DNA of 64,000 nt, from positions 31,100-95,099 of the forward strand of contig JAEUQE010000006.1 in the NCBI GenBank assembly GCA_016789785.1. The letters run 5' to 3'. Shown here one piece after another: positions 1 through 64,000 of the stretch. How positions within the stretch are numbered: position 1 is the first letter of the stretch; each line of letters starts with the position of its first letter. Origin of the DNA: Bryobacterales bacterium (lineage in GTDB: Bacteria > Acidobacteriota > Terriglobia > Bryobacterales > Bryobacteraceae). The notes beneath the pieces were generated by a model. It saw nothing but the letters and a program-made list of their open reading frames with translations. It had not been told where the DNA came from and did no database searches. Both the position numbers and the translations under genes were made by a program.

Positions 1-204
1 GGTACTGATGTCCAGGTAGCGACCAGCCCAGAGAAAGTCATGAGCGCGCTGTCGAAGCCCGGTCAGACTTCCTTCGCCTTTGTGTTCGACCTGGCTCGAA
101 CCGTTGACGCGATGAGGGCTGAGATCGAGACACGCGAACGCAAGCCGCCGGCCCGCGCCGCGGCCCTTCAATCCCGCACTCGCGCCGGGCGACGCGCAGT
201 TTAA
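1..204 (+). CDS. C-terminal end of an unidentified protein (partial)
   Basis: An open frame runs in from the left edge and ends at a TAA at 202-204, giving 67 residues of a C-terminus. The first 45 residues look protein-like (VMSALSKPGQTSFAFVFDLA), and the tail is rich in Arg and Ala. I do not recognise the family. It lies upstream of drmD on the same strand, so it could be an extra DISARM-island gene or unrelated chromosome. The N-terminus is outside the window, so no function is assigned. Confidence 0.4.
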   Translation, partial: GTDVQVATSPEKVMSALSKPGQTSFAFVFDLARTVDAMRAEIETRERKPPARAAALQSRTRAGRRAV

Positions 205-299
205 AGGACTCGGCCCACCGCCACACCGTGCTGGTGTGTGCGCTGTCATGCAGAGAAGCGTTATATTTACTCTTCGGACAGAAATGTTTCCCTTTCGGC

Positions 300-3200
300 A
301 TGAGGACACGCGGCCACACTCCGGAGCTTGGTCAGATCGTAGCGGTCCGCCAGCGCCTCTATCTTGTTGAACAAGCAGTCCCTCCAGTGAATCCGGGGGA
401 CTCAGCGCTGATCCGTTTGTCCTGCGTGGATGACGATGCCCAGGGGCAGCCCCTCGAGGTGCTCTGGCAGCGTGAATTGGACGCTCAGATTGTCAGTGGT
501 GAAGCGTGGGATTCCATCGCGAGCCGTGGCTTCGACCCTCCACAGCGGTTCGCCGCCTACCTGAATACCCTTCGCTGGAACTGTGTCACTTCGACCGATC
601 CCAACTTGCTCCAGTCACCCTTTCGGGCCGGTATTCGCCTCGATCCTTACCAGCTTGAACCGTTGCGCAAGGCCCTGCGCCTGCCGCGCGTGAACCTGTT
701 CATCGCCGACGACGTTGGACTCGGTAAGACCATCGAGGCCGGCCTGATCGCGCGTGAACTCCTCCTGCGGAAGAAGGTTCGAGAGATCGTGGTGGCATGC
801 CCGCCATCGATGCTTCTTCAATGGCGCGACGAACTTGATGCCCGCTTCGGCCTGCGGTTCGAGATCCTGGACAAGGACTACGTTCAGAGTGTCCGCCGCG
901 AACGTGGGTTCGGCGTCAACCCGTGGACTGCTCACTCGAGATTCCTGGTTTCGCACCGGCTCCTAATCGACGAGTCCTACGCTGGCCCGCTACGTGATTG
1001 GCTCGGCACGTTTCGCGCCGGCAGCCTTCTCATACTGGACGAGGCTCACCACGCTGCGCCCTCAAGCGGCCAGCGATACGCCATCGACTCCCATATTACG
1101 CGGGCGATCCGCGACCTCGCACCGCGTTTCGAGCACCGGCTGTTTCTATCAGCAACTCCGCACAACGGTCACTCCAACAGCTTCTCCGCACTGTTGGAGA
1201 TCCTCGATCCTCAGCGATTCTGCCGGGGCGTGAAGGCCAGCAAGAAAATGCTGGACGACATCATGGTGCGGCGCCTCAAGGATGATCTCCGCCAGATCGT
1301 CGGTGGGTTCCCCAAACGCGAAGTTCCGCAGGTAGACATCGACGGCCTGCCGGAGGATGCCCCGGAGTTACGTTTGACCGCTCTCCTCGACGAGTACCGC
1401 AAATTACGAGAGCAGCGGCTCAGCGGTGAGATGCGCCGGACGCAGACCGCGTCCGGCCTACTGATCTGTGGCCTGCAGCAGCGGCTCTTCTCGTCGATCG
1501 AGGCCTTCTCGCGCACGCTTCGCGTTCACCGGCGGACGGTTCGTCGCCAGTGGGAGGCTGCCCAGGCAGGGGAAACTCAGGCCGCAGCAAAGAGAAGCGC
1601 GGCGCTGCCCCGTATGGACTTACTCCTGGACGGTATCGGCGCAGATGACGATCGCGCCGCTTTACCCGAACAGGAGTTGGCGGCTGAAGAGGACGCACAG
1701 GTGACAGCGGTCTCCGAGGCCACGGTCGGCCCATCCAATACGACAGCGACTCTTGAACTGTTCGAACGTGAGCAGAAACTGCTGGACACCATGACCGAGA
1801 TCGCGGAATCGAGCCGCGCTCTACCCGATGCGCGTGTTAGGAAGCTCATCGAATGGATTCGCAAGAACATGTGCCCGGATCTCCCATCGGCCGGCGCGAA
1901 GTGGAATGAGATGCGCGTCATCGTGTTCACTGAGTGGGAAGACACCAGGCGATACCTTCAGCAACAGATCAACGCCGCGATCGCCGAGACCGACCGAGCT
2001 TCCGAACGGATGGCTGTGTACTGCGGATCGACGCCATCGAAGCGGACTGAAGGAGATGAGTCGCGGGTACTTGATCGCGAGAGCATCAAAGCCGCTTTCA
2101 ACACGGACCCGGCGCGCCATCCTCTGCGCATCCTGATTGCCACAGACGCCGCCCGCGAGGGACTGAACTTGCAGGCACACTGTTGGAATCTTTTCCACTT
2201 CGATGTTCCCTGGAATCCGAGCCGGATGGAGCAACGCAACGGGCGCATCGACCGCAAGCTGCAGCCCAACCCGGAAGTGTACTGCCACTACTTCTTCTAC
2301 AGGCAGCGTCCCGAGGATCGTATTCTCGCCGCCCTCGTCCGAAAGACGAAAACCATCCGCAAGGAACTCGGCAGCTTGGCCCAGGTCATCGATGGACGGC
2401 TCGACGCCGTCATGAAGACCGGCATTCGCCGCGCGGACATCGATCTGCTGGAGAACGAAATTGAAACCGCCGATCTGGACCAGAGCGCGAGAGAAGCCGT
2501 CGAGGAGGAACTCGAGGCCACGCGAGAGCGGCAACTCGATTTGCGAAAACAGATCGACCGGCTGCGCGGGATGCTCGCCGATTCGCAGAAAGCCATTGGT
2601 CTCTCGCAGGACCATTTCCGCTCCGCGATCTCTTGCGCCCTGCAAATCCTTGGCGCTGAACCGCTGAAGTCTTCAGCAAACGGGGCCTTGAAGGAGTCGG
2701 ACTGCTCCGTCTTTCCTGCCCTCGATCAACGTCCTGGCGCGGACCCAACTTGGGCTGAGACTATGGACAGCCTCCGCGCGCCGCGTCCCCGCGATCAGAA
2801 GTTTTGGGACTGGCGGCGAACTTCTCCGATCCGACCAGTCGTGTTCGAGGATCCGGGCGTTGTGACTGAAGAGGTCGTTCAGCTTCACCTCGAACACCGC
2901 GTTGTCCAAAGGCTACTGGCCCGTTTCACAGCACAGGGCTTCGTCCATCATGATCTTTCGCGGGCCTGCATGGCGCAGTCGAGCGATGCGATTCCGCGCG
3001 TTCTGCTCATCGGTCGTCTGGCACTGTACGGGCCGGGTGCGGCTCGGCTGCATGAAGAACTCATCCCGGTCACGGCCCGTTGGACCGATCAAGCGATCCG
3101 GCGGGGTACGCTCACGCCCTACGGCCGCGAAGCCGAAACGAAAACCCTTTCGCTGCTCGACTCGGCCCTTCTCCAAACGCACGCCCGTCCCATACCGGAT

Positions 3201-3599
3201 GTGGTCGTTTCCCAGTTGCAGGCGAGTGCGCCGCGCGACGTTCGTGAGCTTTTGCCTCATCTGGAGGCACGTAGCGCCGAATACGCGAAAGACGCAATCG
3301 CCAGTCTCGCCAAGCGGGCCGAAGCTGAGGCCAAGGCGATGCGGGAGATCCTGGAGACGCAAAAGAAGCACATTGACGACACCGTCGCGAAGCACGATCG
3401 CGGCGGGCAGATGATGCTGGACTTCAGCGAGGAAGAGAAGCGCCAGCTTGAATCCAACCGGCGGTATTGGGGCCAACGCCTGGCAGCCCTCGAAGGCGAA
3501 CTGCGAACGGAACCGGACCGTATCCGAGAACTGTACGACGTACGGGCGCAGAGGATAGAACCTGTCGGCCTGATCTACTTGTGGCCGACCGCGGGGTAA
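300..3599 (+). CDS. drmD: DISARM SNF2-family helicase DrmD
   Basis: Superfamily 2 (SNF2-like) ATPase, the signature gene of class 1 DISARM, a multi-gene system that restricts incoming phage DNA. Seen in the sequence: helicase motif I DVGLGKT near residue 138, a DEAH box in ILDEAHHA near 247, motif III SATPHNGH, and C-terminal motifs V and VI (ATDAAREGLNLQ, then QRNGRIDR) around 613-650. A charged, coiled-coil-like stretch follows, and the total is about 1,100 aa, as expected for DrmD. I chose ATG 300 because homologous N-termini start close to the TPELGQIVAVR segment. A GTG at 228 would add 24 atypical residues; neither start has a good ribosome binding site. The stop is 3 nt before drmMI, so the genes are co-transcribed. 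The family call is firm and the start is not. Confidence 0.9.
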   Translation: MRTRGHTPELGQIVAVRQRLYLVEQAVPPVNPGDSALIRLSCVDDDAQGQPLEVLWQRELDAQIVSGEAWDSIASRGFDPPQRFAAYLNTLRWNCVTSTDPNLLQSPFRAGIRLDPYQLEPLRKALRLPRVNLFIADDVGLGKTIEAGLIARELLLRKKVREIVVACPPSMLLQWRDELDARFGLRFEILDKDYVQSVRRERGFGVNPWTAHSRFLVSHRLLIDESYAGPLRDWLGTFRAGSLLILDEAHHAAPSSGQRYAIDSHITRAIRDLAPRFEHRLFLSATPHNGHSNSFSALLEILDPQRFCRGVKASKKMLDDIMVRRLKDDLRQIVGGFPKREVPQVDIDGLPEDAPELRLTALLDEYRKLREQRLSGEMRRTQTASGLLICGLQQRLFSSIEAFSRTLRVHRRTVRRQWEAAQAGETQAAAKRSAALPRMDLLLDGIGADDDRAALPEQELAAEEDAQVTAVSEATVGPSNTTATLELFEREQKLLDTMTEIAESSRALPDARVRKLIEWIRKNMCPDLPSAGAKWNEMRVIVFTEWEDTRRYLQQQINAAIAETDRASERMAVYCGSTPSKRTEGDESRVLDRESIKAAFNTDPARHPLRILIATDAAREGLNLQAHCWNLFHFDVPWNPSRMEQRNGRIDRKLQPNPEVYCHYFFYRQRPEDRILAALVRKTKTIRKELGSLAQVIDGRLDAVMKTGIRRADIDLLENEIETADLDQSAREAVEEELEATRERQLDLRKQIDRLRGMLADSQKAIGLSQDHFRSAISCALQILGAEPLKSSANGALKESDCSVFPALDQRPGADPTWAETMDSLRAPRPRDQKFWDWRRTSPIRPVVFEDPGVVTEEVVQLHLEHRVVQRLLARFTAQGFVHHDLSRACMAQSSDAIPRVLLIGRLALYGPGAARLHEELIPVTARWTDQAIRRGTLTPYGREAETKTLSLLDSALLQTHARPIPDVVVSQLQASAPRDVRELLPHLEARSAEYAKDAIASLAKRAEAEAKAMREILETQKKHIDDTVAKHDRGGQMMLDFSEEEKRQLESNRRYWGQRLAALEGELRTEPDRIRELYDVRAQRIEPVGLIYLWPTAG

Positions 3600-3602
3600 C
3601 GG

Positions 3603-6600
3603 ATGGCAAAAGACCCCGCAATCCTCGCGCATCAAGAGTGGCTCGGCTACGTTCAGCCGTCCGGTCTGGTGGTTTCCATCCCCGCCCTGCTCGAGGCTCG
3701 CGCTCACGTCAACCGGAACATCTCTCCGGATCATCAGCGGTTCCTTAGCGCCGTACCGACAGACCGCGACGGCGAGCCGGTACCGGAGATCGCCAATTTC
3801 CCGGAGTTCGCCAGCTCGGTGTTCGGCTGGGCCACCGAGGACCTCTACGGCGCGCCGGGTGCCCCCGCGCTTCCTGAAGGGCTGGAAGCACCACTTCCCG
3901 CTTACGGCGAGACACTCCGTCCGACTTACGCTCTCCACGACTTTCAACCAGCAGATCCCGCGCGTGAATGGCTCCTGCTGATTGAAGTCTTGCCAACGGG
4001 CACTGACCTCGACAGCGTCTCCGTCATGGAGGCGCGCCGGTGGCAGGCCAGCCCACAGTCGCGTTTTGAGCGCCTGCTCCGCGAAACCGGTGTCCAGAGC
4101 GGTCTGCTCGTGAATGGCCAGCAGATTCGTCTCGTCTATGCACCCCGGATCGAGTCGAGCGGCTACATCACTTTCAACCTCGCGGATATGGTGAAGGTTG
4201 CCGGGCGGCCGATCTTCGCGGCGCTTCACGAACTCTTGTACGCGGATCGCATGTTCGGCGACCCGAAAGAGCGCCTTCCGGCGATCCTGGAGAACAGCCG
4301 CAAGTACCAGAACGTCGTCTCGACACAGTTAGCCGGCCAGGTTTTGGAATCGCTCTATGAACTGCTGCGCGGATTCCAGTCCGCTGATGACCAGACTAAG
4401 GGCGAATTACTCCGCGACATTCTGGCCCGTGATCCAGACCACGTCTACGCGGGGCTGCTAACGACGCTGCTGCGCCTGGTCTTCCTGCTGTACGCGGAAG
4501 ACCGCGGACTCGTCTCCACCGACTCGGTGTACGCCAACTACTACTCCGTTGCGGGTCTCTATGAGCGGCTTCGTGCTGATGCGGGCCGCTACCCGGACAC
4601 CATGTACCAGCGTTACGGCGCGTGGGCGCAGCTCCTGGCTTTATTCCGCCTCATCTATGAAGGCGGCAGTCATGGAGGCATGCGCATTCCGCCGCGTGAG
4701 GGATACCTCTTCGATCCGGACCGCTATCCGTACCTGGAGGGCCGACGCAACAGGGCCGACGAGCCGGCAATTCCACGCGTGCCCGATGGCGTTCTGTACC
4801 AGGTCCTCTCGAAGCTCATGGTTCTGGATGGTGAGCGACTCAGCTATCGCACGCTCGCGGTCGAGCAAATCGGCAGCGTCTACGAGACGATCATGGGCTT
4901 CGAGTTGCACGTCGCCGCTGGCCGGTGCATTGCGATCAAGCCCGCCAAGAAGCACGGCGCTCCCGCGGCTGTGGACCTCGAGGAGCTTCTCTCCGTCGCC
5001 CCCGACAAACGTCAGAAGTGGATCGCCGACAACACGGACCAGAAATTGACCGGACAAGCCGCCGATGCACTGAAATCGGCTAAGAGCATTGATGATCTAT
5101 TGGCGGCGTTGGAGCGGCGCATCGCGCGGGCTGTGACGCCCAACGTGGTCCCGAAGGGCGCGATGATCTTTCAGCCCTCTGGCGAACGCCGCCGCAGCGG
5201 ATCGCATTACACGCCGAGCACGCTAACCGGCCCCATCGTCGAGGCCGCGCTGCGACCCGTCTTGCGGCAGCTTGGAGAGGACCCAACCCCGGACCAGATC
5301 CTGAATCTCAAGGTCTGTGATCCGGCCATGGGTTCGGGCGCCTTCTTGGTGGAAGCTTGCCGTCAATTGGCCGAGGTGCTGGTATTGTCCTGGCACAAGC
5401 ATGACGAAGTTCCGCCTCTGCCACCCGACGAGAATGAATTGTTGCTCGCTATGCGCATGATTGCGCAGCGCTGCTTGTACGGCGTGGACAAGAACCCGTT
5501 GGCGGCGGACCTTGCCAAGCTTTCCCTTTGGCTGGCGACACTCGCAAAGGACCATCCATTCACATTCGTCGACCACGCCTTGCGCTCCGGTGATTCCCTT
5601 ATTGGATTCAATGTTCGGCAGATCAGCTATTTCCACTGGTCGCCCGAAGGCCAGAAGAACTTGTTTGGCGAGCGCTTCGAACAGAAGCTTGATCTGGTTC
5701 TGCGGAACCGCGCCATCATTCTCGATGCTCCAGACTCGGTGCCATACGAGACGAAGCGGCAGCAATTGGCTAAGGCGGACGAGTACCTGACGGACGCTCG
5801 GATGGCTGGCGATGCCCTCGCGGCTGCGTTTTTTTCCGGGACGAAGCCGAAGGATCGCGAGCAGCAGAGAACCACAGTTGGAGCATTGGTAAAGCGCGCC
5901 TTCGACAACATCGTCGATCTCGATGCGGACGCTGCATTGCGCGCGGAGATCAATGCTCTCAACGTGAAGGGCGTCACCCCTTTCCATTGGGAGATCGAAT
6001 TCCCGGAGGTGTTCCGCAAGGGCGGCTTTGATGTGATTGTGGGCAATCCGCCCTTCGCTGGGAAGAACACGCTGATCGAAGCGCACGCTGATGGATATTT
6101 GGATTGGCTGAAGACAGTGCATGAGCAGTCCCATGGAAACTCGGACTTGGTAGCGCACTTCTTCCGCCGAGCCTTCACGCTCCTCCGGCCGGACGGCTGC
6201 TCCGGGCTTATTGCTACCAATACGATTGGGCAGGGTGACACTCGCTCTACCGGGCTGCGCTGGATCTGCACTCACGGAGGAACGATCTACCAGGCGCGAA
6301 AGCGGCTCAAGTGGCCTGGTCAAGCTGCCGTCGTAGTAAGTGTCGTACACGTGGCAAGAGGTGCGATGGGCGGGCCCTATTCCCTTGACAATCGGGAAGT
6401 GCCCGTCATCACCGCCTACCTATTCCATGCCGGTACAAGTGAAGATCCAATGCGCCTAAAGGCGAATGAGGGAAAGAGCTTCATCGGGTGCTTTGTGCTT
6501 GGAATCGGCTTCACGTTTGATGATACTGAGAAGAAAGGCGTCGCAACCTCGCTAGACGAGATGGCGCAACTGATTGAGAAGGACCCGCGCAACCACGAAC

Positions 6601-7679
6601 GGATCTTTCCCTATATCGGCGGCGAGGAAGTTACTGACAGCCCCACTCACGCGCACCATCGCTACGTCATCAACTTTGATGATTTCCCATTACGAAGGGA
6701 GAACGTCGGCGCGAACTGGGGAAGTGCGGACGTCGACCAACGCAGAGACTGGCTCCGGGTCGGTATCGTGCCGATGGACTATCCTGAGCCGGTTGCTGCC
6801 GACTGGCCGGCTCTACTCGACATCGTCGAACGCAAGGTGAGACCGGAACGACTCGTTCAAAACGATCAATACGGTCGGAAGTTTTGGTGGCGGTTCCTTC
6901 GAACTAGGCCAGAGATGCAACGGGCGCTGAAAGGGAAGTCTCGGTTTCTCGCGGCCGTGCTTTACAGCCCTCACCTGTCGTTGGTGTACTTGCCCAGTTC
7001 CGTGACGATTAGCCATAAACTGTGTGCGCTGCCTTTCGAGAATTGGAATGCGTTTGCCCTTCTACAGTGCCGGGTACACGAGGTATGGGCACGTACGTTT
7101 AGCGCCACGCTAAAAGACGACTTGGCCTATGCACCATCCGACTGCTTTGAAACATTTCCTTTTCCGCCTGGCTTTGAAACAGACTCAGCGCTTGAACATC
7201 TGGGGTGCGGCTACTACGAATTCCGCGCTCAACTGATGCAGCGAGAGCGCAAAGGTCTGACGACGATCTATAACTGGTTTCACGACCCCGAATCCGAATG
7301 TCCAGACATCCCGCGCCTTCGAGAGCTTCACGAGCAGATGGACCGCGTTGTCTTGGACGCCTACGGATGGACGGACATCCCTACCCACTGCGAGTTCATT
7401 CCTGAGTTTGACGATGAAGCGGATGAAGACGAAAACGGACGCCCACGCCGCAAAAAGTACCGCTATCGCTGGCCCGACGACGTTCGGGACGAGGTCCTGG
7501 CACGCCTACTGGAACTGAACCGCCAACGCGCGCTCGAAGAGGGGCAATTGCCGACGACACAGCCAGTCTTCGCTGACACTATCGATGCAGGCCCGAAAGC
7601 GAAGCGCAGGAAGAGTGTGAAGCGGCCGGCTGGAGCGCTCGATCAGGGCATACTGTCGTTGCAGGAGGGAGAGGCGTAG
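3603..7679 (+). CDS. drmMI: DISARM adenine-specific DNA methyltransferase DrmMI
   Basis: Large class I DNA methyltransferase (1,358 aa) of the Eco57I/type IIG-like group. In DISARM it methylates host DNA at N6-adenine to mark it as self. The SAM-binding motif DPAMGSGAF starts at residue 573, and the catalytic motif NPPF is at 815, both followed by typical methylase/target-recognition sequence. A long N-terminal region (1-500) and a C-terminal target-recognition part give the length usual for DrmMI. No PD-(D/E)XK nuclease motif is obvious at the N-terminus, so it is probably methylase only. It starts 3 nt after drmD and ends 3 nt before drmA. The presence of drmMI and drmD, rather than drmE and the cytosine methylase drmMII, defines class 1. 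Confidence 0.9.
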   Translation: MAKDPAILAHQEWLGYVQPSGLVVSIPALLEARAHVNRNISPDHQRFLSAVPTDRDGEPVPEIANFPEFASSVFGWATEDLYGAPGAPALPEGLEAPLPAYGETLRPTYALHDFQPADPAREWLLLIEVLPTGTDLDSVSVMEARRWQASPQSRFERLLRETGVQSGLLVNGQQIRLVYAPRIESSGYITFNLADMVKVAGRPIFAALHELLYADRMFGDPKERLPAILENSRKYQNVVSTQLAGQVLESLYELLRGFQSADDQTKGELLRDILARDPDHVYAGLLTTLLRLVFLLYAEDRGLVSTDSVYANYYSVAGLYERLRADAGRYPDTMYQRYGAWAQLLALFRLIYEGGSHGGMRIPPREGYLFDPDRYPYLEGRRNRADEPAIPRVPDGVLYQVLSKLMVLDGERLSYRTLAVEQIGSVYETIMGFELHVAAGRCIAIKPAKKHGAPAAVDLEELLSVAPDKRQKWIADNTDQKLTGQAADALKSAKSIDDLLAALERRIARAVTPNVVPKGAMIFQPSGERRRSGSHYTPSTLTGPIVEAALRPVLRQLGEDPTPDQILNLKVCDPAMGSGAFLVEACRQLAEVLVLSWHKHDEVPPLPPDENELLLAMRMIAQRCLYGVDKNPLAADLAKLSLWLATLAKDHPFTFVDHALRSGDSLIGFNVRQISYFHWSPEGQKNLFGERFEQKLDLVLRNRAIILDAPDSVPYETKRQQLAKADEYLTDARMAGDALAAAFFSGTKPKDREQQRTTVGALVKRAFDNIVDLDADAALRAEINALNVKGVTPFHWEIEFPEVFRKGGFDVIVGNPPFAGKNTLIEAHADGYLDWLKTVHEQSHGNSDLVAHFFRRAFTLLRPDGCSGLIATNTIGQGDTRSTGLRWICTHGGTIYQARKRLKWPGQAAVVVSVVHVARGAMGGPYSLDNREVPVITAYLFHAGTSEDPMRLKANEGKSFIGCFVLGIGFTFDDTEKKGVATSLDEMAQLIEKDPRNHERIFPYIGGEEVTDSPTHAHHRYVINFDDFPLRRENVGANWGSADVDQRRDWLRVGIVPMDYPEPVAADWPALLDIVERKVRPERLVQNDQYGRKFWWRFLRTRPEMQRALKGKSRFLAAVLYSPHLSLVYLPSSVTISHKLCALPFENWNAFALLQCRVHEVWARTFSATLKDDLAYAPSDCFETFPFPPGFETDSALEHLGCGYYEFRAQLMQRERKGLTTIYNWFHDPESECPDIPRLRELHEQMDRVVLDAYGWTDIPTHCEFIPEFDDEADEDENGRPRRKKYRYRWPDDVRDEVLARLLELNRQRALEEGQLPTTQPVFADTIDAGPKAKRRKSVKRPAGALDQGILSLQEGEA

Positions 7680-7682
7680 TCC

Positions 7683-10600
7683 GTGACGAATGATATGAAC
7701 TCCGTCGATGTTCGGGAGAAGTTGGTCGAAGCGCTCAGGCTCGATCTGGTCGGCCCAGCGGAGAACCTCGGCGACCCAGCCGAAGTGCTGCCCCAGGCTC
7801 CCTCGCGCTGGTACCTCACCGGCTTTCTGGTCCCGCTCGGGGCGGAAGCTTCTCAGCGCGCCGACGAAGCGAGCACGGAGGATCTCGATCAGGCCGGCGA
7901 GGGCGGCGGTCTTGATGACGACGTGACGCCCGAACCAGCGGCGGCTCGCCAGCGGTATCTCCCGTCTTCCATCGGTGCCAGCCTGCTTGTTCCTTCTAGC
8001 GCCGGGCAGTTGAAGGTCACCGTCTCCTGGGGCGACTACCACCTACGCTCAACATCGCCCGAGGAGTGGGCGCGTGCCGCTCGTTCGGTCGATGTCGCGG
8101 TGAATCTGGCGCAGGCCACAGAGAAGGCGCGTGAAGTCGAAGTGCCGTCGAGTGACGGCCTGCGAGTGGCGTACCTCGCGCGCCCGGTGGGGTCCGTGGC
8201 GACCGACGCGGGGTTGCCGCCTGGCGCGCGGACGGTCTCCGTCTTCCTGGTGAATCGGCGCACGCCCGCACCTGATGAGAAGAAGGACGAAGCCTTCGCG
8301 TTCCAAGTACAGCTCGAGGTGACGTGCGAGGCCGGATACCTGCCGCGCCCCGACCTTCGCAGCCTCGCCAGCAGGGACTGGGACGACCGCGTCGCCGATC
8401 TCCAGTACCGCGATGCCGGTGAGTATGCCGTCGGCCATAACGTTGCCACCGAAGCCGTCCGCGAGCAAGGCGCGTGCCACCTGGTTCGCACGCAGTGGAT
8501 TCCAGAGGCGGAAGTGGAGCGCGTGGCGCCCGCCTCGATTCCCGGCGTCGAGCTATCGATGGACGCGCTCAGCCAGCTTCAGAGTGGCGCGGATGCCAAC
8601 TCCAAGCTTGGCCCATTGGTGAGCGAATACCGGAAGTGGATCGACGGCCAGGGCGGGAATGTACCGGGTGCGCCCGCCACGCGCCGCGAAACGGGGCAGG
8701 AGTTGTTGCAGCGTGCCCGAATGGCGGCGGATCGTATCCAGCGTGGTATCGACCTGCTCGGCGACGCAATGTGCCTCGAAGCGTTCCGACTTGCGAACAG
8801 GGCGATGGCGGAAGCAGCTCGCCGGCGTCTTGGTGTGATGCAAGGCAAACGCCCGGAAGATGTGCAGCCCTCCTGGCGGCCATTCCAGTTGGCGTTCCTG
8901 CTGATGAATCTGCCGGGAATCGCACAGCCTGAACACCCCGATCGAGGGATTGTGGACCTGCTGTTCTTCCCGACGGGCGGCGGCAAGACCGAAGCCTACT
9001 TGGGCCTGGCGGCTTTCACTCTGGTCCTGCGCCGCCGTCGCAACCCCGGAATCCGATCCGCGGGCCTGAGCGTGCTGATGCGCTACACCCTGCGGCTGCT
9101 TACGCTCGACCAATTGGGCCGCGCCGCGACGCTGATCTGCGCATTGGAACTCGAGCGGCAGAACGACGTTGAGAAGCTCGGCGTTTGGCCATTCGAAATC
9201 GGGCTGTGGGTCGGGCGCGCGGCCACACCGAACCGGATGGGACGGAAGGGCGACAACGATCAGGAATCTGCCCGTGCGCGCACGATCCGCTTCCTGAACG
9301 ACGACCGCAAGCCGTCACCAATCCCGCTTGAGGAATGCCCCTGGTGTGGAACGAAGTTCACGCGGCTTTCCTTTCGCCTGGTAGACGGTTCGGGCAAGCC
9401 CAACTCTGATGAACCCGAAGACTTGCGGGTCTCCTGTGTGAATCGTCAGTGCCAGTTCGGTCGTGGCCTACCGCTGCCCATCGTCGCGGTGGACGAGCCG
9501 ATCTACCGGCGGCTACCGTGTTTCATCATCGCGACGGTAGACAAATTCGCGGCCTTGCCATGGACTGGCCCCGTTGGAGCTTTCTTCGGCAGGGTCGAGC
9601 GCTATGACGAGAGGCGCGGGTTCTATGGTCCTTGCGACTCGCCCCAAGGCACGAAACTGCCGGACGGTCGCCTCCTGCCGCCAGAACTGATCATCCAGGA
9701 TGAATTGCACCTGATCTCAGGCCCGCTGGGCACCATGGCCGGCCTCTACGAATCGGCTCTCGACGAACTTTGCGTCATGGACGGCAACAAAGCGAGGCCA
9801 AAGATCATAGCGTCCACGGCCACGGTACGACGCGCCGAGAGCCAGATCCGGGCGCTCTTTAATCGCCGCCTGGTGGACATCTTCCCGCCGCCGGGTCCGG
9901 ACCGCCGGGATTCGTTTTTCGCGGAGACGCTTCCCTCCACCGAAAGCAACGCGCGCCTCTATGTGGGCGTCGCCGCCCAAGGGCGCAGTCCCAAGGTGGC
10001 CATGCTGCGCGTGTACTTGGCTTTGCTCGGCGCGGCGCTGAAGTGGCACTCGCGTCTGAAGAAGAAGGGCGGGACGCTGACTCCCGCCGATCCCTACATG
10101 ACGTTGCTCGGCTATTACAACAGCCTGCGGGAGCTTGGCGGCGCGCGGCGGCTGATCGAAGACGAAATCCGGAACCGACTGGCGGGCTACTCCAACCGCA
10201 AGCGCGTGGGTGAGACGGAAGGCCTGTTCGACGATCGACAGATCGACTACGAACCGGTCGAATTGACAAGCCGCGTAAGCACCGCTGACGTTGCGGATGC
10301 AAAACGGCGGCTGGCGCTGCTGTTCACGGACAAGAGCCGCGTGGATGTCGCGATTGCCACCAACATGATCTCTGTCGGCCTGGACATCACGCGATTGGGG
10401 CTGATGGTGGTTTTCGGGCAACCGAAGACTAGCGCGGAATACATCCAGGCCACCAGCCGCGTCGGGCGTGATCCGGACCGGCCAGGCCTGGTAGTGACGA
10501 TCTTCAACGTGCATAAGCCACGCGACCGGTCACACTACGAGAGGTTCGCGGCGTATCACGAGACCTTCTACCGCAGCGTGGAAGCCACCAGCGTCACGCC

Positions 10601-11081
10601 ATTCTCGCCGCGCGCGCTGGACAAAGGGCTCGCAGCGACACTCGTGGGTTTGGCGCGACAAGGCCATCGTCCGATGACCACGCCGCGCGGCGCGATGGAG
10701 ATCCTGAACGAGCGGACGCGGCTGGAATTCGTGATCCAGACTCTAGCCGAAAGAGCCTACAGTCACTCCGATCTCCCGCAAGCCGAGGCAGAGCGTCTTC
10801 GGCAGCGTGTGCGCGAGCGCGCTATCGACCTCCTCGAGGTCTGGGCAAAGGTTGCGCAGGAGTACCAGAGTGTCGGAACGGGCCTTCAATACAATCCCGC
10901 AGAAGCCGGCGCCGCCAAACAATTGCTCTACGATTTCCTCAGTCCGGAAGTGAGGAGCCTGCCCGCTGACCATCCCCGCATGAAGTTCCGCGCTAACAGG
11001 TCGCTTCGGGATGTGGAGCCCGAGGTGAATATCTGGGTCCGAACCCTCGACAACGCCGAACTCGAAGAGGAGACGGTATGA
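7683..11081 (+). CDS. drmA: DISARM helicase DrmA
   Basis: DrmA is the core helicase-like subunit that forms a DNA-binding complex with DrmB. Seen here: Walker A motif PTGGGKTEAY near residue 430, a DELH (DExH) box at about 673 (IIQDELHLI), and helicase motif V/VI region ATNMISVGLDI followed by QATSRVGR. A zinc-ribbon-like insertion with CPWC at about 551 and CVNRQC downstream sits between motifs I and II. Length is 1,132 aa. It starts with GTG 3 nt after drmMI, and its last four bases (ATGA) overlap the start of drmB, indicating translational coupling of the two partner subunits. Nothing looks truncated or mutated. Confidence 0.9.
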   Translation: MTNDMNSVDVREKLVEALRLDLVGPAENLGDPAEVLPQAPSRWYLTGFLVPLGAEASQRADEASTEDLDQAGEGGGLDDDVTPEPAAARQRYLPSSIGASLLVPSSAGQLKVTVSWGDYHLRSTSPEEWARAARSVDVAVNLAQATEKAREVEVPSSDGLRVAYLARPVGSVATDAGLPPGARTVSVFLVNRRTPAPDEKKDEAFAFQVQLEVTCEAGYLPRPDLRSLASRDWDDRVADLQYRDAGEYAVGHNVATEAVREQGACHLVRTQWIPEAEVERVAPASIPGVELSMDALSQLQSGADANSKLGPLVSEYRKWIDGQGGNVPGAPATRRETGQELLQRARMAADRIQRGIDLLGDAMCLEAFRLANRAMAEAARRRLGVMQGKRPEDVQPSWRPFQLAFLLMNLPGIAQPEHPDRGIVDLLFFPTGGGKTEAYLGLAAFTLVLRRRRNPGIRSAGLSVLMRYTLRLLTLDQLGRAATLICALELERQNDVEKLGVWPFEIGLWVGRAATPNRMGRKGDNDQESARARTIRFLNDDRKPSPIPLEECPWCGTKFTRLSFRLVDGSGKPNSDEPEDLRVSCVNRQCQFGRGLPLPIVAVDEPIYRRLPCFIIATVDKFAALPWTGPVGAFFGRVERYDERRGFYGPCDSPQGTKLPDGRLLPPELIIQDELHLISGPLGTMAGLYESALDELCVMDGNKARPKIIASTATVRRAESQIRALFNRRLVDIFPPPGPDRRDSFFAETLPSTESNARLYVGVAAQGRSPKVAMLRVYLALLGAALKWHSRLKKKGGTLTPADPYMTLLGYYNSLRELGGARRLIEDEIRNRLAGYSNRKRVGETEGLFDDRQIDYEPVELTSRVSTADVADAKRRLALLFTDKSRVDVAIATNMISVGLDITRLGLMVVFGQPKTSAEYIQATSRVGRDPDRPGLVVTIFNVHKPRDRSHYERFAAYHETFYRSVEATSVTPFSPRALDKGLAATLVGLARQGHRPMTTPRGAMEILNERTRLEFVIQTLAERAYSHSDLPQAEAERLRQRVRERAIDLLEVWAKVAQEYQSVGTGLQYNPAEAGAAKQLLYDFLSPEVRSLPADHPRMKFRANRSLRDVEPEVNIWVRTLDNAELEEETV

Positions 11082-12931
11082 CGAAGGGGAAGAAGCCCCA
11101 GGGCGAGATTCGGCAGAGCCAACTTGTAACCACTTTCGGGCCGGGATCGATGATGGATCTGCCGAACCACTCGGTGTTGACCGCGGGCTTGGACTTCTGG
11201 TCTTTGGGCGGTCAGCCGGTTTCGGAACCGAGACTGAGCCAGAAATTGGCGCGCGTCCTTGATGTGCCGACCATCGAGTTGCGGACGCCGCCGCCGGCGG
11301 ATGACGATCCAACCGCACCTTCAACCGGAATCACGGGATTTCAGTTTCCAGAATGGTTTGTAACGCAGGATCTGGAAGGCCAGAGCGCTGGCGGTCGCTC
11401 GCGGCTCCTCGTACACCGCAAGGCGCTCACCAGGGGAAAGTTCATTGACCGGGATAAGAAGCGGCGCCCTGTCGTTCCGGTTCGATTCGTGCGAGCTTGC
11501 CGCGCCGGCCATATCGGTGACATCGACTGGTACGCCTTCGCGCATAACGGACCGTCGGACTGCACCAAGCAGCAACGCCAGTTGTTCATTGACGAGCGCG
11601 GCACCAGTGGCGACCTGACTGAAATCTGGGTCCGCTGCGAGTGCGGCAAGGGAGAGCGCAGCATGGCGCAGGCGGCGCTTCTGCAGAATCGTGCGCTCGG
11701 GTTGTGCGATGGCGCGCGGCCCTGGCTCGGGCCTTTTACAAAGGAGACCTGTGGGGAACCGAGCCGTTTGTTGATCCGCTCGGCGTCGAATGCATACTTC
11801 CCGCAGTTGATGAGCGTTATTTCGCTTCCTGAACGAGATGAGGTTGTACGCAGGGCTGTCGATGCCGCGTGGAGTTTTCTGGACAACGTCGAGAACATTG
11901 ATGACCTCCGATACGAGCGCAGACGGGCGGCGGTGAAAGCCGCTCTTGAGGGGATCAGCGACGAGGAGGCCTTCGCGGAGATTCAGGCGCGCCGTACCGG
12001 TTCCACCAAGGTGGACAAGTCGGTGAAGGTTGCCGAGTTGGAGACTCTTGTAATGGCGCGCGAGGAAGTCGGCGAAGACCGTCCTGAAGGTGTGTTCCAC
12101 GCCCGGTCCCTTCCACGCGCCGTGTGGGAGCGGCCCTGGATGGCCCTGATCGAGCGCGTCGTCCTCGTACACCGGCTGCGGGAGGTAGTGGCCCAGGTGG
12201 GTTTCACGCGCTTCGAGTCAGCCGCGCCCGACATCGAGGGCGAGTTGGACATGGGCGTCCGGCGAGCTTCTCTGGCGCGCGAGATCACTTGGCTGCCCGC
12301 GTTCGAGAACAAGGGTGAGGGTGTGTTCCTGCAGTTTCGAACGGAGGCTATTCAGTCCTGGCTGGCTCGGCCGGCGGTACAGAAGCGAGGCATCCAACTG
12401 GGAACGGGTTTCGAGGCGTGGCGTAAGGAGCACCAAGGGACCAATCGGCAGTTTCCGGGACTTCCATATTTGATGCTGCATTCCTTTTCCCACTTGCTGA
12501 TTACAGCCGTGGCGTTGGGCTGCGGTTATCCAGCGAGTTCAATCCGGGAGCGTATCTACGCTATTCCGAATGTCGGGTATGGCGTCCTGCTGTACACCGG
12601 CACCTCGGACGCGGAGGGCACGTTGGGCGGGTTGGTTCAGGTGGGCCGGCGCATCTACGAGTCGGTCCGAAGTGCGCTGGATCTGGGCGAGTTGTGCTCG
12701 AACGACCCGGTGTGTGCGCAGCACGAGGCTTCCAGCGACCACGAACGCCGCTTCCTGCACGGGTCAGCCTGCCACGGCTGCGTCCTAATCTCGGAGACCA
12801 GTTGCGAGCAGCAAAACGACTTCTTGGACCGCGCGCTTGTTGTGCGCACGGTGCAGAACCTCGGTGCCGAGTTCTTCCCGGAGAGCGTCAAGGGCAATGA
12901 ATCATCCGATTCTCAAACTGCTTCCGTCTGA
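11078..12931 (+). CDS. drmB: DISARM DUF1998-domain protein DrmB
   Basis: DrmB carries the DUF1998 domain, found next to or fused with helicases, and binds DrmA in the DISARM core. The C-terminal third shows the domain: HSFSHLLITAVALGCGYP, then GVLLYTG and GGLVQVGRR, then a cysteine cluster (CSNDPVC, CHGC, SETSC) likely to bind metal. The N-terminus begins with the GEIRQSQLVTTFGPGSM-type segment common in DrmB. Length is 617 aa, usual for the family. The ATG overlaps the drmA stop by 4 nt, and the 3' end overlaps drmC by about 35 nt. Confidence 0.9.
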   Translation: MTKGKKPQGEIRQSQLVTTFGPGSMMDLPNHSVLTAGLDFWSLGGQPVSEPRLSQKLARVLDVPTIELRTPPPADDDPTAPSTGITGFQFPEWFVTQDLEGQSAGGRSRLLVHRKALTRGKFIDRDKKRRPVVPVRFVRACRAGHIGDIDWYAFAHNGPSDCTKQQRQLFIDERGTSGDLTEIWVRCECGKGERSMAQAALLQNRALGLCDGARPWLGPFTKETCGEPSRLLIRSASNAYFPQLMSVISLPERDEVVRRAVDAAWSFLDNVENIDDLRYERRRAAVKAALEGISDEEAFAEIQARRTGSTKVDKSVKVAELETLVMAREEVGEDRPEGVFHARSLPRAVWERPWMALIERVVLVHRLREVVAQVGFTRFESAAPDIEGELDMGVRRASLAREITWLPAFENKGEGVFLQFRTEAIQSWLARPAVQKRGIQLGTGFEAWRKEHQGTNRQFPGLPYLMLHSFSHLLITAVALGCGYPASSIRERIYAIPNVGYGVLLYTGTSDAEGTLGGLVQVGRRIYESVRSALDLGELCSNDPVCAQHEASSDHERRFLHGSACHGCVLISETSCEQQNDFLDRALVVRTVQNLGAEFFPESVKGNESSDSQTASV

Positions 12932-13685
12932 CCTGCGAGCGTTGGCTGCCGGTTTGAGGACGGGACACCTGAGCCCGCCATACGCACCTGCGAGCATCCG
13001 GCGCGTGCTCAATGGCGCTGTTGCGGGCGAGGTCTCAGCGGGGCTTCAGGAATTGGCTGCATCGGGGCTGCCGCCTACGGGAATCGCAACGACGCTCGAG
13101 TTGGTGGCGTCAGGGTACGAGAACCGGCCACCAATTGAAGACCTGGTGGATCTCGTAACCACGGGCGCTGGTGTTGGCGGTGGTAACAGGACCACGGGCG
13201 TTGTTGTTGAGGAGTTGTTCCGGAATGCCCAGCAGTCGGTCCTGGTGGCGGGGTATTCCGTGTACCAAGGCAACAAGGTTTTTCAGGCCCTGGCTGATCA
13301 GATGCAGGAAAATCCAGAACTCGCCGTACGTCTCTTCCTAGACATTCAACGAAGGCCGGGCAACACGTCGGCAGCCTCCGAACTGGTGCGTGAATTCGTG
13401 CATCGCTTTCGGACGAGCCAGTGGCCGGGTGGCCGTCCGCTGCCGCAGGTGTTCTATGGTCCGCGGTCGTTGTTGTCCGAGCCGGGAAAGACCGCATCGA
13501 TCCACGCGAAGTGCGTCGTCATCGACGAGTTTGACCTCTTCGTCTCGTCTGCAAACTTCACCGAGGCTGCTCAGCAGAGGAACATCGAAGTCGGTCTTCG
13601 GCTCCGGTCGCCGATCGTCGCCGGGCGGGTTGTCAGATTTTTCGATTCGCTTGTAGCCGGTGGGCATTTTGAGCGTGTGATCTAA
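12897..13685 (+). CDS. drmC: DISARM phospholipase D-like protein DrmC
   Basis: Phospholipase D superfamily protein, 262 aa. The C-terminal half has one HKD motif, HAKCVVID (H-x-K-x4-D), followed by SSANFTEAA and a conserved Glu, as in PLD nucleases. A PLD enzyme would need a dimer or a degenerate second motif for a full active site; upstream, VVEELFRNAQQSVLVAGYSVY is the typical first-half strand-helix. In published DISARM work DrmC was dispensable for protection. I chose ATG 12897 because the protein then begins with a plausible NHPILKLLP segment; the longer frame back to 12837 is an out-of-frame reading of drmB. It overlaps drmB by 35 nt and is last in the operon. Confidence 0.85.
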   Translation: MNHPILKLLPSDLRALAAGLRTGHLSPPYAPASIRRVLNGAVAGEVSAGLQELAASGLPPTGIATTLELVASGYENRPPIEDLVDLVTTGAGVGGGNRTTGVVVEELFRNAQQSVLVAGYSVYQGNKVFQALADQMQENPELAVRLFLDIQRRPGNTSAASELVREFVHRFRTSQWPGGRPLPQVFYGPRSLLSEPGKTASIHAKCVVIDEFDLFVSSANFTEAAQQRNIEVGLRLRSPIVAGRVVRFFDSLVAGGHFERVI

Positions 13686-13707
13686 GTTGCTAAAGTGAGA
13701 TTCGAAA

Positions 13708-14868
13708 ATGTCGTCCAGGACAATTGCGACACTGATCCAACAACTGACTGAGGACCCTTGGAGGGCTGACGTCGGCTTTAGTCCCGAAGTGCGGTCGGTC
13801 CTTGACCTTGTTCTGGACCCTTCAAAGACGGACGCCGAAGTCGCGACCGCGCTATCTGCCTGGCTTTCGAAGTACCAGCCTTGCCTCTTTGGTCGCATCG
13901 CGGCCAAGAAGGGTCTCCTCAGCTATTGCTTCATCAGCGAGGCGGAACTGGCAGACTCCGACGCCACCGTCGCGCAGAGGATTCAAAGCTCTCGCCGTGA
14001 GTGGACCCGGCTCGGATTCGAAGGTAGGGCCAGCGGGTTCATCATCGTTCTCCGTTCGCGCGCGCTTGTCAATGCCGTACCGGACCCCACGGTCCAGGCT
14101 ATTGCCCAGCGTGTGTGTTCGCTCTACCTTCAGGAAGACGTGGCGATGGACAGGATCGCGCTGGATCGAATCTACTTGGAGCAGCCGGGAAACCGGCGTG
14201 CCACATGGGAGTGGGTGACCGGCGTGAATTACTTTTCATCCCAAGCCGACAAAAGGTGGTGGCAGGATCACCGCATCCCGGCAGGTATGGCATTTTCGGT
14301 TAATTCCGTGGGCCATATGGTCAAGTCCGGAAAACTTGCGCGAGCGATGCAGGACTTTGAGCAAGTGATGGAGACAGCACAAGGGGACATCGCCAACCCG
14401 ATTGTTGATTCTCTCGACAAAGCGCTGGAACTCGCGATGCGAACGATCGCCCTCGCGTCGGACGGGCCCTCCGGAAAAGCAACCGCGCTCCTGCCCCGGC
14501 CATCAGGTGCGGGTGTACCAAGATGCCCCGTGACACTGCCAGCAGCCCTGACGGACAAAGACCATCGCGGATACCAGGGGTGGTACCACACCGACTACAC
14601 CTTGCCATCGGAGTACTTCAGACCTGACGTGGAACGTCCGGCTGAGATCCGGACACAGGATTTGGATTTCAGCTACCTATTTGACCAGTCTCTCGATAAC
14701 CCGGATTTTGATCGGATGGGTCGAGGCAGAATCATCCGCGATCCCGCGGCTGCGACCGATACCGAGTTGCCAGAGACCTACAGGTGGCAGAAACGGCTTC
14801 GCGGAGAACCATGCGAAGTTGAAATTGACCACGTTGCGAGGTTGAGCGAGGCGCTATCCGATCACTGA
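13708..14868 (+). CDS. Uncharacterised protein, possibly YqcI/YcgG-like, after DISARM
   Basis: A 386-aa soluble protein that starts 22 nt after drmC on the same strand. I do not recognise it securely. From memory, the first 240 residues resemble the YqcI/YcgG family: a PCLFGRIAAKKG segment, then YCFI, later a VNYFSSQADKRWWQDHRIPAG segment and a helix ending near NPIVDSL. That comparison is tentative. The C-terminal 100 residues (TDYTLPSEYFRP, QDLDFSYLFDQ) look like a separate domain. No catalytic motif, signal peptide or membrane segment is visible. Its last 15 bp overlap the end of the convergent gene at 14854. Position suggests a DISARM-linked accessory gene, but class 1 DISARM does not require it. 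Confidence 0.6.
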   Translation: MSSRTIATLIQQLTEDPWRADVGFSPEVRSVLDLVLDPSKTDAEVATALSAWLSKYQPCLFGRIAAKKGLLSYCFISEAELADSDATVAQRIQSSRREWTRLGFEGRASGFIIVLRSRALVNAVPDPTVQAIAQRVCSLYLQEDVAMDRIALDRIYLEQPGNRRATWEWVTGVNYFSSQADKRWWQDHRIPAGMAFSVNSVGHMVKSGKLARAMQDFEQVMETAQGDIANPIVDSLDKALELAMRTIALASDGPSGKATALLPRPSGAGVPRCPVTLPAALTDKDHRGYQGWYHTDYTLPSEYFRPDVERPAEIRTQDLDFSYLFDQSLDNPDFDRMGRGRIIRDPAAATDTELPETYRWQKRLRGEPCEVEIDHVARLSEALSDH

Positions 14869-16383
14869 GCATCCGTACCGCAGTGCAAGCAACTCAGTGA
14901 GATCTCTCGTTTGAGGCCGCGATGTGGCTGGCCGAACCAGCGCGAGGCAGTGCAGATTCCTTTCAGTGCTCGTCGTATCCAGAAGGAAGTCAACTGGGTC
15001 CAAATCATCCGCTTCGACCCTGACGATACCTAGGTAGCGAGAGAACGGCACCGTAGTGCAGAGGGTCGCGATCAGTGATTCAGGGGCTCGATTTTCTCCT
15101 AGGATCAGCGATTCGACGTACGAGTGAGACTTCCCAATCCAGCAATCCCAGGATGTAACAGTCTCGCGTGCCGCCAGTATCGACTGCCGATGCGCATGGA
15201 TCTCCCTGACCAATCTGATAGCGGCTCTTTGAAGCTCACCAAATGAGAGTCGGACTTTAGGATGCAGGGGAATCAGCAGATGTGAAAGAACCCACCTCTC
15301 GATGACCGAGGAGTTCCTCAGCTTGATCTCCAGAAGCAGACGGTCCTTCTTGCGACGATTGTCCGTTTTCCGCCGAATGTCTGCCTTCAGATAGGGACCG
15401 TACCTGTCATCGTGAATGTACAGCGCTGCGAGATCGCCAGCGCGGTCGTCCATCAATGGATACACGAGGTTCCGGACATGGGGTCGACGGACCTTCATGC
15501 CCGCGACTGCGACGGCGTGCCAGAGATCGCCGCGCTCGATTATCAAAACCGGGGAAATGCCCGAAAGTACCGCAGAATACAGGAGCCCGCGGGACACGTC
15601 GAACGTGTCTGCCCGGTACAGATTCGGCGCGTAGCCCAAGGAATGCACAGCTTGGCACATCTGGTCCAACGAGAGCCCCTCAGAAGGCATAGGTCGGCCA
15701 AAAGGAAGAGTGAACTGGGACGCACGCATCGTGATCTGCGCCGGGGTTGCCGCTGCGCCCTCTTCGAGTTCGCGCGCTCGCTGCAAAGCAGACCACAATG
15801 CGGTTGTAGCGCATGCGCTGACCCCAAGGTCCTGCTGCTGAAACGCGAGTCCTCTGATGGACAGTGGAACGCCCAGAAGGTGAGCTCGACAATCGCAGGC
15901 GCAAGAGAAGTTTCGTAGGTACCCCTTGTCCGCGTCGGCTGCAAAGCACCGGAGAATCGTCCTACCGACCGGGCATCCCGGCAGCGGCTTGATCACAGTG
16001 AACCCGAGGTAGAACCGCTTCGAAAACTCAGCGCTCTCGGTCCGGAATTGCTCTGGCGGCGCTGTGCTACGGAGGCGCTTCAGTTCACGCTTCAGGACCG
16101 CCGAGTCGCACGAAAAAAAGTGGACTCGTCGGCACGCGTTTGGGTACGGCTGTAGGCTCTTCGAATAGAAGACGCTGTGGTCTTCCATATGATCGCGGTC
16201 GATATAGTGATCTTCAACAACCAGCGAGTGGCAGTCCAGGTCACGCACGTAACCTTCTACGTATTCGAGTTGTCGATGAGCCTCAGCCTTGCTGGTGAAC
16301 GGTGGCACATCCAGAGCAAGAACATCTGCCAGCGAACGGTCGCCGAAACTGACGAATGAGATCTGCTGCCTTGATTGTGCCAC
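14854..16383 (-). CDS. Papain/C39-like putative cysteine peptidase or inactive homologue
   Basis: A 509-aa protein of unknown family. With the GTG start at 16383, the central domain has the order Gln-x6-Cys (QDLGVSACATTALW, Cys about 191) and about 98 residues later a His in LWHAVAVAG (His about 289), preceded by a strand (SPVLIIE). That is the layout of papain-like/C39 peptidases. Flanking this are an N-terminal region of about 170 residues and a basic C-terminal region of about 150 residues without known motifs. A cysteine-rich segment (FSCACDC) lies just before the domain. I chose GTG 16383 because GGAAAG lies 8 nt upstream and because the longer frame from 16521 would overlap the preceding gene by 110 bp. 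It is the last gene of a three-gene leftward set. Confidence 0.6.
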   Translation of the reverse strand: MAQSRQQISFVSFGDRSLADVLALDVPPFTSKAEAHRQLEYVEGYVRDLDCHSLVVEDHYIDRDHMEDHSVFYSKSLQPYPNACRRVHFFSCDSAVLKRELKRLRSTAPPEQFRTESAEFSKRFYLGFTVIKPLPGCPVGRTILRCFAADADKGYLRNFSCACDCRAHLLGVPLSIRGLAFQQQDLGVSACATTALWSALQRARELEEGAAATPAQITMRASQFTLPFGRPMPSEGLSLDQMCQAVHSLGYAPNLYRADTFDVSRGLLYSAVLSGISPVLIIERGDLWHAVAVAGMKVRRPHVRNLVYPLMDDRAGDLAALYIHDDRYGPYLKADIRRKTDNRRKKDRLLLEIKLRNSSVIERWVLSHLLIPLHPKVRLSFGELQRAAIRLVREIHAHRQSILAARETVTSWDCWIGKSHSYVESLILGENRAPESLIATLCTTVPFSRYLGIVRVEADDLDPVDFLLDTTSTERNLHCLALVRPATSRPQTRDLTELLALRYGCSVIG

Positions 16384-16411
16384 ACTCCATGCTTTCCGAC
16401 ACGGCTCCGCA

Positions 16412-16621
16412 TCACGCTTTTGTGTTGATACGAATCGCGAAGTCCTTTTGGGTGAGATGTTCGGAAGAACGCACGGCTTCCACGAGCGGCTTCGTTCGGC
16501 TTTCCCAGCGAGCCAGGGCACGGGTCAAGCGTTCTTGGGCTTTGGGGTCGGATAATCGCTCCGTCGCTGCACCGGCGGCGACGGCGGCATTTCTTCGGGC
16601 GGCTTTGCTCCGTATCGCCAT
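16412..16621 (-). CDS. Small uncharacterised protein (69 aa)
   Basis: A short Ala- and Arg-rich protein starting at ATG 16621 (MAIRSKAARRNAAVAAG) and ending with a segment LTQKDFAIRINTKA. It is probably all helical. The frame is open further upstream but includes sequence that reads as noncoding. It lies between the helix-turn-helix gene and the papain-like gene on the same strand, 28 nt before the latter. The size and position would suit a regulator, antitoxin or chaperone for the large protein. No family is recognised. Confidence 0.55.
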   Translation of the reverse strand: MAIRSKAARRNAAVAAGAATERLSDPKAQERLTRALARWESRTKPLVEAVRSSEHLTQKDFAIRINTKA

Positions 16622-16698
16622 GTAGTATTCCTTAGGTTCCGAGTCGAAAATGTCCATGATGCCACAGCAGGGACGGGAATGGCCATGCAAGTGGTTGC

Positions 16699-16899
16699 TT
16701 AGTTGATTTCCCATTTTCGCCGTAGCTCGATGATCGAAGCACCGCGGATCTTCCATCGTTGCTTCGGCCCGACTTTCTTGGCCTCGACTTCCTCGCGCTT
16801 GCAGTACTCCTTCAGTGTGGCCTCAGTCACCTCGCCGGCGAGGAATTCGGCAGCCTCTCTTGCAGTATACCAATCATTTGGTTTCAACGGTTTGGCCAC
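16699..16899 (-). CDS. Small helix-turn-helix DNA-binding protein (MerR/excisionase-like)
   Basis: A 66-aa protein with the pattern WYTAREAAEFL, TLKEYCKREEV, KKVGPKQRWKIRGASI, ending ELRRKWEI. This is the short winged helix-turn-helix of MerR/excisionase-like proteins (helix_turn_helix_17 type). It is first in the leftward set with the 69-aa and 509-aa genes, and an AT-rich palindrome lies 37-50 bp upstream of its start, so it may autoregulate that set. It could instead be a phage excisionase left over from the neighbouring prophage, but no integrase is nearby. Confidence 0.7.
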   Translation of the reverse strand: MAKPLKPNDWYTAREAAEFLAGEVTEATLKEYCKREEVEAKKVGPKQRWKIRGASIIELRRKWEIN

Positions 16900-16935
16900 T
16901 GATCCTAAGCATATCCGAAGTTAGATATGGCTGTC

Positions 16936-16949
16936 TATAGGAAACTATA
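16936..16949. promoter_or_regulatory. AT-rich palindrome upstream of the helix-turn-helix gene
   Basis: Perfect 5-bp dyad TATAG-GAAA-CTATA in a strikingly AT-rich stretch (16921-16960) between two leftward gene sets. It lies 37-50 bp upstream of the start at 16899, the expected place for a promoter or operator. TATAGGAAAC recurs at 54969-54978, upstream of the leftward phage operon. Operator function is inferred. Confidence 0.35.
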
Positions 16950-17004
16950 ATAATCTATCGGTTCCCATCTGGAAGCCAGCCCCGCTATCGCGAGGGCAAG
17001 TTGG

Positions 17005-17352
17005 TTAGCCAGGGCCGCTGGGGAAGAACGTCCGGACTAGCGGCTCGAACCACGAACGGTCCACGTCGGCACCGTACGACGACCAACCCTCGATCGCGGC
17101 CTTGATGCGAGCGGCCTCACCATCAGAGAACTCGAACTCTTTGACGGGTATGGACAAAGCCGGGTTCCAGACCGTTCGTTCCTGCCCACTGACCGTCTCG
17201 CGCTTTAACTGGATTGCTTCCGCTTCCTCTCGCGTCAATGCGATGGAGTCCTGGATTGCCCAGATCGCCCGGACGCCAGCCACGTCCGTCCGCTGCGCTC
17301 CCAGTAGTGCATGCAGGTTCAGTCGCTGGGTTTGATTGAGTGTAAGTTTCAT
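17005..17352 (-). CDS. Uncharacterised prophage protein (115 aa)
   Basis: Soluble, helical 115-aa protein starting MKLTLNQTQRLNLHALLGAQ, with an acidic middle and no membrane segment. It begins 10 nt after the end of the large fibre gene and is the last gene of the leftward phage operon. Similar short last-gene proteins accompany fibre genes in phages as assembly factors, but I recognise no family. An AT-rich regulatory gap follows. Confidence 0.55.
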   Translation of the reverse strand: MKLTLNQTQRLNLHALLGAQRTDVAGVRAIWAIQDSIALTREEAEAIQLKRETVSGQERTVWNPALSIPVKEFEFSDGEAARIKAAIEGWSSYGADVDRSWFEPLVRTFFPSGPG

Positions 17353-17362
17353 TCTCTTTCCT

Positions 17363-19660
17363 TTACGGGTTGGAATAGAGCAGGATGTAGCCCGCCGTGA
17401 CTCCGGCAGGGTTCTTCACTTTGATCACGCCAGACCATCCGGACGGATTCGTGGCGCCCATCAATTCCGCGAACCGGTAGCCGTTGCCATTGCTGCCCGC
17501 GATGATCAGTTCGCCGCCCGCCGTGACTTGCAGCAGCGTGTGATCAGCGAGGTTCGAGCCCGGACCGGCCACCCGGAAAGGCGACTCGCTGCTGTCCTTC
17601 GCCACGACCAGCATCGGGCCGCACGCGACTCCGGCCGCAACCGGCGATGCCTGATAGCCCCAGGTGCGTGCGTAGCCTTTCTTCGGATCGTTGCCTTGCT
17701 GGAGGCACGCGCCCCAAAGGTGGATATCGCCCGAGGTCCAGTTGTCGCCGTTCCCCGCATACTGCCGCACGACGATCCACAGTCCGGTCTGCCCGCCAGC
17801 CAGCGTTCCGGTGATCTTGAACCGCTGCCACGACGTCGTGAGGACAATGCTGGTTGGGCCGGCGAGGTATCCGGCGTAGGCGTTGTCCACCATGGCGATG
17901 GACACCTGCTTCGTTCCGGACGGGACCTTCGCCCAGATGTATAAGGTGTACTGCCCGCCTGAAACCAAGCCGGCGATCTGCTGCTGGATGACCGGCGTCG
18001 AAGTGCTCGCGGTTACCGTCTCGGCGGTCGTATTGCCGTCCGGAGCCGTGACGCTGTTGGCCGTGACCGAACAGGAGCCGCCGTTCTTGTCCCACGTGGC
18101 GACGCTGAAGTCCTCTGAGTACTTCGCCATATTCTCGAACGCGCCGCCGACCGTCTGGAAAGCGCCGCACTCAACGGACTGAAAGTGCGATTCGAGGTAT
18201 GCCCATAGGTTGTTGACGGCGACGTAGCCGAAGTTCGCGCCCGCGGAGCCGTCGCGCAGGACGACCGTGGTGGCCGTTGCGTTCGAGGTTGCGTCGCTGA
18301 TCTGGGCAGAGGTGTGGCTGTGCGAGGGCAGGTCGCCTGCCGCGATCGCCGAAACGGTCACCGCCGCGCCCGAGCTCGCCTGCTTCAGGAAGCCGGGACC
18401 GGTCGTGGAGAGATCCGCGCCGGTGCCGCCACGCGCGAGTGCGAGCGTGCCGGAGTTGATATCCGAGGCCGCGTGCGTGTGGGTCGCGTTCGCCTTGGCC
18501 GCACTAGTGCCGTCAACGAGCACGGAGTCAGTGGCGTTCCCCACGGCTCCCTGGAGTGCACCTCCGGAGTCGATGACGGCGGCGCGGGATGGATTCCATC
18601 CCAACCCCTTCGTCGGCCGCGCGGTCAGATCCGAGACCAGGTTCATCACGTCGCTTTCCGCGTGCGAGTGCGTCGGAACGGAGCCGAGCGCCACAGTGAC
18701 CGTGACCCGATCATTTCCCGAATCGTCCGCGAACGAGAGCGCCATGTTTGCGCCTTGGATCAGATTCAGCGCGCGCCGCGTGCCGACGACGGAGCCGCTG
18801 TTCTGGATCGTAAACGGCAACGATCCGGAGACAATGTCGCCAGCCACGTGGGTGTGGGCTGGCAGGTCGGCGGCGGATAGCGTCGTTCCGCCAGTGGCGC
18901 GCCCCTTGGCATCGACGGTGAGCTTGGTATAAGTGCCAGGCGTGACGCCAGACGACGCCACTGAGAGCACCCCTGCCGCAACAGCGAGGCCTCCTGTGGG
19001 ATCTATCTGGACGATGCCCTTGCTGGTGGTCGTGGCGTCCGGATACGAGAACGCGCCGAAGGTCTGCCCGGGCGCGAAGTCGATGATCGCATCCATGGCG
19101 ATGTGGTCGTTCGCGTTGAGCGCCATGCCTAGGTCGCCGGAGTTGTCGGCCTTGCGCCACTTCACCGCGCCGGTATTGGGTAGCCTGACCAGTCCGGTGC
19201 CAGCCTTGGTGCCGGATCCGAATTCCGCACCGTCCTGGAACGTCTTCACGCCGGTGACCGTCACCGCGCCGTCCTTCCGGACGTAGTTGCGCGCGACGGA
19301 GGTCCCCAGGTCGTTCTCGATCGCGAGCACCGCGGACTGGAGTGCGGTGATGAAGCCTGCGACCATGTTGGCCCGGACAGTAGCTCCGCTCGCGTGGCTG
19401 GCCGCCGTGGTTCCGAACGCACCACGCTGGCAACCGGTGAACTGCGATCCGCTCCGCGCCGTGTAGATGACGAGCTCGTCGTTGATGGAAAGCACGCCGT
19501 AGGCATCTGCGAACCCACCGGCAGTGGACTGGACGCTGATGGTCGAGTCGCCCGCGCCCACAGCGGACGTGGTTGTGGTTTCGAGCGGCTTGGCCGAGAA
19601 CGCATCGACCGGGCTGTACAGCGTGGCGGCAGTGTCGATTGCTGAGGGGAAACTACTCAT
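17363..19660 (-). CDS. Tail fibre-like protein with C-terminal carbohydrate-binding-like domain
   Basis: A 765-aa protein with the composition of a phage fibre: rich in Gly, Ala, Ser and Thr, with repeated motifs such as DLPAHTHVAGDIVSG and DLPSHSHTSAQISD at about 265-450, as in trimeric tail fibres. Around residues 520-640 is a beta-sandwich-like segment (NMAKYSEDFSVATWDKNGGS, later SWQRFKITGTLAGGQTGLWI) typical of carbohydrate-binding modules. It probably binds host surface glycans. I chose ATG 19660, which overlaps the upstream stop as ATGAGTAG, over a GTG at 19669. It follows the 1,179-aa gene with translational overlap, so the two may form one distal tail assembly. Confidence 0.75.
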   Translation of the reverse strand: MSSFPSAIDTAATLYSPVDAFSAKPLETTTTSAVGAGDSTISVQSTAGGFADAYGVLSINDELVIYTARSGSQFTGCQRGAFGTTAASHASGATVRANMVAGFITALQSAVLAIENDLGTSVARNYVRKDGAVTVTGVKTFQDGAEFGSGTKAGTGLVRLPNTGAVKWRKADNSGDLGMALNANDHIAMDAIIDFAPGQTFGAFSYPDATTTSKGIVQIDPTGGLAVAAGVLSVASSGVTPGTYTKLTVDAKGRATGGTTLSAADLPAHTHVAGDIVSGSLPFTIQNSGSVVGTRRALNLIQGANMALSFADDSGNDRVTVTVALGSVPTHSHAESDVMNLVSDLTARPTKGLGWNPSRAAVIDSGGALQGAVGNATDSVLVDGTSAAKANATHTHAASDINSGTLALARGGTGADLSTTGPGFLKQASSGAAVTVSAIAAGDLPSHSHTSAQISDATSNATATTVVLRDGSAGANFGYVAVNNLWAYLESHFQSVECGAFQTVGGAFENMAKYSEDFSVATWDKNGGSCSVTANSVTAPDGNTTAETVTASTSTPVIQQQIAGLVSGGQYTLYIWAKVPSGTKQVSIAMVDNAYAGYLAGPTSIVLTTSWQRFKITGTLAGGQTGLWIVVRQYAGNGDNWTSGDIHLWGACLQQGNDPKKGYARTWGYQASPVAAGVACGPMLVVAKDSSESPFRVAGPGSNLADHTLLQVTAGGELIIAGSNGNGYRFAELMGATNPSGWSGVIKVKNPAGVTAGYILLYSNP

Positions 19661-22600
19661 TGGAGGCACTCGTGTTGAAGCGGAACTGATTCAGTGCGCC
19701 ACTGGCCGCAGGCACCCAGGCTTGCGCGATCGGCGCTTCGATGGCGCGCGCGGCCCTGGGCTTGAAGTACTGCGCGTTGCTCACGGAGACCGAATAGATT
19801 GGCAGTGGAACCGGACGGCTGTTCAGGCAGAACTGGTCGAACGCCCAGAAGCAGAACGAATAGAGCTTAAGCGGCAACCACATGCCGTAGGCTTGCGCCA
19901 TCGGCGGGTCCGGAGGACCGTATAGCCCCGACAGGAACATGCACTCCTCGGCGGGCCGGCCAAGCGTCGACCTGCCGAACGAGATCACCTGCCGCATGAG
20001 GCTGCTGTTCTTCTGCCACACGTCATAGTCGAATCCCTCGCACCGGAAGTACCTGATGCCATAACTGCTGTTCTTCCACTCGTTGGGCAGGTTCACGTGC
20101 ATCAGGAGACGCCGGTAAGCCGGGTCCGGAGACGGCTTCCCCTGGTTGGCGTCGAGCGGCCACAGGCACTCGAACACCGCCGTCGGATGGTACGAGCGGA
20201 CGTAGGAGATCACATCCTGGCAGTAGGCCCAGATGCGGTCGCGCAGGAAATCCGCCGTCTCGTACGGATGCGCCGGGTCGCCGGCAGGATCGTCGTTGTT
20301 CGCGTGGAACGGCCAGATCTGGTGTCCCTTGGCGGCGGCGAAGTCATCAATGGCCTGTTGGTCATAGAAGCCCATGCCGCCGCTCGGGTCCTCGCCCTGG
20401 TTGTCGAAATACCAGTACTGCGTCTCGCCGAATTGCAAGATGACCGGCGCGCCCGCCGCCGCGATCTGGTCGGCGCACTCCTTGTACATCTGCTTCAGGT
20501 AGTTCCGGACGCGCGTGCCGAAGTGCATCTGGTGCGACGGGATCTCCAGGTACACGTCGGCGCCGGGACTGACCACGCCGGCCACATACGACAGATACTT
20601 CGCGCGCATCTCGGCGGGCGGGTTATAGCACTCCATCGAGAACGCGAACGATGCCTTGATGCCCGCCGCTTGGAACTGGCCGGCGAGGTCGCGAATCCAC
20701 CGGCGTGCTCCTTCGGTCATGACCGGCGAGACCGAGTCGATCATCTCCCAATCGCCCTCGGTGCCAGGCGTCCCCATCTGGTTGGTCAACGTGAGCGTCA
20801 CCGAATTCGGCGCGCTGACCGCCAAGCCGGTGAACGTCCAGGACGGAGCCTTCGATTGGACGCGTAGCGTGGTGCTCGTTCCGAAGTTGTCATCGGCCCA
20901 CACGCCGGCAAACATGCCGTTGATCGCGGCGCGCATGTGAGAGACGATATGCTGGAGCGTCTCGCCGTAGCCGATGGCGTGATTGATGGTCGTCCCGCCA
21001 ATCGAGAACGAGACTACATCGCCCGGAGACGGAGTGCCCGTGAAGGCGATTGTGGCATACGGGTACGTGGCGTTCACACGCCTGCGCTTGTTGTTCCAGA
21101 AGACTCCCATGTAGACGTCGGCGTGGCCCTTGAATCCCAGTTTCTGGAGTTGCCATAGGTGCCAGGCCGGGGGTTTCTTGTAGCCGTGGTCCGTGTCGAA
21201 GTCGATGGCCAACGAGACGTCGCTGTACGCCTGCGGTGCGTCCGGAACGTCCACGGGCACAAGCGGCCACAGGTAATCGAAGTAGAAGTAATAGCCGGTA
21301 CTGGAGGCGTGCTTCTCAAACAGCGCGGTGATCTCGACCGTGTGCGTGCCGGCCGCAACCGCGCCGCGGAGTTTGATGTTGGCCGTGGTGCCGTCGTACT
21401 CGCTAAGGAACAGGTCGTGTGTGGTAGGCGCATCGCCGTCCACGGAGATCCTGATCTTGCCGCAGTCGGTGTTGAGGAAGGTCCCAAGATACAGATCGTG
21501 CTGCTGTGTGTGCGAGTAGCGGAGGGAAACCTTCCGGGCGTCCAGCGCAGAGGAAGGCGCACAACGCCGTGCGTGCCCTGTGGACCACCATTGGCTGGGC
21601 CAGCCAGAACCATAGGAGTACTTCTCCCAATAACCCGTGTACGTGCATCGTGCGTCGGATTCCTCGATCCTTGGCGCGCCACCGCCGACCTTCAGGCTGC
21701 CGTCGCCTGTGACCTGGATATTCGAGAGCGTGCAACCCCATTCGACATCGCTGGCGTACCCGCTTTGCGGCGAGAGCTTTTTCATGCGCACGCCCGCCGA
21801 CCATGAGCGAGGCGTCGAGGACTGGTAGCCACGCTCGACGGTGATCAGCGTGGACGAGTCCACCGAGATGAGACGCACGCGCTCCTCGGCGAACGGTGAG
21901 CCGATGAAGTACCGGCCTCCGGAGAGTTTCGAGGAATCGTCGACCGGCCAAATTGTATCGCTTGGGCCCACGTCGGCCGTGAGGAAGCAACCGTCTTCCA
22001 GTTCGCCCTCGGCCTGCTCGAAGCGCGGCGCAAATACGATGTACATCTTCCGGCAGTCGTTCATCGGAACAGCGCGGCTTTGCTTGTCCGTTAGTGGCTG
22101 CGTGAAGTCGAGCGTGATGTGGTACTTGGTGTTGTCGTCGCCGCCGTTGAAGCGGTAGGTCGAACCCGATGCAGACCAGTCGAGCGCCTGGGCGCCCGCG
22201 CCGTCGTGTCCGGATGTGACGAGGATGCGGTCCAGGTTGCCAAGCTTGCCATAGCGTCCCGCTGGAAGCGCGGCCGACTTGAATTCGATCGTGAGCTTCG
22301 CACCACCCGTGTAGCCGCTAGCGGTGGCCGCGATTACGGCTGTCTGTTCCGGGCCGAACCTGCCGGACACCGTTTCGCCCGGTGTGTTGATCAGCGCCGC
22401 CGCCTTTTGAGCGGCATGCTTTGCTTGGGTTCTGCGCGTCACGTAACTATCGGCGGCGTGTGTCATCGTGATCCGCGCACGGATGAAGCCCAGGATCTCG
22501 TTGACCTCAAGCACCAGGACCAACTCCTCGTTCGCGCCGGTGCGTTCGATCCATGCCATGTCGCCCACTTCGAATCCAGCGGCGTCGTCCACGTGGAGAT

Positions 22601-23192
22601 CGACAGGCAGCAGAGTGCCGCCAACATCAGTTGCCGGCTGCACGTTGCTGGTCAGTTGCGTCTCGAACCGGCACTCGAGGGGCGTGATCGTGTACCGTGT
22701 GTCGCGGAAGTAGATGTGGAGATAGTCGATGCCTTCGGCGGGTTCTTCACCGCTCAGATCGATTTCCACGCTGGCCGGAGTTTCGCTGCCGGAGACGACC
22801 GTGGCGTGATCGAGCAACCGCACTTCGTAGATGTCCTCCGGTACGATCCCCTTGCCGCAGACGAACGTCATGGCGTCCCAGGAGACGGAGGGGTACTTCG
22901 CGGCGTCCAAACGCATCGCGCCGTCGAGCGCATTGTCATACTCGATGTCGAATTCGAGTTTCAGGCCGGAGAGATCGGTCTTGGGAAGGTGCTTGCACCT
23001 GAGGTGATTGAAATAGTCGTAGGCGTTCCACCAGCCCAGGACCGCGAAATCATCCGGCGCCTGAAAGATGCCGGAAATGGACACACCTGTCTCGGTCCCG
23101 TCGTACATCGTGGTCGTCGCGCCGCGTCCGGTGAATCCCTGAGTCTGGAAGTTCCGACGCGGGTCGAAGATTTGGAGTGGTTCAGAAGGCAA
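19653..23192 (-). CDS. Very large tail-associated protein with glycoside-hydrolase-like C-terminal half
   Basis: 1,179 aa, starting with TTG at 23192 in a weak context. The N-terminal 450 residues are beta-rich, with repeated ligand-binding-like segments. The middle (about 600-670) holds a jelly-roll-like stretch (LRGAVAAGTHTVEI). From about 670 to 1,130 the sequence resembles a TIM-barrel glycosidase: HADVYMGVFWNNKRRR, SFAFSMECYNPP, PVILQFGETQYW, with several Trp and acidic residues. I cannot name the family or its catalytic pair. It lies between the fibre gene and the NACHT cargo, so it is probably a baseplate or fibre protein that binds or cleaves surface polysaccharide. Confidence 0.6.
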   Translation of the reverse strand: MPSEPLQIFDPRRNFQTQGFTGRGATTTMYDGTETGVSISGIFQAPDDFAVLGWWNAYDYFNHLRCKHLPKTDLSGLKLEFDIEYDNALDGAMRLDAAKYPSVSWDAMTFVCGKGIVPEDIYEVRLLDHATVVSGSETPASVEIDLSGEEPAEGIDYLHIYFRDTRYTITPLECRFETQLTSNVQPATDVGGTLLPVDLHVDDAAGFEVGDMAWIERTGANEELVLVLEVNEILGFIRARITMTHAADSYVTRRTQAKHAAQKAAALINTPGETVSGRFGPEQTAVIAATASGYTGGAKLTIEFKSAALPAGRYGKLGNLDRILVTSGHDGAGAQALDWSASGSTYRFNGGDDNTKYHITLDFTQPLTDKQSRAVPMNDCRKMYIVFAPRFEQAEGELEDGCFLTADVGPSDTIWPVDDSSKLSGGRYFIGSPFAEERVRLISVDSSTLITVERGYQSSTPRSWSAGVRMKKLSPQSGYASDVEWGCTLSNIQVTGDGSLKVGGGAPRIEESDARCTYTGYWEKYSYGSGWPSQWWSTGHARRCAPSSALDARKVSLRYSHTQQHDLYLGTFLNTDCGKIRISVDGDAPTTHDLFLSEYDGTTANIKLRGAVAAGTHTVEITALFEKHASSTGYYFYFDYLWPLVPVDVPDAPQAYSDVSLAIDFDTDHGYKKPPAWHLWQLQKLGFKGHADVYMGVFWNNKRRRVNATYPYATIAFTGTPSPGDVVSFSIGGTTINHAIGYGETLQHIVSHMRAAINGMFAGVWADDNFGTSTTLRVQSKAPSWTFTGLAVSAPNSVTLTLTNQMGTPGTEGDWEMIDSVSPVMTEGARRWIRDLAGQFQAAGIKASFAFSMECYNPPAEMRAKYLSYVAGVVSPGADVYLEIPSHQMHFGTRVRNYLKQMYKECADQIAAAGAPVILQFGETQYWYFDNQGEDPSGGMGFYDQQAIDDFAAAKGHQIWPFHANNDDPAGDPAHPYETADFLRDRIWAYCQDVISYVRSYHPTAVFECLWPLDANQGKPSPDPAYRRLLMHVNLPNEWKNSSYGIRYFRCEGFDYDVWQKNSSLMRQVISFGRSTLGRPAEECMFLSGLYGPPDPPMAQAYGMWLPLKLYSFCFWAFDQFCLNSRPVPLPIYSVSVSNAQYFKPRAARAIEAPIAQAWVPAASGALNQFRFNTSASNE

Positions 23193-23328
23193 AGGAATGT
23201 GATCGTCGAACGACAGTGAACTTGATCCGACTAAAGGTGCGCGATTAAGGGAGAACTGATCTTCCGTACATTCTCAAGTTGCGCGTGGTTACCGGCGAAA
23301 TCAGTCAGGTTGCCGAAACGCTGCATCG

Positions 23329-24294
23329 TCAAAGAAGACGGCATCGGTAGAAGCAAGTGCTTAAGACCTTGCTCAGAGGTATCGCACCCGTCGCAACCGT
23401 TTCCAGATGCTCCCGCTCCACTGCGACGATCGTGCGTCTATCGCGCAGAGCCGTTCGTATCTCCGACGCTGCATCTTTCGTAAGGTGAGCAGTCGTGATC
23501 ACAAATCCTCCCCGCAGCCCCTTGGTTTGCAGCTTCGACCCGAAATCCCGGATCATGGATGCATCCACCGCTTCCGAACGGTTCTTGCACTCGACCACAA
23601 ACGGGTCGCTCAAATTCCGCCAGAAACCTTCACCATCGTTGCTGAAGGCCAAGTCTATCTCCTCCGCCAAGGTACGAATGTTCCGACCTATGGTGCGCAG
23701 GCCGGGAATGCTTAGAAACATGTACTCGGCGAGGTTCTCCAGTGCGCGACCTTTGTTGGCGTTTGACTCTGCAGTCAAGGCCGCATCATAAAGCAACTTG
23801 AAGTTCCTCACGTCAAAATGCTCGACCGCCTCCATCGTGCCTTTGGTCACAACCGCAATGCGGACGCTTCCGTCCCTCAAATGCCCGAGAATCCAATCGT
23901 CCTCTACGCCTAAGCGCGACAGCACAGACGCTACCCGCCATCGAGTAACTCCGCCATGACTCTTCAACACCCGTGCGAGAACCTGGACACTCTGCTCCGA
24001 CTCCGACCGAAACGCTTCCACCATATTCAGTGTCCGAAGCACAAGTGGTTCGTCCCCGCACTCAAGCAGATCCAAGAGCAGTCTCGCGAGCTGCGGCGCA
24101 ACCGAGGAGCCCTCCAGCGTTCGGATCGCTTCCTCCAAGTCGCCGCTTCCGGACTCATCGGACTGCGACCACCAATGTACAAGGTCCCCCAGAATCTGGG
24201 TCCGCGCATCGAGCGGAACCCCAACCTCATCGGCCAGCAATCGGCACAATGCGGCGATGCGATCTCGGCGGATGCGTTCACCGACGGGCAGCAT
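23329..24294 (-). CDS. PD-(D/E)XK (Mrr-like) restriction endonuclease partner of the NACHT protein
   Basis: A 321-aa protein. Residues 1-170 are helical and repeat-like. Residues 178-300 form a restriction-endonuclease-like domain: a Glu in GRALENLAEYMF (about 186), Asp 214 in EEIDLAF, and ExK in VVECKNR (Glu 235, Lys 237), followed by a strand FVITTAHLT. This is the PD-(D/E)XK active-site pattern seen in Mrr-type and defence nucleases. The ATG at 24294 overlaps the end of the NACHT gene by 17 bp, so the two are translationally coupled. I infer that the NACHT protein senses infection and this protein is the DNA-cleaving effector. The pair sits between two tail genes and resembles no virion protein. 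Confidence 0.8.
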   Translation of the reverse strand: MLPVGERIRRDRIAALCRLLADEVGVPLDARTQILGDLVHWWSQSDESGSGDLEEAIRTLEGSSVAPQLARLLLDLLECGDEPLVLRTLNMVEAFRSESEQSVQVLARVLKSHGGVTRWRVASVLSRLGVEDDWILGHLRDGSVRIAVVTKGTMEAVEHFDVRNFKLLYDAALTAESNANKGRALENLAEYMFLSIPGLRTIGRNIRTLAEEIDLAFSNDGEGFWRNLSDPFVVECKNRSEAVDASMIRDFGSKLQTKGLRGGFVITTAHLTKDAASEIRTALRDRRTIVAVEREHLETVATGAIPLSKVLSTCFYRCRLL

Positions 24295-26086
24295 TCGCCA
24301 ATTCCTCCGTTATCTGTGCAACCAAACTCGCGCGCCCGTGGCCCTCCAGCCAGGCAAGAGCCAGCCGAACCACTTCGCCGTAGTAATCGTCGAAGAAGTG
24401 CTCTACGATGAACGCTCGGGCGTCGTTTGCATTCAACGAGGCGATGGCCCGAGCTGCAAAGTACTCCTGGAAAGATTTGTGTACGAAGGCGTAGTGTCCG
24501 GGATCAGACTCGACCAGGATTCCTGAACGCGCAACGAACATACCGAGCGCCCGAGTGACGTCAGACTCCGTCAACTTCCCTGCAGGAGCGCCGCGTTGCG
24601 CAAGCGCTATCGCCTCCTCGCGTGATACAACGACAACACGCTGCTTCAGCATGCCAAACGCGATAGCGCTCAGGACTGTCTCCATCGCGTAGTCACTCAA
24701 CGCGCTACCGAGCGTGTGAGACAGGCTGCGCGCCATATCCCAGGACGACAAGAGCGTCCGGGCTGCAACATCATAGATTTCGACCCGCCTGGCCGGAAGC
24801 CGAAAGCCCTGTCTATGCAGAAACGCCAGAACGGTCATCAGCATTGGATTGCCAGCGAGCGCCCGAATCTCAGGATTGCCCTGAACCATCTGGAGCAGTT
24901 CATTCGCCTGCGCCTGCGGCTCGGCGGAAAGCGAGAGATCGCGCGTTACTGCCGCAGACCAAAGCGAGGCAAACTGGCTGATCTGAGTGTCGGACCAAGG
25001 CGAGATCTCGTATGCAGGAAGACTATCGGAGAAGGTGCTCACGCCACTGTTTCTTGTCGCCACAACGACACGGAGCAGGGGTCGTCGCTGACAAAAGCCG
25101 ATGATTCCTCTGGTGACGGATTCCCGCATGCCTGGCGAATCGATCTCATCGAAGCCGTCCAACAACAGAACCGCTGTACCCGATCCCAGTGCCTCCTTAA
25201 TCACCGGCACGAATTTCGGGTCCATCCGTTCGCGCGCGAAGGCGTATACTAGCGATTCCACATCGCTGTCATCGCGAATCAACCCCTCGCGAGCGAATGA
25301 AAGGGGTACCAAAACCGGTACGGCCTCCATCGACCGGGCATAGGCGAGAGCGATTTGTTTCAGCAGAACCGTCTTGCCGCATCCCGGCGGTCCCGTTAGG
25401 ACCCATTGGCGAACCGAAGCTAAGACCTCTTGCCATGAGACCTGGCTCACCTTCGCCGATTTCTGATCGCCATACGGAACCAGCGAGGGATCCACAAAGA
25501 TTTCTTGGAGCCCAACCCCATGTGTCCCGGAGGTTCGGGCAAGCCCTGCGAATGAGATGGTTCCGTACAGCGAAGCGACATATGCACGGTAACTCTCCTC
25601 CACTGAATCGGCCTCTGAGGGCCACCGGGTCAGGAATCGTCTGGTCACCAGCGCCTCAAGATCTTCCTTGACTGCCGCCTCAAGTTCTCCGAGGGACCGA
25701 AATCGCGGTCGCCGCAGGTCACCGCCCTCGAACGCTTCAGCGCGATGTAGAAACGCCAGTTGCACATTGTCCGGCTCAATGCCGTCCTTGACGTAGATCA
25801 GGATGTCCTTGCCGGCCTCCCGCGCCTTTTGCAGCTCGAATTCCGTCACCGACACGTCGAGTTGCGGCGGCTTGTAGCCATAGCGTGACCCATACAATCC
25901 GAGGAAAATGTCACATTCCTCAACAGCACGTGCCAGTGATTCACTGACGGTCCGGTCGCTAACGCCTATGGCTTCTGCGTGGAGCGTTTCGAATTGCAAT
26001 TCGCTGATCGCTCGCGCGGCGGTCTGTCGCTCGCTCGCCAAATCTGAAAATGTGCTGCTGATGAAAACTTTGAGTCGTTTCTTCAT
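24278..26086 (-). CDS. DUF4062-NACHT STAND ATPase
   Basis: A 602-aa protein from ATG 26086. Residues 1-90 are a DUF4062 domain (KVFISSTFSDLASERQ, then EECDIFLGLYGSRYG), a TIR-like Rossmann fold common at the N-terminus of STAND proteins. Residues about 172-200 are the usual pre-NACHT linker. The NACHT ATPase has Walker A GPPGCGKT at 232-239 and Walker B VLLLDGFDEID at 306-316. The C-terminal 150 residues are a helical winged-helix-like region, with no long repeat sensor. Bacterial NACHT proteins of this kind are anti-phage sensors. I preferred ATG 26086 to a TTG at 26161 because DUF4062 domains begin at MKKRLKVFISS. It is first in a two-gene set with the nuclease gene. Confidence 0.85.
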   Translation of the reverse strand: MKKRLKVFISSTFSDLASERQTAARAISELQFETLHAEAIGVSDRTVSESLARAVEECDIFLGLYGSRYGYKPPQLDVSVTEFELQKAREAGKDILIYVKDGIEPDNVQLAFLHRAEAFEGGDLRRPRFRSLGELEAAVKEDLEALVTRRFLTRWPSEADSVEESYRAYVASLYGTISFAGLARTSGTHGVGLQEIFVDPSLVPYGDQKSAKVSQVSWQEVLASVRQWVLTGPPGCGKTVLLKQIALAYARSMEAVPVLVPLSFAREGLIRDDSDVESLVYAFARERMDPKFVPVIKEALGSGTAVLLLDGFDEIDSPGMRESVTRGIIGFCQRRPLLRVVVATRNSGVSTFSDSLPAYEISPWSDTQISQFASLWSAAVTRDLSLSAEPQAQANELLQMVQGNPEIRALAGNPMLMTVLAFLHRQGFRLPARRVEIYDVAARTLLSSWDMARSLSHTLGSALSDYAMETVLSAIAFGMLKQRVVVVSREEAIALAQRGAPAGKLTESDVTRALGMFVARSGILVESDPGHYAFVHKSFQEYFAARAIASLNANDARAFIVEHFFDDYYGEVVRLALAWLEGHGRASLVAQITEELANAARR

Positions 26087-26296
26087 TTCGGCTCGCGATG
26101 CCTCTTGGAACTTCCGTACTTCCGTTTGTACATCTAGGGACGGCCTGCAAGCAACGAGCAAGGGCCCCAGCTCCGGTGCTGGTTGGTCGCTCGCCGAGAG
26201 TGAAGGCCCGCCGAGGCCATCACTCGATAGGGTAGACGGCTAGCATTCATCATCGTGCTGAAGCGGAAAGACCCTCGGACCAGTCTCAAGACAGCC

Positions 26297-29200
26297 TCAA
26301 GTTTGGATCACCACGGTCAGATCGCTGCCCGGGTCGGGCGAGGCAACAGAGAGGATATCGAACGCAAGAGCATCGCCTTCGTGCAGGATCGGCGTGGGCC
26401 ATATGGTCGGACGCACGTTCTCGCCAGCAGCGTGGTCGTTTGCGAAGATCGCGTCGAAGGTCTGGTTGTCCGGGTCTGCGGCGAGCACCTGCACGTATTC
26501 CTCATTCGCGGTGCCAAGCCCTACGTGAACGAATTCGCCGACTTCGATTCCGAGACGGTTCGCGCCGTATGATGCGATCTGCACCGTCTGCGGCGATCCG
26601 CTCGCAGTGACCGCTTGCGCGAGCGCGATGCCGTAGTCGTTGTATGGTAGCCTTCGCGTCTCGGGTGTCCCGTAGCCGTCGTTGTTCACCAGGAAGTCGT
26701 AGGTGTTCTTGTACGCGGTGGGCAGCGCCTGGGCGATCCCCATGTACTCCAGCGGTTGCCACGTCGCACCGTCGTCGCGGCTGAACTTCACCAGATAGGC
26801 GCTCTGGCCGTCGCTCGTGCCCTGCTGGACATAGGCGAATACGCATCGGATCGAAGCTGCGTCGTGGACCTTCATCGGGATCGCCACGTTCTCCTGGGCA
26901 GAGAGAGGGCCCTGGATCTGGAACGTGTAGGCACCGCCCGAGCACGTTCGGTCGCCAGGCATGTACGGCTCATTGTGATGCGATAGCGGGAACACAGTGA
27001 ACGGACCGTAGCCGAAGTGGTTTGCCACGCCGACCAGCGCAGCCACGATGCAAGCGGATGGAAGCGTCGCCACGATCCTGGGCGGCAGCCCTGGCGTCCG
27101 GAAGAAGCCCCTCTTCACGGCCATCGTGAAGAGTTTCATGTCGAGCTTGTAGAACCGGATGCCGGCGAGATGCGGGCAGCGGAACGTTCCGAAGGTGGCG
27201 TAGCCCGGATCGACGCCTGGATAGGCGCGCTGGATCTGGAACGGGCCGGTCGAGACAACATCTCCCGTATCTCCAGGGCCAACGATCTGAGCGCACTCGT
27301 AGGAGCGCCGGCCGGAGTGGTTCGCGTCCGCTGCCTCGTCGTTGAACACGATGAAGTCGCCGACCCGGAACGCGTGTGACGTGTCCGGGTTCACGGCGCA
27401 GTTGACCGTCACTGGATCGGTGCTCGCGTCGATGCCGGTATCGAGGCTGGCCCACAGATCCGTGGCGAGTTCATCCACGTAGTACAGCCCCATGGCGATC
27501 TCGGTCGCGCCCGCGATGTTCTGGTTGCCGGCAGCGTCGGGTTGGATCTCAATGTCATCCACAGCGAACGAGCCATAATCCGTGAGCTTGGGAGTGCCGG
27601 TGACGATGCCAGGAACGCCCGTATCGTAAAAGATCTCGTCAGGCACCGGCGAGGCCTCCACATCCGCTGGCTTTGGGCCGTCGACTAAGTCGTACATCGA
27701 ATCCGTCGTGGTGCGCCCTTGGATGTCGATCGAGTAGTCCCGGTTGAGTTTCCACCCGGTGACCCGGAACTCCCCGGAGCCGTTCGGCATGTCGGTGTGG
27801 GCCATCGAGCAGACCATCCCCGGCTCTGTATTGAGCGCGAGTACTGTGGTCCGGAAAGAGATCAAGCGCGCGGCTTTCCATTCCGGTGCGCTGATCCCGC
27901 CCAACTCCTCGCGAAGCCGCGTGCTGATGGTCCGCGCCGCTTGCGACTTCGAGAACGTGCCGCATAGGTTCACCTGCGCCTTCAGGAACAGCGGGCCGGC
28001 ATCCGCGCCAATGCGTGTGGCGTAGTCGATGTCGTAAACCGCGACCGAGTTGTTGACGAACTGGTAATCCTGGTCCGCGAAGTTTGCCGTGAGGTGGTTG
28101 AAAGAGGGCTTCAGCGGAGCCAACTGGAGCGACTGGAACAGGATGTTGCCGGCGGTGAAAGCCTCCACTGTGCTGCTGTTCACGCGGATGCCGATCTTGA
28201 GCTTGCCGAAGGCGAACGTGTAGTAACCCAGGCAGTTCATCAACACTTCCTGGAGCCAGTCGCGGAGTGGCTTTTCCTCTTGGAGCACGCCGCGGAATTT
28301 GAACTGCGTTTCGCTGCCGGAACCCACCAGCTTGGTGACCGACTCGTTGCAAATCGAGGCTGCCGCGATCGTGGCGTCCACGTCGAACAGCGTCTCGGCG
28401 AGGTCCAACTGCTCAGTAGTGGCGCCCGCGCCCAATCGCAGGCCACGCGCGCGGAGCAGCATGTTGACAGCGATCCATACCGGGTTCGTCAGTGCGGGCC
28501 CGAACGTCCGGACGCCTGGCGACGTCCACACCCATCCGCTCATCCCCTGGAGCACGTTGGCGATCATGGCGTGGTCGCCTGGCTTCGACAGTTGCAGTCC
28601 CTTTGCGTCCGACCTGCGGATTACGATGAACGCGGTTCCGGCCGCGAAATTGTCCTTGTAGGTCGAGTTGCCGGAATAGACCTTCCGCCAGTCGCCGCCC
28701 GTGGTATTGCCGGATTGATCGAGCGAGAAGAAGTCCGTCGCACCGGCCGGATCGGTGCCGAGGCACTGGCGCAGGCCGAAGTTGTTCGTGGGATAGCCGT
28801 GATGCGCCTGGCCATCCAGCGTGCTGCCGACGAACGTCTCCGCGGTGCCGTCGCCGTCCAGGTCCTCGTAATGAGGAGCAGTGTAGGCGATGATCGGCCC
28901 TTCGCCGACGATCCCCAGTGCTTCGTAGAAATCGCTCTCGTCGCGGCCTGCCGCGATCTTGCAGTTCACCGGCATCTCGGCGTCGGTGTAGATCTCGGGC
29001 ACGATCTGGTCGTAGATCGAATCCGCGACAAGCGACGTGCTGGTGATGTTGGCCCGGTTGAAGCCCCACACGCCGGTCGAGTTGTCCTTGATCCGGACGC
29101 CCTGCGGTTCGGCAATGATGCCGCCGTAGTAACGCTTCATGTTGTGCGCGAGGCAGCCATTGGCGGTCTCGTAGCCCTTATCGCACTTCGTCGCGTCGGC

Positions 29201-30157
29201 ACTCGGGAAATGGACCAGCTCGAGCGAGCCGGACTGGGCGTAGGGGCAGGCCTGCGAGTCGAAGACCTTCCAACAGGTGCGCGAGATCTTTCGCGTCGGA
29301 TAGGGCAGGTTCAGTTCGTACAGGCCATCTGCGGCAGTGACCTTGAATTCCGGTCCCGAGTCGAAGGACCAATCGACGATATCGCCCTTCCACAGGTCGA
29401 GTTTGATCAGCGTGCCGACATGCAGGAGCGAGAACTCAATCGAGGCGCGGAACAGGTCCACGTCGTTGACGAGGCCCCGCATGACGCGATCGGCGTTGCC
29501 AAACGCGAACGTCGCCTGGTCTGCCTCGTTCCCCATGCTCTGCGAGATACCGTCGAAGTCCAGGAGGCGCGGCAGGTACAACTGCGCGCCGACGGTGCAT
29601 CGCCGGTCGGAGAGGTAGATGGCCGGATACCCGCCCTGGAGAGGCTGGATCTTGATGAGCGGGATCATCTGCTGCACCTGCGGCAGCAGTGCGTCCTTGA
29701 GCGCCTGGGTCGGGAACCGCGTCACGATCGTGATCGGCGAGTAGGTGGGCGAACTCGACGGGATCTCGACGAGCGTGATGCCGACGCTGCACACCCAGTC
29801 GGCGACCATCTCCCAGGCGAGAGGCTCGTTGGCGAACCGGCAGGTGTAGGCCGTGGTGCCGTTGCCATCGTCGTCGGGCGCGTTGTAGGTGAACGCGCCA
29901 TACGGGCCGTACTTCGACTCCCAGAAGTTGCGGAAGGCAATCCGCTGCGAATCATTCATCCATTGGCGGCGCACGGTGAAGCGCTTCGCGCCGTTGCCGA
30001 GGAGAAATCGCTGCTCGATCTTCGCGTTGCCGGAACCAAATTGATGGATGGCCACGTCCGGACGGTGCGCGCGGCCGTACGGGTAGTCCGAGACGATGGG
30101 AAACGTGCCAGACGCAACGATCTCCGGAACCTCGATGTTGCCGATGTAGTCAGGCAT
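26297..30157 (-). CDS. Tail-tip hub protein, apparent fusion of lambda M-, L- and J-like parts
   Basis: 1,286 aa. Residues 40-130 resemble a lambda gpM-type minor tail protein (RRQWMND, AFRNFWESKYG, GITLVEI). Residues 160-345 match the DUF2163/phage BR0599/gpL type and contain four Cys at about 295, 304, 325 and 335 (CWKVFDSQAC and CDKGYETANGC), followed by HNMKRYYGG. In lambda gpL the corresponding four Cys bind a [4Fe-4S] cluster. The remaining 900 residues look like a gpJ-type central tip with beta-rich attachment domains. It would close the tail tube and contact the host. It starts 9 nt after the 90-aa gene and ends about 210 bp before the NACHT start. Confidence 0.75.
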   Translation of the reverse strand: MPDYIGNIEVPEIVASGTFPIVSDYPYGRAHRPDVAIHQFGSGNAKIEQRFLLGNGAKRFTVRRQWMNDSQRIAFRNFWESKYGPYGAFTYNAPDDDGNGTTAYTCRFANEPLAWEMVADWVCSVGITLVEIPSSSPTYSPITIVTRFPTQALKDALLPQVQQMIPLIKIQPLQGGYPAIYLSDRRCTVGAQLYLPRLLDFDGISQSMGNEADQATFAFGNADRVMRGLVNDVDLFRASIEFSLLHVGTLIKLDLWKGDIVDWSFDSGPEFKVTAADGLYELNLPYPTRKISRTCWKVFDSQACPYAQSGSLELVHFPSADATKCDKGYETANGCLAHNMKRYYGGIIAEPQGVRIKDNSTGVWGFNRANITSTSLVADSIYDQIVPEIYTDAEMPVNCKIAAGRDESDFYEALGIVGEGPIIAYTAPHYEDLDGDGTAETFVGSTLDGQAHHGYPTNNFGLRQCLGTDPAGATDFFSLDQSGNTTGGDWRKVYSGNSTYKDNFAAGTAFIVIRRSDAKGLQLSKPGDHAMIANVLQGMSGWVWTSPGVRTFGPALTNPVWIAVNMLLRARGLRLGAGATTEQLDLAETLFDVDATIAAASICNESVTKLVGSGSETQFKFRGVLQEEKPLRDWLQEVLMNCLGYYTFAFGKLKIGIRVNSSTVEAFTAGNILFQSLQLAPLKPSFNHLTANFADQDYQFVNNSVAVYDIDYATRIGADAGPLFLKAQVNLCGTFSKSQAARTISTRLREELGGISAPEWKAARLISFRTTVLALNTEPGMVCSMAHTDMPNGSGEFRVTGWKLNRDYSIDIQGRTTTDSMYDLVDGPKPADVEASPVPDEIFYDTGVPGIVTGTPKLTDYGSFAVDDIEIQPDAAGNQNIAGATEIAMGLYYVDELATDLWASLDTGIDASTDPVTVNCAVNPDTSHAFRVGDFIVFNDEAADANHSGRRSYECAQIVGPGDTGDVVSTGPFQIQRAYPGVDPGYATFGTFRCPHLAGIRFYKLDMKLFTMAVKRGFFRTPGLPPRIVATLPSACIVAALVGVANHFGYGPFTVFPLSHHNEPYMPGDRTCSGGAYTFQIQGPLSAQENVAIPMKVHDAASIRCVFAYVQQGTSDGQSAYLVKFSRDDGATWQPLEYMGIAQALPTAYKNTYDFLVNNDGYGTPETRRLPYNDYGIALAQAVTASGSPQTVQIASYGANRLGIEVGEFVHVGLGTANEEYVQVLAADPDNQTFDAIFANDHAAGENVRPTIWPTPILHEGDALAFDILSVASPDPGSDLTVVIQT

Positions 30158-30166
30158 GGAGAGGTG

Positions 30167-30439
30167 TTAGCGTTCTTCGACCTTCACAATGAACGAGCGG
30201 TCCTCCGTTCGGCCACCCGTCGTTGTGATCCTGTTGGTTACCCCGTACGACTGGCCCGCCGCGCCGCCGGACAGCCAGACCGTCGCTGCCTTGGTGGTGT
30301 TACTGTCGGAGACTTTGATCAAGCCAGTCGGGACAATCCACTCGCTTGCGGCGATGGTGTCGGTGTTGAGCCAACGGTTCCAATCGACCGAGTAATCGAG
30401 GACGGCGTTGGGGTCCTTGGTGTACGTCACGGAGATCAA
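30167..30439 (-). CDS. Small phage protein (90 aa), beta-rich
   Basis: 90-aa protein (MISVTYTKDPNAVLDYSVDW, ending DRSFIVKVEER) with several predicted beta strands, like the short Ig- or wedge-like proteins often found between phage tail genes. Its start overlaps the end of the LamG-like gene by 4 bp, and it ends 9 nt before the tail-tip gene. A tail accessory or head-decoration role is possible. The WLSGGAAGQSYGVTNRITTTGGR segment resembles phage proteins that assist fibre attachment, but I am not sure of the family. Confidence 0.65.
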   Translation of the reverse strand: MISVTYTKDPNAVLDYSVDWNRWLNTDTIAASEWIVPTGLIKVSDSNTTKAATVWLSGGAAGQSYGVTNRITTTGGRTEDRSFIVKVEER

Positions 30440-31584
30440 GGATCAATCTTTCTCTTCTCTGGCCGAACGACCAACAGGCGCGACTCCTCGGGAACCATCA
30501 GCGAGCGTGCCTCCGGCCGGATCAGCCACGTTCGCGATGGAGCCATTGCCGGCCTCAGTTGCGCTACGAAGCTTGACGCGCCCGCAATCAGTGCTGCCCG
30601 CGAGAACCCCAGGAACCGCGTTGCGAGCTGGCTGGAGCTTCCCTGAATCTGCGCAGAGCGGGGTTTGCCGATGTGCTTCTCCGAGGTGACCCCGGAGCCG
30701 CCGGCCACCTGCGCATCACGATAGGAGAGTGATGGTCCGTACCAGAAGGCTTGGCGCTTGGCCAGCAGGATGCGCGATCCGGAAACCAGTTGACGCATCT
30801 CCTCCGGATACAGCGCCCGCGTCCACGAGGCGATGCCGAAGATCTCGGCGAACATCCCAGGCGTCGTGGACGACAATGGGAACACGGAGGCGCTACCGGA
30901 GGCACTGCTCGCGCTTGAAATCGTGCTCTGCACAACAAGGACGCCGTTGTGATACACGCTCGCCGTCCCGTTGGTGTCCATCGGAAGAACGAAGGAGATG
31001 CAATTGAGCTTGCGAAAATCGCCGCCGTAGGAGCCCCACTCGAAAGGACCGTACGGCGACGTGCTGTTGCGGAAGATGCATTTGTACTTGCCGGTGCTCG
31101 TTCGCAAACCGACCCACCATCCAGTCGTATAGCTCGTGCTGCAAATCGTCGGAAAGCCCGTGCCGTTCAGCCGATTGATTCGGAACCACACGCAGACGGA
31201 AATGGTCTTGCCCGTTCCATCCCCGATGTAGGCCGGTGCGTCAGCCATGGAACTGCCGGACCAGCTCACCTGCTCATTACTACAGGCGAGCGCCGCGCCG
31301 AACGGTGTCGCCACGTTGCCTCCTGATCCGGTCGGGACCGTCAATCCGGAGGGAGCAGCGCCGAACAGCATGCGGCGCTGGAAATAGGCCGGCGAGTATT
31401 CGAACGGAATCGTGGCGCGCCTGGCGTTCAGCCGCCAGGGATTGAACCACATTCTCGGATCACGCGTCGGTAGCCACAGAGCATACAGGCCATTGCCAAG
31501 CGGCGCGTTGAAGTCAGGATACGGTTCGCACACGCCACTCGGGAACAGCGTTTCCGAGGTGGGGTTCAAGGGCAGGCAACGCAT
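30436..31584 (-). CDS. LamG/concanavalin-like tail protein
   Basis: 382 aa. Residues about 120-270 show a LamG-like jelly-roll (KTISVCVWFRINRLNG, GWWVGLRTSTGKYKC, GTASVYHNGVLVV, FGIASWTRALYPEEM), a carbohydrate-binding fold often used by tail spikes and fibres. The N-terminal 100 residues (GLYALWLPTRDPRMWFNPW, ATIPFEYSPAYFQRR) are a conserved phage-type connector, and the C-terminus is Ser/Ala-rich. It overlaps the upstream gene by 1 bp and the downstream gene by 4 bp. It is probably a minor tail protein for glycan recognition. Confidence 0.7.
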   Translation of the reverse strand: MRCLPLNPTSETLFPSGVCEPYPDFNAPLGNGLYALWLPTRDPRMWFNPWRLNARRATIPFEYSPAYFQRRMLFGAAPSGLTVPTGSGGNVATPFGAALACSNEQVSWSGSSMADAPAYIGDGTGKTISVCVWFRINRLNGTGFPTICSTSYTTGWWVGLRTSTGKYKCIFRNSTSPYGPFEWGSYGGDFRKLNCISFVLPMDTNGTASVYHNGVLVVQSTISSASSASGSASVFPLSSTTPGMFAEIFGIASWTRALYPEEMRQLVSGSRILLAKRQAFWYGPSLSYRDAQVAGGSGVTSEKHIGKPRSAQIQGSSSQLATRFLGFSRAALIAGASSFVAQLRPAMAPSRTWLIRPEARSLMVPEESRLLVVRPEKRKIDP

Positions 31585-32060
31585 CAGACAACCTCGAACT
31601 GCACGCCGCGCCAGAAGGCGATGTTGTCCGTCGCATCGAGCGCAAGGCCACTACGGTTCACTGCGAGCACCCCCCACACTGGCGGCAGCACGTTTCCGAA
31701 TGCCTGCGCGACCGAGAATGGCGGGCTGATCAGAATGCCCGACGCCGGGATATACAGCGATCCGATTTCGCGAATGGAGAGCGTTTCGAGCGTGACCGAA
31801 ACCGGCTCATCTACGCCGGTGACTCCTGCCGGGTAAATCGGAGACGCATCGTCCGCAGCACCCCACGCGAAAAAGTAAACACCGTAGCGATCGCCGAGGC
31901 TGCCCGAAGCGGGCTTGATCTTGAACTGGCAGATGGCGTCAACGTAGCGAGTGTCCTGGTTCTCGACCTTCGCCGAACTTCGGGTCGCGCCGGTAGCGAG
32001 TCCGTTCAGCGTGATGCTGAAGTTGTTGACTGGCCCGAACTGCGTACGGATGGTGGACAC
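31584..32060 (-). CDS. Uncharacterised phage tail protein (158 aa)
   Basis: 158 aa, beta-rich, starting MSTIRTQFGPVNNFSITLNGLATG, with ASGILISPPFSVAQAFGNVLPP near residue 100. No family is recognised. It is tightly packed between two tail genes (9 nt after the 127-aa gene, 1-bp overlap with the next), so it is part of the tail-tip cluster. No membrane or catalytic motif is visible. Confidence 0.6.
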   Translation of the reverse strand: MSTIRTQFGPVNNFSITLNGLATGATRSSAKVENQDTRYVDAICQFKIKPASGSLGDRYGVYFFAWGAADDASPIYPAGVTGVDEPVSVTLETLSIREIGSLYIPASGILISPPFSVAQAFGNVLPPVWGVLAVNRSGLALDATDNIAFWRGVQFEVV

Positions 32061-32069
32061 GAGCGCCTC

Positions 32070-32453
32070 CTAATCCTGCAGGATTGACAGGTCGTTCTCT
32101 CGAATGATCACGAAGTCGCCGTCGTTTACTGTGGCCGGCGCAGAGAGCGCCCCGCCACCCAGGAAGTTGCCGCCGCTTTGAGCGTCCCAGAGGCCGATGT
32201 GCGTATATGTGCCCGCAGGAACCTGGAAGGAGAGTACGATGCCGTTCCGAACCCGCTTGGAGTTTCCGCTATCATCGACAGGCGTATAGGAGTCCGCCGA
32301 CTGTCGAACGTACGGCCCACCTCCGGCTTCGTTCGCGCCCGTCTTACCCGGATCGGCGCTATGCAGGCTGCACCAGCGGGCAGCAATCGAGAAATCCTGC
32401 CCGAGGAAAGCCTTCTCAAGGATCTTCTGGTCGAGGTAAGCGGAAAACGGCAT
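32070..32453 (-). CDS. Tail protein with fibre-attachment-like fold (127 aa)
   Basis: 127 aa. N-terminus SAYLDQKILEKAFLGQDF is helical. The rest has strands and turns resembling the short phage domain that begins with a helix and then reads LWDAQSGGNFLGGGALS and INDGD-like segments, common in phage tail-needle or baseplate proteins. It lies between the gpM/DUF2460-like gene and the 158-aa gene, all co-oriented and nearly contiguous. Exact role unknown. Confidence 0.65.
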   Translation of the reverse strand: MPFSAYLDQKILEKAFLGQDFSIAARWCSLHSADPGKTGANEAGGGPYVRQSADSYTPVDDSGNSKRVRNGIVLSFQVPAGTYTHIGLWDAQSGGNFLGGGALSAPATVNDGDFVIIRENDLSILQD

Positions 32454-32471
32454 GCTGCTTTCTCCTGCGGC

Positions 32472-32873
32472 TTACGCCAGTTCAATCAGTTCGACGTTCA
32501 TACTCGATCGCCCGGGCTCGCTGGTCTGATTCCACTCGCAGTTGAACCGCACGACGTAGCGCCCCTGTGTCGCCTGACCCGTTGGATCATGGGAGAACTT
32601 TGGGCTGGTTTCGTACGGGTCGTAGAAGTAGAACGCCTCGGTAGCGCCGTTCCGGGCATCGTAGAAATCGCGGAGCGTCTGAAGGGCGGCGGGCGGCAAC
32701 CGCTTTGCCAATCGCCAGCGCTTCCGGCTGTTGGTCACGAGCACGGAGCGTTGCGACTCGCCGTTCTTGTACTCGTTCTCGATCACGGGATAAGCCCGCT
32801 CGTGCGCGAACGCTCGCGACAAAGACTGCGGCATCACCGTCGCTGGAGCCGCGTTCTGCACTGAGCCAGGCAT
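32472..32873 (-). CDS. Minor tail protein, DUF2460/gpM-like
   Basis: 133 aa starting at ATG 32873, which overlaps the tape-measure stop (TAATG). The pattern RRWRLAKRLPPAALQTLRDFYDARNG, then FYFYDPYET and a C-terminal strand, resembles phage minor tail proteins of the gpM/DUF2460 type that join the tape measure end to the tail tip. It is the first gene after the tape measure, the expected position. No frameshift or mutation is visible. Confidence 0.7.
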   Translation of the reverse strand: MPGSVQNAAPATVMPQSLSRAFAHERAYPVIENEYKNGESQRSVLVTNSRKRWRLAKRLPPAALQTLRDFYDARNGATEAFYFYDPYETSPKFSHDPTGQATQGRYVVRFNCEWNQTSEPGRSSMNVELIELA

Positions 32874-35800
32874 TACGACACAAGCGTCCCAGGAGCCAGC
32901 TGGAGAGCGGTCATTTCTCGCCGGCCCGCATTGCTTTTCATGGCAGTGATCGCGCCCTGAGTGACCACGCGACCGTTCTGGATCACAACGTTGCCCACCG
33001 TCTGCGAATCGATCGAGAGCGGAATTACGATGGTCCCACCCGCGTTAGTCGCCACACCGCGGCCGACCTGGTCGAGCGACGGCAGGCCGGCGATTCCGGA
33101 CAACGGTTGGCCGTTGTTGTAATGCGTCGCCTGGTAGAGGCCGCCGCCGGTCTCGACCAGCGATAGTGGAGTCACGCTCTGGGGCATGCCTTTGGGGTTC
33201 TGACCAGTGGTCATCGCGTACAACTGGATGAGGTCACGGAGTTGCGGAGAGCGGATGGCAATGTCGAGGTTCCCACCGAACGCGGACTTGGCGGTGTCTA
33301 CGATCTGCTTCAGAAGAGTCTTGTCCTGGATATCGACGCCGTAGAGCGCCTTGATCTTCTCCTTCGCCTTTTCCTCTGCGCCTTTGATGAACATGCGAAC
33401 AATGCCCGCTGCGAAGCCCGCGATCGCGCCGATAGCCGCTCCGATGGGCCCGCCGAACTTCGCGCCAATCATAGCGCCGCCCGCCGTGGTCATCCCAACT
33501 CCGGACCAACCGCCGCGACGCAGGCCTTCGAGCGCAAGGAGGCCGCCGCCAGCCAGCAACGCGCCGCCCTGCCAGCCGCCGATTCCGCGGGCGTCGGCGA
33601 TCTTGGTCATATTGCCGAGCTCGTCAACGCGCCATCGCTCCGGCCGGAATCCGATATTCCCCAACCGAGTAAGCGAGTCTTTCCAGCCGCCGACCATGCC
33701 GCCCCAATTGAACAGCCCGCCTCGCGTCACGCCTCCGGCACCACTCGCGCCAGCCGGGATGAACGGCGGCGTGCCCCAACCACCGACCGATCCGCCGGGA
33801 ATCGGGCCACCGCCGGTCCCACCGAACACCGGAATCGCGCCAACTCCCAGGATTCCGCCCAGCCCGCCGAGGATGCCGCCGCTACCACCGGGACCGGCAC
33901 CACCGCCCGCGAACGTGACGCGCTGGCCCGTGAACATGTACATCAGCGTGGCGGCGACGCGCGAGGTGACCACCTCCTTGATCGCGGTCAGGACAGCGGT
34001 CTTGAAGGAGTTGCCGATGGCCGACCATACAGACTGCGATTTCTGAAGGAGCGCGTCGAAGACGCCACCAGCCTGCTGCTTGAGAGAGTCGAAGATCTGC
34101 CGGTTGTGATCGCGGATGATCCCGGCAGTCCGGTTCGCGGCGTTCTGGCGAGCGGCGTTGACAGCCTCGTCCGTCGCCTCCTGGTTGGCCTGGCGGATCT
34201 CGTCGCGTTGCTGCGTGTACTCGGCGATGCGGCGCTGGACTTCGTCGGCAGTGTACCCAAGCCGCTTCATCTCCAGTTCGTAGTCCATCACCCGCAGTGA
34301 GGTTTCGAGGTCGAATAACCGCTGCTTGACCTCGTGGACCTTTCCCACGTAATCGATCTCGATCTGTGCCTTCTCCTGCTCAACCGCGACCTTCTGCTCG
34401 AGCGTTTGCGCATCGAAGGATTCCAGCGTCCGGAGGCGTGCGTCGCGCTCGAAACCCGCGCGCTGCTGTTCGATCTGGAACAGTTCCTTCAGGTGGTCCA
34501 TGTTCTGGCGCGCAATCTCGTCGTTGTAGTGGAGCCGCTTCTGGTACAGTTCGGCCTCCCACTCCATTCGCCGCTGACGCGCTTCATCCTCGGCCTCCAG
34601 ATATTTTTGGAGCGCCTCGCGGTTGTCCTTCTGGAATTTCTCCTTGAACGCCGTCCATTTCGTGGACAGCTCATCGATGACGGCGTTCCACGCCTTCGCG
34701 GTCAGCGCGACGCGCTTGCCATCGTCCATCGTGGTCCACTTCTGGATCTTGACGTTCATCTCCGCGATCTCGCCCGCGAATCCAGGCGTAGCCTTCGCGC
34801 GCGCTTGGGCCGCGGACTGAACCGCGTCCTGCTCGGCCTTCGTCTGAAACTCGCGGATCGCCTTGGCACGCTTTAATCGCTCGATCTCGGCGTCGATATC
34901 CTCCTTCTTCCTGCCTGCTCCTTGTATGGTGATCTTGGGACCCCACTCGGTCCTATACCATTCGAAACCACCCTCAACGCCCGGAAGCAGTCGCCGGCCC
35001 AGCACCAGCTCGCGGATCTGGTCGTCCGTCATGCCGCGCTTGTTCAGATCCTCAACCTTGAGCTTGCCGCTCAGGAGATCCTGCCGGAGCCCCTGCCGTT
35101 CCATCTCCTTGAAGCGGCTCTCCATCTGTTCCTGCATGTCGGTGTACTGCTTGTAGATGATGGCGCCGCCCGCGGCAACACCGGTGATCAGGAGCGCCAT
35201 GGGATTGCCGATCATCGCAAGCCTACCGGCGGCCATCGCTACCGTGAGCCCTTCCACAGCCTTCGTGATGGCGATGATTCCGGTGGCGATCTTGTAGGTG
35301 GCCAGCGCAACACCCACCAGGGCCGCAGCCTGCGCGAGCTTCTTGAGCAGGTCGACGTTCTCGGTCAACCACTTCACTGCCTCGCGCAGGGCCGCGATGA
35401 TGGCACGGTACTCCTCGACAAACTCCTGCCCGATCGCCTTTCGCAGGTCCCTGACTTCCTGCGCAAGCCTGTTCATCTGTGACTCGGCTTGTCCGGAAGC
35501 GGCAGCCGCGGTGCCCTGAATCTCGGCCCCGGCCTTCATGACGGCGTTGTATCGGAGTTGGACCCTCTCGTTCTCTGACAGGGTCCGGCCAAGCTTCAGT
35601 TCGGCGAGTTCAATCTCCTTGTCGAACTGGACCCTGATCCCAAGCTGCTTGAGCGCACGCTCCTGGCCGAATTCAATCGCGCGCAGGATACCTTCGAGCG
35701 CCTCAGGTGAATTGAGGTTCTCATCAAGGATCGCGGCGTCCTTGGCGAGCTTGGCCAGCCCTTGCGCCTTCTCCAGGCCGAGATCGGCAACGATCAGCCG

Positions 35801-36193
35801 GTTGATGGTCCGTAGAGCGACCTCGTCCTCGAGATTCAAGTCCTGGATCGCCTGAGATGTCTTCTTCACAGACTCGGCAGAGATACTGTGGGCTTTCGCC
35901 AGCGCAAGAGTCGCCGTCTCTAGCCTCTCCACATGGGCGGCATCCTTGACCGCATCGATCGTGAACGCCTTCGCCCACTGCAGAGCGGTCCTGATGGCGT
36001 CCGCGAGGAGGTTGCCAGCGGCTGCACCCTTCACCATGCTGACCGTCAGACCATCGATCCCCTGAGACGCACCCGTGGCAGCGCGCCTGGCGACATCCTC
36101 CATGCCCGACAGACCGGTATTGATGCTCTTGATCGAAGCGTTCGCCTTGTTGACGTCCACTTCGACGACGAGTTCGAGCTTGTTGTTAGGCAT
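32873..36193 (-). CDS. Tail tape measure protein
   Basis: 1,106 aa, the longest tail gene after the chaperones, as expected for a tape measure that sets tail length. The first 270 residues are helical with Lys- and Glu-rich segments; residues about 275-350 hold hydrophobic stretches (LVGVALATYKIATGIIAI, AMIGNPMALLITGVAAGGAII) typical of tape measures that cross the membrane during injection. A long coiled coil follows (about 440-730), then a Gly/Pro-rich segment (about 790-870) and a second hydrophobic part near 930 (GPIGAAIGAIAGFAAGIV). The gene order (chaperones, then this, then minor tail proteins) supports the call. It starts 200 bp after the TIR cargo. Confidence 0.9.
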   Translation of the reverse strand: MPNNKLELVVEVDVNKANASIKSINTGLSGMEDVARRAATGASQGIDGLTVSMVKGAAAGNLLADAIRTALQWAKAFTIDAVKDAAHVERLETATLALAKAHSISAESVKKTSQAIQDLNLEDEVALRTINRLIVADLGLEKAQGLAKLAKDAAILDENLNSPEALEGILRAIEFGQERALKQLGIRVQFDKEIELAELKLGRTLSENERVQLRYNAVMKAGAEIQGTAAAASGQAESQMNRLAQEVRDLRKAIGQEFVEEYRAIIAALREAVKWLTENVDLLKKLAQAAALVGVALATYKIATGIIAITKAVEGLTVAMAAGRLAMIGNPMALLITGVAAGGAIIYKQYTDMQEQMESRFKEMERQGLRQDLLSGKLKVEDLNKRGMTDDQIRELVLGRRLLPGVEGGFEWYRTEWGPKITIQGAGRKKEDIDAEIERLKRAKAIREFQTKAEQDAVQSAAQARAKATPGFAGEIAEMNVKIQKWTTMDDGKRVALTAKAWNAVIDELSTKWTAFKEKFQKDNREALQKYLEAEDEARQRRMEWEAELYQKRLHYNDEIARQNMDHLKELFQIEQQRAGFERDARLRTLESFDAQTLEQKVAVEQEKAQIEIDYVGKVHEVKQRLFDLETSLRVMDYELEMKRLGYTADEVQRRIAEYTQQRDEIRQANQEATDEAVNAARQNAANRTAGIIRDHNRQIFDSLKQQAGGVFDALLQKSQSVWSAIGNSFKTAVLTAIKEVVTSRVAATLMYMFTGQRVTFAGGGAGPGGSGGILGGLGGILGVGAIPVFGGTGGGPIPGGSVGGWGTPPFIPAGASGAGGVTRGGLFNWGGMVGGWKDSLTRLGNIGFRPERWRVDELGNMTKIADARGIGGWQGGALLAGGGLLALEGLRRGGWSGVGMTTAGGAMIGAKFGGPIGAAIGAIAGFAAGIVRMFIKGAEEKAKEKIKALYGVDIQDKTLLKQIVDTAKSAFGGNLDIAIRSPQLRDLIQLYAMTTGQNPKGMPQSVTPLSLVETGGGLYQATHYNNGQPLSGIAGLPSLDQVGRGVATNAGGTIVIPLSIDSQTVGNVVIQNGRVVTQGAITAMKSNAGRREMTALQLAPGTLVS

Positions 36194-36393
36194 GTGGAAG
36201 ACGAGCGGAGGTCGCGAGTGCGCGAGTTACGGATTAGCTCATCTTGATCGGAACATCACCGGTTTGGAATATGAAGCTTGGGCGCAGCCCGTATTAATCG
36301 CCTCCCGGAGCTTTGTTCGGGATACCTGACGGATCCAACGAAAGTGCGCTGAGCGGTTTTCAGATCTCCAGGTGTGCGGAGTTCATCCGAAAC

Positions 36394-38397
36394 TCAGATC
36401 TCATTTAGCGAGGGCGTATCGACTTCCTCAAGGTGAAAATACGTTCCCCACACTTTGAGGACCCAGCAGGCCTTCTCGAAAAGATCTCGGTTGTCTCTCT
36501 TGACTATCTCGACAGGGTTCTCTCGCTGGTCCTTTGCTTGGTCTTGCCTGACCGCTTTTGAAAGCACGGCCAGGAGCACATCCCGAGTAAGCCGACAGGA
36601 ACGGCAGAGAACTGTAATTGGCAGGGTGGAGTACAGCGGCAAGCGATCTGGAAGAACCAGAGGAGCGACAGTGCTGCGAGCATCCTGCATCCCTCGACAA
36701 ACGGAGATAATGCGCTCCATATCGATGGCATAGTAAGGGTCTTCGCGAATCTCGGCGAAGTTGAAATTCAATATGGGTTTGATGGCGTCTGGCAAACGAT
36801 CGCGACGCGGGATGGTTGCTCCTGGAAGCAAAACCGGGACAAACGCGATATTCATCGTCAGCGCTTTCGCTATTTGGTCGGCTATCGCCTTGCCTCCTCG
36901 TCGCTTACGGTTCAGCGAAAGCAATCCGTCCCCGACTAATAAAAGGTACGTTGCACATTGTTCGGGCACGGTGTCTTGCCTAGCATCGACAGCGCCATAA
37001 CGAATCGTATGACTAAAGGCGATGTTGTCCCCAAGGGACTGTTCAAGCGTGTCACATATTCGTTCAATAACATGCCGATCCTCATTCCACAGTCCGGCGA
37101 CGAATGTAAGCGGCGCCTGTCTGGAGAACGACGCGCGACCGTGCATCGCAATGGCATCGAGTGGATTCGCCCTAAAACGAAACGCGCGTCGAGCGCGACG
37201 TATGAAAGCAAAATGCTGGGAAAGAATTTGCGCGGCCGACATTGCGAACACTTGACTTTTTGAAGGCTCTCCGCGGCCGTCAGTATCCCCCAAAGAATCT
37301 TGGATTGTCCGCCATTCTGAGGTGTTTAGCGCATCAATAGACACCAGAACACGTTCGATCTCATCGACCAAGTTTGGAAGGTTCGAATTATGTGCTTCAT
37401 CGCGCCGATCCCCGATGTAATGACACCAAGACTGTATTACGCTCTCAACCGACAACAGCTGATCGCTCTCTATCGCGAATGCATCCTGGATCGAACCGCT
37501 GTTTTCCGACATTCGATCAAGAAAATTAAGAATACGCAGGCCGGAGGCGGTAAGAACTCGCAATGGAGCGATCAAATCACCATCCAACTCAGGGATATGA
37601 AGGCCCATCCGAACTGTCCCTGAGGAACCTAGGATACTATTACAACGTTCAATTAGGGTGTTGATGTCACTTTCAAAGTGTGGATCTGGCCTCACAACCA
37701 TGAAGGGTCTATTGGCGAATGGGCAAAGGGATGGTGGTACATCATTTTCCGTCGGCGCCGTAGCGCCTGCCATCAGAACCGGTACTATTGGTATGCCGAC
37801 TTTAAGAGCGGTTTCGATTTCCACCCTTACCGGATCGTCTTTGTCAAACAGGCGGGGCGACTCAGACTGCACTGATTTGCCCAACCACCCTTTGCCAACC
37901 AGGACGACTAGCAACTCACTCTTGCCGACGAACTGTTCGAGAGTTGGCGTGAGCCTGGAGCCGAGTGGCATCGCGTCAACATCTCTAAAGACCGATCCCT
38001 CTCCGAATGCGCTTACCAAACGGTCGAGAATTCTTCCGGACGAATGGGTGTCATCTGCACGCCTATATGACATGAAAAGCTTGTAATGCCGATTGTCCGC
38101 CGCTACATAGGAACGAAAGCGGTCAACGGTGGGAGACTTTCCGGCCTGCGGAAGGCCCGGAAGTGATCGTGGGATCACAATAAAGTCTTCGGCTACAGCC
38201 ATTGCGATCATTAACGATGTAACTCGGTGGTGGCTACTGCCGATTTGCGAAGCTACCTGTGCAACTGATGGCGCATTCTCACCCCAGCAGCCGTAGTCAG
38301 AGTATCTACAGAATAGATCGGCGAGATTAGCCGTCTCTGAGCTATCAACGAGCGACGTGCTGCGCTTGGACGACGAACCCCGACGCTTTTTCGGCAT
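36394..38397 (-). CDS. Dual-TIR protein: one active-type and one degenerate TIR domain
   Basis: 667 aa. Residues 20-75 look like a helix-turn-helix (SVAQVASQIGSSHHRVTSL). Residues 104-255 are a bacterial TIR: FMSYRRADD, VFRDVDAMPLGSRL, then DDPVRVEIETAL, in which Glu 193 sits where the NAD-cleaving Glu is expected, then IPIVPVLMAGA. Residues 260-425 form a helical linker. Residues 430-575 repeat the fold (LTFVAGLWNEDRH, YLLLVGDGLL, FVPVLLPGATIP), but the aligned Glu is Gln 508, so this copy is probably inactive. No signal peptide. It follows the 164-aa gene by 55 nt. Visibly lower GC than the neighbouring phage genes suggests recent transfer. NADase-type immunity is inferred. Confidence 0.8.
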   Translation of the reverse strand: MPKKRRGSSSKRSTSLVDSSETANLADLFCRYSDYGCWGENAPSVAQVASQIGSSHHRVTSLMIAMAVAEDFIVIPRSLPGLPQAGKSPTVDRFRSYVAADNRHYKLFMSYRRADDTHSSGRILDRLVSAFGEGSVFRDVDAMPLGSRLTPTLEQFVGKSELLVVLVGKGWLGKSVQSESPRLFDKDDPVRVEIETALKVGIPIVPVLMAGATAPTENDVPPSLCPFANRPFMVVRPDPHFESDINTLIERCNSILGSSGTVRMGLHIPELDGDLIAPLRVLTASGLRILNFLDRMSENSGSIQDAFAIESDQLLSVESVIQSWCHYIGDRRDEAHNSNLPNLVDEIERVLVSIDALNTSEWRTIQDSLGDTDGRGEPSKSQVFAMSAAQILSQHFAFIRRARRAFRFRANPLDAIAMHGRASFSRQAPLTFVAGLWNEDRHVIERICDTLEQSLGDNIAFSHTIRYGAVDARQDTVPEQCATYLLLVGDGLLSLNRKRRGGKAIADQIAKALTMNIAFVPVLLPGATIPRRDRLPDAIKPILNFNFAEIREDPYYAIDMERIISVCRGMQDARSTVAPLVLPDRLPLYSTLPITVLCRSCRLTRDVLLAVLSKAVRQDQAKDQRENPVEIVKRDNRDLFEKACWVLKVWGTYFHLEEVDTPSLNEI

Positions 38398-38452
38398 GGC
38401 TCATTGTCGCAATCCGCGCGCGGACGATCGTCGTCCCGCAACACTGTGCATA

Positions 38453-38947
38453 CTACGGTTTGATGCCGGCGAGCGTTGCAAGTCCGTTTGCATAGGTTTC
38501 CAAATCGGCTCGGAGTGATTCCAGCTCTTGACGGAAGTTGTCGTGCTCCGGCCAGTTTCGCTCATGATCACCGGCGCTCACTTTCGTATCTTTGCGCGAC
38601 TCCCAGTCCGAGAGCGCGGGGTGCCAGCGGGACAAGAATGGGCGAATGCCGCGATTTAGCACTGTAATAGCAATACCCCCAACGGAAGCACTTGATGTTC
38701 CGATGTCTGGTCCCGCCGCTCTCAGAATTTGGCGTGTGGAGTCGAAAAGGCTGTGCAGGGAAGCTAATGCCTCCCGCATCGACCCCTCCGTAGCCGGAAG
38801 GGGCTGAACAGCGATTCGTGTTACGAGTTCGACGTAGAGCGCCCAAGCAGCGTTTCGCTCCTTAGGATCAGCGTTCCATTCTGCTTCGCCTACCCAGGGG
38901 ATCTTAATTTTGACGCTGGTTAACTTGGCCGGGTCTCGTCGTGGCAC
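38453..38947 (-). CDS. Uncharacterised partner of the dual-TIR protein (164 aa)
   Basis: 164 aa, helical. The middle has GGIAITVLNRGIRPFLSRWHP, and the end ESLRADLETYANGLATLAGI is a long helix. I do not recognise a named family. It is first in the two-gene cargo set, directly upstream of the TIR gene on the same strand, and both interrupt the virion gene order. Reasonable roles are sensor, adaptor or inhibitor of the TIR protein. It has lower GC than its phage neighbours. No membrane segment. Confidence 0.65.
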   Translation of the reverse strand: MPRRDPAKLTSVKIKIPWVGEAEWNADPKERNAAWALYVELVTRIAVQPLPATEGSMREALASLHSLFDSTRQILRAAGPDIGTSSASVGGIAITVLNRGIRPFLSRWHPALSDWESRKDTKVSAGDHERNWPEHDNFRQELESLRADLETYANGLATLAGIKP

Positions 38948-39045
38948 AATACCTCCTCAGACGATCATTGTAAACGTTCTCGCCAAGTTGGGTTAGCTCG
39001 TGAAGATAGAATCGTGCTGATTGAGAGACCTTGCCGTCGAATCGG

Positions 39046-39070
39046 GGGGAGCGCTCAGCGGTCTCTCCCC
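39046..39070. terminator. GC-rich hairpin between tail chaperone and TIR cargo
   Basis: Inverted repeat GGGGAG...CTCCCC with a small inner hairpin CGC-TCA-GCG, in the 168-bp gap between the chaperone extension and the TIR set. There is no clear U-tract, so termination is uncertain. It could insulate the cargo from late phage transcription. Confidence 0.25.
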
Positions 39071-39115
39071 TCAGGGCGTAGCATTGAACCTTCCGAACGC
39101 ATGCTACCCATGCTC

Positions 39116-39475
39116 CTAGCCGCGATTTCTCACTTCAGGCAGCTTCTCCCGATCCAACAGATCCCTCTCTCCAGCGATGATCAGCATTGCCTGAAACTCA
39201 TCGGCGGCTATCTCTTCGAGAGAGATGTTCACGCCGAGTTTGAGTGCCGCCATCAGTTCCAGCGCGCAGCGGATCACCAACCCGCGTTCCGAGGTCTGGG
39301 CGGCGTCGATCCTGTCCAGCGGGCAGTGGTCGCACCTGCCACCGCCATCCTCCGGCGAGTCCGGACATAGACTGGGGTCGCATAGTTCGTCCCGCCGCAT
39401 TGCCCAATGGACGAGGAACCGGAAGGACGGATTCTCCGGCCACTCGCCTATTGAGCATGCGGACTCGCTGGCGGA
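39116..39475 (-). CDS. Tail assembly chaperone T-type extension, made by -1 frameshift
   Basis: This frame continues the upstream chaperone after the -1 slip at 39475-39481. The open frame before the first ATG (39400) reads sensibly (GEWPENPSFRFLVHWAM), which would be unlikely if translation started at 39400. Residues of the extension include four Cys (CDPSLCP and CDHC), perhaps a zinc site, then a helical region. The predicted fusion is about 324 aa (205 + 119). In phages such as lambda and HK97 the short and long forms chaperone the tape measure. The next virion gene is the tape measure, as expected, but the TIR cargo now separates them. Confidence 0.75.
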   Translation of the reverse strand, partial: SASESACSIGEWPENPSFRFLVHWAMRRDELCDPSLCPDSPEDGGGRCDHCPLDRIDAAQTSERGLVIRCALELMAALKLGVNISLEEIAADEFQAMLIIAGERDLLDREKLPEVRNRG

Positions 39476-40089
39476 AAATTTGCGTCGCGGTCCTCCTGGA
39501 ACGCCATGTCGAGCGCATCCATCGCGCCGCGCACGGCGACCGCCTGGTGGATGATCGGCACGTTGCTGCTCGCGTAGCCCTCCGTCGCGACGATCAGCCG
39601 CTTGTACATCGCGCCGACCGGGGCGATGTTAACGGTGAGTTCCTGCCGTCCAAACGGCAACGTGATGGCACGCGCAAACCCGCGCCGGTATTCGAACTGG
39701 TCCTTGGCCGTGGGAATCTTGAGCAGGTGCGTGGTCGTCGCTCCCAGGACACGCGTAATGATCCGGAAGCCTTCGCCCACCGGCACCACATCATCGACCT
39801 CGCACGTGGCCAACTCCTCGATGAGCTTTGCCGCCTCGAACGGATCGACCTCCGGACCATCCTGCTCCGTGCGGATCTTCGCAAGCAGTGCCGCGTCCGC
39901 ATCCTCGCGGTTCACCACCGTGGTCTCGGAAGCACCGCGCCCAAGGTCTTTCACGATGACCTTGCGGCGACGCTGCCGCTCGATCCATTCCTCATCGGAA
40001 GGGAAGCGAACGCGGACGGCCTTCAGCCCATCCTGCGTGCGCAGATTCATCGTGATGTTCATGCTCGCGTCAAATACGGGGGTATCCAT
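39448..40089 (-). CDS. Tail assembly chaperone, short form
   Basis: 213 aa, between the tail tube gene and the tape measure in the expected position. It is beta/alpha and soluble (FDASMNITMNLRTQDGLKAVRVRFP, then RREDADAALLAKIR-type helices, TFVTVPAK-like strands later). It carries the A AAT TTT slippery site at codons 203-205 and would give a shorter chaperone when no slip occurs. The family itself is not recognised by sequence; the call rests on gene order and on the frameshift. It ends 48 nt before the ATG of the extension frame. Confidence 0.75.
   Translation of the reverse strand: MDTPVFDASMNITMNLRTQDGLKAVRVRFPSDEEWIERQRRRKVIVKDLGRGASETTVVNREDADAALLAKIRTEQDGPEVDPFEAAKLIEELATCEVDDVVPVGEGFRIITRVLGATTTHLLKIPTAKDQFEYRRGFARAITLPFGRQELTVNIAPVGAMYKRLIVATEGYASSNVPIIHQAVAVRGAMDALDMAFQEDRDANFPPASPHAQ
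39475..39481 (-). promoter_or_regulatory. Programmed -1 frameshift slippery heptamer A AAT TTT
   Basis: In the zero frame of the upstream chaperone (codons 203-205) the sequence reads GCA AAT TTT, giving the slippery X XXY YYZ heptamer A AAT TTT. Slipping back one base enters exactly the frame of the cysteine-containing extension, AAA TTT TCC GCC. The zero-frame stop follows 8 codons later. This is the same arrangement as lambda G/GT. Confidence 0.8.
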
Positions 40090-40101
40090 CGATGTTCCTT
40101 T

Positions 40102-41145
40102 CTACTGGCAGATCTGGTCCACGTTGCACTTGGCGACAGCCGAGATGACGCCGTTGGTTGAGTCGTAGAGCGGGGTGCAATCGACGGAGACCGTCAGGAT
40201 CTGGTCGGTCTCGCCGAGATCGACCACGGAGAACGCCAACTTCTGCCAGGTGATCTGAAGCGAGTTGTTCGCGTCGAAGGTGAGAGTAATGACGGCGGTA
40301 CCGGTGGTCTGGCTCTTGAGCTTGGTGTACTCGGTCGACGTGCTGTCGAAGCGCGCGACGAATTTCAGATTGCCCTGCCGGTTGCCAAACTCCAGGCGGC
40401 CGCGGATCGCGCCAGACGAGCCGTCGCCCGCAGACTGGAAACCGGACCCGGGGAAGAAGCCGGCGTCCATCCGAATGTTGTTCTTCCAGCCGGTCTCCAG
40501 CGACACGATGTTCTTGCTGGTCACGTAGTCTACGCCATTGATCGACAACGTAAGCGATGCCGACGGCAGGAGCTTCTCAGCGGTTGCGGACGGCATGGTG
40601 ACGCCAGTCGCGGAGTCGATCACCTTGCCGGAGCCGACAAACTCAACCGTAATTTTGCTGTTGGCCCGGCCGGGACCGGAGCCGATAGCGATCTGCCATG
40701 ACTCGATGGCGCATCCTACTGCCTGACGGTCGAGCACGACACCTGCGCCGGGACGGATCTGTTCCACGAACGAGAAGTACGGGAGCTCTGCGGCGTCGCC
40801 GTTGGCCGGGAACAGCGGTGTGCAGGTGTAGGTGAAGTTCGGATTCGTTCCGGATTTCACCACCTTGCCCAAGCCAAACGACATCGCCCACGCCGCGACC
40901 TCGGCCGAGAGATACTTCTCCAGCCCGCCGTTCACGTCCCACGCCGTCTTGAACGTCGCGGTGGGAAACTCGTGGCCCTTGCCGTATTCCTCGGCGTCGT
41001 TCTCGGTCGCCAGTTTCGGATTCGCAAGTGCGGCGTTCAGCTTACTGAAGCGCCACATCGCCGCGGCAGCTTGCGCGGTCGCGATATCCGTCTGCTTCTG
41101 TTTCCCAAAGCAGATCAGTACTTCCTGCAGCCTAGTCGTCGACAT
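40102..41145 (-). CDS. Major tail tube protein
   Basis: 347 aa, beginning MSTTRLQEVLICFGKQKQ, with the pattern of phage tail tube proteins: an N-terminal helix, then beta-rich sequence (TATFKTAWDVNGGLEKYLSAEVAAW, later FDSTSTEYTKLKS and ITWQKLAFSVVD). It has a strong Shine-Dalgarno AGGAGG 9 nt before the ATG, unusual in this window and consistent with very high expression. It lies between the tail terminator region and the chaperones, the standard site. Its start overlaps the 52-aa gene by 14 bp. Confidence 0.8.
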   Translation of the reverse strand: MSTTRLQEVLICFGKQKQTDIATAQAAAAMWRFSKLNAALANPKLATENDAEEYGKGHEFPTATFKTAWDVNGGLEKYLSAEVAAWAMSFGLGKVVKSGTNPNFTYTCTPLFPANGDAAELPYFSFVEQIRPGAGVVLDRQAVGCAIESWQIAIGSGPGRANSKITVEFVGSGKVIDSATGVTMPSATAEKLLPSASLTLSINGVDYVTSKNIVSLETGWKNNIRMDAGFFPGSGFQSAGDGSSGAIRGRLEFGNRQGNLKFVARFDSTSTEYTKLKSQTTGTAVITLTFDANNSLQITWQKLAFSVVDLGETDQILTVSVDCTPLYDSTNGVISAVAKCNVDQICQ

Positions 41146-41290
41146 CGGTCTTTACCTCCTGGGCGGTAGCCGGCGGATCGCACTGGTTCCAACCAGCGGC
41201 CATAAGTGGCACCAAATTCTCGGGCGTTGCTTCAACTTCCTTCGGCTCGCCCTCACCGAAGGGTGGGCGCATCCAAACACTCGATGGCAT
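41132..41290 (-). CDS. Small phage protein (52 aa) before the tail tube
   Basis: 52 aa from the ATG at 41290, which overlaps the end of the upstream gene. It reads SSVWMRPPFGEGEPKEVEATPENLVPLMAAGWNQC, a short pattern seen in many phages next to tail terminators and tail tube genes. The frame continues open far upstream only as antisense noise to another gene. Function unknown. Confidence 0.6.
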   Translation of the reverse strand: MPSSVWMRPPFGEGEPKEVEATPENLVPLMAAGWNQCDPPATAQEVKTDVDD

Positions 41291-41763
41291 CACTGGTCTC
41301 CCATCTCGGTAAATGAAAGTGGAACTTCGAAATAGTCGAGCGCCTCGGCATCGGTCTGCCGCTGAATCATTGGCAGGTCCATCGCATTGCACGCAGGATG
41401 GACAGTGGCGTACAGCATCTCTTGACCGGTCGATGCCGGAACGCCCTTGGTGATCAGCCGGAACAAACGGTAATAGGTGCTTGGCGCATCGCCGTTGAAT
41501 GTGTCTCGCGCCCTGAGGAACAACGTGATCTGGTGCTTCCACACGTCAACGGCGCCGAAGGATCCGGGCTGCGTGCCCTGCCACACCGTCATGATCGATG
41601 GCGAGGGCATGTTGTGAATCGCCTGCGCCAAGCTAACGTTCTTCGGGTACTGGTCGTGGTAGGCGTAGATCTTCTCGGGATCGCCACCCATCTCCTCGAC
41701 CAGGTCAGGGATGTCCCGCAGCATGGCGACCAGGTTGTTGATGATTTCGGAAGGGTCGATCAT
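41290..41763 (-). CDS. Tail terminator-like protein
   Basis: 157 aa starting IDPSEIINNLVAMLRDIPDLVEEMG, with the mixed alpha/beta pattern of small phage tail terminator or completion proteins (ITLFLRARD, STYYRLFRLI, LDYFEVPLSFTEMGD). It is directly before the 52-aa and tail tube genes, which fits a tail terminator. Its start is only 20 bp from the start of the divergent cargo gene at 41784, so any promoter between them must overlap that gene. Confidence 0.65.
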   Translation of the reverse strand: MIDPSEIINNLVAMLRDIPDLVEEMGGDPEKIYAYHDQYPKNVSLAQAIHNMPSPSIMTVWQGTQPGSFGAVDVWKHQITLFLRARDTFNGDAPSTYYRLFRLITKGVPASTGQEMLYATVHPACNAMDLPMIQRQTDAEALDYFEVPLSFTEMGDQ

Positions 41764-41783
41764 ACGGTATGCTTATTCGCTAA

Positions 41784-42719
41784 ATGGCAATGCCGCCGAT
41801 GCTCCGAAGCCAAGGGCCTGTTCGTCCGAACTTCTGCTTTGTGCTGATGCCTTTTAGCGCGGCCTTCGATAACGTGTTCGAAATAGTCCGGCACGCGGCG
41901 TCGGCCTGCGGGCTCAACTGCCTCCGGGCAGACAGCTTGACAACCTCAGGTCAAATAACAGAGGACATCTGGAATAGCATCCAAGATGCTCGGATTTTAA
42001 TCGCGGACCTCACAGGCAGTAATGCGAACGTTTTTTATGAGGTCGGAGTTGCGCACGCCCTCCGGAAGCCGGTCATACTACTTGTTCAAAGTGGCAGTTC
42101 GGTACCATTTGATCTGCGCGGCATCCGCTACATCAGCTACAGTCCCGAGTCCCTTAAGGACTTGGGAGCCACACTCCCCCGCTTCATCCGTAGCTGTCTT
42201 GAGATCGTGATTCCAAGGGTCGATGGTCTTGAGTTTGCGGGAACCGGGCCTCCCAATGTCAGACTTACGAGCATTCAGATTCCGGCTGTCGTGAGTGTTG
42301 GTCAACCCGTTCACATTGAAATTCGGGCTCGGAACTATGGTGGCCCTGCTGGCCAAGCCTACTTCTCTGTGTCGTTTCCGGTCGGATTTGACCGTGTTAA
42401 AGCCATTTGTTGTGACTGCCAGTTTCAAGCGGGCATAAAGAATGAAGAGTGGAGCAACGGTAGAGTCAAACTGCAGTATCCGATCGCGGAAGGCTTCAGC
42501 TATGGGGAGCCTTTCTGGCCTCCGTGCGTAGAGCGCTCCATGACCGTCGAGGTGCGGGCAACGACGCCCGGGCTTCACCAAGTCTACTTCAGCTCCTCCT
42601 GTCAAACCGATCCGTGGCCCTTCTCATACGACCCGACCCCTCTTGAGTCGCCGTTACGCGATCAGCGTGAAGAACCCGTGTACTGCGGTGTCGTTGAAGT
42701 TGTCTCTGCAGGCCGCTGA
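41784..42719 (+). CDS. 2-deoxyribosyltransferase/TIR-like protein with C-terminal beta-sandwich
   Basis: 311 aa on the strand opposite to all neighbours. Residues 15-142 form a Rossmann-like domain of the nucleoside 2-deoxyribosyltransferase superfamily: FCFVLMPFS, ILIADLTGSNANVFYEVGVAHAL, with Glu 86 as the likely catalytic residue, then VILLVQSG and FDLRGIRYI. Such domains occur in bacterial conflict systems as NAD- or nucleotide-cleaving effectors. Residues about 155-310 are beta-rich (IPAVVSVGQPVHIEIRARNYGG), like a CARDB/Ig-type sandwich, and could be the sensor. It fits between two phage genes with gaps of 20 and 4 bp. GC is lower than its neighbours. Defence function is inferred. Confidence 0.75.
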   Translation: MAMPPMLRSQGPVRPNFCFVLMPFSAAFDNVFEIVRHAASACGLNCLRADSLTTSGQITEDIWNSIQDARILIADLTGSNANVFYEVGVAHALRKPVILLVQSGSSVPFDLRGIRYISYSPESLKDLGATLPRFIRSCLEIVIPRVDGLEFAGTGPPNVRLTSIQIPAVVSVGQPVHIEIRARNYGGPAGQAYFSVSFPVGFDRVKAICCDCQFQAGIKNEEWSNGRVKLQYPIAEGFSYGEPFWPPCVERSMTVEVRATTPGLHQVYFSSSCQTDPWPFSYDPTPLESPLRDQREEPVYCGVVEVVSAGR

Positions 42720-42723
42720 GGCA

Positions 42724-43227
42724 TTATGTCTGCTCACCGCCCAACTGCCGCTCCAGCACCAAGCGCGGCGCAGCCTCGGTGAGCACACGGTTCGCCGCCT
42801 CGACCACGGCCTTTTCGTTTTTCGGAGAGAACACCATCCACGGTTGGATCTTGCTTGTAATCCATGCCTTCACCTTGTTCTCGACGCCGACCAACTTGCC
42901 GCGCTTGTTGGTGGTCGTCTTGATCGTGGAGCGACCCGTCACAGACGCTTTGGCTCGGTTGTCGCTGACCGTCCGGACCACGAAATTGCGGAGCATCTCA
43001 CCAGAGAGCACGAGGTTCCGCCGGTTGCCCTTGCCCATCTTCGTTTTCCAGATGGAGTACCGCTTCGTCAGCGGCTTGGCGGGACTATCATCTGGACCCT
43101 CGGCGACAGCCAGCCGGTTCTTCACCGCCGCGACGCCGACAGTGCCGACCTTGAACATCTGCTGCTGCCGGAAGTTGAGCCTGTCGAGCCGGATTTCCTT
43201 CTTAAAGAAGACTCGAACCGATGCCAT
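42724..43227 (-). CDS. Head-tail completion or minor virion protein
   Basis: 167 aa from the ATG at 43227 (ASVRVFFKKEIRLDRLNFRQQQMFKVG), basic and helical in the N-terminus and strand-rich later (GEMLRNFVVRTVSDNRAKASVTG). The layout resembles HK97 gp10-like tail completion proteins. It starts 7 nt after the upstream 100-aa gene. The longer frame back to 43503 is antisense-like noise, so I trimmed it. Its stop is 4 bp from the stop of the convergent cargo gene. Confidence 0.7.
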   Translation of the reverse strand: MASVRVFFKKEIRLDRLNFRQQQMFKVGTVGVAAVKNRLAVAEGPDDSPAKPLTKRYSIWKTKMGKGNRRNLVLSGEMLRNFVVRTVSDNRAKASVTGRSTIKTTTNKRGKLVGVENKVKAWITSKIQPWMVFSPKNEKAVVEAANRVLTEAAPRLVLERQLGGEQT

Positions 43228-43234
43228 TGGAACC

Positions 43235-43537
43235 TCACGAATGCTGGCGCAGACGAAGAACAAGGCCGCCGCCATGGTCAGCCTCGATGTCATAGACCTT
43301 GTAGACGACCGCGTCGACGGTGACCTCATCGCCACGCACCGGTGGCGCGGGCAGGTCAGCCTCGCGGCAGAACACGACGGCGTACACGCCAGGCGCGCTG
43401 CCTTCGGTCTCCTGCGTCGGGTTGAATATTGCGCGGACGGTAACTCCCCCGCCGGCCTCGGGCGTGTAGATGACATCACGCCCAAAGACCCGCAGACAGG
43501 CATCGTCCACTCGACCGACTGAATCGGTGAACGCCAT
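43235..43537 (-). CDS. Head-tail connector protein
   Basis: 100 aa (AFTDSVGRVDDACLRVFGRD, then VRAIFNPTQE, VTVDAVVYKVYDIEADHGGGLVLRLR). The beta-rich pattern and the length match small head-tail joining proteins of the lambda gpFII/HK97 gp9-like type. The gene is adjacent to the DUF2190 decoration gene (1-bp overlap) and the completion gene. Not firmly assigned to one family. Confidence 0.7.
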   Translation of the reverse strand: MAFTDSVGRVDDACLRVFGRDVIYTPEAGGGVTVRAIFNPTQETEGSAPGVYAVVFCREADLPAPPVRGDEVTVDAVVYKVYDIEADHGGGLVLRLRQHS

Positions 43538-43878
43538 TAGCCGATGAACGCACCGTTGAGGCGCACCCGACCAGTGGCGTCGCCATCGGCGGCATCCTTG
43601 ACCGCGACACCGATGAGCTTGTTGGTTCCAACCGTCTTGGTTATGCGCTTGTTGGTGTTGTCCCAGTAAATGAGCGCGCCCGCCGAAAAGCCCGTGCTGC
43701 CTCCGGTCTCGCGTGTGAGATCGAAGACTCCGCAGGTCTGGAACTCTCCCTCGGCCGCGTTCGCGTAATCCGCGGCGGCAACACCGAAGATCGACCCAAC
43801 CAGCGCGCCGCCACCCGAGCTCACCGCATAGGGCGCAGTGAGCGTCAACGTTTCACCGTGTTGTACGTAGTTCTTCAT
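43537..43878 (-). CDS. DUF2190 capsid decoration (cement) protein
   Basis: 113 aa. Starts MKNYVQHGETLTLTAPYAVSSGGG and continues with GSIFGVAAADYANAAEGEF and RITKTVGTNKLIGVAVKDAADGD, the standard DUF2190 pattern of small phage head decoration proteins. It follows the protease-capsid gene by 12 nt. High confidence in the family; the precise role on the capsid is inferred from relatives. Confidence 0.85.
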   Translation of the reverse strand: MKNYVQHGETLTLTAPYAVSSGGGALVGSIFGVAAADYANAAEGEFQTCGVFDLTRETGGSTGFSAGALIYWDNTNKRITKTVGTNKLIGVAVKDAADGDATGRVRLNGAFIG

Positions 43879-43890
43879 TTCCGTTCTCCT

Positions 43891-45858
43891 TTACGCTCCA
43901 GCGTTTTTCTGCATCCCGCGCCAGTCGATCGCCTTGGCGCCGAAGTCGAGCCGTGCCTTGATCTCGACGCCATCGACGTCGTAGCCCTGGCGCGTTTCGA
44001 GGTACACGCCGTCCTGACCCTCGAGGTACGCATACTCGATGGTGTCGATCTGGTCAGGCGACGCGAACAGGTACCAGGCAGTCGCGCTCGAAGCATCGAG
44101 TCGCGGCTCGGCGATGGGTACCAACGCCCGCAGATACTCCGGAACGAGGTTCGCCGATACGGCGGGAGCCAAATTCGCCGCGATCAACTGGAACGCGGTC
44201 AACTGCAACGCCACCGGGACCGCGATGTAGCGTCCCTGCACGTTGAGAGTGGTGACGCCGTCGAGGCCCTTCACTTTGGCCATGTTCGCCATGCCGGTGC
44301 CCAGGCCGGAGAGCGCCAGCGCGCTGCCGCCACCGGAGTTAAGGTTGGAGTGGTTGGCGTGAAAGAGCGCCACACCATCCGCCATCGCCGCGTTCGCCGT
44401 AACGATTCCCCACACCGTGTCGCTTTCGAGGGTCGCCGCCGCCACACCGAAGCCTGCGGGAATACGGGTGAACGCGCTCAGGTCGTCGTTGATGATCGTC
44501 TGCCGGGTGAGGGAAACGATCCGGCCATAGGTCAGGAGCTTGTAGGTCTCCTTCCCTTCCGCGACGGAGCCGTGAGTGAACTCTCCCTTCTCGTTCACCT
44601 TGAGGAGTTGCGGAGCCTCGCCCAACTGTACGGCATTGATGTTCTTGAAGTCAGACGCGGAGCGCTGGCGGCAGAACGGCCGGAACGTCTGCGGATACGC
44701 CTGATAGGCCTGCCGCAGGGTCTTGTTCGCGACGTCGGCCAGGATGCTGGGGAAATCGGACGTGCTGAGAGCCAGCACGGCGATCTCGTTGCGATGCACG
44801 CCCCGCGTGCGCGTGCCCTTGGCCTCCAAGCACTCCCGTGCAAGATCGAGCAGTGTGAAACCCATGAACTCGCGGCCCAGGTCGTCCTTCAGCGGGTACA
44901 GACGCGGCTCGTAGCGGTGCAGCAACGAGGCCGCGATGCCAGCGCGTCGTACTGCCGTCTCGTCCCTCGTGATGCTGGCCGTCTGTGTCTGATGAGGAGG
45001 ATCGTTACGGCGTTGTTCTTCGGACTTGTTGATAGCAAGCTTCCGGAACTCATCGATTGCCGTCCCCTTCTCGATGTGCTCCTCTGCCAGCGCTTCATCG
45101 AGATTCAGCGATCGGCAGACCTTGCGCAATTCCACAACGCGGGTGCGTTCGACAAGAGCGGCGGCCTGCCGTTCCGCATCCAGATTCGCTTCGGCACGGG
45201 CCACTTCGCCCGGTTTGGTGATGGTTTCTTGTTCCATCTCTTTCTCCTTTGGGCTGGTTGCCCGCAAACTCTCGACCTCGAAAAACTGCTCTTCCTCGGA
45301 TGCCCGGAACCCGGCGCCGGGATCGGCTCCGATGGGCACAACCGAAACTTCTTCCGGCTCCCAGTCCACAGCGAGATAGCTCTTGACCTGGTCGCCTTCC
45401 TTCGTCGTCTCCTTGAGCTTGTGAATCGTGACGCCCATCGAGGCGTTACGAAGGATTCCGTCCTCGACGTCGCGCCAAACAGGAGTAACCTCGTCGCGGT
45501 TAGAAAACCGAACGCTCGCCTTTCCCTGACCGTTTTCTATCCACGCCTTGTCGATGACGCCAATTACATCGGAGAGCCGCCAGTCGTTGTGGGAGTCGAG
45601 CAACGGCGCAGTGCCGCTCGCGAGCCGCCCTATGCGGACGTGCGCAGCGTCCATGCTGAAGGACAGATTGAACGGTCCGCCGAAACCCCATCGGCGCACG
45701 GTTGCGCCGGTGTACCACGTCATCTCGGCCGTGCGCTTCTCGCCGTCTGTCTTCGCAAACTGCGCGAGCAAGCGCTGGCGCGGCACGTCACCAACTTCGA
45801 CGCGACCATCGAGATGGACAACCTCCGCTTTGGACTTCTGCTGTGCCTCCACAGGCAT
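43891..45858 (-). CDS. Prohead protease-major capsid protein fusion
   Basis: 655 aa. Residues 1-170 are a HK97-type prohead serine protease: SMDAAHVRIGRLASGTAPLL, His 90 in LLDSHN, Ser 140 in NASMGVTI, and VDWEPEEVSVVPIGADPGAGF. A linker rich in Glu and Lys (about 180-290) separates it from a Mu-like major capsid domain (AVLALSTSDFPSILADVANKTL, ITANAAMADGVALFHANHSN). In most phages these are separate genes; fusions are known. The linker would be cut during head assembly. It starts 1 nt after the portal gene. Confidence 0.85.
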   Translation of the reverse strand: MPVEAQQKSKAEVVHLDGRVEVGDVPRQRLLAQFAKTDGEKRTAEMTWYTGATVRRWGFGGPFNLSFSMDAAHVRIGRLASGTAPLLDSHNDWRLSDVIGVIDKAWIENGQGKASVRFSNRDEVTPVWRDVEDGILRNASMGVTIHKLKETTKEGDQVKSYLAVDWEPEEVSVVPIGADPGAGFRASEEEQFFEVESLRATSPKEKEMEQETITKPGEVARAEANLDAERQAAALVERTRVVELRKVCRSLNLDEALAEEHIEKGTAIDEFRKLAINKSEEQRRNDPPHQTQTASITRDETAVRRAGIAASLLHRYEPRLYPLKDDLGREFMGFTLLDLARECLEAKGTRTRGVHRNEIAVLALSTSDFPSILADVANKTLRQAYQAYPQTFRPFCRQRSASDFKNINAVQLGEAPQLLKVNEKGEFTHGSVAEGKETYKLLTYGRIVSLTRQTIINDDLSAFTRIPAGFGVAAATLESDTVWGIVTANAAMADGVALFHANHSNLNSGGGSALALSGLGTGMANMAKVKGLDGVTTLNVQGRYIAVPVALQLTAFQLIAANLAPAVSANLVPEYLRALVPIAEPRLDASSATAWYLFASPDQIDTIEYAYLEGQDGVYLETRQGYDVDGVEIKARLDFGAKAIDWRGMQKNAGA

Positions 45859-45859
45859 G

Positions 45860-47389
45860 TCATTGCACCTCCTGCTGCTTGTTGCCGCCGTCGTCCTTCA
45901 CGCTGCTCTGCTCCGCGCCGCTCTTGCTCACCTTGCGCGGATCGCCGTCGAGGATGATTGCCTTCTCGTCGAGGAGCCGGTTGATCTCGGCGATTTGCTC
46001 AATCTGCGCATCGGGATCAAAGCCTTCCAGGGCGATGGCTTGGCGCAGGGTAAGCGTCCCCGTGCGGATGCGCATCAGCGTCGCCACGGCATCCTTGTAG
46101 GGATCAACGCTGCCAAAACCGGGCGGCGTCCACTCCACCTTGAACGGGCCGGCATCCGCGATTTCGCCTGCCGCGAAGGCCACCTGCATAACCCGGTTCC
46201 ATACCGGGATGCAGAACATCGGGATGAACGTCGCCCACCGGAAGACTTCGATGCCGTTCCGGAAACTGAGCAGGCCGGCGCGGTAGCTCGAATAGTTCAC
46301 GCGCGACAGGTCGCCGGTCAACTGCTCATAAGTCAGTTGCAGCCCTGTCGCGATCTGCGACTGCTTGGCCGCGACGTAATCCCGGTAGCCCGCCGCATAC
46401 GTGGGCGCTGCGAACGTGATCTCCTCACCCGGCTTCAGATACTCGATCATTCCCGGCTCGAACGACTCCACGCGATGGCTGGAGATGGAACTGTCAGATG
46501 CGGTGTCCGTCGCTCCAATCGGCGGGCCGTCCGGGCCCTGCGGCTGCGTCACGAATGCTGCAAAGCACGCCTCGATCTTCTTGCGGACGAGCTCCGCTTC
46601 CTCGTACTCGTCGAGGTCGCGCAGCGTGATAATCACCGGCGCAAGCCACGGCACTCCTCGAACCTGCCCCGGCCGATCCTTCCGGTAGATGTGCAGGACC
46701 TCGCTCGCCGGAACGCGGATGGACTGAAGAGCGCCGAGGCCTCCGCGCACGCCGGTCTGCACCACGTCCCCTGGATGCTGGCCATACAGCCAATAGAACG
46801 TTCGCCGACCAAGCAGGTCGAACTCGACGCCCTGGATGATGTAGCCGGTATCCGTCTTCTGCGTCTTTGTGTGATCCAGGTAGTCCGGCTCCAACACGTG
46901 CAACTGTATCGGGATCTTTAGGCCATCAGAACTGCGGCGCTGCCGGAACCGCACGAGGCACTCGCCGCTCTCGAAAACGGTCCGCGCCACTAGAACCTGC
47001 AAGCCGTAGAAATCGGCCTGCCCATCCGCATCACATTGCTCCATCCAGTCCAACCAGGCGCTATCGATCTGGCGATTCAACTCGGGCTCACCGGCGCGCG
47101 ACTGCGCTGTGATTCCCGTGCCGACTGCATTACCGATGACCTCGGCGACAGCGCGTGCCGCGTAAGCATTGTTCCGGATGAGATCCCGCGACCGCTCCCG
47201 AAGCTTGGAGATCGCCACGGCAATCTCCGCATTAGCTGAATTCCCGGTGGCGATCCAACCATCGGTTCGCCTGCCGGTGCGAGCTCCCTCGTAGGCGAGC
47301 CGCATGACGTCGGTGGCGCGTCGTGCGCGCACACGCCGCAAGCCAGCCTCCGGCGCTACCCACGATATTGCTTTGTCGAGCCAGTTCAT
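45860..47389 (-). CDS. Phage portal protein, lambda family
   Basis: 509 aa. NWLDKAISWVAPEAGLRR at the start, then RSRDLIRNNAYAARAVAEVIGNAVGTG and VLEPDYLDH, typical of lambda-type portal proteins that form the 12-mer ring for DNA entry. Downstream, RKDRPGQVRGVPWLAPVIITLRDLDEYEEAELVRKKIEA is the conserved crown/wing region. I chose ATG 47389, whose ATGA overlaps the stop of the gpW-like gene, over a start at 47410. It ends 1 nt before the protease-capsid gene. Confidence 0.9.
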   Translation of the reverse strand: MNWLDKAISWVAPEAGLRRVRARRATDVMRLAYEGARTGRRTDGWIATGNSANAEIAVAISKLRERSRDLIRNNAYAARAVAEVIGNAVGTGITAQSRAGEPELNRQIDSAWLDWMEQCDADGQADFYGLQVLVARTVFESGECLVRFRQRRSSDGLKIPIQLHVLEPDYLDHTKTQKTDTGYIIQGVEFDLLGRRTFYWLYGQHPGDVVQTGVRGGLGALQSIRVPASEVLHIYRKDRPGQVRGVPWLAPVIITLRDLDEYEEAELVRKKIEACFAAFVTQPQGPDGPPIGATDTASDSSISSHRVESFEPGMIEYLKPGEEITFAAPTYAAGYRDYVAAKQSQIATGLQLTYEQLTGDLSRVNYSSYRAGLLSFRNGIEVFRWATFIPMFCIPVWNRVMQVAFAAGEIADAGPFKVEWTPPGFGSVDPYKDAVATLMRIRTGTLTLRQAIALEGFDPDAQIEQIAEINRLLDEKAIILDGDPRKVSKSGAEQSSVKDDGGNKQQEVQ

Positions 47390-47589
47390 CCCTTCGAGGT
47401 CTTCGCCCAACTGAAACGTTCCGGAACCGAACCCGACTGACTTTGGAGATCACCCTTGATCAGGGCGCGAATCTTGAACAGCTCATCCGCCGAGCGGTAA
47501 GTAGCCGAGCGGTCCGCGAAGTGAACGGTCAACTCGCCGCTCGCAATCGCCTTATCGATGGCATCCAGGTCAGATTGCGTCCAAGCCAT
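47386..47589 (-). CDS. gpW-like head-tail joining protein
   Basis: 67 aa (AWTQSDLDAIDKAIASGELTVHFADRSATYRSADELFKIRALI). Length and pattern match phage gpW/head-tail joining protein, which sits between portal and terminase genes in lambda-like order. The overlap with the portal start is 4 bp (ATGA), and the preceding 62-aa gene ends just before it, so translation is coupled. Confidence 0.8.
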   Translation of the reverse strand: MAWTQSDLDAIDKAIASGELTVHFADRSATYRSADELFKIRALIKGDLQSQSGSVPERFSWAKTSKG

Positions 47590-47778
47590 CTACTGCCGCC
47601 TTCGCTTGAAGTAGAAAATCGCGCGTGAGCCGAACTCACGCACAACCGCGACCAGTTCCCATCCGCGTGCGCCGTAGTCGGCGAGGAGTTCCGGCGACTC
47701 TGCTTCGGCTGTGACGGTCGCATACTCGAAACCGTGGTCACCCTGCGATTCCTCTGGCAGCGAACCTTTGATCTTCAT
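47590..47778 (-). CDS. DUF4177-like small protein
   Basis: 62 aa from the ATG at 47778, which overlaps the terminase stop by 4 bp (ATGA). Pattern FEYATVTAEAESPELLADYGARGWELVAVVREFGSRAIFYFKRRR fits DUF4177, with the typical GWELV and FYFKR. Function unknown. It lies in a terminase-gpW-portal cluster. The frame back to 47814 is antisense-like, so the ATG at 47778 is preferred. Confidence 0.65.
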   Translation of the reverse strand: MKIKGSLPEESQGDHGFEYATVTAEAESPELLADYGARGWELVAVVREFGSRAIFYFKRRRQ

Positions 47779-49697
47779 TTTCCGAGCCACTTCTTTTGTC
47801 GATCCCCCAGCCACTTGCGATCCTGTTTACGCCTTTTCGTTTCGTCAGTGACGACGGGCTGCTCCGTGGCGGGTTTGGGCTTCAGCCTGGCTTCTAAGTC
47901 GGTCCAATGCCGCTCCGTGAATCGGTCGATACCTACGCGCGCAGCGGCCGCACGCGCGTACACCCGACAGTCGAGGGCTTCGTTGCGCTCGCGCATCTTC
48001 TGCCACTCGTGCCTGCGATAACCTTTGACGATTTTGGTGACGAGCTGCTCGGCGGTGAGCTGCTTGAAGAACTCTTCGCCGTATCGAGGGAAGTGACAAT
48101 AGCCAGCCGGGAAGGGCACTCCATTCTCGACGTCCTCGTCGGTGGGACGCTCGAGTCGCAGCCACCGGTAGAGTTCCTCCTTGGCCATGCCGGAGTTCAC
48201 CGGCCAGACGCGCACGCCGCGCTTGATCTTCAAGCCGAGCGGACCAACTTCAACAGGACTTGCCGCGCCAAGCAACGCCGGGGCGCGTGAATCACCTTTG
48301 ATGACGAGAACTCGTCCGCCTTGCCGCCGCGCCCACTGGTACACCTCCGTGGCCGCGAAGCCGGAGTCCACTGCCAGTTGGAGCACAGGCAACTCCAAGC
48401 CGCTGGCCGCGGTGAACGTCTCGTTCAGTAACGCTGTGAGCTTCTCCCATACTTGTGGCCGAGACGTGTCGCCCTCGAACACGCGGTAGTCGATGGACCA
48501 CGATTCCTTTCCACGACCCCAGGCGACAATCTCCACTTCGACGCGATCTTTCTGGATATCCGCACCCGCCGTGAGAAACAGCCCTCGAGTCGGCACCGTG
48601 CCGATGGGGTACGATTCGCGACGGTCATAGAGCTTCTGCCACTCGGGGGCTTCGCCAAGCAGCGTCCACGTCTCGCCCAGCACGGTGTTGACAAACACCT
48701 GGAGCAGCGACGGATTCTTCTGCGCCTGCTCAAATTGCTTGGCGGCGTCGGGCCACGCGAACCAACCCACCGGCGAGTAGAGGCTGGAAAGATGAAATCC
48801 AGCGGTCTTTCCATCACCCGCAGCACTGGGGCGCCACTCGCCCCGCGCCAGCATCGATTGCTTCTGGTGATTGTGGATCTCCTGCCCGCAGTGCTCGCAG
48901 ACGTAGACGGCCCGCTCCGTCTGTCCCTTCGGCCACCGTAGTTGCGCGAACTTCAGCGTCTGGAACTCGCGACACACCGGGCACGGTAACCAATAGAGTC
49001 GCTTGTCGCTCTCTTCGAACGCCGCCTCTATACGAGACATGCCCGTGATCTTCGGCGTTGAGACCATGAAGATCTTGCGGCGCGCGAACGTTCGGGTGCG
49101 GGCGGTCGCCAGGTTGACCGGATCGCCCTCGCCCTCCACATCGCCCGGATATCCGTCTACTTCATCCAGGAACAGATATCGCGCTGCCATCGAGCGAAGG
49201 CCGACAGCAGAGTTCGCACCGGTCATTACCAGCACGCCGCCGGGAAACTCCTTCGAAAGAACGGTGTTTCCTGAGTCGCGCGAGCGCGGATCGCTCACGA
49301 GCGCGCGCAAGACCTCTGACTCCTCGATCAGCGGATCGATGCGCTGCTTCGAGTTGCGTTTCGCCATCTCGACGGTGGGCTGCACCGCCATCATGGGTCC
49401 GGGCGCCTGGTGGATCACATAGCCGATCCAGTTGTTGCCGCACTCGGTGCCACCGATCTGCGCGCCTTTCATGAAGACCGTCCGCTCGATGGGCGACGAC
49501 GGCGAAAGGCAATCCATGATCTCGCGCAGGTACGGCGTCCGCTCTGTGCGCCAGGGCCCCGATTCAGCCGAGGCGCGCTGCGAGAGCATGCGGTACTTGT
49601 CGGCCCACTGAGAGATCGTGAGCAACGGGTCCGGCCGCGCGCCGGCCGCCGCCGCTGCCGAGTAGATCTCCTCAGCCGTTGGAGTCTGCAAATTCAT
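47775..49697 (-). CDS. Large terminase subunit, GpA-like
   Basis: 640 aa. ATPase N-terminus: an adenine-motif region near QWADKYRML, Walker A-like FMKGAQIGGTE at about 76-84, Walker B YLFLDEVD at about 174-181. C-terminal nuclease half with two zinc-type pairs (CPVC and CEHCG) and later acidic clusters. The pattern is lambda gpA-type, the motor that packages phage DNA and cuts it at cos-like or headful sites. It overlaps the small terminase gene by 26 bp and the 62-aa gene by 4 bp. Confidence 0.9.
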   Translation of the reverse strand: MNLQTPTAEEIYSAAAAAGARPDPLLTISQWADKYRMLSQRASAESGPWRTERTPYLREIMDCLSPSSPIERTVFMKGAQIGGTECGNNWIGYVIHQAPGPMMAVQPTVEMAKRNSKQRIDPLIEESEVLRALVSDPRSRDSGNTVLSKEFPGGVLVMTGANSAVGLRSMAARYLFLDEVDGYPGDVEGEGDPVNLATARTRTFARRKIFMVSTPKITGMSRIEAAFEESDKRLYWLPCPVCREFQTLKFAQLRWPKGQTERAVYVCEHCGQEIHNHQKQSMLARGEWRPSAAGDGKTAGFHLSSLYSPVGWFAWPDAAKQFEQAQKNPSLLQVFVNTVLGETWTLLGEAPEWQKLYDRRESYPIGTVPTRGLFLTAGADIQKDRVEVEIVAWGRGKESWSIDYRVFEGDTSRPQVWEKLTALLNETFTAASGLELPVLQLAVDSGFAATEVYQWARRQGGRVLVIKGDSRAPALLGAASPVEVGPLGLKIKRGVRVWPVNSGMAKEELYRWLRLERPTDEDVENGVPFPAGYCHFPRYGEEFFKQLTAEQLVTKIVKGYRRHEWQKMRERNEALDCRVYARAAAARVGIDRFTERHWTDLEARLKPKPATEQPVVTDETKRRKQDRKWLGDRQKKWLGK

Positions 49698-50160
49698 TCA
49701 GTGCTCTGCGAACCTCGGTAGCCAGGACCTCGTAGCATTTCGCGGCTTCCGTCTCCGCGGCCAGTACCGCCGCCACGCGATCCGGAATGTTCAGCATGTG
49801 ATCCCGGAACTGCCGGAACTTGTTGAAGGCTGCAATCTGGACTTCGTCTTTGGGAACCAGCTTTCCGGTGCGCTCTTCGTACTCGATCTTCGCGAGCCGT
49901 GCCTGGTAGTGCTCGCGCACGGCGCGCGCCTTGGTGTACTGCGACGCGCCGAACATCGAAACGTCGTCTTCTTCCTGGCCGCGCTTTGCAACCGGAGGCG
50001 CGCGGCGCGTGGTGTTCTGCTCCCACTCGACATCCGCTTGTTCGGAGTCGATGCGTCCATCCGGCTGCGCGGTGATCCGCCCGGTTTCAATCGCCTTCTG
50101 CACGGCAGACAGTGCAACTCCGCGATGACGGGCGTAGGCCCGCTGGCTCAAGATCGCCAC
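49672..50160 (-). CDS. Small terminase subunit-like protein
   Basis: 162 aa from GTG 50160, with GAGG 7 nt before it. The N-terminal 25 residues form a helix-turn-helix (AILSQRAYARHRGVALSAVQKAIETGRI) of the lambda Nu1 type. The rest is a coiled coil (YTKARAVREHYQARLAKIEYEERTGKLV, then NIPDRVAAVLAAETEAAKCYEVL), typical of small terminase DNA-recognition proteins. It directly precedes and overlaps the large terminase. A second GTG at 50223 would add 21 residues without a good ribosome binding site. Confidence 0.75.
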   Translation of the reverse strand: MAILSQRAYARHRGVALSAVQKAIETGRITAQPDGRIDSEQADVEWEQNTTRRAPPVAKRGQEEDDVSMFGASQYTKARAVREHYQARLAKIEYEERTGKLVPKDEVQIAAFNKFRQFRDHMLNIPDRVAAVLAAETEAAKCYEVLATEVRRALNEFADSNG

Positions 50161-50280
50161 GTGTTCGCCTCGGTGAAGATTGTTCCGCTGCGGGTCTCTA
50201 TTTCCCTTGCCTTTCCGGCGCACCGGAGTGATGAATCGTCATGCGCGAAGCACGCGCAGAAAAGGATGACCAGAAACACC

Positions 50281-50691
50281 ATGACGAACGCAGAAACCAC
50301 CGACAAAGCCGCCGCCGTTGCGGAACAGGGCGCGAACGTTGCGCCGGAGAAGGCCTCCTCGAAGAAGGGTGCCAGCCAGCAGAAGGGCGCGCCCAAAGCC
50401 AAAAAAAGCGCCAAGGCCGCCGCGCCGAAGAAAGAAGCCAAGGCCGGCAAGAAGGCCGCCGCCAAATCCGAACGCAAGGCCACCGCCCCCCGCGCCGAGA
50501 GCAAGGGTGCGAAGATCCTGGAGATGATCGGGCGCGCCAAGGGCGCGACGCTCGCCGAAATCATGAAGGCCACGGACTGGCAGGCCCACAGCGTGCGTGG
50601 ATTCATCAGCACCGCCAGCAAGAAGCACAACGTCAAGATCGAGTCCTCGAAGAACGAGGCGGGCGATCGCGTCTACAAGACCGCCAAGTAG
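50281..50691 (+). CDS. DUF3489 protein with histone H1-like basic N-terminal tail
   Basis: 136 aa, on the plus strand against the phage operon and divergent from the small terminase gene. The first 80 residues are Ala/Lys-rich (EKASSKKGASQQKGAPKAKK and similar AKKA repeats), like histone H1-type tails. The C-terminal 55 residues (GAKILEMIGRAKGATLAEIM, WQAHSVRGFISTASKKHNVKI) are the DUF3489 winged-helix-like domain that probably binds DNA. An ATG at 50266 is also possible but has AGG directly against it. A strong hairpin follows at 50715-50748. Confidence 0.75.
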   Translation: MTNAETTDKAAAVAEQGANVAPEKASSKKGASQQKGAPKAKKSAKAAAPKKEAKAGKKAAAKSERKATAPRAESKGAKILEMIGRAKGATLAEIMKATDWQAHSVRGFISTASKKHNVKIESSKNEAGDRVYKTAK

Positions 50692-50714
50692 CGACTGCCA
50701 CCCGCATTCCTTCC

Positions 50715-50748
50715 AACCGCCGCCGGGTTCAACGATCCGGCGGCGGTT
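50715..50748. terminator. Strong bidirectional hairpin after DUF3489 gene
   Basis: Perfect 12-bp stem AACCGCCGCCGG/CCGGCGGCGGTT with a 10-nt loop. It lies between the ends of two convergent genes (DUF3489, and the leftward small gene whose stop falls in the loop). The plus strand then has a weak T-rich run (TTCTGCTTT). Probably a terminator for both directions. Confidence 0.65.
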
Positions 50749-50992
50749 CTGCTTTGTGGCGTCCCGTCGCCAACGCGTTAATCTTTTCCGCCACCAACTC
50801 TTCACGCAGACGGCACTCGCCAGCGCGGACGTACGTTCCGTTAATCCTGGCGATGATCCTGTTTTCCAGTTCCGCGATCTCCTTGCGCACCTCGGCCAGC
50901 AACGCCCGGTTCTGCAATCCCACATACGTGCCGATCAGGCCCGAGATGAGCGCCACTCCGGGAACTACCAATCCGACCATATGCTCTAGCAA
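50729..50992 (-). CDS. Small membrane protein (holin- or Rz-like), embedded start
   Basis: 87 aa from TTG 50992, chosen because GGAGG lies 6 nt upstream; an ATG at 50980 is the alternative. One membrane segment (MVGLVVPGVALISGLIGTYVGL), then a coiled coil (ALLAEVRKEIAELENRIIARI) and a charged tail. This type of small protein is common in phage lysis or holin-like cassettes, but no endolysin is nearby. The start lies inside the preceding 116-aa frame, out of frame, so the two proteins overlap by 152 bp. Confidence 0.6.
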   Translation of the reverse strand: MLEHMVGLVVPGVALISGLIGTYVGLQNRALLAEVRKEIAELENRIIARINGTYVRAGECRLREELVAEKINALATGRHKAEPPPDR

Positions 50993-51191
50993 GTTCGCCC
51001 TCCAGAATTCTCAATTCCGCTGACCGATCCGACAGGGCCAGGCAAAGACCTTCGATGTCTGGATGACCAGCCCGGATGGCGGCCTCGATGATTGCTATCT
51101 CTTCCCGGCATCGCGCGATTTCCTTCTCCGTTGGACATGGCAGCCGAACCTGCGCGTGGTCAGGAAGCGCCGGCTTCTGTTGGTGGTTCAT
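50841..51191 (-). CDS. Small coiled-coil phage protein overlapping two neighbours
   Basis: 116 aa from ATG 51191 (NHQQKPALPDHAQVRLPCPTEKEIARCREEIAIIEAAIRAGHPD). The first 65 residues look coding and helical, while the last 50 (GRIGSSRSGAHLGPDRHVCG) look like the antiphase reading of the next gene. It overlaps the 96-aa membrane gene by 32 bp and the next by 152 bp. Either the tail is really translated or there is a frameshift toward the membrane protein. Low-confidence annotation of the C-terminus. Confidence 0.45.
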   Translation of the reverse strand: MNHQQKPALPDHAQVRLPCPTEKEIARCREEIAIIEAAIRAGHPDIEGLCLALSDRSAELRILEGELARAYGRIGSSRSGAHLGPDRHVCGIAEPGVAGRGAQGDRGTGKQDHRQD

Positions 51192-51450
51192 CAAGCAGCG
51201 CCTTCCCGATCGAGGGGTCGTAACGACGGGAACGCTCAAGCCGCTTGATGTCCGATTCAAGAAACGACACCTTCAACTTCAGCTCCCGCACGGAGTCCTT
51301 CAGTTCCGGTACGTCCGTGTTGATCTTCCGCTTCGCCCCGATCCAGTCCTGAAAAACTCCAGCGATGAAGCCTATGAAACTGAAAAAGCCGACGAGGGCC
51401 ATTCCGTACAGGAAACCGATCGCGACTCCATTGAGCAGATTCGAATTCAT
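51160..51450 (-). CDS. Small membrane protein with coiled coil (96 aa)
   Basis: 96 aa. One membrane segment at about residues 8-32 (VAIGFLYGMALVGFFSFIGFIAGV) and a following coiled coil (DSVRELKLKVSFLESDIKRLERS). It starts at ATG 51450, 22 nt after the ParB-methyltransferase gene. The layout is like the next small gene. Together they resemble holin or spanin-type genes, but sequence does not prove that role. Confidence 0.6.
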   Translation of the reverse strand: MNSNLLNGVAIGFLYGMALVGFFSFIGFIAGVFQDWIGAKRKINTDVPELKDSVRELKLKVSFLESDIKRLERSRRYDPSIGKALLDEPPTEAGAS

Positions 51451-51472
51451 AAGACTGGTTACCTTTCCTGGG

Positions 51473-52714
51473 CTATGCGGCCGGAGCGGCTGCTGACATG
51501 AGTTCGGCGAGGGACTGGCCTGAAACGGCGTGCCTCGCCGTCCCGCCTGAGAATTTCTCCCAGCGGGTAATCGCGACGTCGCAATACTTCGGCTCCAGTT
51601 CGATCAGGCGAGCCTGCCGGCCCGCTTTCTCGCACGCGATCAACGTCGTTCCTGACCCGCCGAAGGGATCAAGGATCGTGTCGCGCGTCTTGCTGCTGTT
51701 TCGGATCGCGCGCTCCACCAACTCGACCGGCTTCATCGTTGGATGTTGCTGACTTGAGGCGGGCCTTTTGATGAACCAGATATCGCCTTGGTCGCGCGCA
51801 CCGCACCAGAAGTGATCCGTCCCTTCGCGCCAGCCATACAGGATGGGCTCGTACTGCCGCTGGTAGTCCGACCGGCCCAGCGTGAAATGATGCTTCGCCC
51901 AGATCACGAATGTGGACCAATGTCCACCAGCATCGGTGAACGCCTGGTAAAGCGTGTGCAGCTCGGAAGAGGACATGCAGACGTAGATGCCACCCTTCGT
52001 CGCTGCGAGCATGTTCGCGCACGCCTCGCGCAGGAACTCGTAGAACTTCCCACCCAGCCTGTCGTTACCGATCTTAAGCTTCTTCGAAGTCTTGCCCTCG
52101 TAATCGACGTTGTACGGAGGGTCAGTGAAGACCATGTCGGCCAAGCCGCCGTCCAGCACTTTCTGGACGGCCTCCATGCTGGTGGCATCACCGCACAGGA
52201 TCCGATGTTCGCCCAGTATCCACACGTCGCCGGGAACCGTTACTGCCGACTCCGGCTCTTCCGGAACCGCATCCTCATCGGTGAGTCCCTCGCGGGTCTC
52301 TTCCGGCTCGCGGAGAATCTCTTCCAACTCTTCATCTGAGAATCCGACCAACTCGAGGTCGAAGCCTTCGTCCTCGAGCGAGTTCAACTCCACGCGCAGC
52401 ATCTCTTCGTCCCATCCGGCATTGAGCGCCAGCCGGTTGTCTGCGAGCACCAAAGCCCGACGCTGCGTCGGTGTTAAATGGTCCAGGACGATGACCGGCA
52501 CTTCTGTCATCCGCAGCTTCCTTGCGGCCGCGAGGCGTGCGTGGCCGGCGATGATCACGCCGTCGGCGCCGACGAGGATCGGATTCGTCCAGCCGAACTC
52601 CACGATGCTGGCTGCAACCTGCGCCACTTGCTCAGCGGAGTGAGTGCGGGCGTTCCGTGCGTACGGAATAAGCTTCTCGACCGGCCACTGCTGCACCTGA
52701 AGTTCGGTCTTCAT
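51473..52714 (-). CDS. ParB-domain DNA methyltransferase (DPPY type)
   Basis: 413 aa. Residues 10-95 are a ParB/Sulfiredoxin-like N-terminal domain (PYARNARTHSAEQVAQ, GHARLAAARKL). The methylase has DPPY at about 198-201 and DPFGGSGTT near residue 350, the SAM site; the order is beta-type (catalytic first). DPPY usually means N6-adenine methylation. I chose ATG 52714 because it lies 4 nt after the upstream gene's stop. It is probably used by the phage to protect its DNA. It may also modify host sites, which would matter for DISARM. Confidence 0.8.
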   Translation of the reverse strand: MKTELQVQQWPVEKLIPYARNARTHSAEQVAQVAASIVEFGWTNPILVGADGVIIAGHARLAAARKLRMTEVPVIVLDHLTPTQRRALVLADNRLALNAGWDEEMLRVELNSLEDEGFDLELVGFSDEELEEILREPEETREGLTDEDAVPEEPESAVTVPGDVWILGEHRILCGDATSMEAVQKVLDGGLADMVFTDPPYNVDYEGKTSKKLKIGNDRLGGKFYEFLREACANMLAATKGGIYVCMSSSELHTLYQAFTDAGGHWSTFVIWAKHHFTLGRSDYQRQYEPILYGWREGTDHFWCGARDQGDIWFIKRPASSQQHPTMKPVELVERAIRNSSKTRDTILDPFGGSGTTLIACEKAGRQARLIELEPKYCDVAITRWEKFSGGTARHAVSGQSLAELMSAAAPAA

Positions 52715-52718
52715 AGGA

Positions 52719-54269
52719 TCAAGAGACCTTGCGGCGGCTTCCATAGAATGGTGCCGGGCCGTTGTGCTGGATTCGCCGCGAATCCCGCGCGCGAGGATTA
52801 TCGACTTGTTCGAGCGGGACTTCTCGTGCGGCCGCCACTTCGTTGATCGCCTGGTTAGTGCCGAGCAGCAGCGGAATCTCGCCGCTCAGATTCGCGATCC
52901 GCCGCAAGATCACGTCGCAGTACGACGGGCTGATCTCGCATCCCATTCCGATCCGCCCCAGCACTTCCGCGGCGGCGATCGAGGTTCCGCTTCCCAGGAA
53001 GGGATCGAACACCACATCACCGTCGTCTGTGAACGCCTTGATGAAGAACTCAGCCAGCCCGCGCGGGAAAGGAGCGGAGTGCGATCCCTGGTTGGACTCC
53101 GTTCGAGCCTCGATGACGTTGCTCGGACGCGCGACGCCACGGAAGCGGCCATCGTCGTCGGCCGGGCCGGACTTCTCGGCAGCACGGCCGCGCGCGCCAG
53201 TGCCCAACAATCCGCTGCCTGAGGTCGATTTCGGGTTGTTCGGCGAATAGTCGAAACAATCTTCCGAAACGTGGCCGACCGCTTTCGGTCGGAACTTGAT
53301 CTCGGGTTGCCGGCAGAAGTGGAACACCGGCTCCCATGCGTTCTTGAACCGATTTCCCCAACCGCCCGGCACGCCGTTGTCCGTCTTCCGCCAGCAGAAT
53401 TCATCGACGAAGCGCCAGCCCCACAATCGCTTGTGCGCCAGGAGCAGATCCTTCACGTACAGACTGCGTTCGCCGTCTTCGGCGTGTTCCTTGATGTTGA
53501 GGAAGTATGAACCGTCGGCGGCCAGGATCGCCTGGATGTTGGCGGCGACGTCGCGATACCAATCGGAGTACTCGTCCGGATGCACCGGTTTGAATCCGCT
53601 CGTTGGATCGTACTCGCGCTGCGTGGCGTACGGCGGTGAAGTAATCGCCACGTTCGCGCGCCTCGCATCCAGCAGTTTCTCGATCACACCGAAGTCTCGA
53701 CAGTCGCCGCAGATCAGTCGGTGCGGTCCGATCAACCACACGTCGCCGGGGCGAGTGATCGGCTGACTCGGCGGTTCGGAAAGCGGTTCTTCCTGTTCCG
53801 GTTCCGAATTGTCGTCGACATTCGCGAGCAACGCCTCCAGTTCGTCATCGGAGAAGCCGACGAGTTTGAGGTCGAGACCGTCGCGCTCCAAGTCGGCGAG
53901 TTCCGCCGCCAGGATCTCCTCGTTCCAGCCCGCGTTCTCCGTCAGTTTGTTGTCGGCGATGATGTAAGCCCGTCGTTGGGTCGCCGTCAGGTGATCCAGC
54001 ACGACGACCGGCACTTCCGGCAGCCTCAACTTGCGAGCGGCCAGCAGGCGACCGTGGCCGGCGACGATCCCGGCGTTGCTGTCCACTAAGATCGGCGCGT
54101 TGAATCCGAACTCCGCGATGGACGCCGCGATCTGCGCCACCTGTTCCGCCGAATGCGTGCGAGCATTCCGCGAGTACGGGACCAGTCGGTCCACGGGCCA
54201 GATTTCGATTCGCCTTGCGAGCGCCGGCGTAATGGAAACAGGTTCTTGGATCACTGGAGTCGCCGTCAT
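52719..54269 (-). CDS. ParB-domain DNA methyltransferase (SPPY type)
   Basis: 516 aa from ATG 54269. N-terminal ParB-like domain (VPYSRNARTHSAEQVAQIAASI, GHGRLLAARKL), then a methylase with SPPY in AITSPPYATQREYDPT and DPFLGSGTSIAAAEVLG. SPPY is typical of N4-cytosine methyltransferases. It is very similar in design to the next gene, so they probably arose by duplication and then diverged in base specificity. The ATG has GGGTGG about 5 nt before it. A longer frame back to 54428 reads poorly. Confidence 0.8.
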   Translation of the reverse strand: MTATPVIQEPVSITPALARRIEIWPVDRLVPYSRNARTHSAEQVAQIAASIAEFGFNAPILVDSNAGIVAGHGRLLAARKLRLPEVPVVVLDHLTATQRRAYIIADNKLTENAGWNEEILAAELADLERDGLDLKLVGFSDDELEALLANVDDNSEPEQEEPLSEPPSQPITRPGDVWLIGPHRLICGDCRDFGVIEKLLDARRANVAITSPPYATQREYDPTSGFKPVHPDEYSDWYRDVAANIQAILAADGSYFLNIKEHAEDGERSLYVKDLLLAHKRLWGWRFVDEFCWRKTDNGVPGGWGNRFKNAWEPVFHFCRQPEIKFRPKAVGHVSEDCFDYSPNNPKSTSGSGLLGTGARGRAAEKSGPADDDGRFRGVARPSNVIEARTESNQGSHSAPFPRGLAEFFIKAFTDDGDVVFDPFLGSGTSIAAAEVLGRIGMGCEISPSYCDVILRRIANLSGEIPLLLGTNQAINEVAAAREVPLEQVDNPRARDSRRIQHNGPAPFYGSRRKVS

Positions 54270-54455
54270 TGGCCACCCGTTCGCGCACGTTTGGCCCACG
54301 TTGCGCCCGGTCGTGGCGGGTTGGCTTGTCTTACCAGGCTGGGGTAGCGGCGGCCCACGGCGCGCCGGGGTGACCACCGACCACCTCTTTTTTCGGCTGA
54401 CGCTGGCGAAATTGGGCAATCGTTCCACGCGCCGGAGCCGATCGCCCGGAAGTAC

Positions 54456-54806
54456 CTATGAGGCCACAGCAACCAGACAGTCCGCGACGACCTGCATGAA
54501 GACTCCGCGCGTCGTTACTGGTTGGCCGTCATCGTCGCGCCCATTGACTTGGCGATGCTTCCAGCACCGATTTCCGCTGTCGAGTTTCTGCAGGAAGCTG
54601 TAGCGAGTACCGGCTCGGGCGCTAGTCTCGACCGGTGTGGTCCCGTCCTCCTGACCCAGCCAAACGGCCTTCAGATGGCCCTTCCGTCCATAGGACGGCT
54701 TCCAGAATCCTGCGGCCACCATCTTCTGAGCGGCTTCGAGTGATCGCCAGCCCAGACAACGCCCGTCAGCGGCGTAGAGCGGGATCTGTTTGTGGTTGGA
54801 AGACAC
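54456..54806 (-). CDS. Uncharacterised protein (116 aa), first gene of the phage operon
   Basis: 116 aa (SSNHKQIPLYAADGRCLGWRSLEAAQKMVAAGFWKPSYGRKGHLKAVWL). The IPLYAADGRCLGWRSLEAAQ part looks like a conserved domain with GRKGHLKAVWL, but I have no name for it. It lies upstream of the two methyltransferase genes. It may be a regulator or an unrelated gene from the host. The frame is clean, with no membrane segment. Confidence 0.55.
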   Translation of the reverse strand: MSSNHKQIPLYAADGRCLGWRSLEAAQKMVAAGFWKPSYGRKGHLKAVWLGQEDGTTPVETSARAGTRYSFLQKLDSGNRCWKHRQVNGRDDDGQPVTTRGVFMQVVADCLVAVAS

Positions 54807-55198
54807 GTCGAGTGCGGAAGTCGGAGGGAAGGAGATTTACGAGAGTCCCATCTCTCACCGCAGAACGCTCGGAGTGCAACGTTCACCTCCTGAATATCAG
54901 GCGCGGAAATCAGTCGTCAACAGTAAAGTGAAATCGGCTGAACGAGGTGGGCGGTGGGCATCCTCCTATATAGGAAACGAGATGTTGTCGTCTCCGGACG
55001 ACGACGACGCACGCGAAAAACGGTGCCCAAGGTGCCCAAGCTTGCTACCGCATTGAATCGGTTGGCTCGATCGTGGGCGGGTAGCAAAATCCACACGATG
55101 CCCGTGGCTGCCCGTCCTCAAAATGAGTTTTGGACTCCAGTTGGACTCCGGGGACTACGTTCTGGTGGGTGATAAAACGGTAAGTGTTTGAAATGTTT
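54807..55198. other. Gene-free stretch between the phage operon and tRNA-Ala
   Basis: About 390 bp with no convincing gene on either strand. It should hold the promoter of the leftward phage operon. Visible features are a 10-bp palindrome CCTATATAGG at 54965-54974, a TATAGGAAAC motif at 54969-54978 that recurs near the helix-turn-helix gene at 16.9 kb, and a short tandem direct repeat TTGGACTCCNG at 55130-55151. If the prophage integrated at the tRNA, part of this stretch would be phage DNA next to the attachment site. No duplicate of the tRNA end is visible inside the window. Confidence 0.5.
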
Positions 55199-55274
55199 TG
55201 GTGGACCTGGTGAGATTCGAACTCACGACCTCTTCCATGCCATGGAAGCGCGCTCCCAACTGCGCCACAGGCCC
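55199..55274 (-). tRNA. tRNA-Ala (anticodon GGC), CCA encoded
   Basis: On the minus strand it reads GGGCCTGTGGCGCAGTTGGG and continues with anticodon stem CTTCC/GGAAG around loop ATGGCAT (anticodon GGC, Ala), T-arm GTGAG-TTCGAAT-CTCAC, and acceptor CAGGTCC with discriminator A. The 7-bp acceptor stem pairs with one G-T. CCA follows directly in the DNA. The 3' end faces the prophage, the usual side for integration at tRNA genes. Confidence 0.93.
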
Positions 55275-55292
55275 ACGCTCGCGGACCTTCTT

Positions 55293-55298
55293 AGTATA
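55293..55298 (-). promoter_or_regulatory. Candidate -10 box of tRNA-Ala
   Basis: TATACT on the minus strand, 19-24 bp before the tRNA 5' end, the right place for a tRNA promoter -10 element. No clear -35 box was found. Confidence 0.35.
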
Positions 55299-55343
55299 GC
55301 ATGGAGGCGCCCAAAGAGCTGATCTGCTACTGCTTCGCAACGC

Positions 55344-56021
55344 TCAAAGTTCGGTGTTCGCCTCCGACAGCAAAGCATCCCGGCTGAGAATCTCCACCTC
55401 CCGCTTCTTCATGCGGATCATGCCCTCGACCTGGAACCGGCCCAAGTTCCGCGACACAACCTCGCGCACCGTTCCCAACCGGCTCGCGACCTCTTCGTGT
55501 GTCTCCGGCATCACGAATCGCAGTGACCCCGATGAGTCGGCAAATGCGAGCAGTTCCTGCGCCAGACGCTGGCGAATGCTGCCAAACGTAATTCGTTCCA
55601 CCAGCCCGACCAGATGGCGGAGCCGAGTCCCAAATACCGAGAGAAAACGTAGCGTCACGTCAGGATTTCTGCGGCACATGGCCAGGAAATCCCGGCTCAG
55701 CACAAGAATCGCTACCACCTGCTCCACTGCGCAAACCGACGCGGGATAAGGGCCGCCGTCAAACACAGGTACCTCGGCCACCGTCGCGGGCGAGGGTTGC
55801 AGCGCCAACATGATCTGCCGGCCCGACGGCGTCGTCTTGATGACTTTCGCGACGCCATCCGCAACAATCCAGATGCCCCGGCATTCCTCGCCTTCAAAGA
55901 AGAGGAACTCCCCGGGCTCATACTGTTTCGTGATCGCGACCGAAGAGAGAAACTGTACCTCGGCCTCGGGCAGGTTTTCAAACAGGTCAATCGAGCCAAT
56001 GACACGCTGAATCGGAGTCAT
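55344..56021 (-). CDS. Crp/Fnr family transcriptional regulator
   Basis: 225 aa from ATG 56021. Cyclic-nucleotide-binding fold (EPGEFLFFEGEECRGIWIVADGVAKVIK, then VAEVPVFDGGPYPASV) and a C-terminal helix-turn-helix (HEEVASRLGTVREVVSRNLGRFQ), with the E-x2-S-R recognition pattern seen in FNR/CRP relatives. The four Cys of the FNR iron-sulphur cluster are absent, so it is more like Dnr/NtcA-type or other CRP relatives. I preferred ATG 56021 to 56081 because a CRP-type palindrome lies just upstream of it (56039-56054). It is divergent from the hemerythrin gene and may control both. Confidence 0.85.
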   Translation of the reverse strand: MTPIQRVIGSIDLFENLPEAEVQFLSSVAITKQYEPGEFLFFEGEECRGIWIVADGVAKVIKTTPSGRQIMLALQPSPATVAEVPVFDGGPYPASVCAVEQVVAILVLSRDFLAMCRRNPDVTLRFLSVFGTRLRHLVGLVERITFGSIRQRLAQELLAFADSSGSLRFVMPETHEEVASRLGTVREVVSRNLGRFQVEGMIRMKKREVEILSRDALLSEANTEL

Positions 56022-56038
56022 GTGAACTTTGATGATAG

Positions 56039-56054
56039 CGTGACCTGAGTCACC
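56039..56054. promoter_or_regulatory. CRP-type operator between crp/fnr-like and hemerythrin genes
   Basis: CGTGACCTGAGTCACC contains a perfect dyad GTGAC-CTGA-GTCAC, equal to the GTGA-N6-TCAC core of CRP-family sites. It lies 18 bp upstream of the regulator's ATG and 34 bp before the hemerythrin start, so autoregulation and control of hemerythrin are both likely. Inferred from sequence only. Confidence 0.6.
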
Positions 56055-56087
56055 GAGCCGTGGACAGACGCGATCTATCATGAGGGG

Positions 56088-56630
56088 GTGGTGACGCTAC
56101 AAAGTTTGTCGCAATCGGCCGGCGCCAAGCCGGCAACGTTGGACCATCCGCTGGAGCATCTGGTGGCCTGCCACGACCGGATCCTGCAGCGGCTCGACAC
56201 GCTGGAGCGGGTTGCTGGTGCGCTGCTCACGAATCGTGACGAGGCGATTCGCGCAGCCGACGCCGTGGTCCGTTTCTTCGACACCAATGGCGTGTGGCAC
56301 ACGCAGGACGAAGAGGATTCACTGTTTCCCCGGCTCACCGCTGCCGCCGATGTCGAGACACAGCGTTATCTGTACGAGTTGGAAACGCAGCATCAGGAAG
56401 CCGAGCAGGTGTACAAGGACCTGAAGGCCGCGCTATCGACACTCACCTCGGATGCGCCGCAGCTTGGGCGGTTTCACTCGCTTGTGGCGCGGCTAGGCGA
56501 AATCTACCGGCAGCATATCGCCTCCGAGAATGAGCACCTCATCGGGCTGGGCAAGCGTCTGCTGACGCAACAGCAACTCGCGGAGATGGCGCAGGAGATG
56601 AAACTGCGCCGCGGGCTGGGCCATGAGTAG
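56088..56630 (+). CDS. Hemerythrin HHE domain protein
   Basis: 180 aa from GTG 56088. Metal-ligand pattern of hemerythrin-like (HHE) proteins: His in LDHPLEHLVACHDRIL, HTQDEEDSLFPRL, ETQHQEAEQVY, and RQHIASENEHL near the end. Such proteins bind a di-iron centre and act in O2, NO or iron stress responses. It is divergent from the Crp/Fnr-like gene and its stop overlaps the start of the YwiC-like gene (ATGAGTAG), so it is likely the first gene of that operon. Confidence 0.85.
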   Translation: MVTLQSLSQSAGAKPATLDHPLEHLVACHDRILQRLDTLERVAGALLTNRDEAIRAADAVVRFFDTNGVWHTQDEEDSLFPRLTAAADVETQRYLYELETQHQEAEQVYKDLKAALSTLTSDAPQLGRFHSLVARLGEIYRQHIASENEHLIGLGKRLLTQQQLAEMAQEMKLRRGLGHE

Positions 56631-56679
56631 CGGGGCCACAAGTAGCGGAGCCAGGAGTAGCCGTGCCATGAATAGCCGG
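56620..56679. repeat. Four copies of a 15-bp tandem repeat
   Basis: Consensus GCCANNAGTAGCSGN (GCCATGAGTAGCGGG, GCCACAAGTAGCGGA, GCCAGGAGTAGCCGT, GCCATGAATAGCCGG). It covers the hemerythrin stop and the YwiC-like start and encodes a 5-residue repeat (MSSGA, TSSGA, RSSRA, MNSRS). It may be a slippage-prone spot that shifts the start region by 15-bp steps without frame loss. Confidence 0.85.
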
Positions 56680-57480
56680 TCTGGCGGATTGCTGCTGCCA
56701 CGCGAGCACGGTGCGTGGGGCATGCTGCTGGTCCCGTTCGTGGCCGCATGCCTGATCGCGTGGCGATGGAAAGGCGCTCTGCTGCTGGCGCTGTTTGCCG
56801 TGCTGCTCGTGTTCGCTGCGCGCGAACCGCTGATCGTTCTTGTGCGGCAGCGATGGCTGTGGCGCGACCCCCATCCGGAAACGGAACTCGCGCGGCGTAC
56901 GTTGCTGTGGGAGATCCCGTTGCTCGCGATCTGTGGAGTCTGGCTCGCTGCATCGGCGCCAATCGTCCCACTTGCCGTGCTGGGCGTGATGGCCGCGGGG
57001 CTGACTGCCATCGCCATCTGGATGACGCTGCGCAACCGCCAGCGGTCGGTGTTGCTGCAAGCTGCCAGCGCGTTCGGACTCGGCTCGTCGGCTCTCCTGG
57101 TGAGCCTGGTGTGCACGGGCCGCGTGGAGCCGTGGGCGTGGTGGCTGTGGATCTTTTCGAGCCTGCATGCGTTGAGCGGAGTGCTGACGGTTCACGCGCG
57201 GCTCGACCACATGGCATCGCAGCGCAACGCGAAGCTCGGCGAGCAGGCGCAGCGCATGCATCGCACCGCGGTGATCGCCGCACTGGCGCAGTGCATTGTC
57301 GCCGCCGGTGCAATGTCGATGGATTGGCGGTTCGCTTTGCCGCTGGCGCTCTCGGGCGTGGTGCATCTTGTGGAACTCGCACGGATTCAGAAGCCAGAGC
57401 CGTTAAAGCGAGTCGGATTCCGCGCGCTGGGGATCTCCTTGATCCATGCCACGGTTGCCGTAGTCGCACTCGCGGGCTGA
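56623..57480 (+). CDS. YwiC-like multi-pass membrane protein
   Basis: 285 aa. After a short N-terminal tail made by the 15-bp repeats, the sequence begins LLLPREHGAWGMLLVPFVAA, the signature of YwiC-like proteins, followed by about seven hydrophobic segments (ALLLALFAVLLVFAA, LLWEIPLLAICGVWLAASAP, WWLWIFSSLHALSG). In B. subtilis ywiC lies next to fnr and nitrate-reduction genes. Here it follows a hemerythrin and a Crp/Fnr relative, a similar setting. The true start may be the third ATG-like repeat (56668), which does not change the membrane part. Confidence 0.8.
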   Translation: MSSGATSSGARSSRAMNSRSGGLLLPREHGAWGMLLVPFVAACLIAWRWKGALLLALFAVLLVFAAREPLIVLVRQRWLWRDPHPETELARRTLLWEIPLLAICGVWLAASAPIVPLAVLGVMAAGLTAIAIWMTLRNRQRSVLLQAASAFGLGSSALLVSLVCTGRVEPWAWWLWIFSSLHALSGVLTVHARLDHMASQRNAKLGEQAQRMHRTAVIAALAQCIVAAGAMSMDWRFALPLALSGVVHLVELARIQKPEPLKRVGFRALGISLIHATVAVVALAG

Positions 57481-57522
57481 GTTGGCCGACTTCATGCGGC
57501 GAAGCACACGCCTCGAACCCGC

Positions 57523-58695
57523 TCAAGCCCGTGATGCGTGCACTACCTGCCACATCGCCCGCACCAGTTCGCGTCCGAACCGCAAACGGTCTTCCGGCAA
57601 CGGCAGACGCTTCAGCTTCTCGTTGAAGCTGATCCGTTGCTCCATCAGGAAGCCGGGAATCGCGAAATCACGGGCGAGCCCTTGCGTCACCGTCATGCGG
57701 CCTTTCATTCCAGGCGTGGTCGACGTATCGGCGTAGAACAATGGCCGCGAAGGATGGAACGTGGTGCCGCGCAGCGCTTCGAAGAACCTCTCGGCGAGGC
57801 TGCGTGTCTTCGCATCCGGATTCGGCGGTCCCTCCAGATACTCCGACGTTTCGGTGTTGTGCAGCGAGAAGAACAGATCCACGCGCCGGCCCTGCTCCAG
57901 CCACTTCCGGATCGCGTTGCGTTGCGACGTGATCTCGGGCATGCGCGCCGGATCCTCCACGTCCCAGTTGCGATTCAGGTCGAAACCGAGCGAGTTGAAG
58001 CGGACGCCACCACGCGCCACGCCATCGGGATCGCACATCGGAAAGATCTTCCAGATGGTGTTGCGCCGCAGTTCCGCGCCGTCGATGCCGAGCAGCGTTC
58101 GGACCGCGCCTTCTCCCACCCACGAACTGCCGGCCTCCCAACTGTGCTGCCGGAACACTAGCCATATTGTTTGTTTCGGCCCGCCGGATGCCGCGTCCGC
58201 GACCGTCCACAGCGGCATGTCTCGATTCCCCAGCGTTCTCCCGATCACCTCGCGTGAGAACCCCGGATGCTTCCGGCATTCGGACTCCAAGGCCACGAGG
58301 TGCCGGTTGGTGTAAAGCGGCACGTGCGCGATCCAGAAAACGGGCGCGCGCGGTACCAGTTTCAAACGCAGCCGCGGCTCGTTCGCGTCGTATTCGACGT
58401 CGTCCACATGGCGCCATGCAACCTGGTTCTCACTGATCACAGGAGGTGTGTCTTTGGTGATCGCGCCGCGGTTCGGACGGTAGTTGTACTCGCCAGGCAG
58501 ATCCACCACATCAATCGTGAGCATCTCGCCAGGCCGTGCGCCTTCCACGCGAAAGCTGTACCAGTTGGCCTGGCGGTTGCGCCCATCCTGATCCTTGTCG
58601 CCTTTCGAGCCCACGCGAAAGTGCGAGGGGCCCGTCTGTTCCACCCGGCCCAGATTGCCGCCTTCAAAATTGGTCTCAATCCGCACGCCCTGCAT
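57523..58695 (-). CDS. M14 zinc carboxypeptidase, cytosolic carboxypeptidase-like
   Basis: 390 aa from ATG 58695. The N-terminal 120 residues form a beta-sandwich-like domain starting RIETNFEGGNLGRVEQ, as in CCP/AGBL-type M14 enzymes. Zinc motif HSWE in FRQHSWEAGSSWVGEG (H-x2-E), third ligand His in FFSLHNTET, substrate Arg/Asn region GFDLNRNWD, and catalytic Glu in GFLMEQRIS. A cytosolic protein without a signal peptide, so it probably trims peptides or protein tails inside the cell. It is convergent with the YwiC-like gene and divergent from OsmC. Confidence 0.8.
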   Translation of the reverse strand: MQGVRIETNFEGGNLGRVEQTGPSHFRVGSKGDKDQDGRNRQANWYSFRVEGARPGEMLTIDVVDLPGEYNYRPNRGAITKDTPPVISENQVAWRHVDDVEYDANEPRLRLKLVPRAPVFWIAHVPLYTNRHLVALESECRKHPGFSREVIGRTLGNRDMPLWTVADAASGGPKQTIWLVFRQHSWEAGSSWVGEGAVRTLLGIDGAELRRNTIWKIFPMCDPDGVARGGVRFNSLGFDLNRNWDVEDPARMPEITSQRNAIRKWLEQGRRVDLFFSLHNTETSEYLEGPPNPDAKTRSLAERFFEALRGTTFHPSRPLFYADTSTTPGMKGRMTVTQGLARDFAIPGFLMEQRISFNEKLKRLPLPEDRLRFGRELVRAMWQVVHASRA

Positions 58696-58749
58696 GCACT
58701 GAACATTAACACGAACGAAGCGCAATCACGCTATTCTGGAGGTTCCTGC

Positions 58750-59193
58750 ATGAGTGAAGTCGTTAGTGAATTCTCCATCTCCGTTCGCCAAGTGAAAGAT
58801 TACGAGTTCGTGGTTCGGTTCGACAAGCCGGAAAGCCTCGAGATGACCACGGACGAAGGACCTCCGCTTGGAAAAGATGCGGGACCGAGTCCGTCCCGAA
58901 TGTTGGCTGCCGCTGTGGTGAACTGCCTCAGCGCGAGCCTCTTATTCGCGTTTCGAAAGGCCGGTGTGGCTACCGGCGGCATTGAAAGCACGGTGACGGT
59001 GCAGATTGCGCGCAATGAGAAACGGCGCTTGCGGATTGGCAAGATGACCGTTGTCCTCGATCCGAAGTTGAGCGGCGAGGATCTCGAGAAAGCGCGCGCG
59101 GCACGGGCTGTGTTTGAAGACTACTGCACCGTGACGCAGAGTGTTGCCAGTGGCGTTGCGGTGGAAGTGAAGGTGAAAGGAATCGATGTCTAA
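58750..59193 (+). CDS. OsmC family peroxiredoxin-like protein
   Basis: 147 aa from ATG 58750, with GGAGG 9 nt upstream. OsmC/Ohr pattern with the two conserved Cys, in AAVVNCLSASLLFAF and in VFEDYCTVTQSV, which form the peroxidatic pair. It probably reduces organic hydroperoxides. Its stop overlaps the phosphofructokinase gene by 8 bp, so the two are one operon. The longer frame before 58750 is antisense noise over the carboxypeptidase gene. Confidence 0.85.
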   Translation: MSEVVSEFSISVRQVKDYEFVVRFDKPESLEMTTDEGPPLGKDAGPSPSRMLAAAVVNCLSASLLFAFRKAGVATGGIESTVTVQIARNEKRRLRIGKMTVVLDPKLSGEDLEKARAARAVFEDYCTVTQSVASGVAVEVKVKGIDV

Positions 59194-60367
59194 GCGTATT
59201 GGCATTCTTACCGGTGGCGGTGACGTCCCGGGCTTGAACTCAGTGATCAAAGGCGTGGTGTATCGCGGCAGCGAGATTGGCTGCGAGGTAGTCGGTATCC
59301 GCCGTGGATGGGAGGGCTTGACGCACGTCAACCTGGACGATGCGGACAGCAAGAACCGCTACATTCAGGCGCTGACCCGGGAGAATACCCGCACCATTGA
59401 CCGCACTGGAGGCACGTTCCTGCACTCCTCGCGCACCAATCCTTCGCAGATGAAGAAGATTCCGGAGTTCCTGAAGGGCACGGAGTTTCCCGCCAAGGAG
59501 AAGACGAAGGGCGGCGTGACGTCCACCGTCTACGACATGACCTCTCAGGTGCTGAAGAATCTGGAGAAGCTGAATATCGACCATCTGGTGGCAATCGGCG
59601 GTGACGACACGCTCAGCTACGCGGCGAAGCTCGACAAAGTTGGCGTGAAGGTGATTGCGATTCCGAAGACGATGGATAACGACGTCCGGAACACCGAGTA
59701 TTGCATCGGCTTCTCGACCGCCATCACGCGCGCAATGGATGCCATTCAGCGGCAGCGTTCCACTGTCGGCTCGCACGAGCGCGTCGGGATCTTCCGCGTG
59801 TTTGGGCGCGATGCGGGCTACACGGCGTTGTACACAGCCTATGTCACGTCCGTCCGCTGCGCCATTCCGGAGTACAAGTTCGATCTGAACAAAATGATCG
59901 ACCTGCTCTTGCGTGAGAAAAAGGACAATCCGAGCAACTACAGCCTGCTGGTTCTCAGCGAAGGCGCACAGTGGCAGGGCTATCAGGTGCGAGAGTACGG
60001 CGAGCCCGATGCCTATGGCCATCGCAAGAAGATGAGCGTCGCGGAAGACTTCAGCGATCAATTGAAGTCGGCTTCCAAGGAAGAAACCGTCGTCAGCGAT
60101 CTGACCTATGATCTGCGCTCCGGCGAGGCGGACTTCGTGGACAAGTTGGTGGCAACCACGTTTGGCAACATGGCGATCGACTGCCTTACCGGAAACAAGT
60201 TCGGTGTGATGATGGCCATCCAGAACGGCTGCTTTGCGACGGTGCCGATTCCCGATCCCGCGCTCGGCCCACGCAAGGTCGACGTGGAAACGATGTACAA
60301 CGTGGAGCGCTATCGCCCGAATTACTCAAGCAAGGTTGGGCTGCCAATCTTCCTGACCCGGCCGTAG
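59186..60367 (+). CDS. 6-phosphofructokinase, probably PPi-dependent
   Basis: 393 aa. PFK fold: GILTGGGDVPGLN, GRDAGYTALY, and the active-site PKTMDND at about 160-166. In ATP-PFK the glycine motif is GGDGS/T, while here it is IGGDDT at about 137-142, with Asp 141 and Lys 161 in place of residues that allow ATP. This pair is the hallmark of PPi-dependent enzymes. It likely catalyses reversible conversion of fructose 6-phosphate to fructose 1,6-bisphosphate. It is co-transcribed with OsmC and the methyltransferase gene. The cofactor is inferred. Confidence 0.85.
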   Translation: MSKRIGILTGGGDVPGLNSVIKGVVYRGSEIGCEVVGIRRGWEGLTHVNLDDADSKNRYIQALTRENTRTIDRTGGTFLHSSRTNPSQMKKIPEFLKGTEFPAKEKTKGGVTSTVYDMTSQVLKNLEKLNIDHLVAIGGDDTLSYAAKLDKVGVKVIAIPKTMDNDVRNTEYCIGFSTAITRAMDAIQRQRSTVGSHERVGIFRVFGRDAGYTALYTAYVTSVRCAIPEYKFDLNKMIDLLLREKKDNPSNYSLLVLSEGAQWQGYQVREYGEPDAYGHRKKMSVAEDFSDQLKSASKEETVVSDLTYDLRSGEADFVDKLVATTFGNMAIDCLTGNKFGVMMAIQNGCFATVPIPDPALGPRKVDVETMYNVERYRPNYSSKVGLPIFLTRP

Positions 60368-60368
60368 C

Positions 60369-61004
60369 GTGCTTCACTGGATCAGACAACTCTGGCGCGG
60401 CGGGTCGCAGGTCACTCTCGATCAGATCCGCCGCTCCTTTGACGATGCCGCGGCCGACGAGGAGCACTTTCCCTCCACCATTGATCCACGCATCTTCCAC
60501 GTCAAGCTGATCCAGGATTATTTTGGCGATCTTGCCGGCAAGCGTGTTCTCGACGTTGGGTGCGGCAAGGGACGTTTTGCCCGTGTCCTCCTTGATGCCA
60601 ATCCCCGCGCGCGGATCTGCGCGTTCGACCTCTCCGTAGCGATGCTCACCTATGCGCCCGGCGCAATGTCTCGCGTGTCGGGCACCATGACGATTCTCCC
60701 GTTTCGCGATGCCTCCTTCGACTGTGTGTATGCCACGGAATCACTCGAACATGCGGTGGCGATCGACACGGCGGTTCGGGAGATGTGCCGTGTGCTGAAG
60801 CCGGGCGGGCGGCTCGTGATCATCGACAAGAACGCCGAGCATTGGGGCAAGTTGAAAACTCCCGAGTGGGAGAAGTGGTTCCGCCGGGAAGAGTTGGAAA
60901 AGCTGTTGCGCCGCGACTGCGCGGACGTTTCCAGCCGCTTCATCTCCTACTGGGAAGACGTGGAGCCAGACGGTATGTTTCTCGCCTGGCTCGCACAGAA
61001 GTAG
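60369..61004 (+). CDS. Class I SAM-dependent methyltransferase
   Basis: 211 aa, starting with GTG 1 nt after the PFK stop. SAM motif VLDVGCGKGRFARVLL, then AFDLSVAMLTYA and DCVYATESLEHAV, CRVLKPGGRLVIID, typical of Methyltransf_11/UbiE-like enzymes. The substrate is unknown; these often modify lipids, quinones or small molecules. It is last in the OsmC-PFK-methyltransferase set and convergent with the TonB-receptor gene. Confidence 0.8.
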   Translation: MLHWIRQLWRGGSQVTLDQIRRSFDDAAADEEHFPSTIDPRIFHVKLIQDYFGDLAGKRVLDVGCGKGRFARVLLDANPRARICAFDLSVAMLTYAPGAMSRVSGTMTILPFRDASFDCVYATESLEHAVAIDTAVREMCRVLKPGGRLVIIDKNAEHWGKLKTPEWEKWFRREELEKLLRRDCADVSSRFISYWEDVEPDGMFLAWLAQK

Positions 61005-61048
61005 CGGTTGCACCCAGCCGTCGGAATCGCGGGCGGCGCTTCAACCCG

Positions 61049-64000
61049 TTAGAAGTTCACCTTCGCCCCGAGCATGATCTGCCGCGGACCACTGCTCAAG
61101 TCCGCGCCGATGCGTCCGAAGAGTGTGCTGGTCACCGTCGCCGTGGGACCGTTGAAACTGGGTGTATTGGTCAGGTTGCTGACATCGGCGCGGAGTTCCA
61201 ACTCGAAGCGTTCGGTGATGGAAGTCTTCTTGTTGAAACTCGCATCGAAGTTCACAAAGCGAGGGCCGTAGAAGCGATTGCGCCCCGTGTTGCCTTGCTC
61301 GCCGGCGACGGTGTTCGGGGCCGTCGCCGAGAACGGGAAGGTCGCTCGCTCCGCCGGGTCGAAGTACCACTTGAAGCCCGCTTCGTCGCGGACCTGGCCG
61401 AACGAACTGGAACAGCCGTTGCAGTTCGCAAGCGCCTGGACAACCGAGTTGAAGCTCGTGTTGCCGGAGTAGACCGTAAACGCACGGCCGGTGGAGTAGC
61501 GGAACAGGCCCGCGGCCTGCCAGCCACCAATCAAGCGATTGAGCCACGGCCCCACGCCACTGGCGAAGGATCGCCCTTTGCCGAAAGGAAGCTCGTACAC
61601 GAAGTTCGAGAAGAAGTTGTGGCGGCGATCAAAATCTGACGGGGCATAGTTGAGCCGGCGGTTGTTGATATCGAACGGAGTGCTCGACGCGGACTGGGCA
61701 TTTCCCCCGTTGAACACCGTCAACGAGGGATCGAAACTGCGGGTGTCCAGCGACTTGGCCAGCACGTAGTTCGCCTGGACCGTGGCGCCGCGCGCGAACT
61801 GCCGGGAGAAGTTCAGTTGCAGCGAGTGGAACGTGGAGAAGTCATTGGAGTCCACCGTTGCAAGACTGCCGCCGTACTGCGGATACGGGAAGAAGAAGAA
61901 CGGCCCGAGCCCGCTGGCGTTCGTCAGAGATGTACCCGACTGCGGCTGGTTGGCAAGGGTGGTCGCCAGTCCGCCGACGTTACCGGCGGTGAACTGCGGC
62001 CCGAACAGACGGCGGGCCATGGCCGCTCCAGTTTCGTTCGGTTGGCGGCGGCTGTCGGCGGAGAAGATCCGGTCGAACAACGGGCTCTGGCCGCCTGCCG
62101 CAACGGTGCGGAAAGCATCCAGAAAGCCATTCTCACGGAGGACGGCCTGGTTGACGTTGTAAGCGCCGAGCAGGTTGTGGGCCCGCCTGCCGATGTAATT
62201 CACTTCCACCACTGTCCGCTTGAGGATCTCACGCTGAATCCCGAAGCTCCACATGTTGGTCTGCGGTGTTTCTATCTGAGGGTCGACCACCGTGTTATTG
62301 CCCGCGCTGAACGGAATCGGCTGGCGCAGGTCGGCGGGCCGGCGAGTCGGAGTGATGTCCGGCAGGTTGCGAAGCCGCCCGCCGCCGGCGCCAAACGCCT
62401 GTTCCACGACACCGAGAGTCGATCCTGGCATGTTCGGCAGAACCGCTCCGGAGATCAGGAACGTCGGCACGCGATCGTAGGCGAGCCGGTAGTTAGCCCG
62501 AATTGACGTTTTGCCGTTCCCCCATGGATCCCATGCGAGGCCAATGGTTGGCCCAAGATTATTGAGATCGCTTGGATACAGCCGCTCGCGAGGCGACCAG
62601 GCGAGTGTATTCGATGGGGTTTGGCCGGCCACCGGGACCAGATTCGGCGCGAGCAGCGGCGAGTCGTTCCCGGAACTCGGTGCGACCCGAGGCTCAATCC
62701 GGAGGCCGTAATCCAAGGTCAGGTTGCGGCGGATCTTCCAGGTGTCCTGAATGTAGAAATCGAACTCGCCGTAACGGGAATCGAAATCGAACGTACCGCG
62801 GCGGAAGCTGTCGCCCTGCGCCACGAAGCCCTGAGTCGCGCGGCCAACGCGGCCGAGCATCACGTTGATCATGCTCTCCAGCGCAGGCCGGTCGAACTGC
62901 TGGTTGATCGCGGCCGGCAGACCGAAGGCCGCCGGGTCGATCGTATTCAGCGTGCGGTCGAAATCGACCACAAGGCCGGCATTCTGCCCGCCCACCGAAC
63001 CGCGCGTATCCAGGTGCTTGGTGAAGCGGAAGTTGATCCCGAACTTGATGGCATGCGCGCCGCGGAAGTAGCTGAAGTTATCGGCAATCTGCCACGTGCT
63101 GAGGGTCCGCTGGTTGTTGAAGGTGTAAGCAACCGGAACGGTGAAGACGCCTGTGGTGAAGGTCGGTTTTGCCAGATCCTGAACCGGATTCGGGAAATCA
63201 AACGCGAAGCGGCTGTAGCCGACGATGAACTCGTTCGTCATGGTGCTGGCGGGAGTGGTGCGCCAGTTGAAGGCGTAATTTCGCGGGGTGCGCTTGGTAT
63301 CCACCAGGCAAGGCGCGCCGGGAACACGCGGCAGTCCACTGTTGACGCTGTCGCAAAGCGTGTTCTGGAAGCCTCCGTAGAGGCGGGCATAGACCGTGTT
63401 TTTGGAGTTGATGACATGGTCGATCTTGGCGGTGAGATCGCGCTGCTTTTCGGTTTCGGTGGGACGGAACACGAAGCCTGCCGTGTTCAGTCCGTCGCCG
63501 GCGTCGAAGCGATTGGGCAGGGGGGTCTGGTCGATCAAAGCCTTGACCGTCGGATCCTGACCCAGGCGCTGCGGGTCGCTATTGAAAATGTTGTAAGTCT
63601 GGACGGGGACAATGGGGTTACCGGAGAGGTCGATGGATGCACCGGGCACGCCTGCCGGTGTGTTCCGGCCGGCTGTCGAGTAGCGGTAGATGCCCTGCCG
63701 CGCGGAAGCGGTCAGCACGGTCGACTGGATGGTAATGTTGCGGATCGCCCGCAGTTCCTGCCAGTTGGCGAAGTAGAACGTACGGTTCTTGAAAATGGGC
63801 CCGCCGATCGAACCGCCATAGATGTTCTGAACGAACTGCTCCTTACCAACGCGGTTGAAATTGTTCTGCCATGGGTTGGCGTTCAGACGTGGCGTGCGAT
63901 AGAACCAGAAGGCGTTTCCGTGAAGCTCGTTGGTGCCCGAGCGGGTGACGGCATTCATCAATGCACCGGCGTTGCGGCCGTACTCCGCGCTGTACGCGTT
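61049..64000 (-). CDS. Oar-type TonB-dependent receptor, N-terminus off the window
   Basis: At least 983 residues, with the frame open to the right edge. The sequence before residue 25 of this fragment reads NAYSAEYGRNAGALMNAVTR, the typical plug end of Oar-like TonB receptors, then SGTNELHGNAFWFYR and a 22-strand-like barrel (GGSIGGPIFKNRTFYF, DYGLRIEPRV, VEVNYIGRRAHNL, NAYVLAKSLD-like) ending in LGAKVNF at the C-terminus. The N-terminal signal peptide, carboxypeptidase-regulatory-like domain and TonB box lie beyond 64,000. It is likely an outer-membrane glycan or peptide transporter. Large families of these are typical of Acidobacteriota. Confidence 0.88.
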   Translation of the reverse strand, partial: NAYSAEYGRNAGALMNAVTRSGTNELHGNAFWFYRTPRLNANPWQNNFNRVGKEQFVQNIYGGSIGGPIFKNRTFYFANWQELRAIRNITIQSTVLTASARQGIYRYSTAGRNTPAGVPGASIDLSGNPIVPVQTYNIFNSDPQRLGQDPTVKALIDQTPLPNRFDAGDGLNTAGFVFRPTETEKQRDLTAKIDHVINSKNTVYARLYGGFQNTLCDSVNSGLPRVPGAPCLVDTKRTPRNYAFNWRTTPASTMTNEFIVGYSRFAFDFPNPVQDLAKPTFTTGVFTVPVAYTFNNQRTLSTWQIADNFSYFRGAHAIKFGINFRFTKHLDTRGSVGGQNAGLVVDFDRTLNTIDPAAFGLPAAINQQFDRPALESMINVMLGRVGRATQGFVAQGDSFRRGTFDFDSRYGEFDFYIQDTWKIRRNLTLDYGLRIEPRVAPSSGNDSPLLAPNLVPVAGQTPSNTLAWSPRERLYPSDLNNLGPTIGLAWDPWGNGKTSIRANYRLAYDRVPTFLISGAVLPNMPGSTLGVVEQAFGAGGGRLRNLPDITPTRRPADLRQPIPFSAGNNTVVDPQIETPQTNMWSFGIQREILKRTVVEVNYIGRRAHNLLGAYNVNQAVLRENGFLDAFRTVAAGGQSPLFDRIFSADSRRQPNETGAAMARRLFGPQFTAGNVGGLATTLANQPQSGTSLTNASGLGPFFFFPYPQYGGSLATVDSNDFSTFHSLQLNFSRQFARGATVQANYVLAKSLDTRSFDPSLTVFNGGNAQSASSTPFDINNRRLNYAPSDFDRRHNFFSNFVYELPFGKGRSFASGVGPWLNRLIGGWQAAGLFRYSTGRAFTVYSGNTSFNSVVQALANCNGCSSSFGQVRDEAGFKWYFDPAERATFPFSATAPNTVAGEQGNTGRNRFYGPRFVNFDASFNKKTSITERFELELRADVSNLTNTPSFNGPTATVTSTLFGRIGADLSSGPRQIMLGAKVNF

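Follow-up and report, generated by a model that had tools for sequence, protein, structure and literature searches.

Prophage defence hotspots are a known route to new immune systems. Antiviral hotspots of the P2/P4 type have been described by Rousset et al. (2022, PMC9122126) as one locus per element, flanked in P2 by the replication and portal genes; they are high-turnover loci of 1-5 kb between two conserved phage genes and contain diverse anti-phage systems. A prophage defence gene within a late operon is represented by the Tab moron of Pseudomonas phage JBD26, which lies between the terminase genes and encodes a single small protein blocking tail assembly (PMC10884400). The locus analysed here, in a window of 64,000 nucleotides from a Bryobacterales bacterium, is like the former in its exchangeable loci between conserved phage genes and like the latter in its placement within a late operon. 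It differs from the single P2/P4 locus by at least five variable junctions in one late module, several of them inside the tail genes, with two or more often occupied at once, and from Tab by effector cassettes that comprise several genes, belong to other families and occupy other junctions. A literature search conducted largely outside subscription papers found no paper on multiple defence slots within one late operon and none on defence slots of Acidobacteriota prophages.

The present case is best read as an extension of the known single-site prophage hotspots to several sites through one virion operon. The late module is interpreted, with a probability of about 0.7, as that of an intact temperate phage in which accessory cassettes, a substantial share of them of immune type, are swapped in at several gene-gene junctions.

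Late module and cassette insertion

The features of the window are listed in Table 1. As the preliminary description had proposed, the virion genes are found in normal order on the minus strand: two ParB_N/N6_N4 methylases, a TerS-like gene, TerL (gpA), a lambda-type portal, a capsid-protease fusion, cement, a gene with a weak completion-like match, MTP, two chaperone-position genes, the tape measure (TMP), DUF2460, gp80, gp77, a J-like gene, a baseplate/TIM-barrel-like gene and the fibre. The ORFs are of full length in comparison with those of relatives, and the module is adjoined by a tRNA-Ala gene. The host of the dormant phage is probably a soil bacterium.

Table 1. Positions of the late module, cassettes and neighbouring features in the window
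Feature	Position	Strand	Remarks
Prophage late module	17005..54806	minus (54806 down to 17005)	temperate phage, ORFs intact
Class-1 DISARM operon drmD-drmMI-drmA-drmB-drmC, complete	228..13685	+	just past late module
Cassette 1, 3126 bp, between J-like and baseplate-like genes	23175..26300	-	twin site empty (23 bp)
Mrr-type (PD-(D/E)xK) nuclease, 321 aa	23329..24294	-	Mrr_cat 8.8e-9; ECK motif present
DUF4062-NACHT protein, 627 aa	24278..26161	-	DUF4062 5.8e-20 (Pfam), NACHT 2e-8
gp77/J junction	30158..30162		5 bp in window; twin carries its own 1318-bp insert
Cassette 2, 2953 bp, between chaperone-position gene (39116-39400) and tape measure	36185..39137	-	twin site empty (17 bp)
Dual-TIR protein, 667 aa	36394..38397	-	duplicated TIR by self-alignment; first-TIR profile match to SARM1
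164-aa protein, candidate partner of TIR protein	38453..38947	-	no family match
Late gene downstream of cassette 3, corrected gene model, 157 aa	41290..41763	-	ATG exactly where twin homology resumes
Cassette 3, 976 bp, between completion-like gene and ORF 41290-41763	41764..42739	+	twin site empty (9 bp)
NDT/DNPH1/TIR-superfamily protein, 311 aa	41784..42719	+	domain at about residues 14-141 and C-terminal all-beta domain
tRNA-Ala(GGC), integration site for the prophage's phage family	55199..55274	-	

ORF 41132-41542 was considered as the late gene beside cassette 3 and rejected; it overlaps ORF 41290-41763 in a different frame, and the latter is the real late gene. The completion-like ORF 42724-43503 is matched from residue 93 by two mapped relatives and from residue 1 by others, and its true start may lie about 92 codons later than listed. 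For ORF 14854-16521, no match in Pfam or PADLOC and no solved relative was found.

Three junctions had been said to hold non-virion genes, and all three cassettes were confirmed by comparison with a near-twin prophage in Bryobacterales MAG SJ149, in which all three sites are empty and against which each insertion is established as clean at a gene boundary. The G+C contents of cassettes 1, 2 and 3 are 0.577, 0.537 and 0.553, respectively, against 0.613-0.627 in five measured late genes. In both respects, absence from a close relative and different base composition, the cassettes resemble morons. No direct repeats were found flanking the window's own cassettes.

Immune-type domains of the cassette proteins

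In cassette 1, the DUF4062 domain is followed by a NACHT NTPase, in which Walker A and Walker B motifs are present. The adjacent Mrr-type nuclease gene overlaps the NACHT gene by 17 bp. Two relatives of the DUF4062-NACHT protein were found (46-47% over 96% of its length), and in a search of viral contigs sensitive to close relatives only, no relative of the NACHT and TIR proteins was confirmed. In alignment, Glu107 of the DUF4062-NACHT protein falls on the Glu in the DUF4062 TIR-like domain of KpSwz (chain position 82, or E97 on a numbering in which the first residue of the chain is 16), and the two domains match at 1.1e-4. The window protein is like the Swarozyc DUF4062 TIR-like NADase (preprint PMC13174449) in having Glu at the same place. 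It is unlike KpSwz, which has a portal-binding winged-helix part, in that NACHT follows DUF4062 and the neighbouring gene encodes an Mrr nuclease. The DUF4062-NACHT order is described in the preprint for human TEP1, NWD1, NWD2 and NPHP3. In the proposed mechanism, the NACHT ATPase would sense infection and then oligomerise, after which the DUF4062 domain would hydrolyse NAD+ and/or the Mrr nuclease would cut DNA.

The TIR domain of cassette 2 gave a marginal Pfam TIR_2 match below the cut-off (4e-4) and, for the first TIR, a profile match of 2.4e-11 to SARM1. The duplication was revealed by self-alignment with a score of 130, which was reached in none of the 200 shuffles (maximum 59). The first TIR keeps Glu at the catalytic position (Glu193, aligned with SARM1), as in SARM1-type TIR NADases; unlike these, the same chain contains a second TIR, with Gln508 at that position instead of Glu. 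The best relatives cover about one fifth of the protein, and the predicted structure (mean pLDDT 44) is usable for the first TIR only. NAD+ would be depleted by the catalytic TIR, whose activity the pseudo-TIR and/or the 164-aa partner would control.

The protein of cassette 3 was matched by Nuc_deoxyrib_tr at 9e-5 (below the cut-off), by the PADLOC 'Effector' TIR model at 1.8e-9 and by phrog_3634 at 1.4e-24. Foldseek against PDB returned mostly low-TM matches to beta domains and glycoside hydrolases, and the N-terminal domain was placed by a second look with VIA-align. Both the fold and the conserved Glu of the NDT/DNPH1/TIR superfamily were found, and Glu86 is invariant among 22 aligned sequences (alignment A2 omits P0051, one of 22 NDT homologues). 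The domain differs from DNPH1/MilB N-glycosidases and TIR domains in its fusion to a C-terminal all-beta domain; a trigger met by the latter would cause the NDT/TIR-type domain to attack NAD+ or a nucleotide.

The domains, together with the residues kept at catalytic positions, suggest an immune function for the cassettes. They would be active mainly in the lysogen and shield the prophage's host from other phages; expression in the lysogen, triggers, activities and protection are all inferred. Promoter and terminator consensus scans of the three cassettes gave results at or below the shuffle level, for promoters of a type from which those of the host group may differ, and because no excess over shuffles was seen, separate expression of the cassettes in the lysogen is unsupported by sequence signals.

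Occupancy and cargo of the junctions in relatives

Occupancy was estimated by counting distinct loci, with a junction recorded as filled when its gap exceeded a low-percentile gap by more than 200 bp; loci whose flanks could not be matched to gene ends were dropped (chaperone/TMP 3, J/baseplate 4, completion 6, TerL/portal 100). Filled chaperone/TMP junctions were counted in 28 of 69 distinct loci, compared with a sum of 5 of 427 at the five junctions for which more distinct loci were available. The J-like/baseplate junction was filled in 7/8, and in both cases the genes were mostly different ones. Both are hotspots in the sense of a short locus, bounded by two conserved phage genes, whose cargo shows high turnover. 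The junction that separates ORF 41290-41763 from the completion-like gene was filled in just 1 of 78 distinct relatives, so it is no recurrent site and cassette 3 lies outside the hotspots. By the same gap rule, TMP/DUF2460 was filled in 40/62. In about 24 of these the gap is a shorter one that recurs (263-470 bp) and may correspond to a regular gene. Portal/capsid was filled in 7/13, by gaps of 111-152 bp only.

Among 87 relatives with at least four of the nine junctions assessable (contigs being merged where known as one record), no slot was filled in 35, one in 35, two in 16 and three in 1, i.e. two or more together in 17; these are lower bounds, as the contigs are fragmentary. The preliminary description had called three insertions in one operon unusual. 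This holds for their number, as the window's three filled slots are still at the tail of the relatives' distribution, and does not hold for the sites, two of the three being recurrent hotspots. It had also proposed that related prophages be checked at these junctions, which are empty in the twin and hold other genes in relatives, whose cargo includes some genes of known defence families. The refuting case, in which homologous phages would invariably have the window's cargo genes at these junctions, was not encountered: the Mrr, NACHT, TIR and 164-aa genes matched none of 197 related loci, most of which are fragments. Since relatives have the same places empty or otherwise filled, the late operon seems to be a set of swap-in slots.

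The cargo of the nine junctions comprises 131 ORFs in 93 clusters. Family mapping covered 50 of 55 chosen loci (49 records; whole-MAG loci were left out), and family tallies covered the first 25 of 63 and the first 25 of 91 families. TerL/portal cargo includes Lamassu-, RosmerTA- and PD-T4-6-type genes. The PADLOC models RmrA, LmuB and PD-T4-6 also give weak matches in 11-14 of the 14 control genomes, and for this reason strong matches alone were counted in the TerL/portal gaps of the 49 records (RmrA 2, LmuB-type 3, PD-T4-6 1). Recognised defence families were confined to this gap among the records searched. No TIR_2 was found in the 49 records, and it was matched by one of the 93 cargo representatives, presumably from a record outside those 49.

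The cargo of the slots in relatives is mixed and not solely immune: in single-protein scans, 8 of 20 proteins were without any family and several were non-immune. Outer-membrane barrel, DnaJ, pentapeptide-repeat, metallo-hydrolase and nucleotidyltransferase proteins, and many family-less ones, are what would be expected of general moron slots collecting any gene useful to lysogen or phage, with the window's immune-like families partly coincidental or serving other roles. That explanation is considered unlikely, as all three window cassettes are immune-type effectors with catalytic-position residues kept and recognised defence families occur in the TerL/portal gap of several relatives. The earlier view of the window's cargo as accessory and of immune-like families agrees with the domain matches, with its absence from the twin and with its replacement by other genes in relatives.

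For the swap-in slots, gain and loss of cassettes would proceed via recombination in the conserved flanking late genes. Two relatives (L172 and L175) share a cassette and TMP at 92%, and their upstream late genes are 83% identical. The RosmerTA pair of L013 and L050 gives no sign of exchange, because similarity does not rise from the flanks to the gene (one 85% block).

DISARM and the meaning of the slots for the phage family

The operon just past the late module has the drmD, drmMI and drmABC core of class-1 DISARM, with the same genes in the same order; its place alone is unusual, possibly on a prophage, and it may lie inside the prophage or beside it. The window contains no second tRNA-Ala copy and one att copy. 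The integrase of mapped relatives is located past the late-end interval, in which the window has DISARM. Among 19 relative records, no DISARM was found apart from one marginal DrmA match (8e-4), DrmA being absent from the other 18.

A complete DISARM operon adjoining the late module, and no integrase or early gene within the window, might point to a decayed prophage turned defence island, a remnant kept by the host for its immune genes. This is highly unlikely: the late ORFs are full length versus relatives, so that the late module gives no support to the cryptic prophage colonised by defence genes of the preliminary description, and the integrase of relatives lies far beyond the late end, at a position that here falls outside the window. 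That the cargo takes part in the late programme of the phage itself, in virion, packaging or lysis, is hardly credible; cassettes 1 and 2 are on the late strand, where co-transcription is possible, but the twin lacks the cassettes, those sites are empty or differently filled in most relatives, and cassette 3 runs opposite to the late genes. A chimeric contig, conceivable for a metagenome-type record with a source contig of 95,099 bp, is very improbable with three separate insertions all at gene boundaries and the same junctions filled in relatives from other samples.

The slots in an intact late module probably serve to carry weapons against rival viruses. More tentatively, and with some doubt on our part, this Bryobacterales-associated phage family may spread an immune arsenal over its virion operon, with at least five exchangeable slots (TerL/portal, chaperone/TMP, TMP/DUF2460, gp77/J and J/baseplate) and a late-end/integrase interval possibly holding a whole DISARM, the cassettes being swapped by ordinary recombination in structural genes. 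Portal, tape measure and tail tip are proteins often detected by immune sensors; because these are encoded by the flanks, slot place and immune trigger may be linked.

The length of the gap between conserved genes makes the slots recognisable, short metagenome contigs included, and candidates can be harvested directly; the pool here amounts to the 93 cargo clusters, many without a recognised family. Unusual enzymes are predicted in the window's own cassettes, namely a catalytic TIR with a pseudo-TIR, DUF4062 with NACHT, and an NDT-type domain with an all-beta domain. For the phage family, it becomes testable how a late operon keeps working with immune genes in its middle.

Late module, integration site and late-end interval

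The presence of genes of other kinds at three late-gene junctions of the window prophage, as claimed in the preliminary description, was confirmed, with the gene models next to cassette 3 corrected, and the late genes were found to keep their full length when compared with those of relatives. Cassette 1 (DUF4062-NACHT and Mrr nuclease) lies between the J-like and baseplate-like genes, cassette 2 (dual-TIR and 164-aa protein) between the chaperone-position and tape measure (TMP) genes, and cassette 3 (NDT protein, opposite strand) between the completion-like gene and ORF 41290-41763. The ParB_N and methylase fusions at the start of the module were retained in most relatives that cover the packaging end (60 loci for each gene), and the capsid-protease fusion showed about 40% identity to its counterpart in Rhodobacter capsulatus phages.

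The tRNA-Ala as the integration site of the phage family was supported by tandem prophages on IMGVR_UViG_3300048503_000180 (85.6 kb; L219-L223), which carries the same tRNA-Ala, a flank 87.5% identical to that of the window and a phage of the same family. An integrase was located at 57.0 kb, followed by a partial second tRNA copy from about 60.0 kb at which a second family phage starts, and the two phages are thus placed at a single tRNA-Ala, about 59 kb apart. In the relatives with a complete or near-complete map (G003, G004, G011, G013, G015, G018 and the twin described below), an integrase was found beyond the late-gene end; by this position, the integrase-side end of the window prophage would fall left of the DISARM operon, which may be inside the prophage or adjacent to it and converges on the late-module end. 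In 19 relative records, DISARM was not found except for one marginal DrmA match. Within the same interval, G018 has genes for a helicase and a type IIG restriction-methylase along with a UvrD/GajB-like gene, and G004 and the twin encode SNF2-type helicases, which need not be defence genes. In IMGVR_UViG_3300032893_003192, the neighbour of the UvrD/GajB-like gene, between late genes and integrases, matched an HNH-nuclease model. The 386- and 555-aa genes beside DISARM gave no match in Pfam or PADLOC.

Features of the window and of related loci
Feature	Location	Strand	Remark
Complete class-1 DISARM operon (drmD, drmMI, drmA, drmB, drmC)	228-13685	+	
Convergent gene pair (386 and 555 aa)	13708-16521		between DISARM and late module
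Tailed temperate phage late module	54806 to 17005	-	
Capsid-protease fusion of 655 aa (major capsid plus head-maturation protease)	43891-45858		
Two neighbouring ParB_N and N6_N4 methylase fusion genes	51473-54428		head of late module
tRNA-Ala(GGC)	55199-55274		393 bp from late-module start
Helicase and type IIG restriction-methylase	L202 7885-15357		IMGVR_UViG_3300032893_003192
UvrD/GajB-like gene	L203 4-3740		IMGVR_UViG_3300032893_003192
RmrA	L013, L050		strong match, portal side
LmuB-type ATPase	L042 (with DUF3732), L079, L177 (locus without TerL)		strong match, portal side
PD-T4-6 kinase	L031		strong match, portal side
680-aa DUF7948/SBBP beta-propeller protein	L172 10581-12620		chaperone/TMP cargo; also in L175
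Duplicated TMP start	L172 10137-10236; L175 5432-5526		chaperone/TMP junction

Empty sites in the twin and filling across relatives

The closest relative among the matches listed was a prophage in Bryobacterales MAG SJ149 (JADLBD010000200.1), the twin; like it, most of the near relatives drawn from the genome collection came from MAGs of Bryobacterales or other Acidobacteriota, and the host of the window prophage is presumably a member of this group. For the 19 proteins of the late genes, TerL through 17005, identity to the twin was 81-96% for 13 (cement 96, fibre 93, J-like 92, MTP 92, portal 89, capsid 85 and TerL 81%) and 55-77% for six, including the tape measure (55%). By nucleotide alignment, the cassettes were clean insertions relative to the twin, with gaps of 3126 versus 23 bp, 2953 versus 17 bp and 976 versus 9 bp for cassettes 1, 2 and 3, respectively (lengths are alignment ends, accurate to a few bases), and the gp77/J gap was 1318 bp in the twin versus 5 bp in the window. 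G+C content was 0.54-0.58 for the cassettes versus 0.61-0.63 for the five late genes measured.

Relatives were represented by 197 loci among the matches listed for four queries, in which homologues of 29 proteins of the window were sought. None of these loci had a match to the Mrr, NACHT, TIR or 164-aa gene, and five had a partial match to the NDT protein. The NDT/TIR-like domain by itself was common in virus contigs, a relative being encoded by 154 of 182 candidate stretches (80 kept, L224-L303) and matching chiefly inside residues 1-170 of the window protein.

Raw gaps in the listed loci were filled in 34/91 cases at chaperone/TMP, 10/13 at J/baseplate and 1/99 at completion/ORF 41290-41763. 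Once near-duplicates had been removed, along with loci whose gene ends were incomplete, the counts for distinct loci were 28/69, 7/8 and 1/78, respectively. At the five junctions with more distinct listed loci than chaperone/TMP (TerS/TerL 0/86, completion 1/78, g41132/MTP 1/87, MTP/g39448 3/98 and g39448/g39116 0/78), filling summed to 5/427, and the difference from chaperone/TMP (Fisher p 6e-22, a guide only since the loci are related) indicates that filling is concentrated at certain junctions. Raw gaps in the listed loci also exceeded 500 bp at TerL/portal (19/125) and TMP/DUF2460 (19/80), and 250 bp at gp77/J (8/14). Among 87 listed relatives in which four or more of nine junctions could be assessed, none, one, two and three slots were filled in 35, 35, 16 and 1, respectively; three slots filled at once are rare, yet part of the family pattern.

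Slot cargo and its possible exchange

The cargo of the listed loci comprised 131 ORFs (at least 100 aa) in 93 clusters, whose representatives included domains of Cap4 nuclease, an ABC-3C set (DUF3732, MC3, CTD7), protein kinase, HTH, peptidase M78, HicB-like antitoxin (2) and TIR_2 (one), together with the PADLOC labels LmuA/LmuB and RmrA/RmrT, which we take to denote Lamassu and RosmerTA, respectively, and PD-T4-6. Strong PADLOC matches sit in the TerL/portal gap or immediately ahead of the portal gene; weak matches elsewhere were disregarded because the same models also gave weak matches in 11-14 of the 14 control genomes. When 20 cargo proteins were scanned one by one (J/baseplate 9, completion 1, chaperone/TMP 10), eight had no family at E 0.01, three had below-cut-off matches only, and the others were of diverse kinds (nucleotidyltransferase, UPF0489, HNH, DUF4238, DnaJ, pentapeptide, outer-membrane barrel, metallo-hydrolase and STAND-type ATPase). 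Slot cargo is therefore not purely immune.

Between L172 and L175, identity was 92% over the chaperone/TMP cassette and TMP and 83-84% over the upstream late genes, and a completion-junction cassette was present in L172 only. Between L079 and L177, it was 93% over the portal-side system and portal and 76% further on. Such steps fit cassette exchange through recombination in the late genes on either side. Against exchange, L013 and L050 formed a single 85% block including the cassette; four further pairs were near-identical contigs and uninformative. In 2 of the 34 filled chaperone/TMP loci, the TMP start (81-85 bp, 98% identical) was duplicated ahead of the cassette, possibly as a trace of cassette entry, and a shorter copy was visible in L187; no such duplication was found at the window's own cassettes.

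The earlier interpretation, of phage-borne exclusion systems or a cryptic prophage colonised by defence genes, was supported in part; we infer the immune function of the cassettes, as well as their expression and triggers. Morons, and prophage defence hotspots at a single site, are already known (PMC9122126, PMC10884400). What is new is a matter of degree: several slots lie inside one structural operon, with almost complete turnover of cargo.
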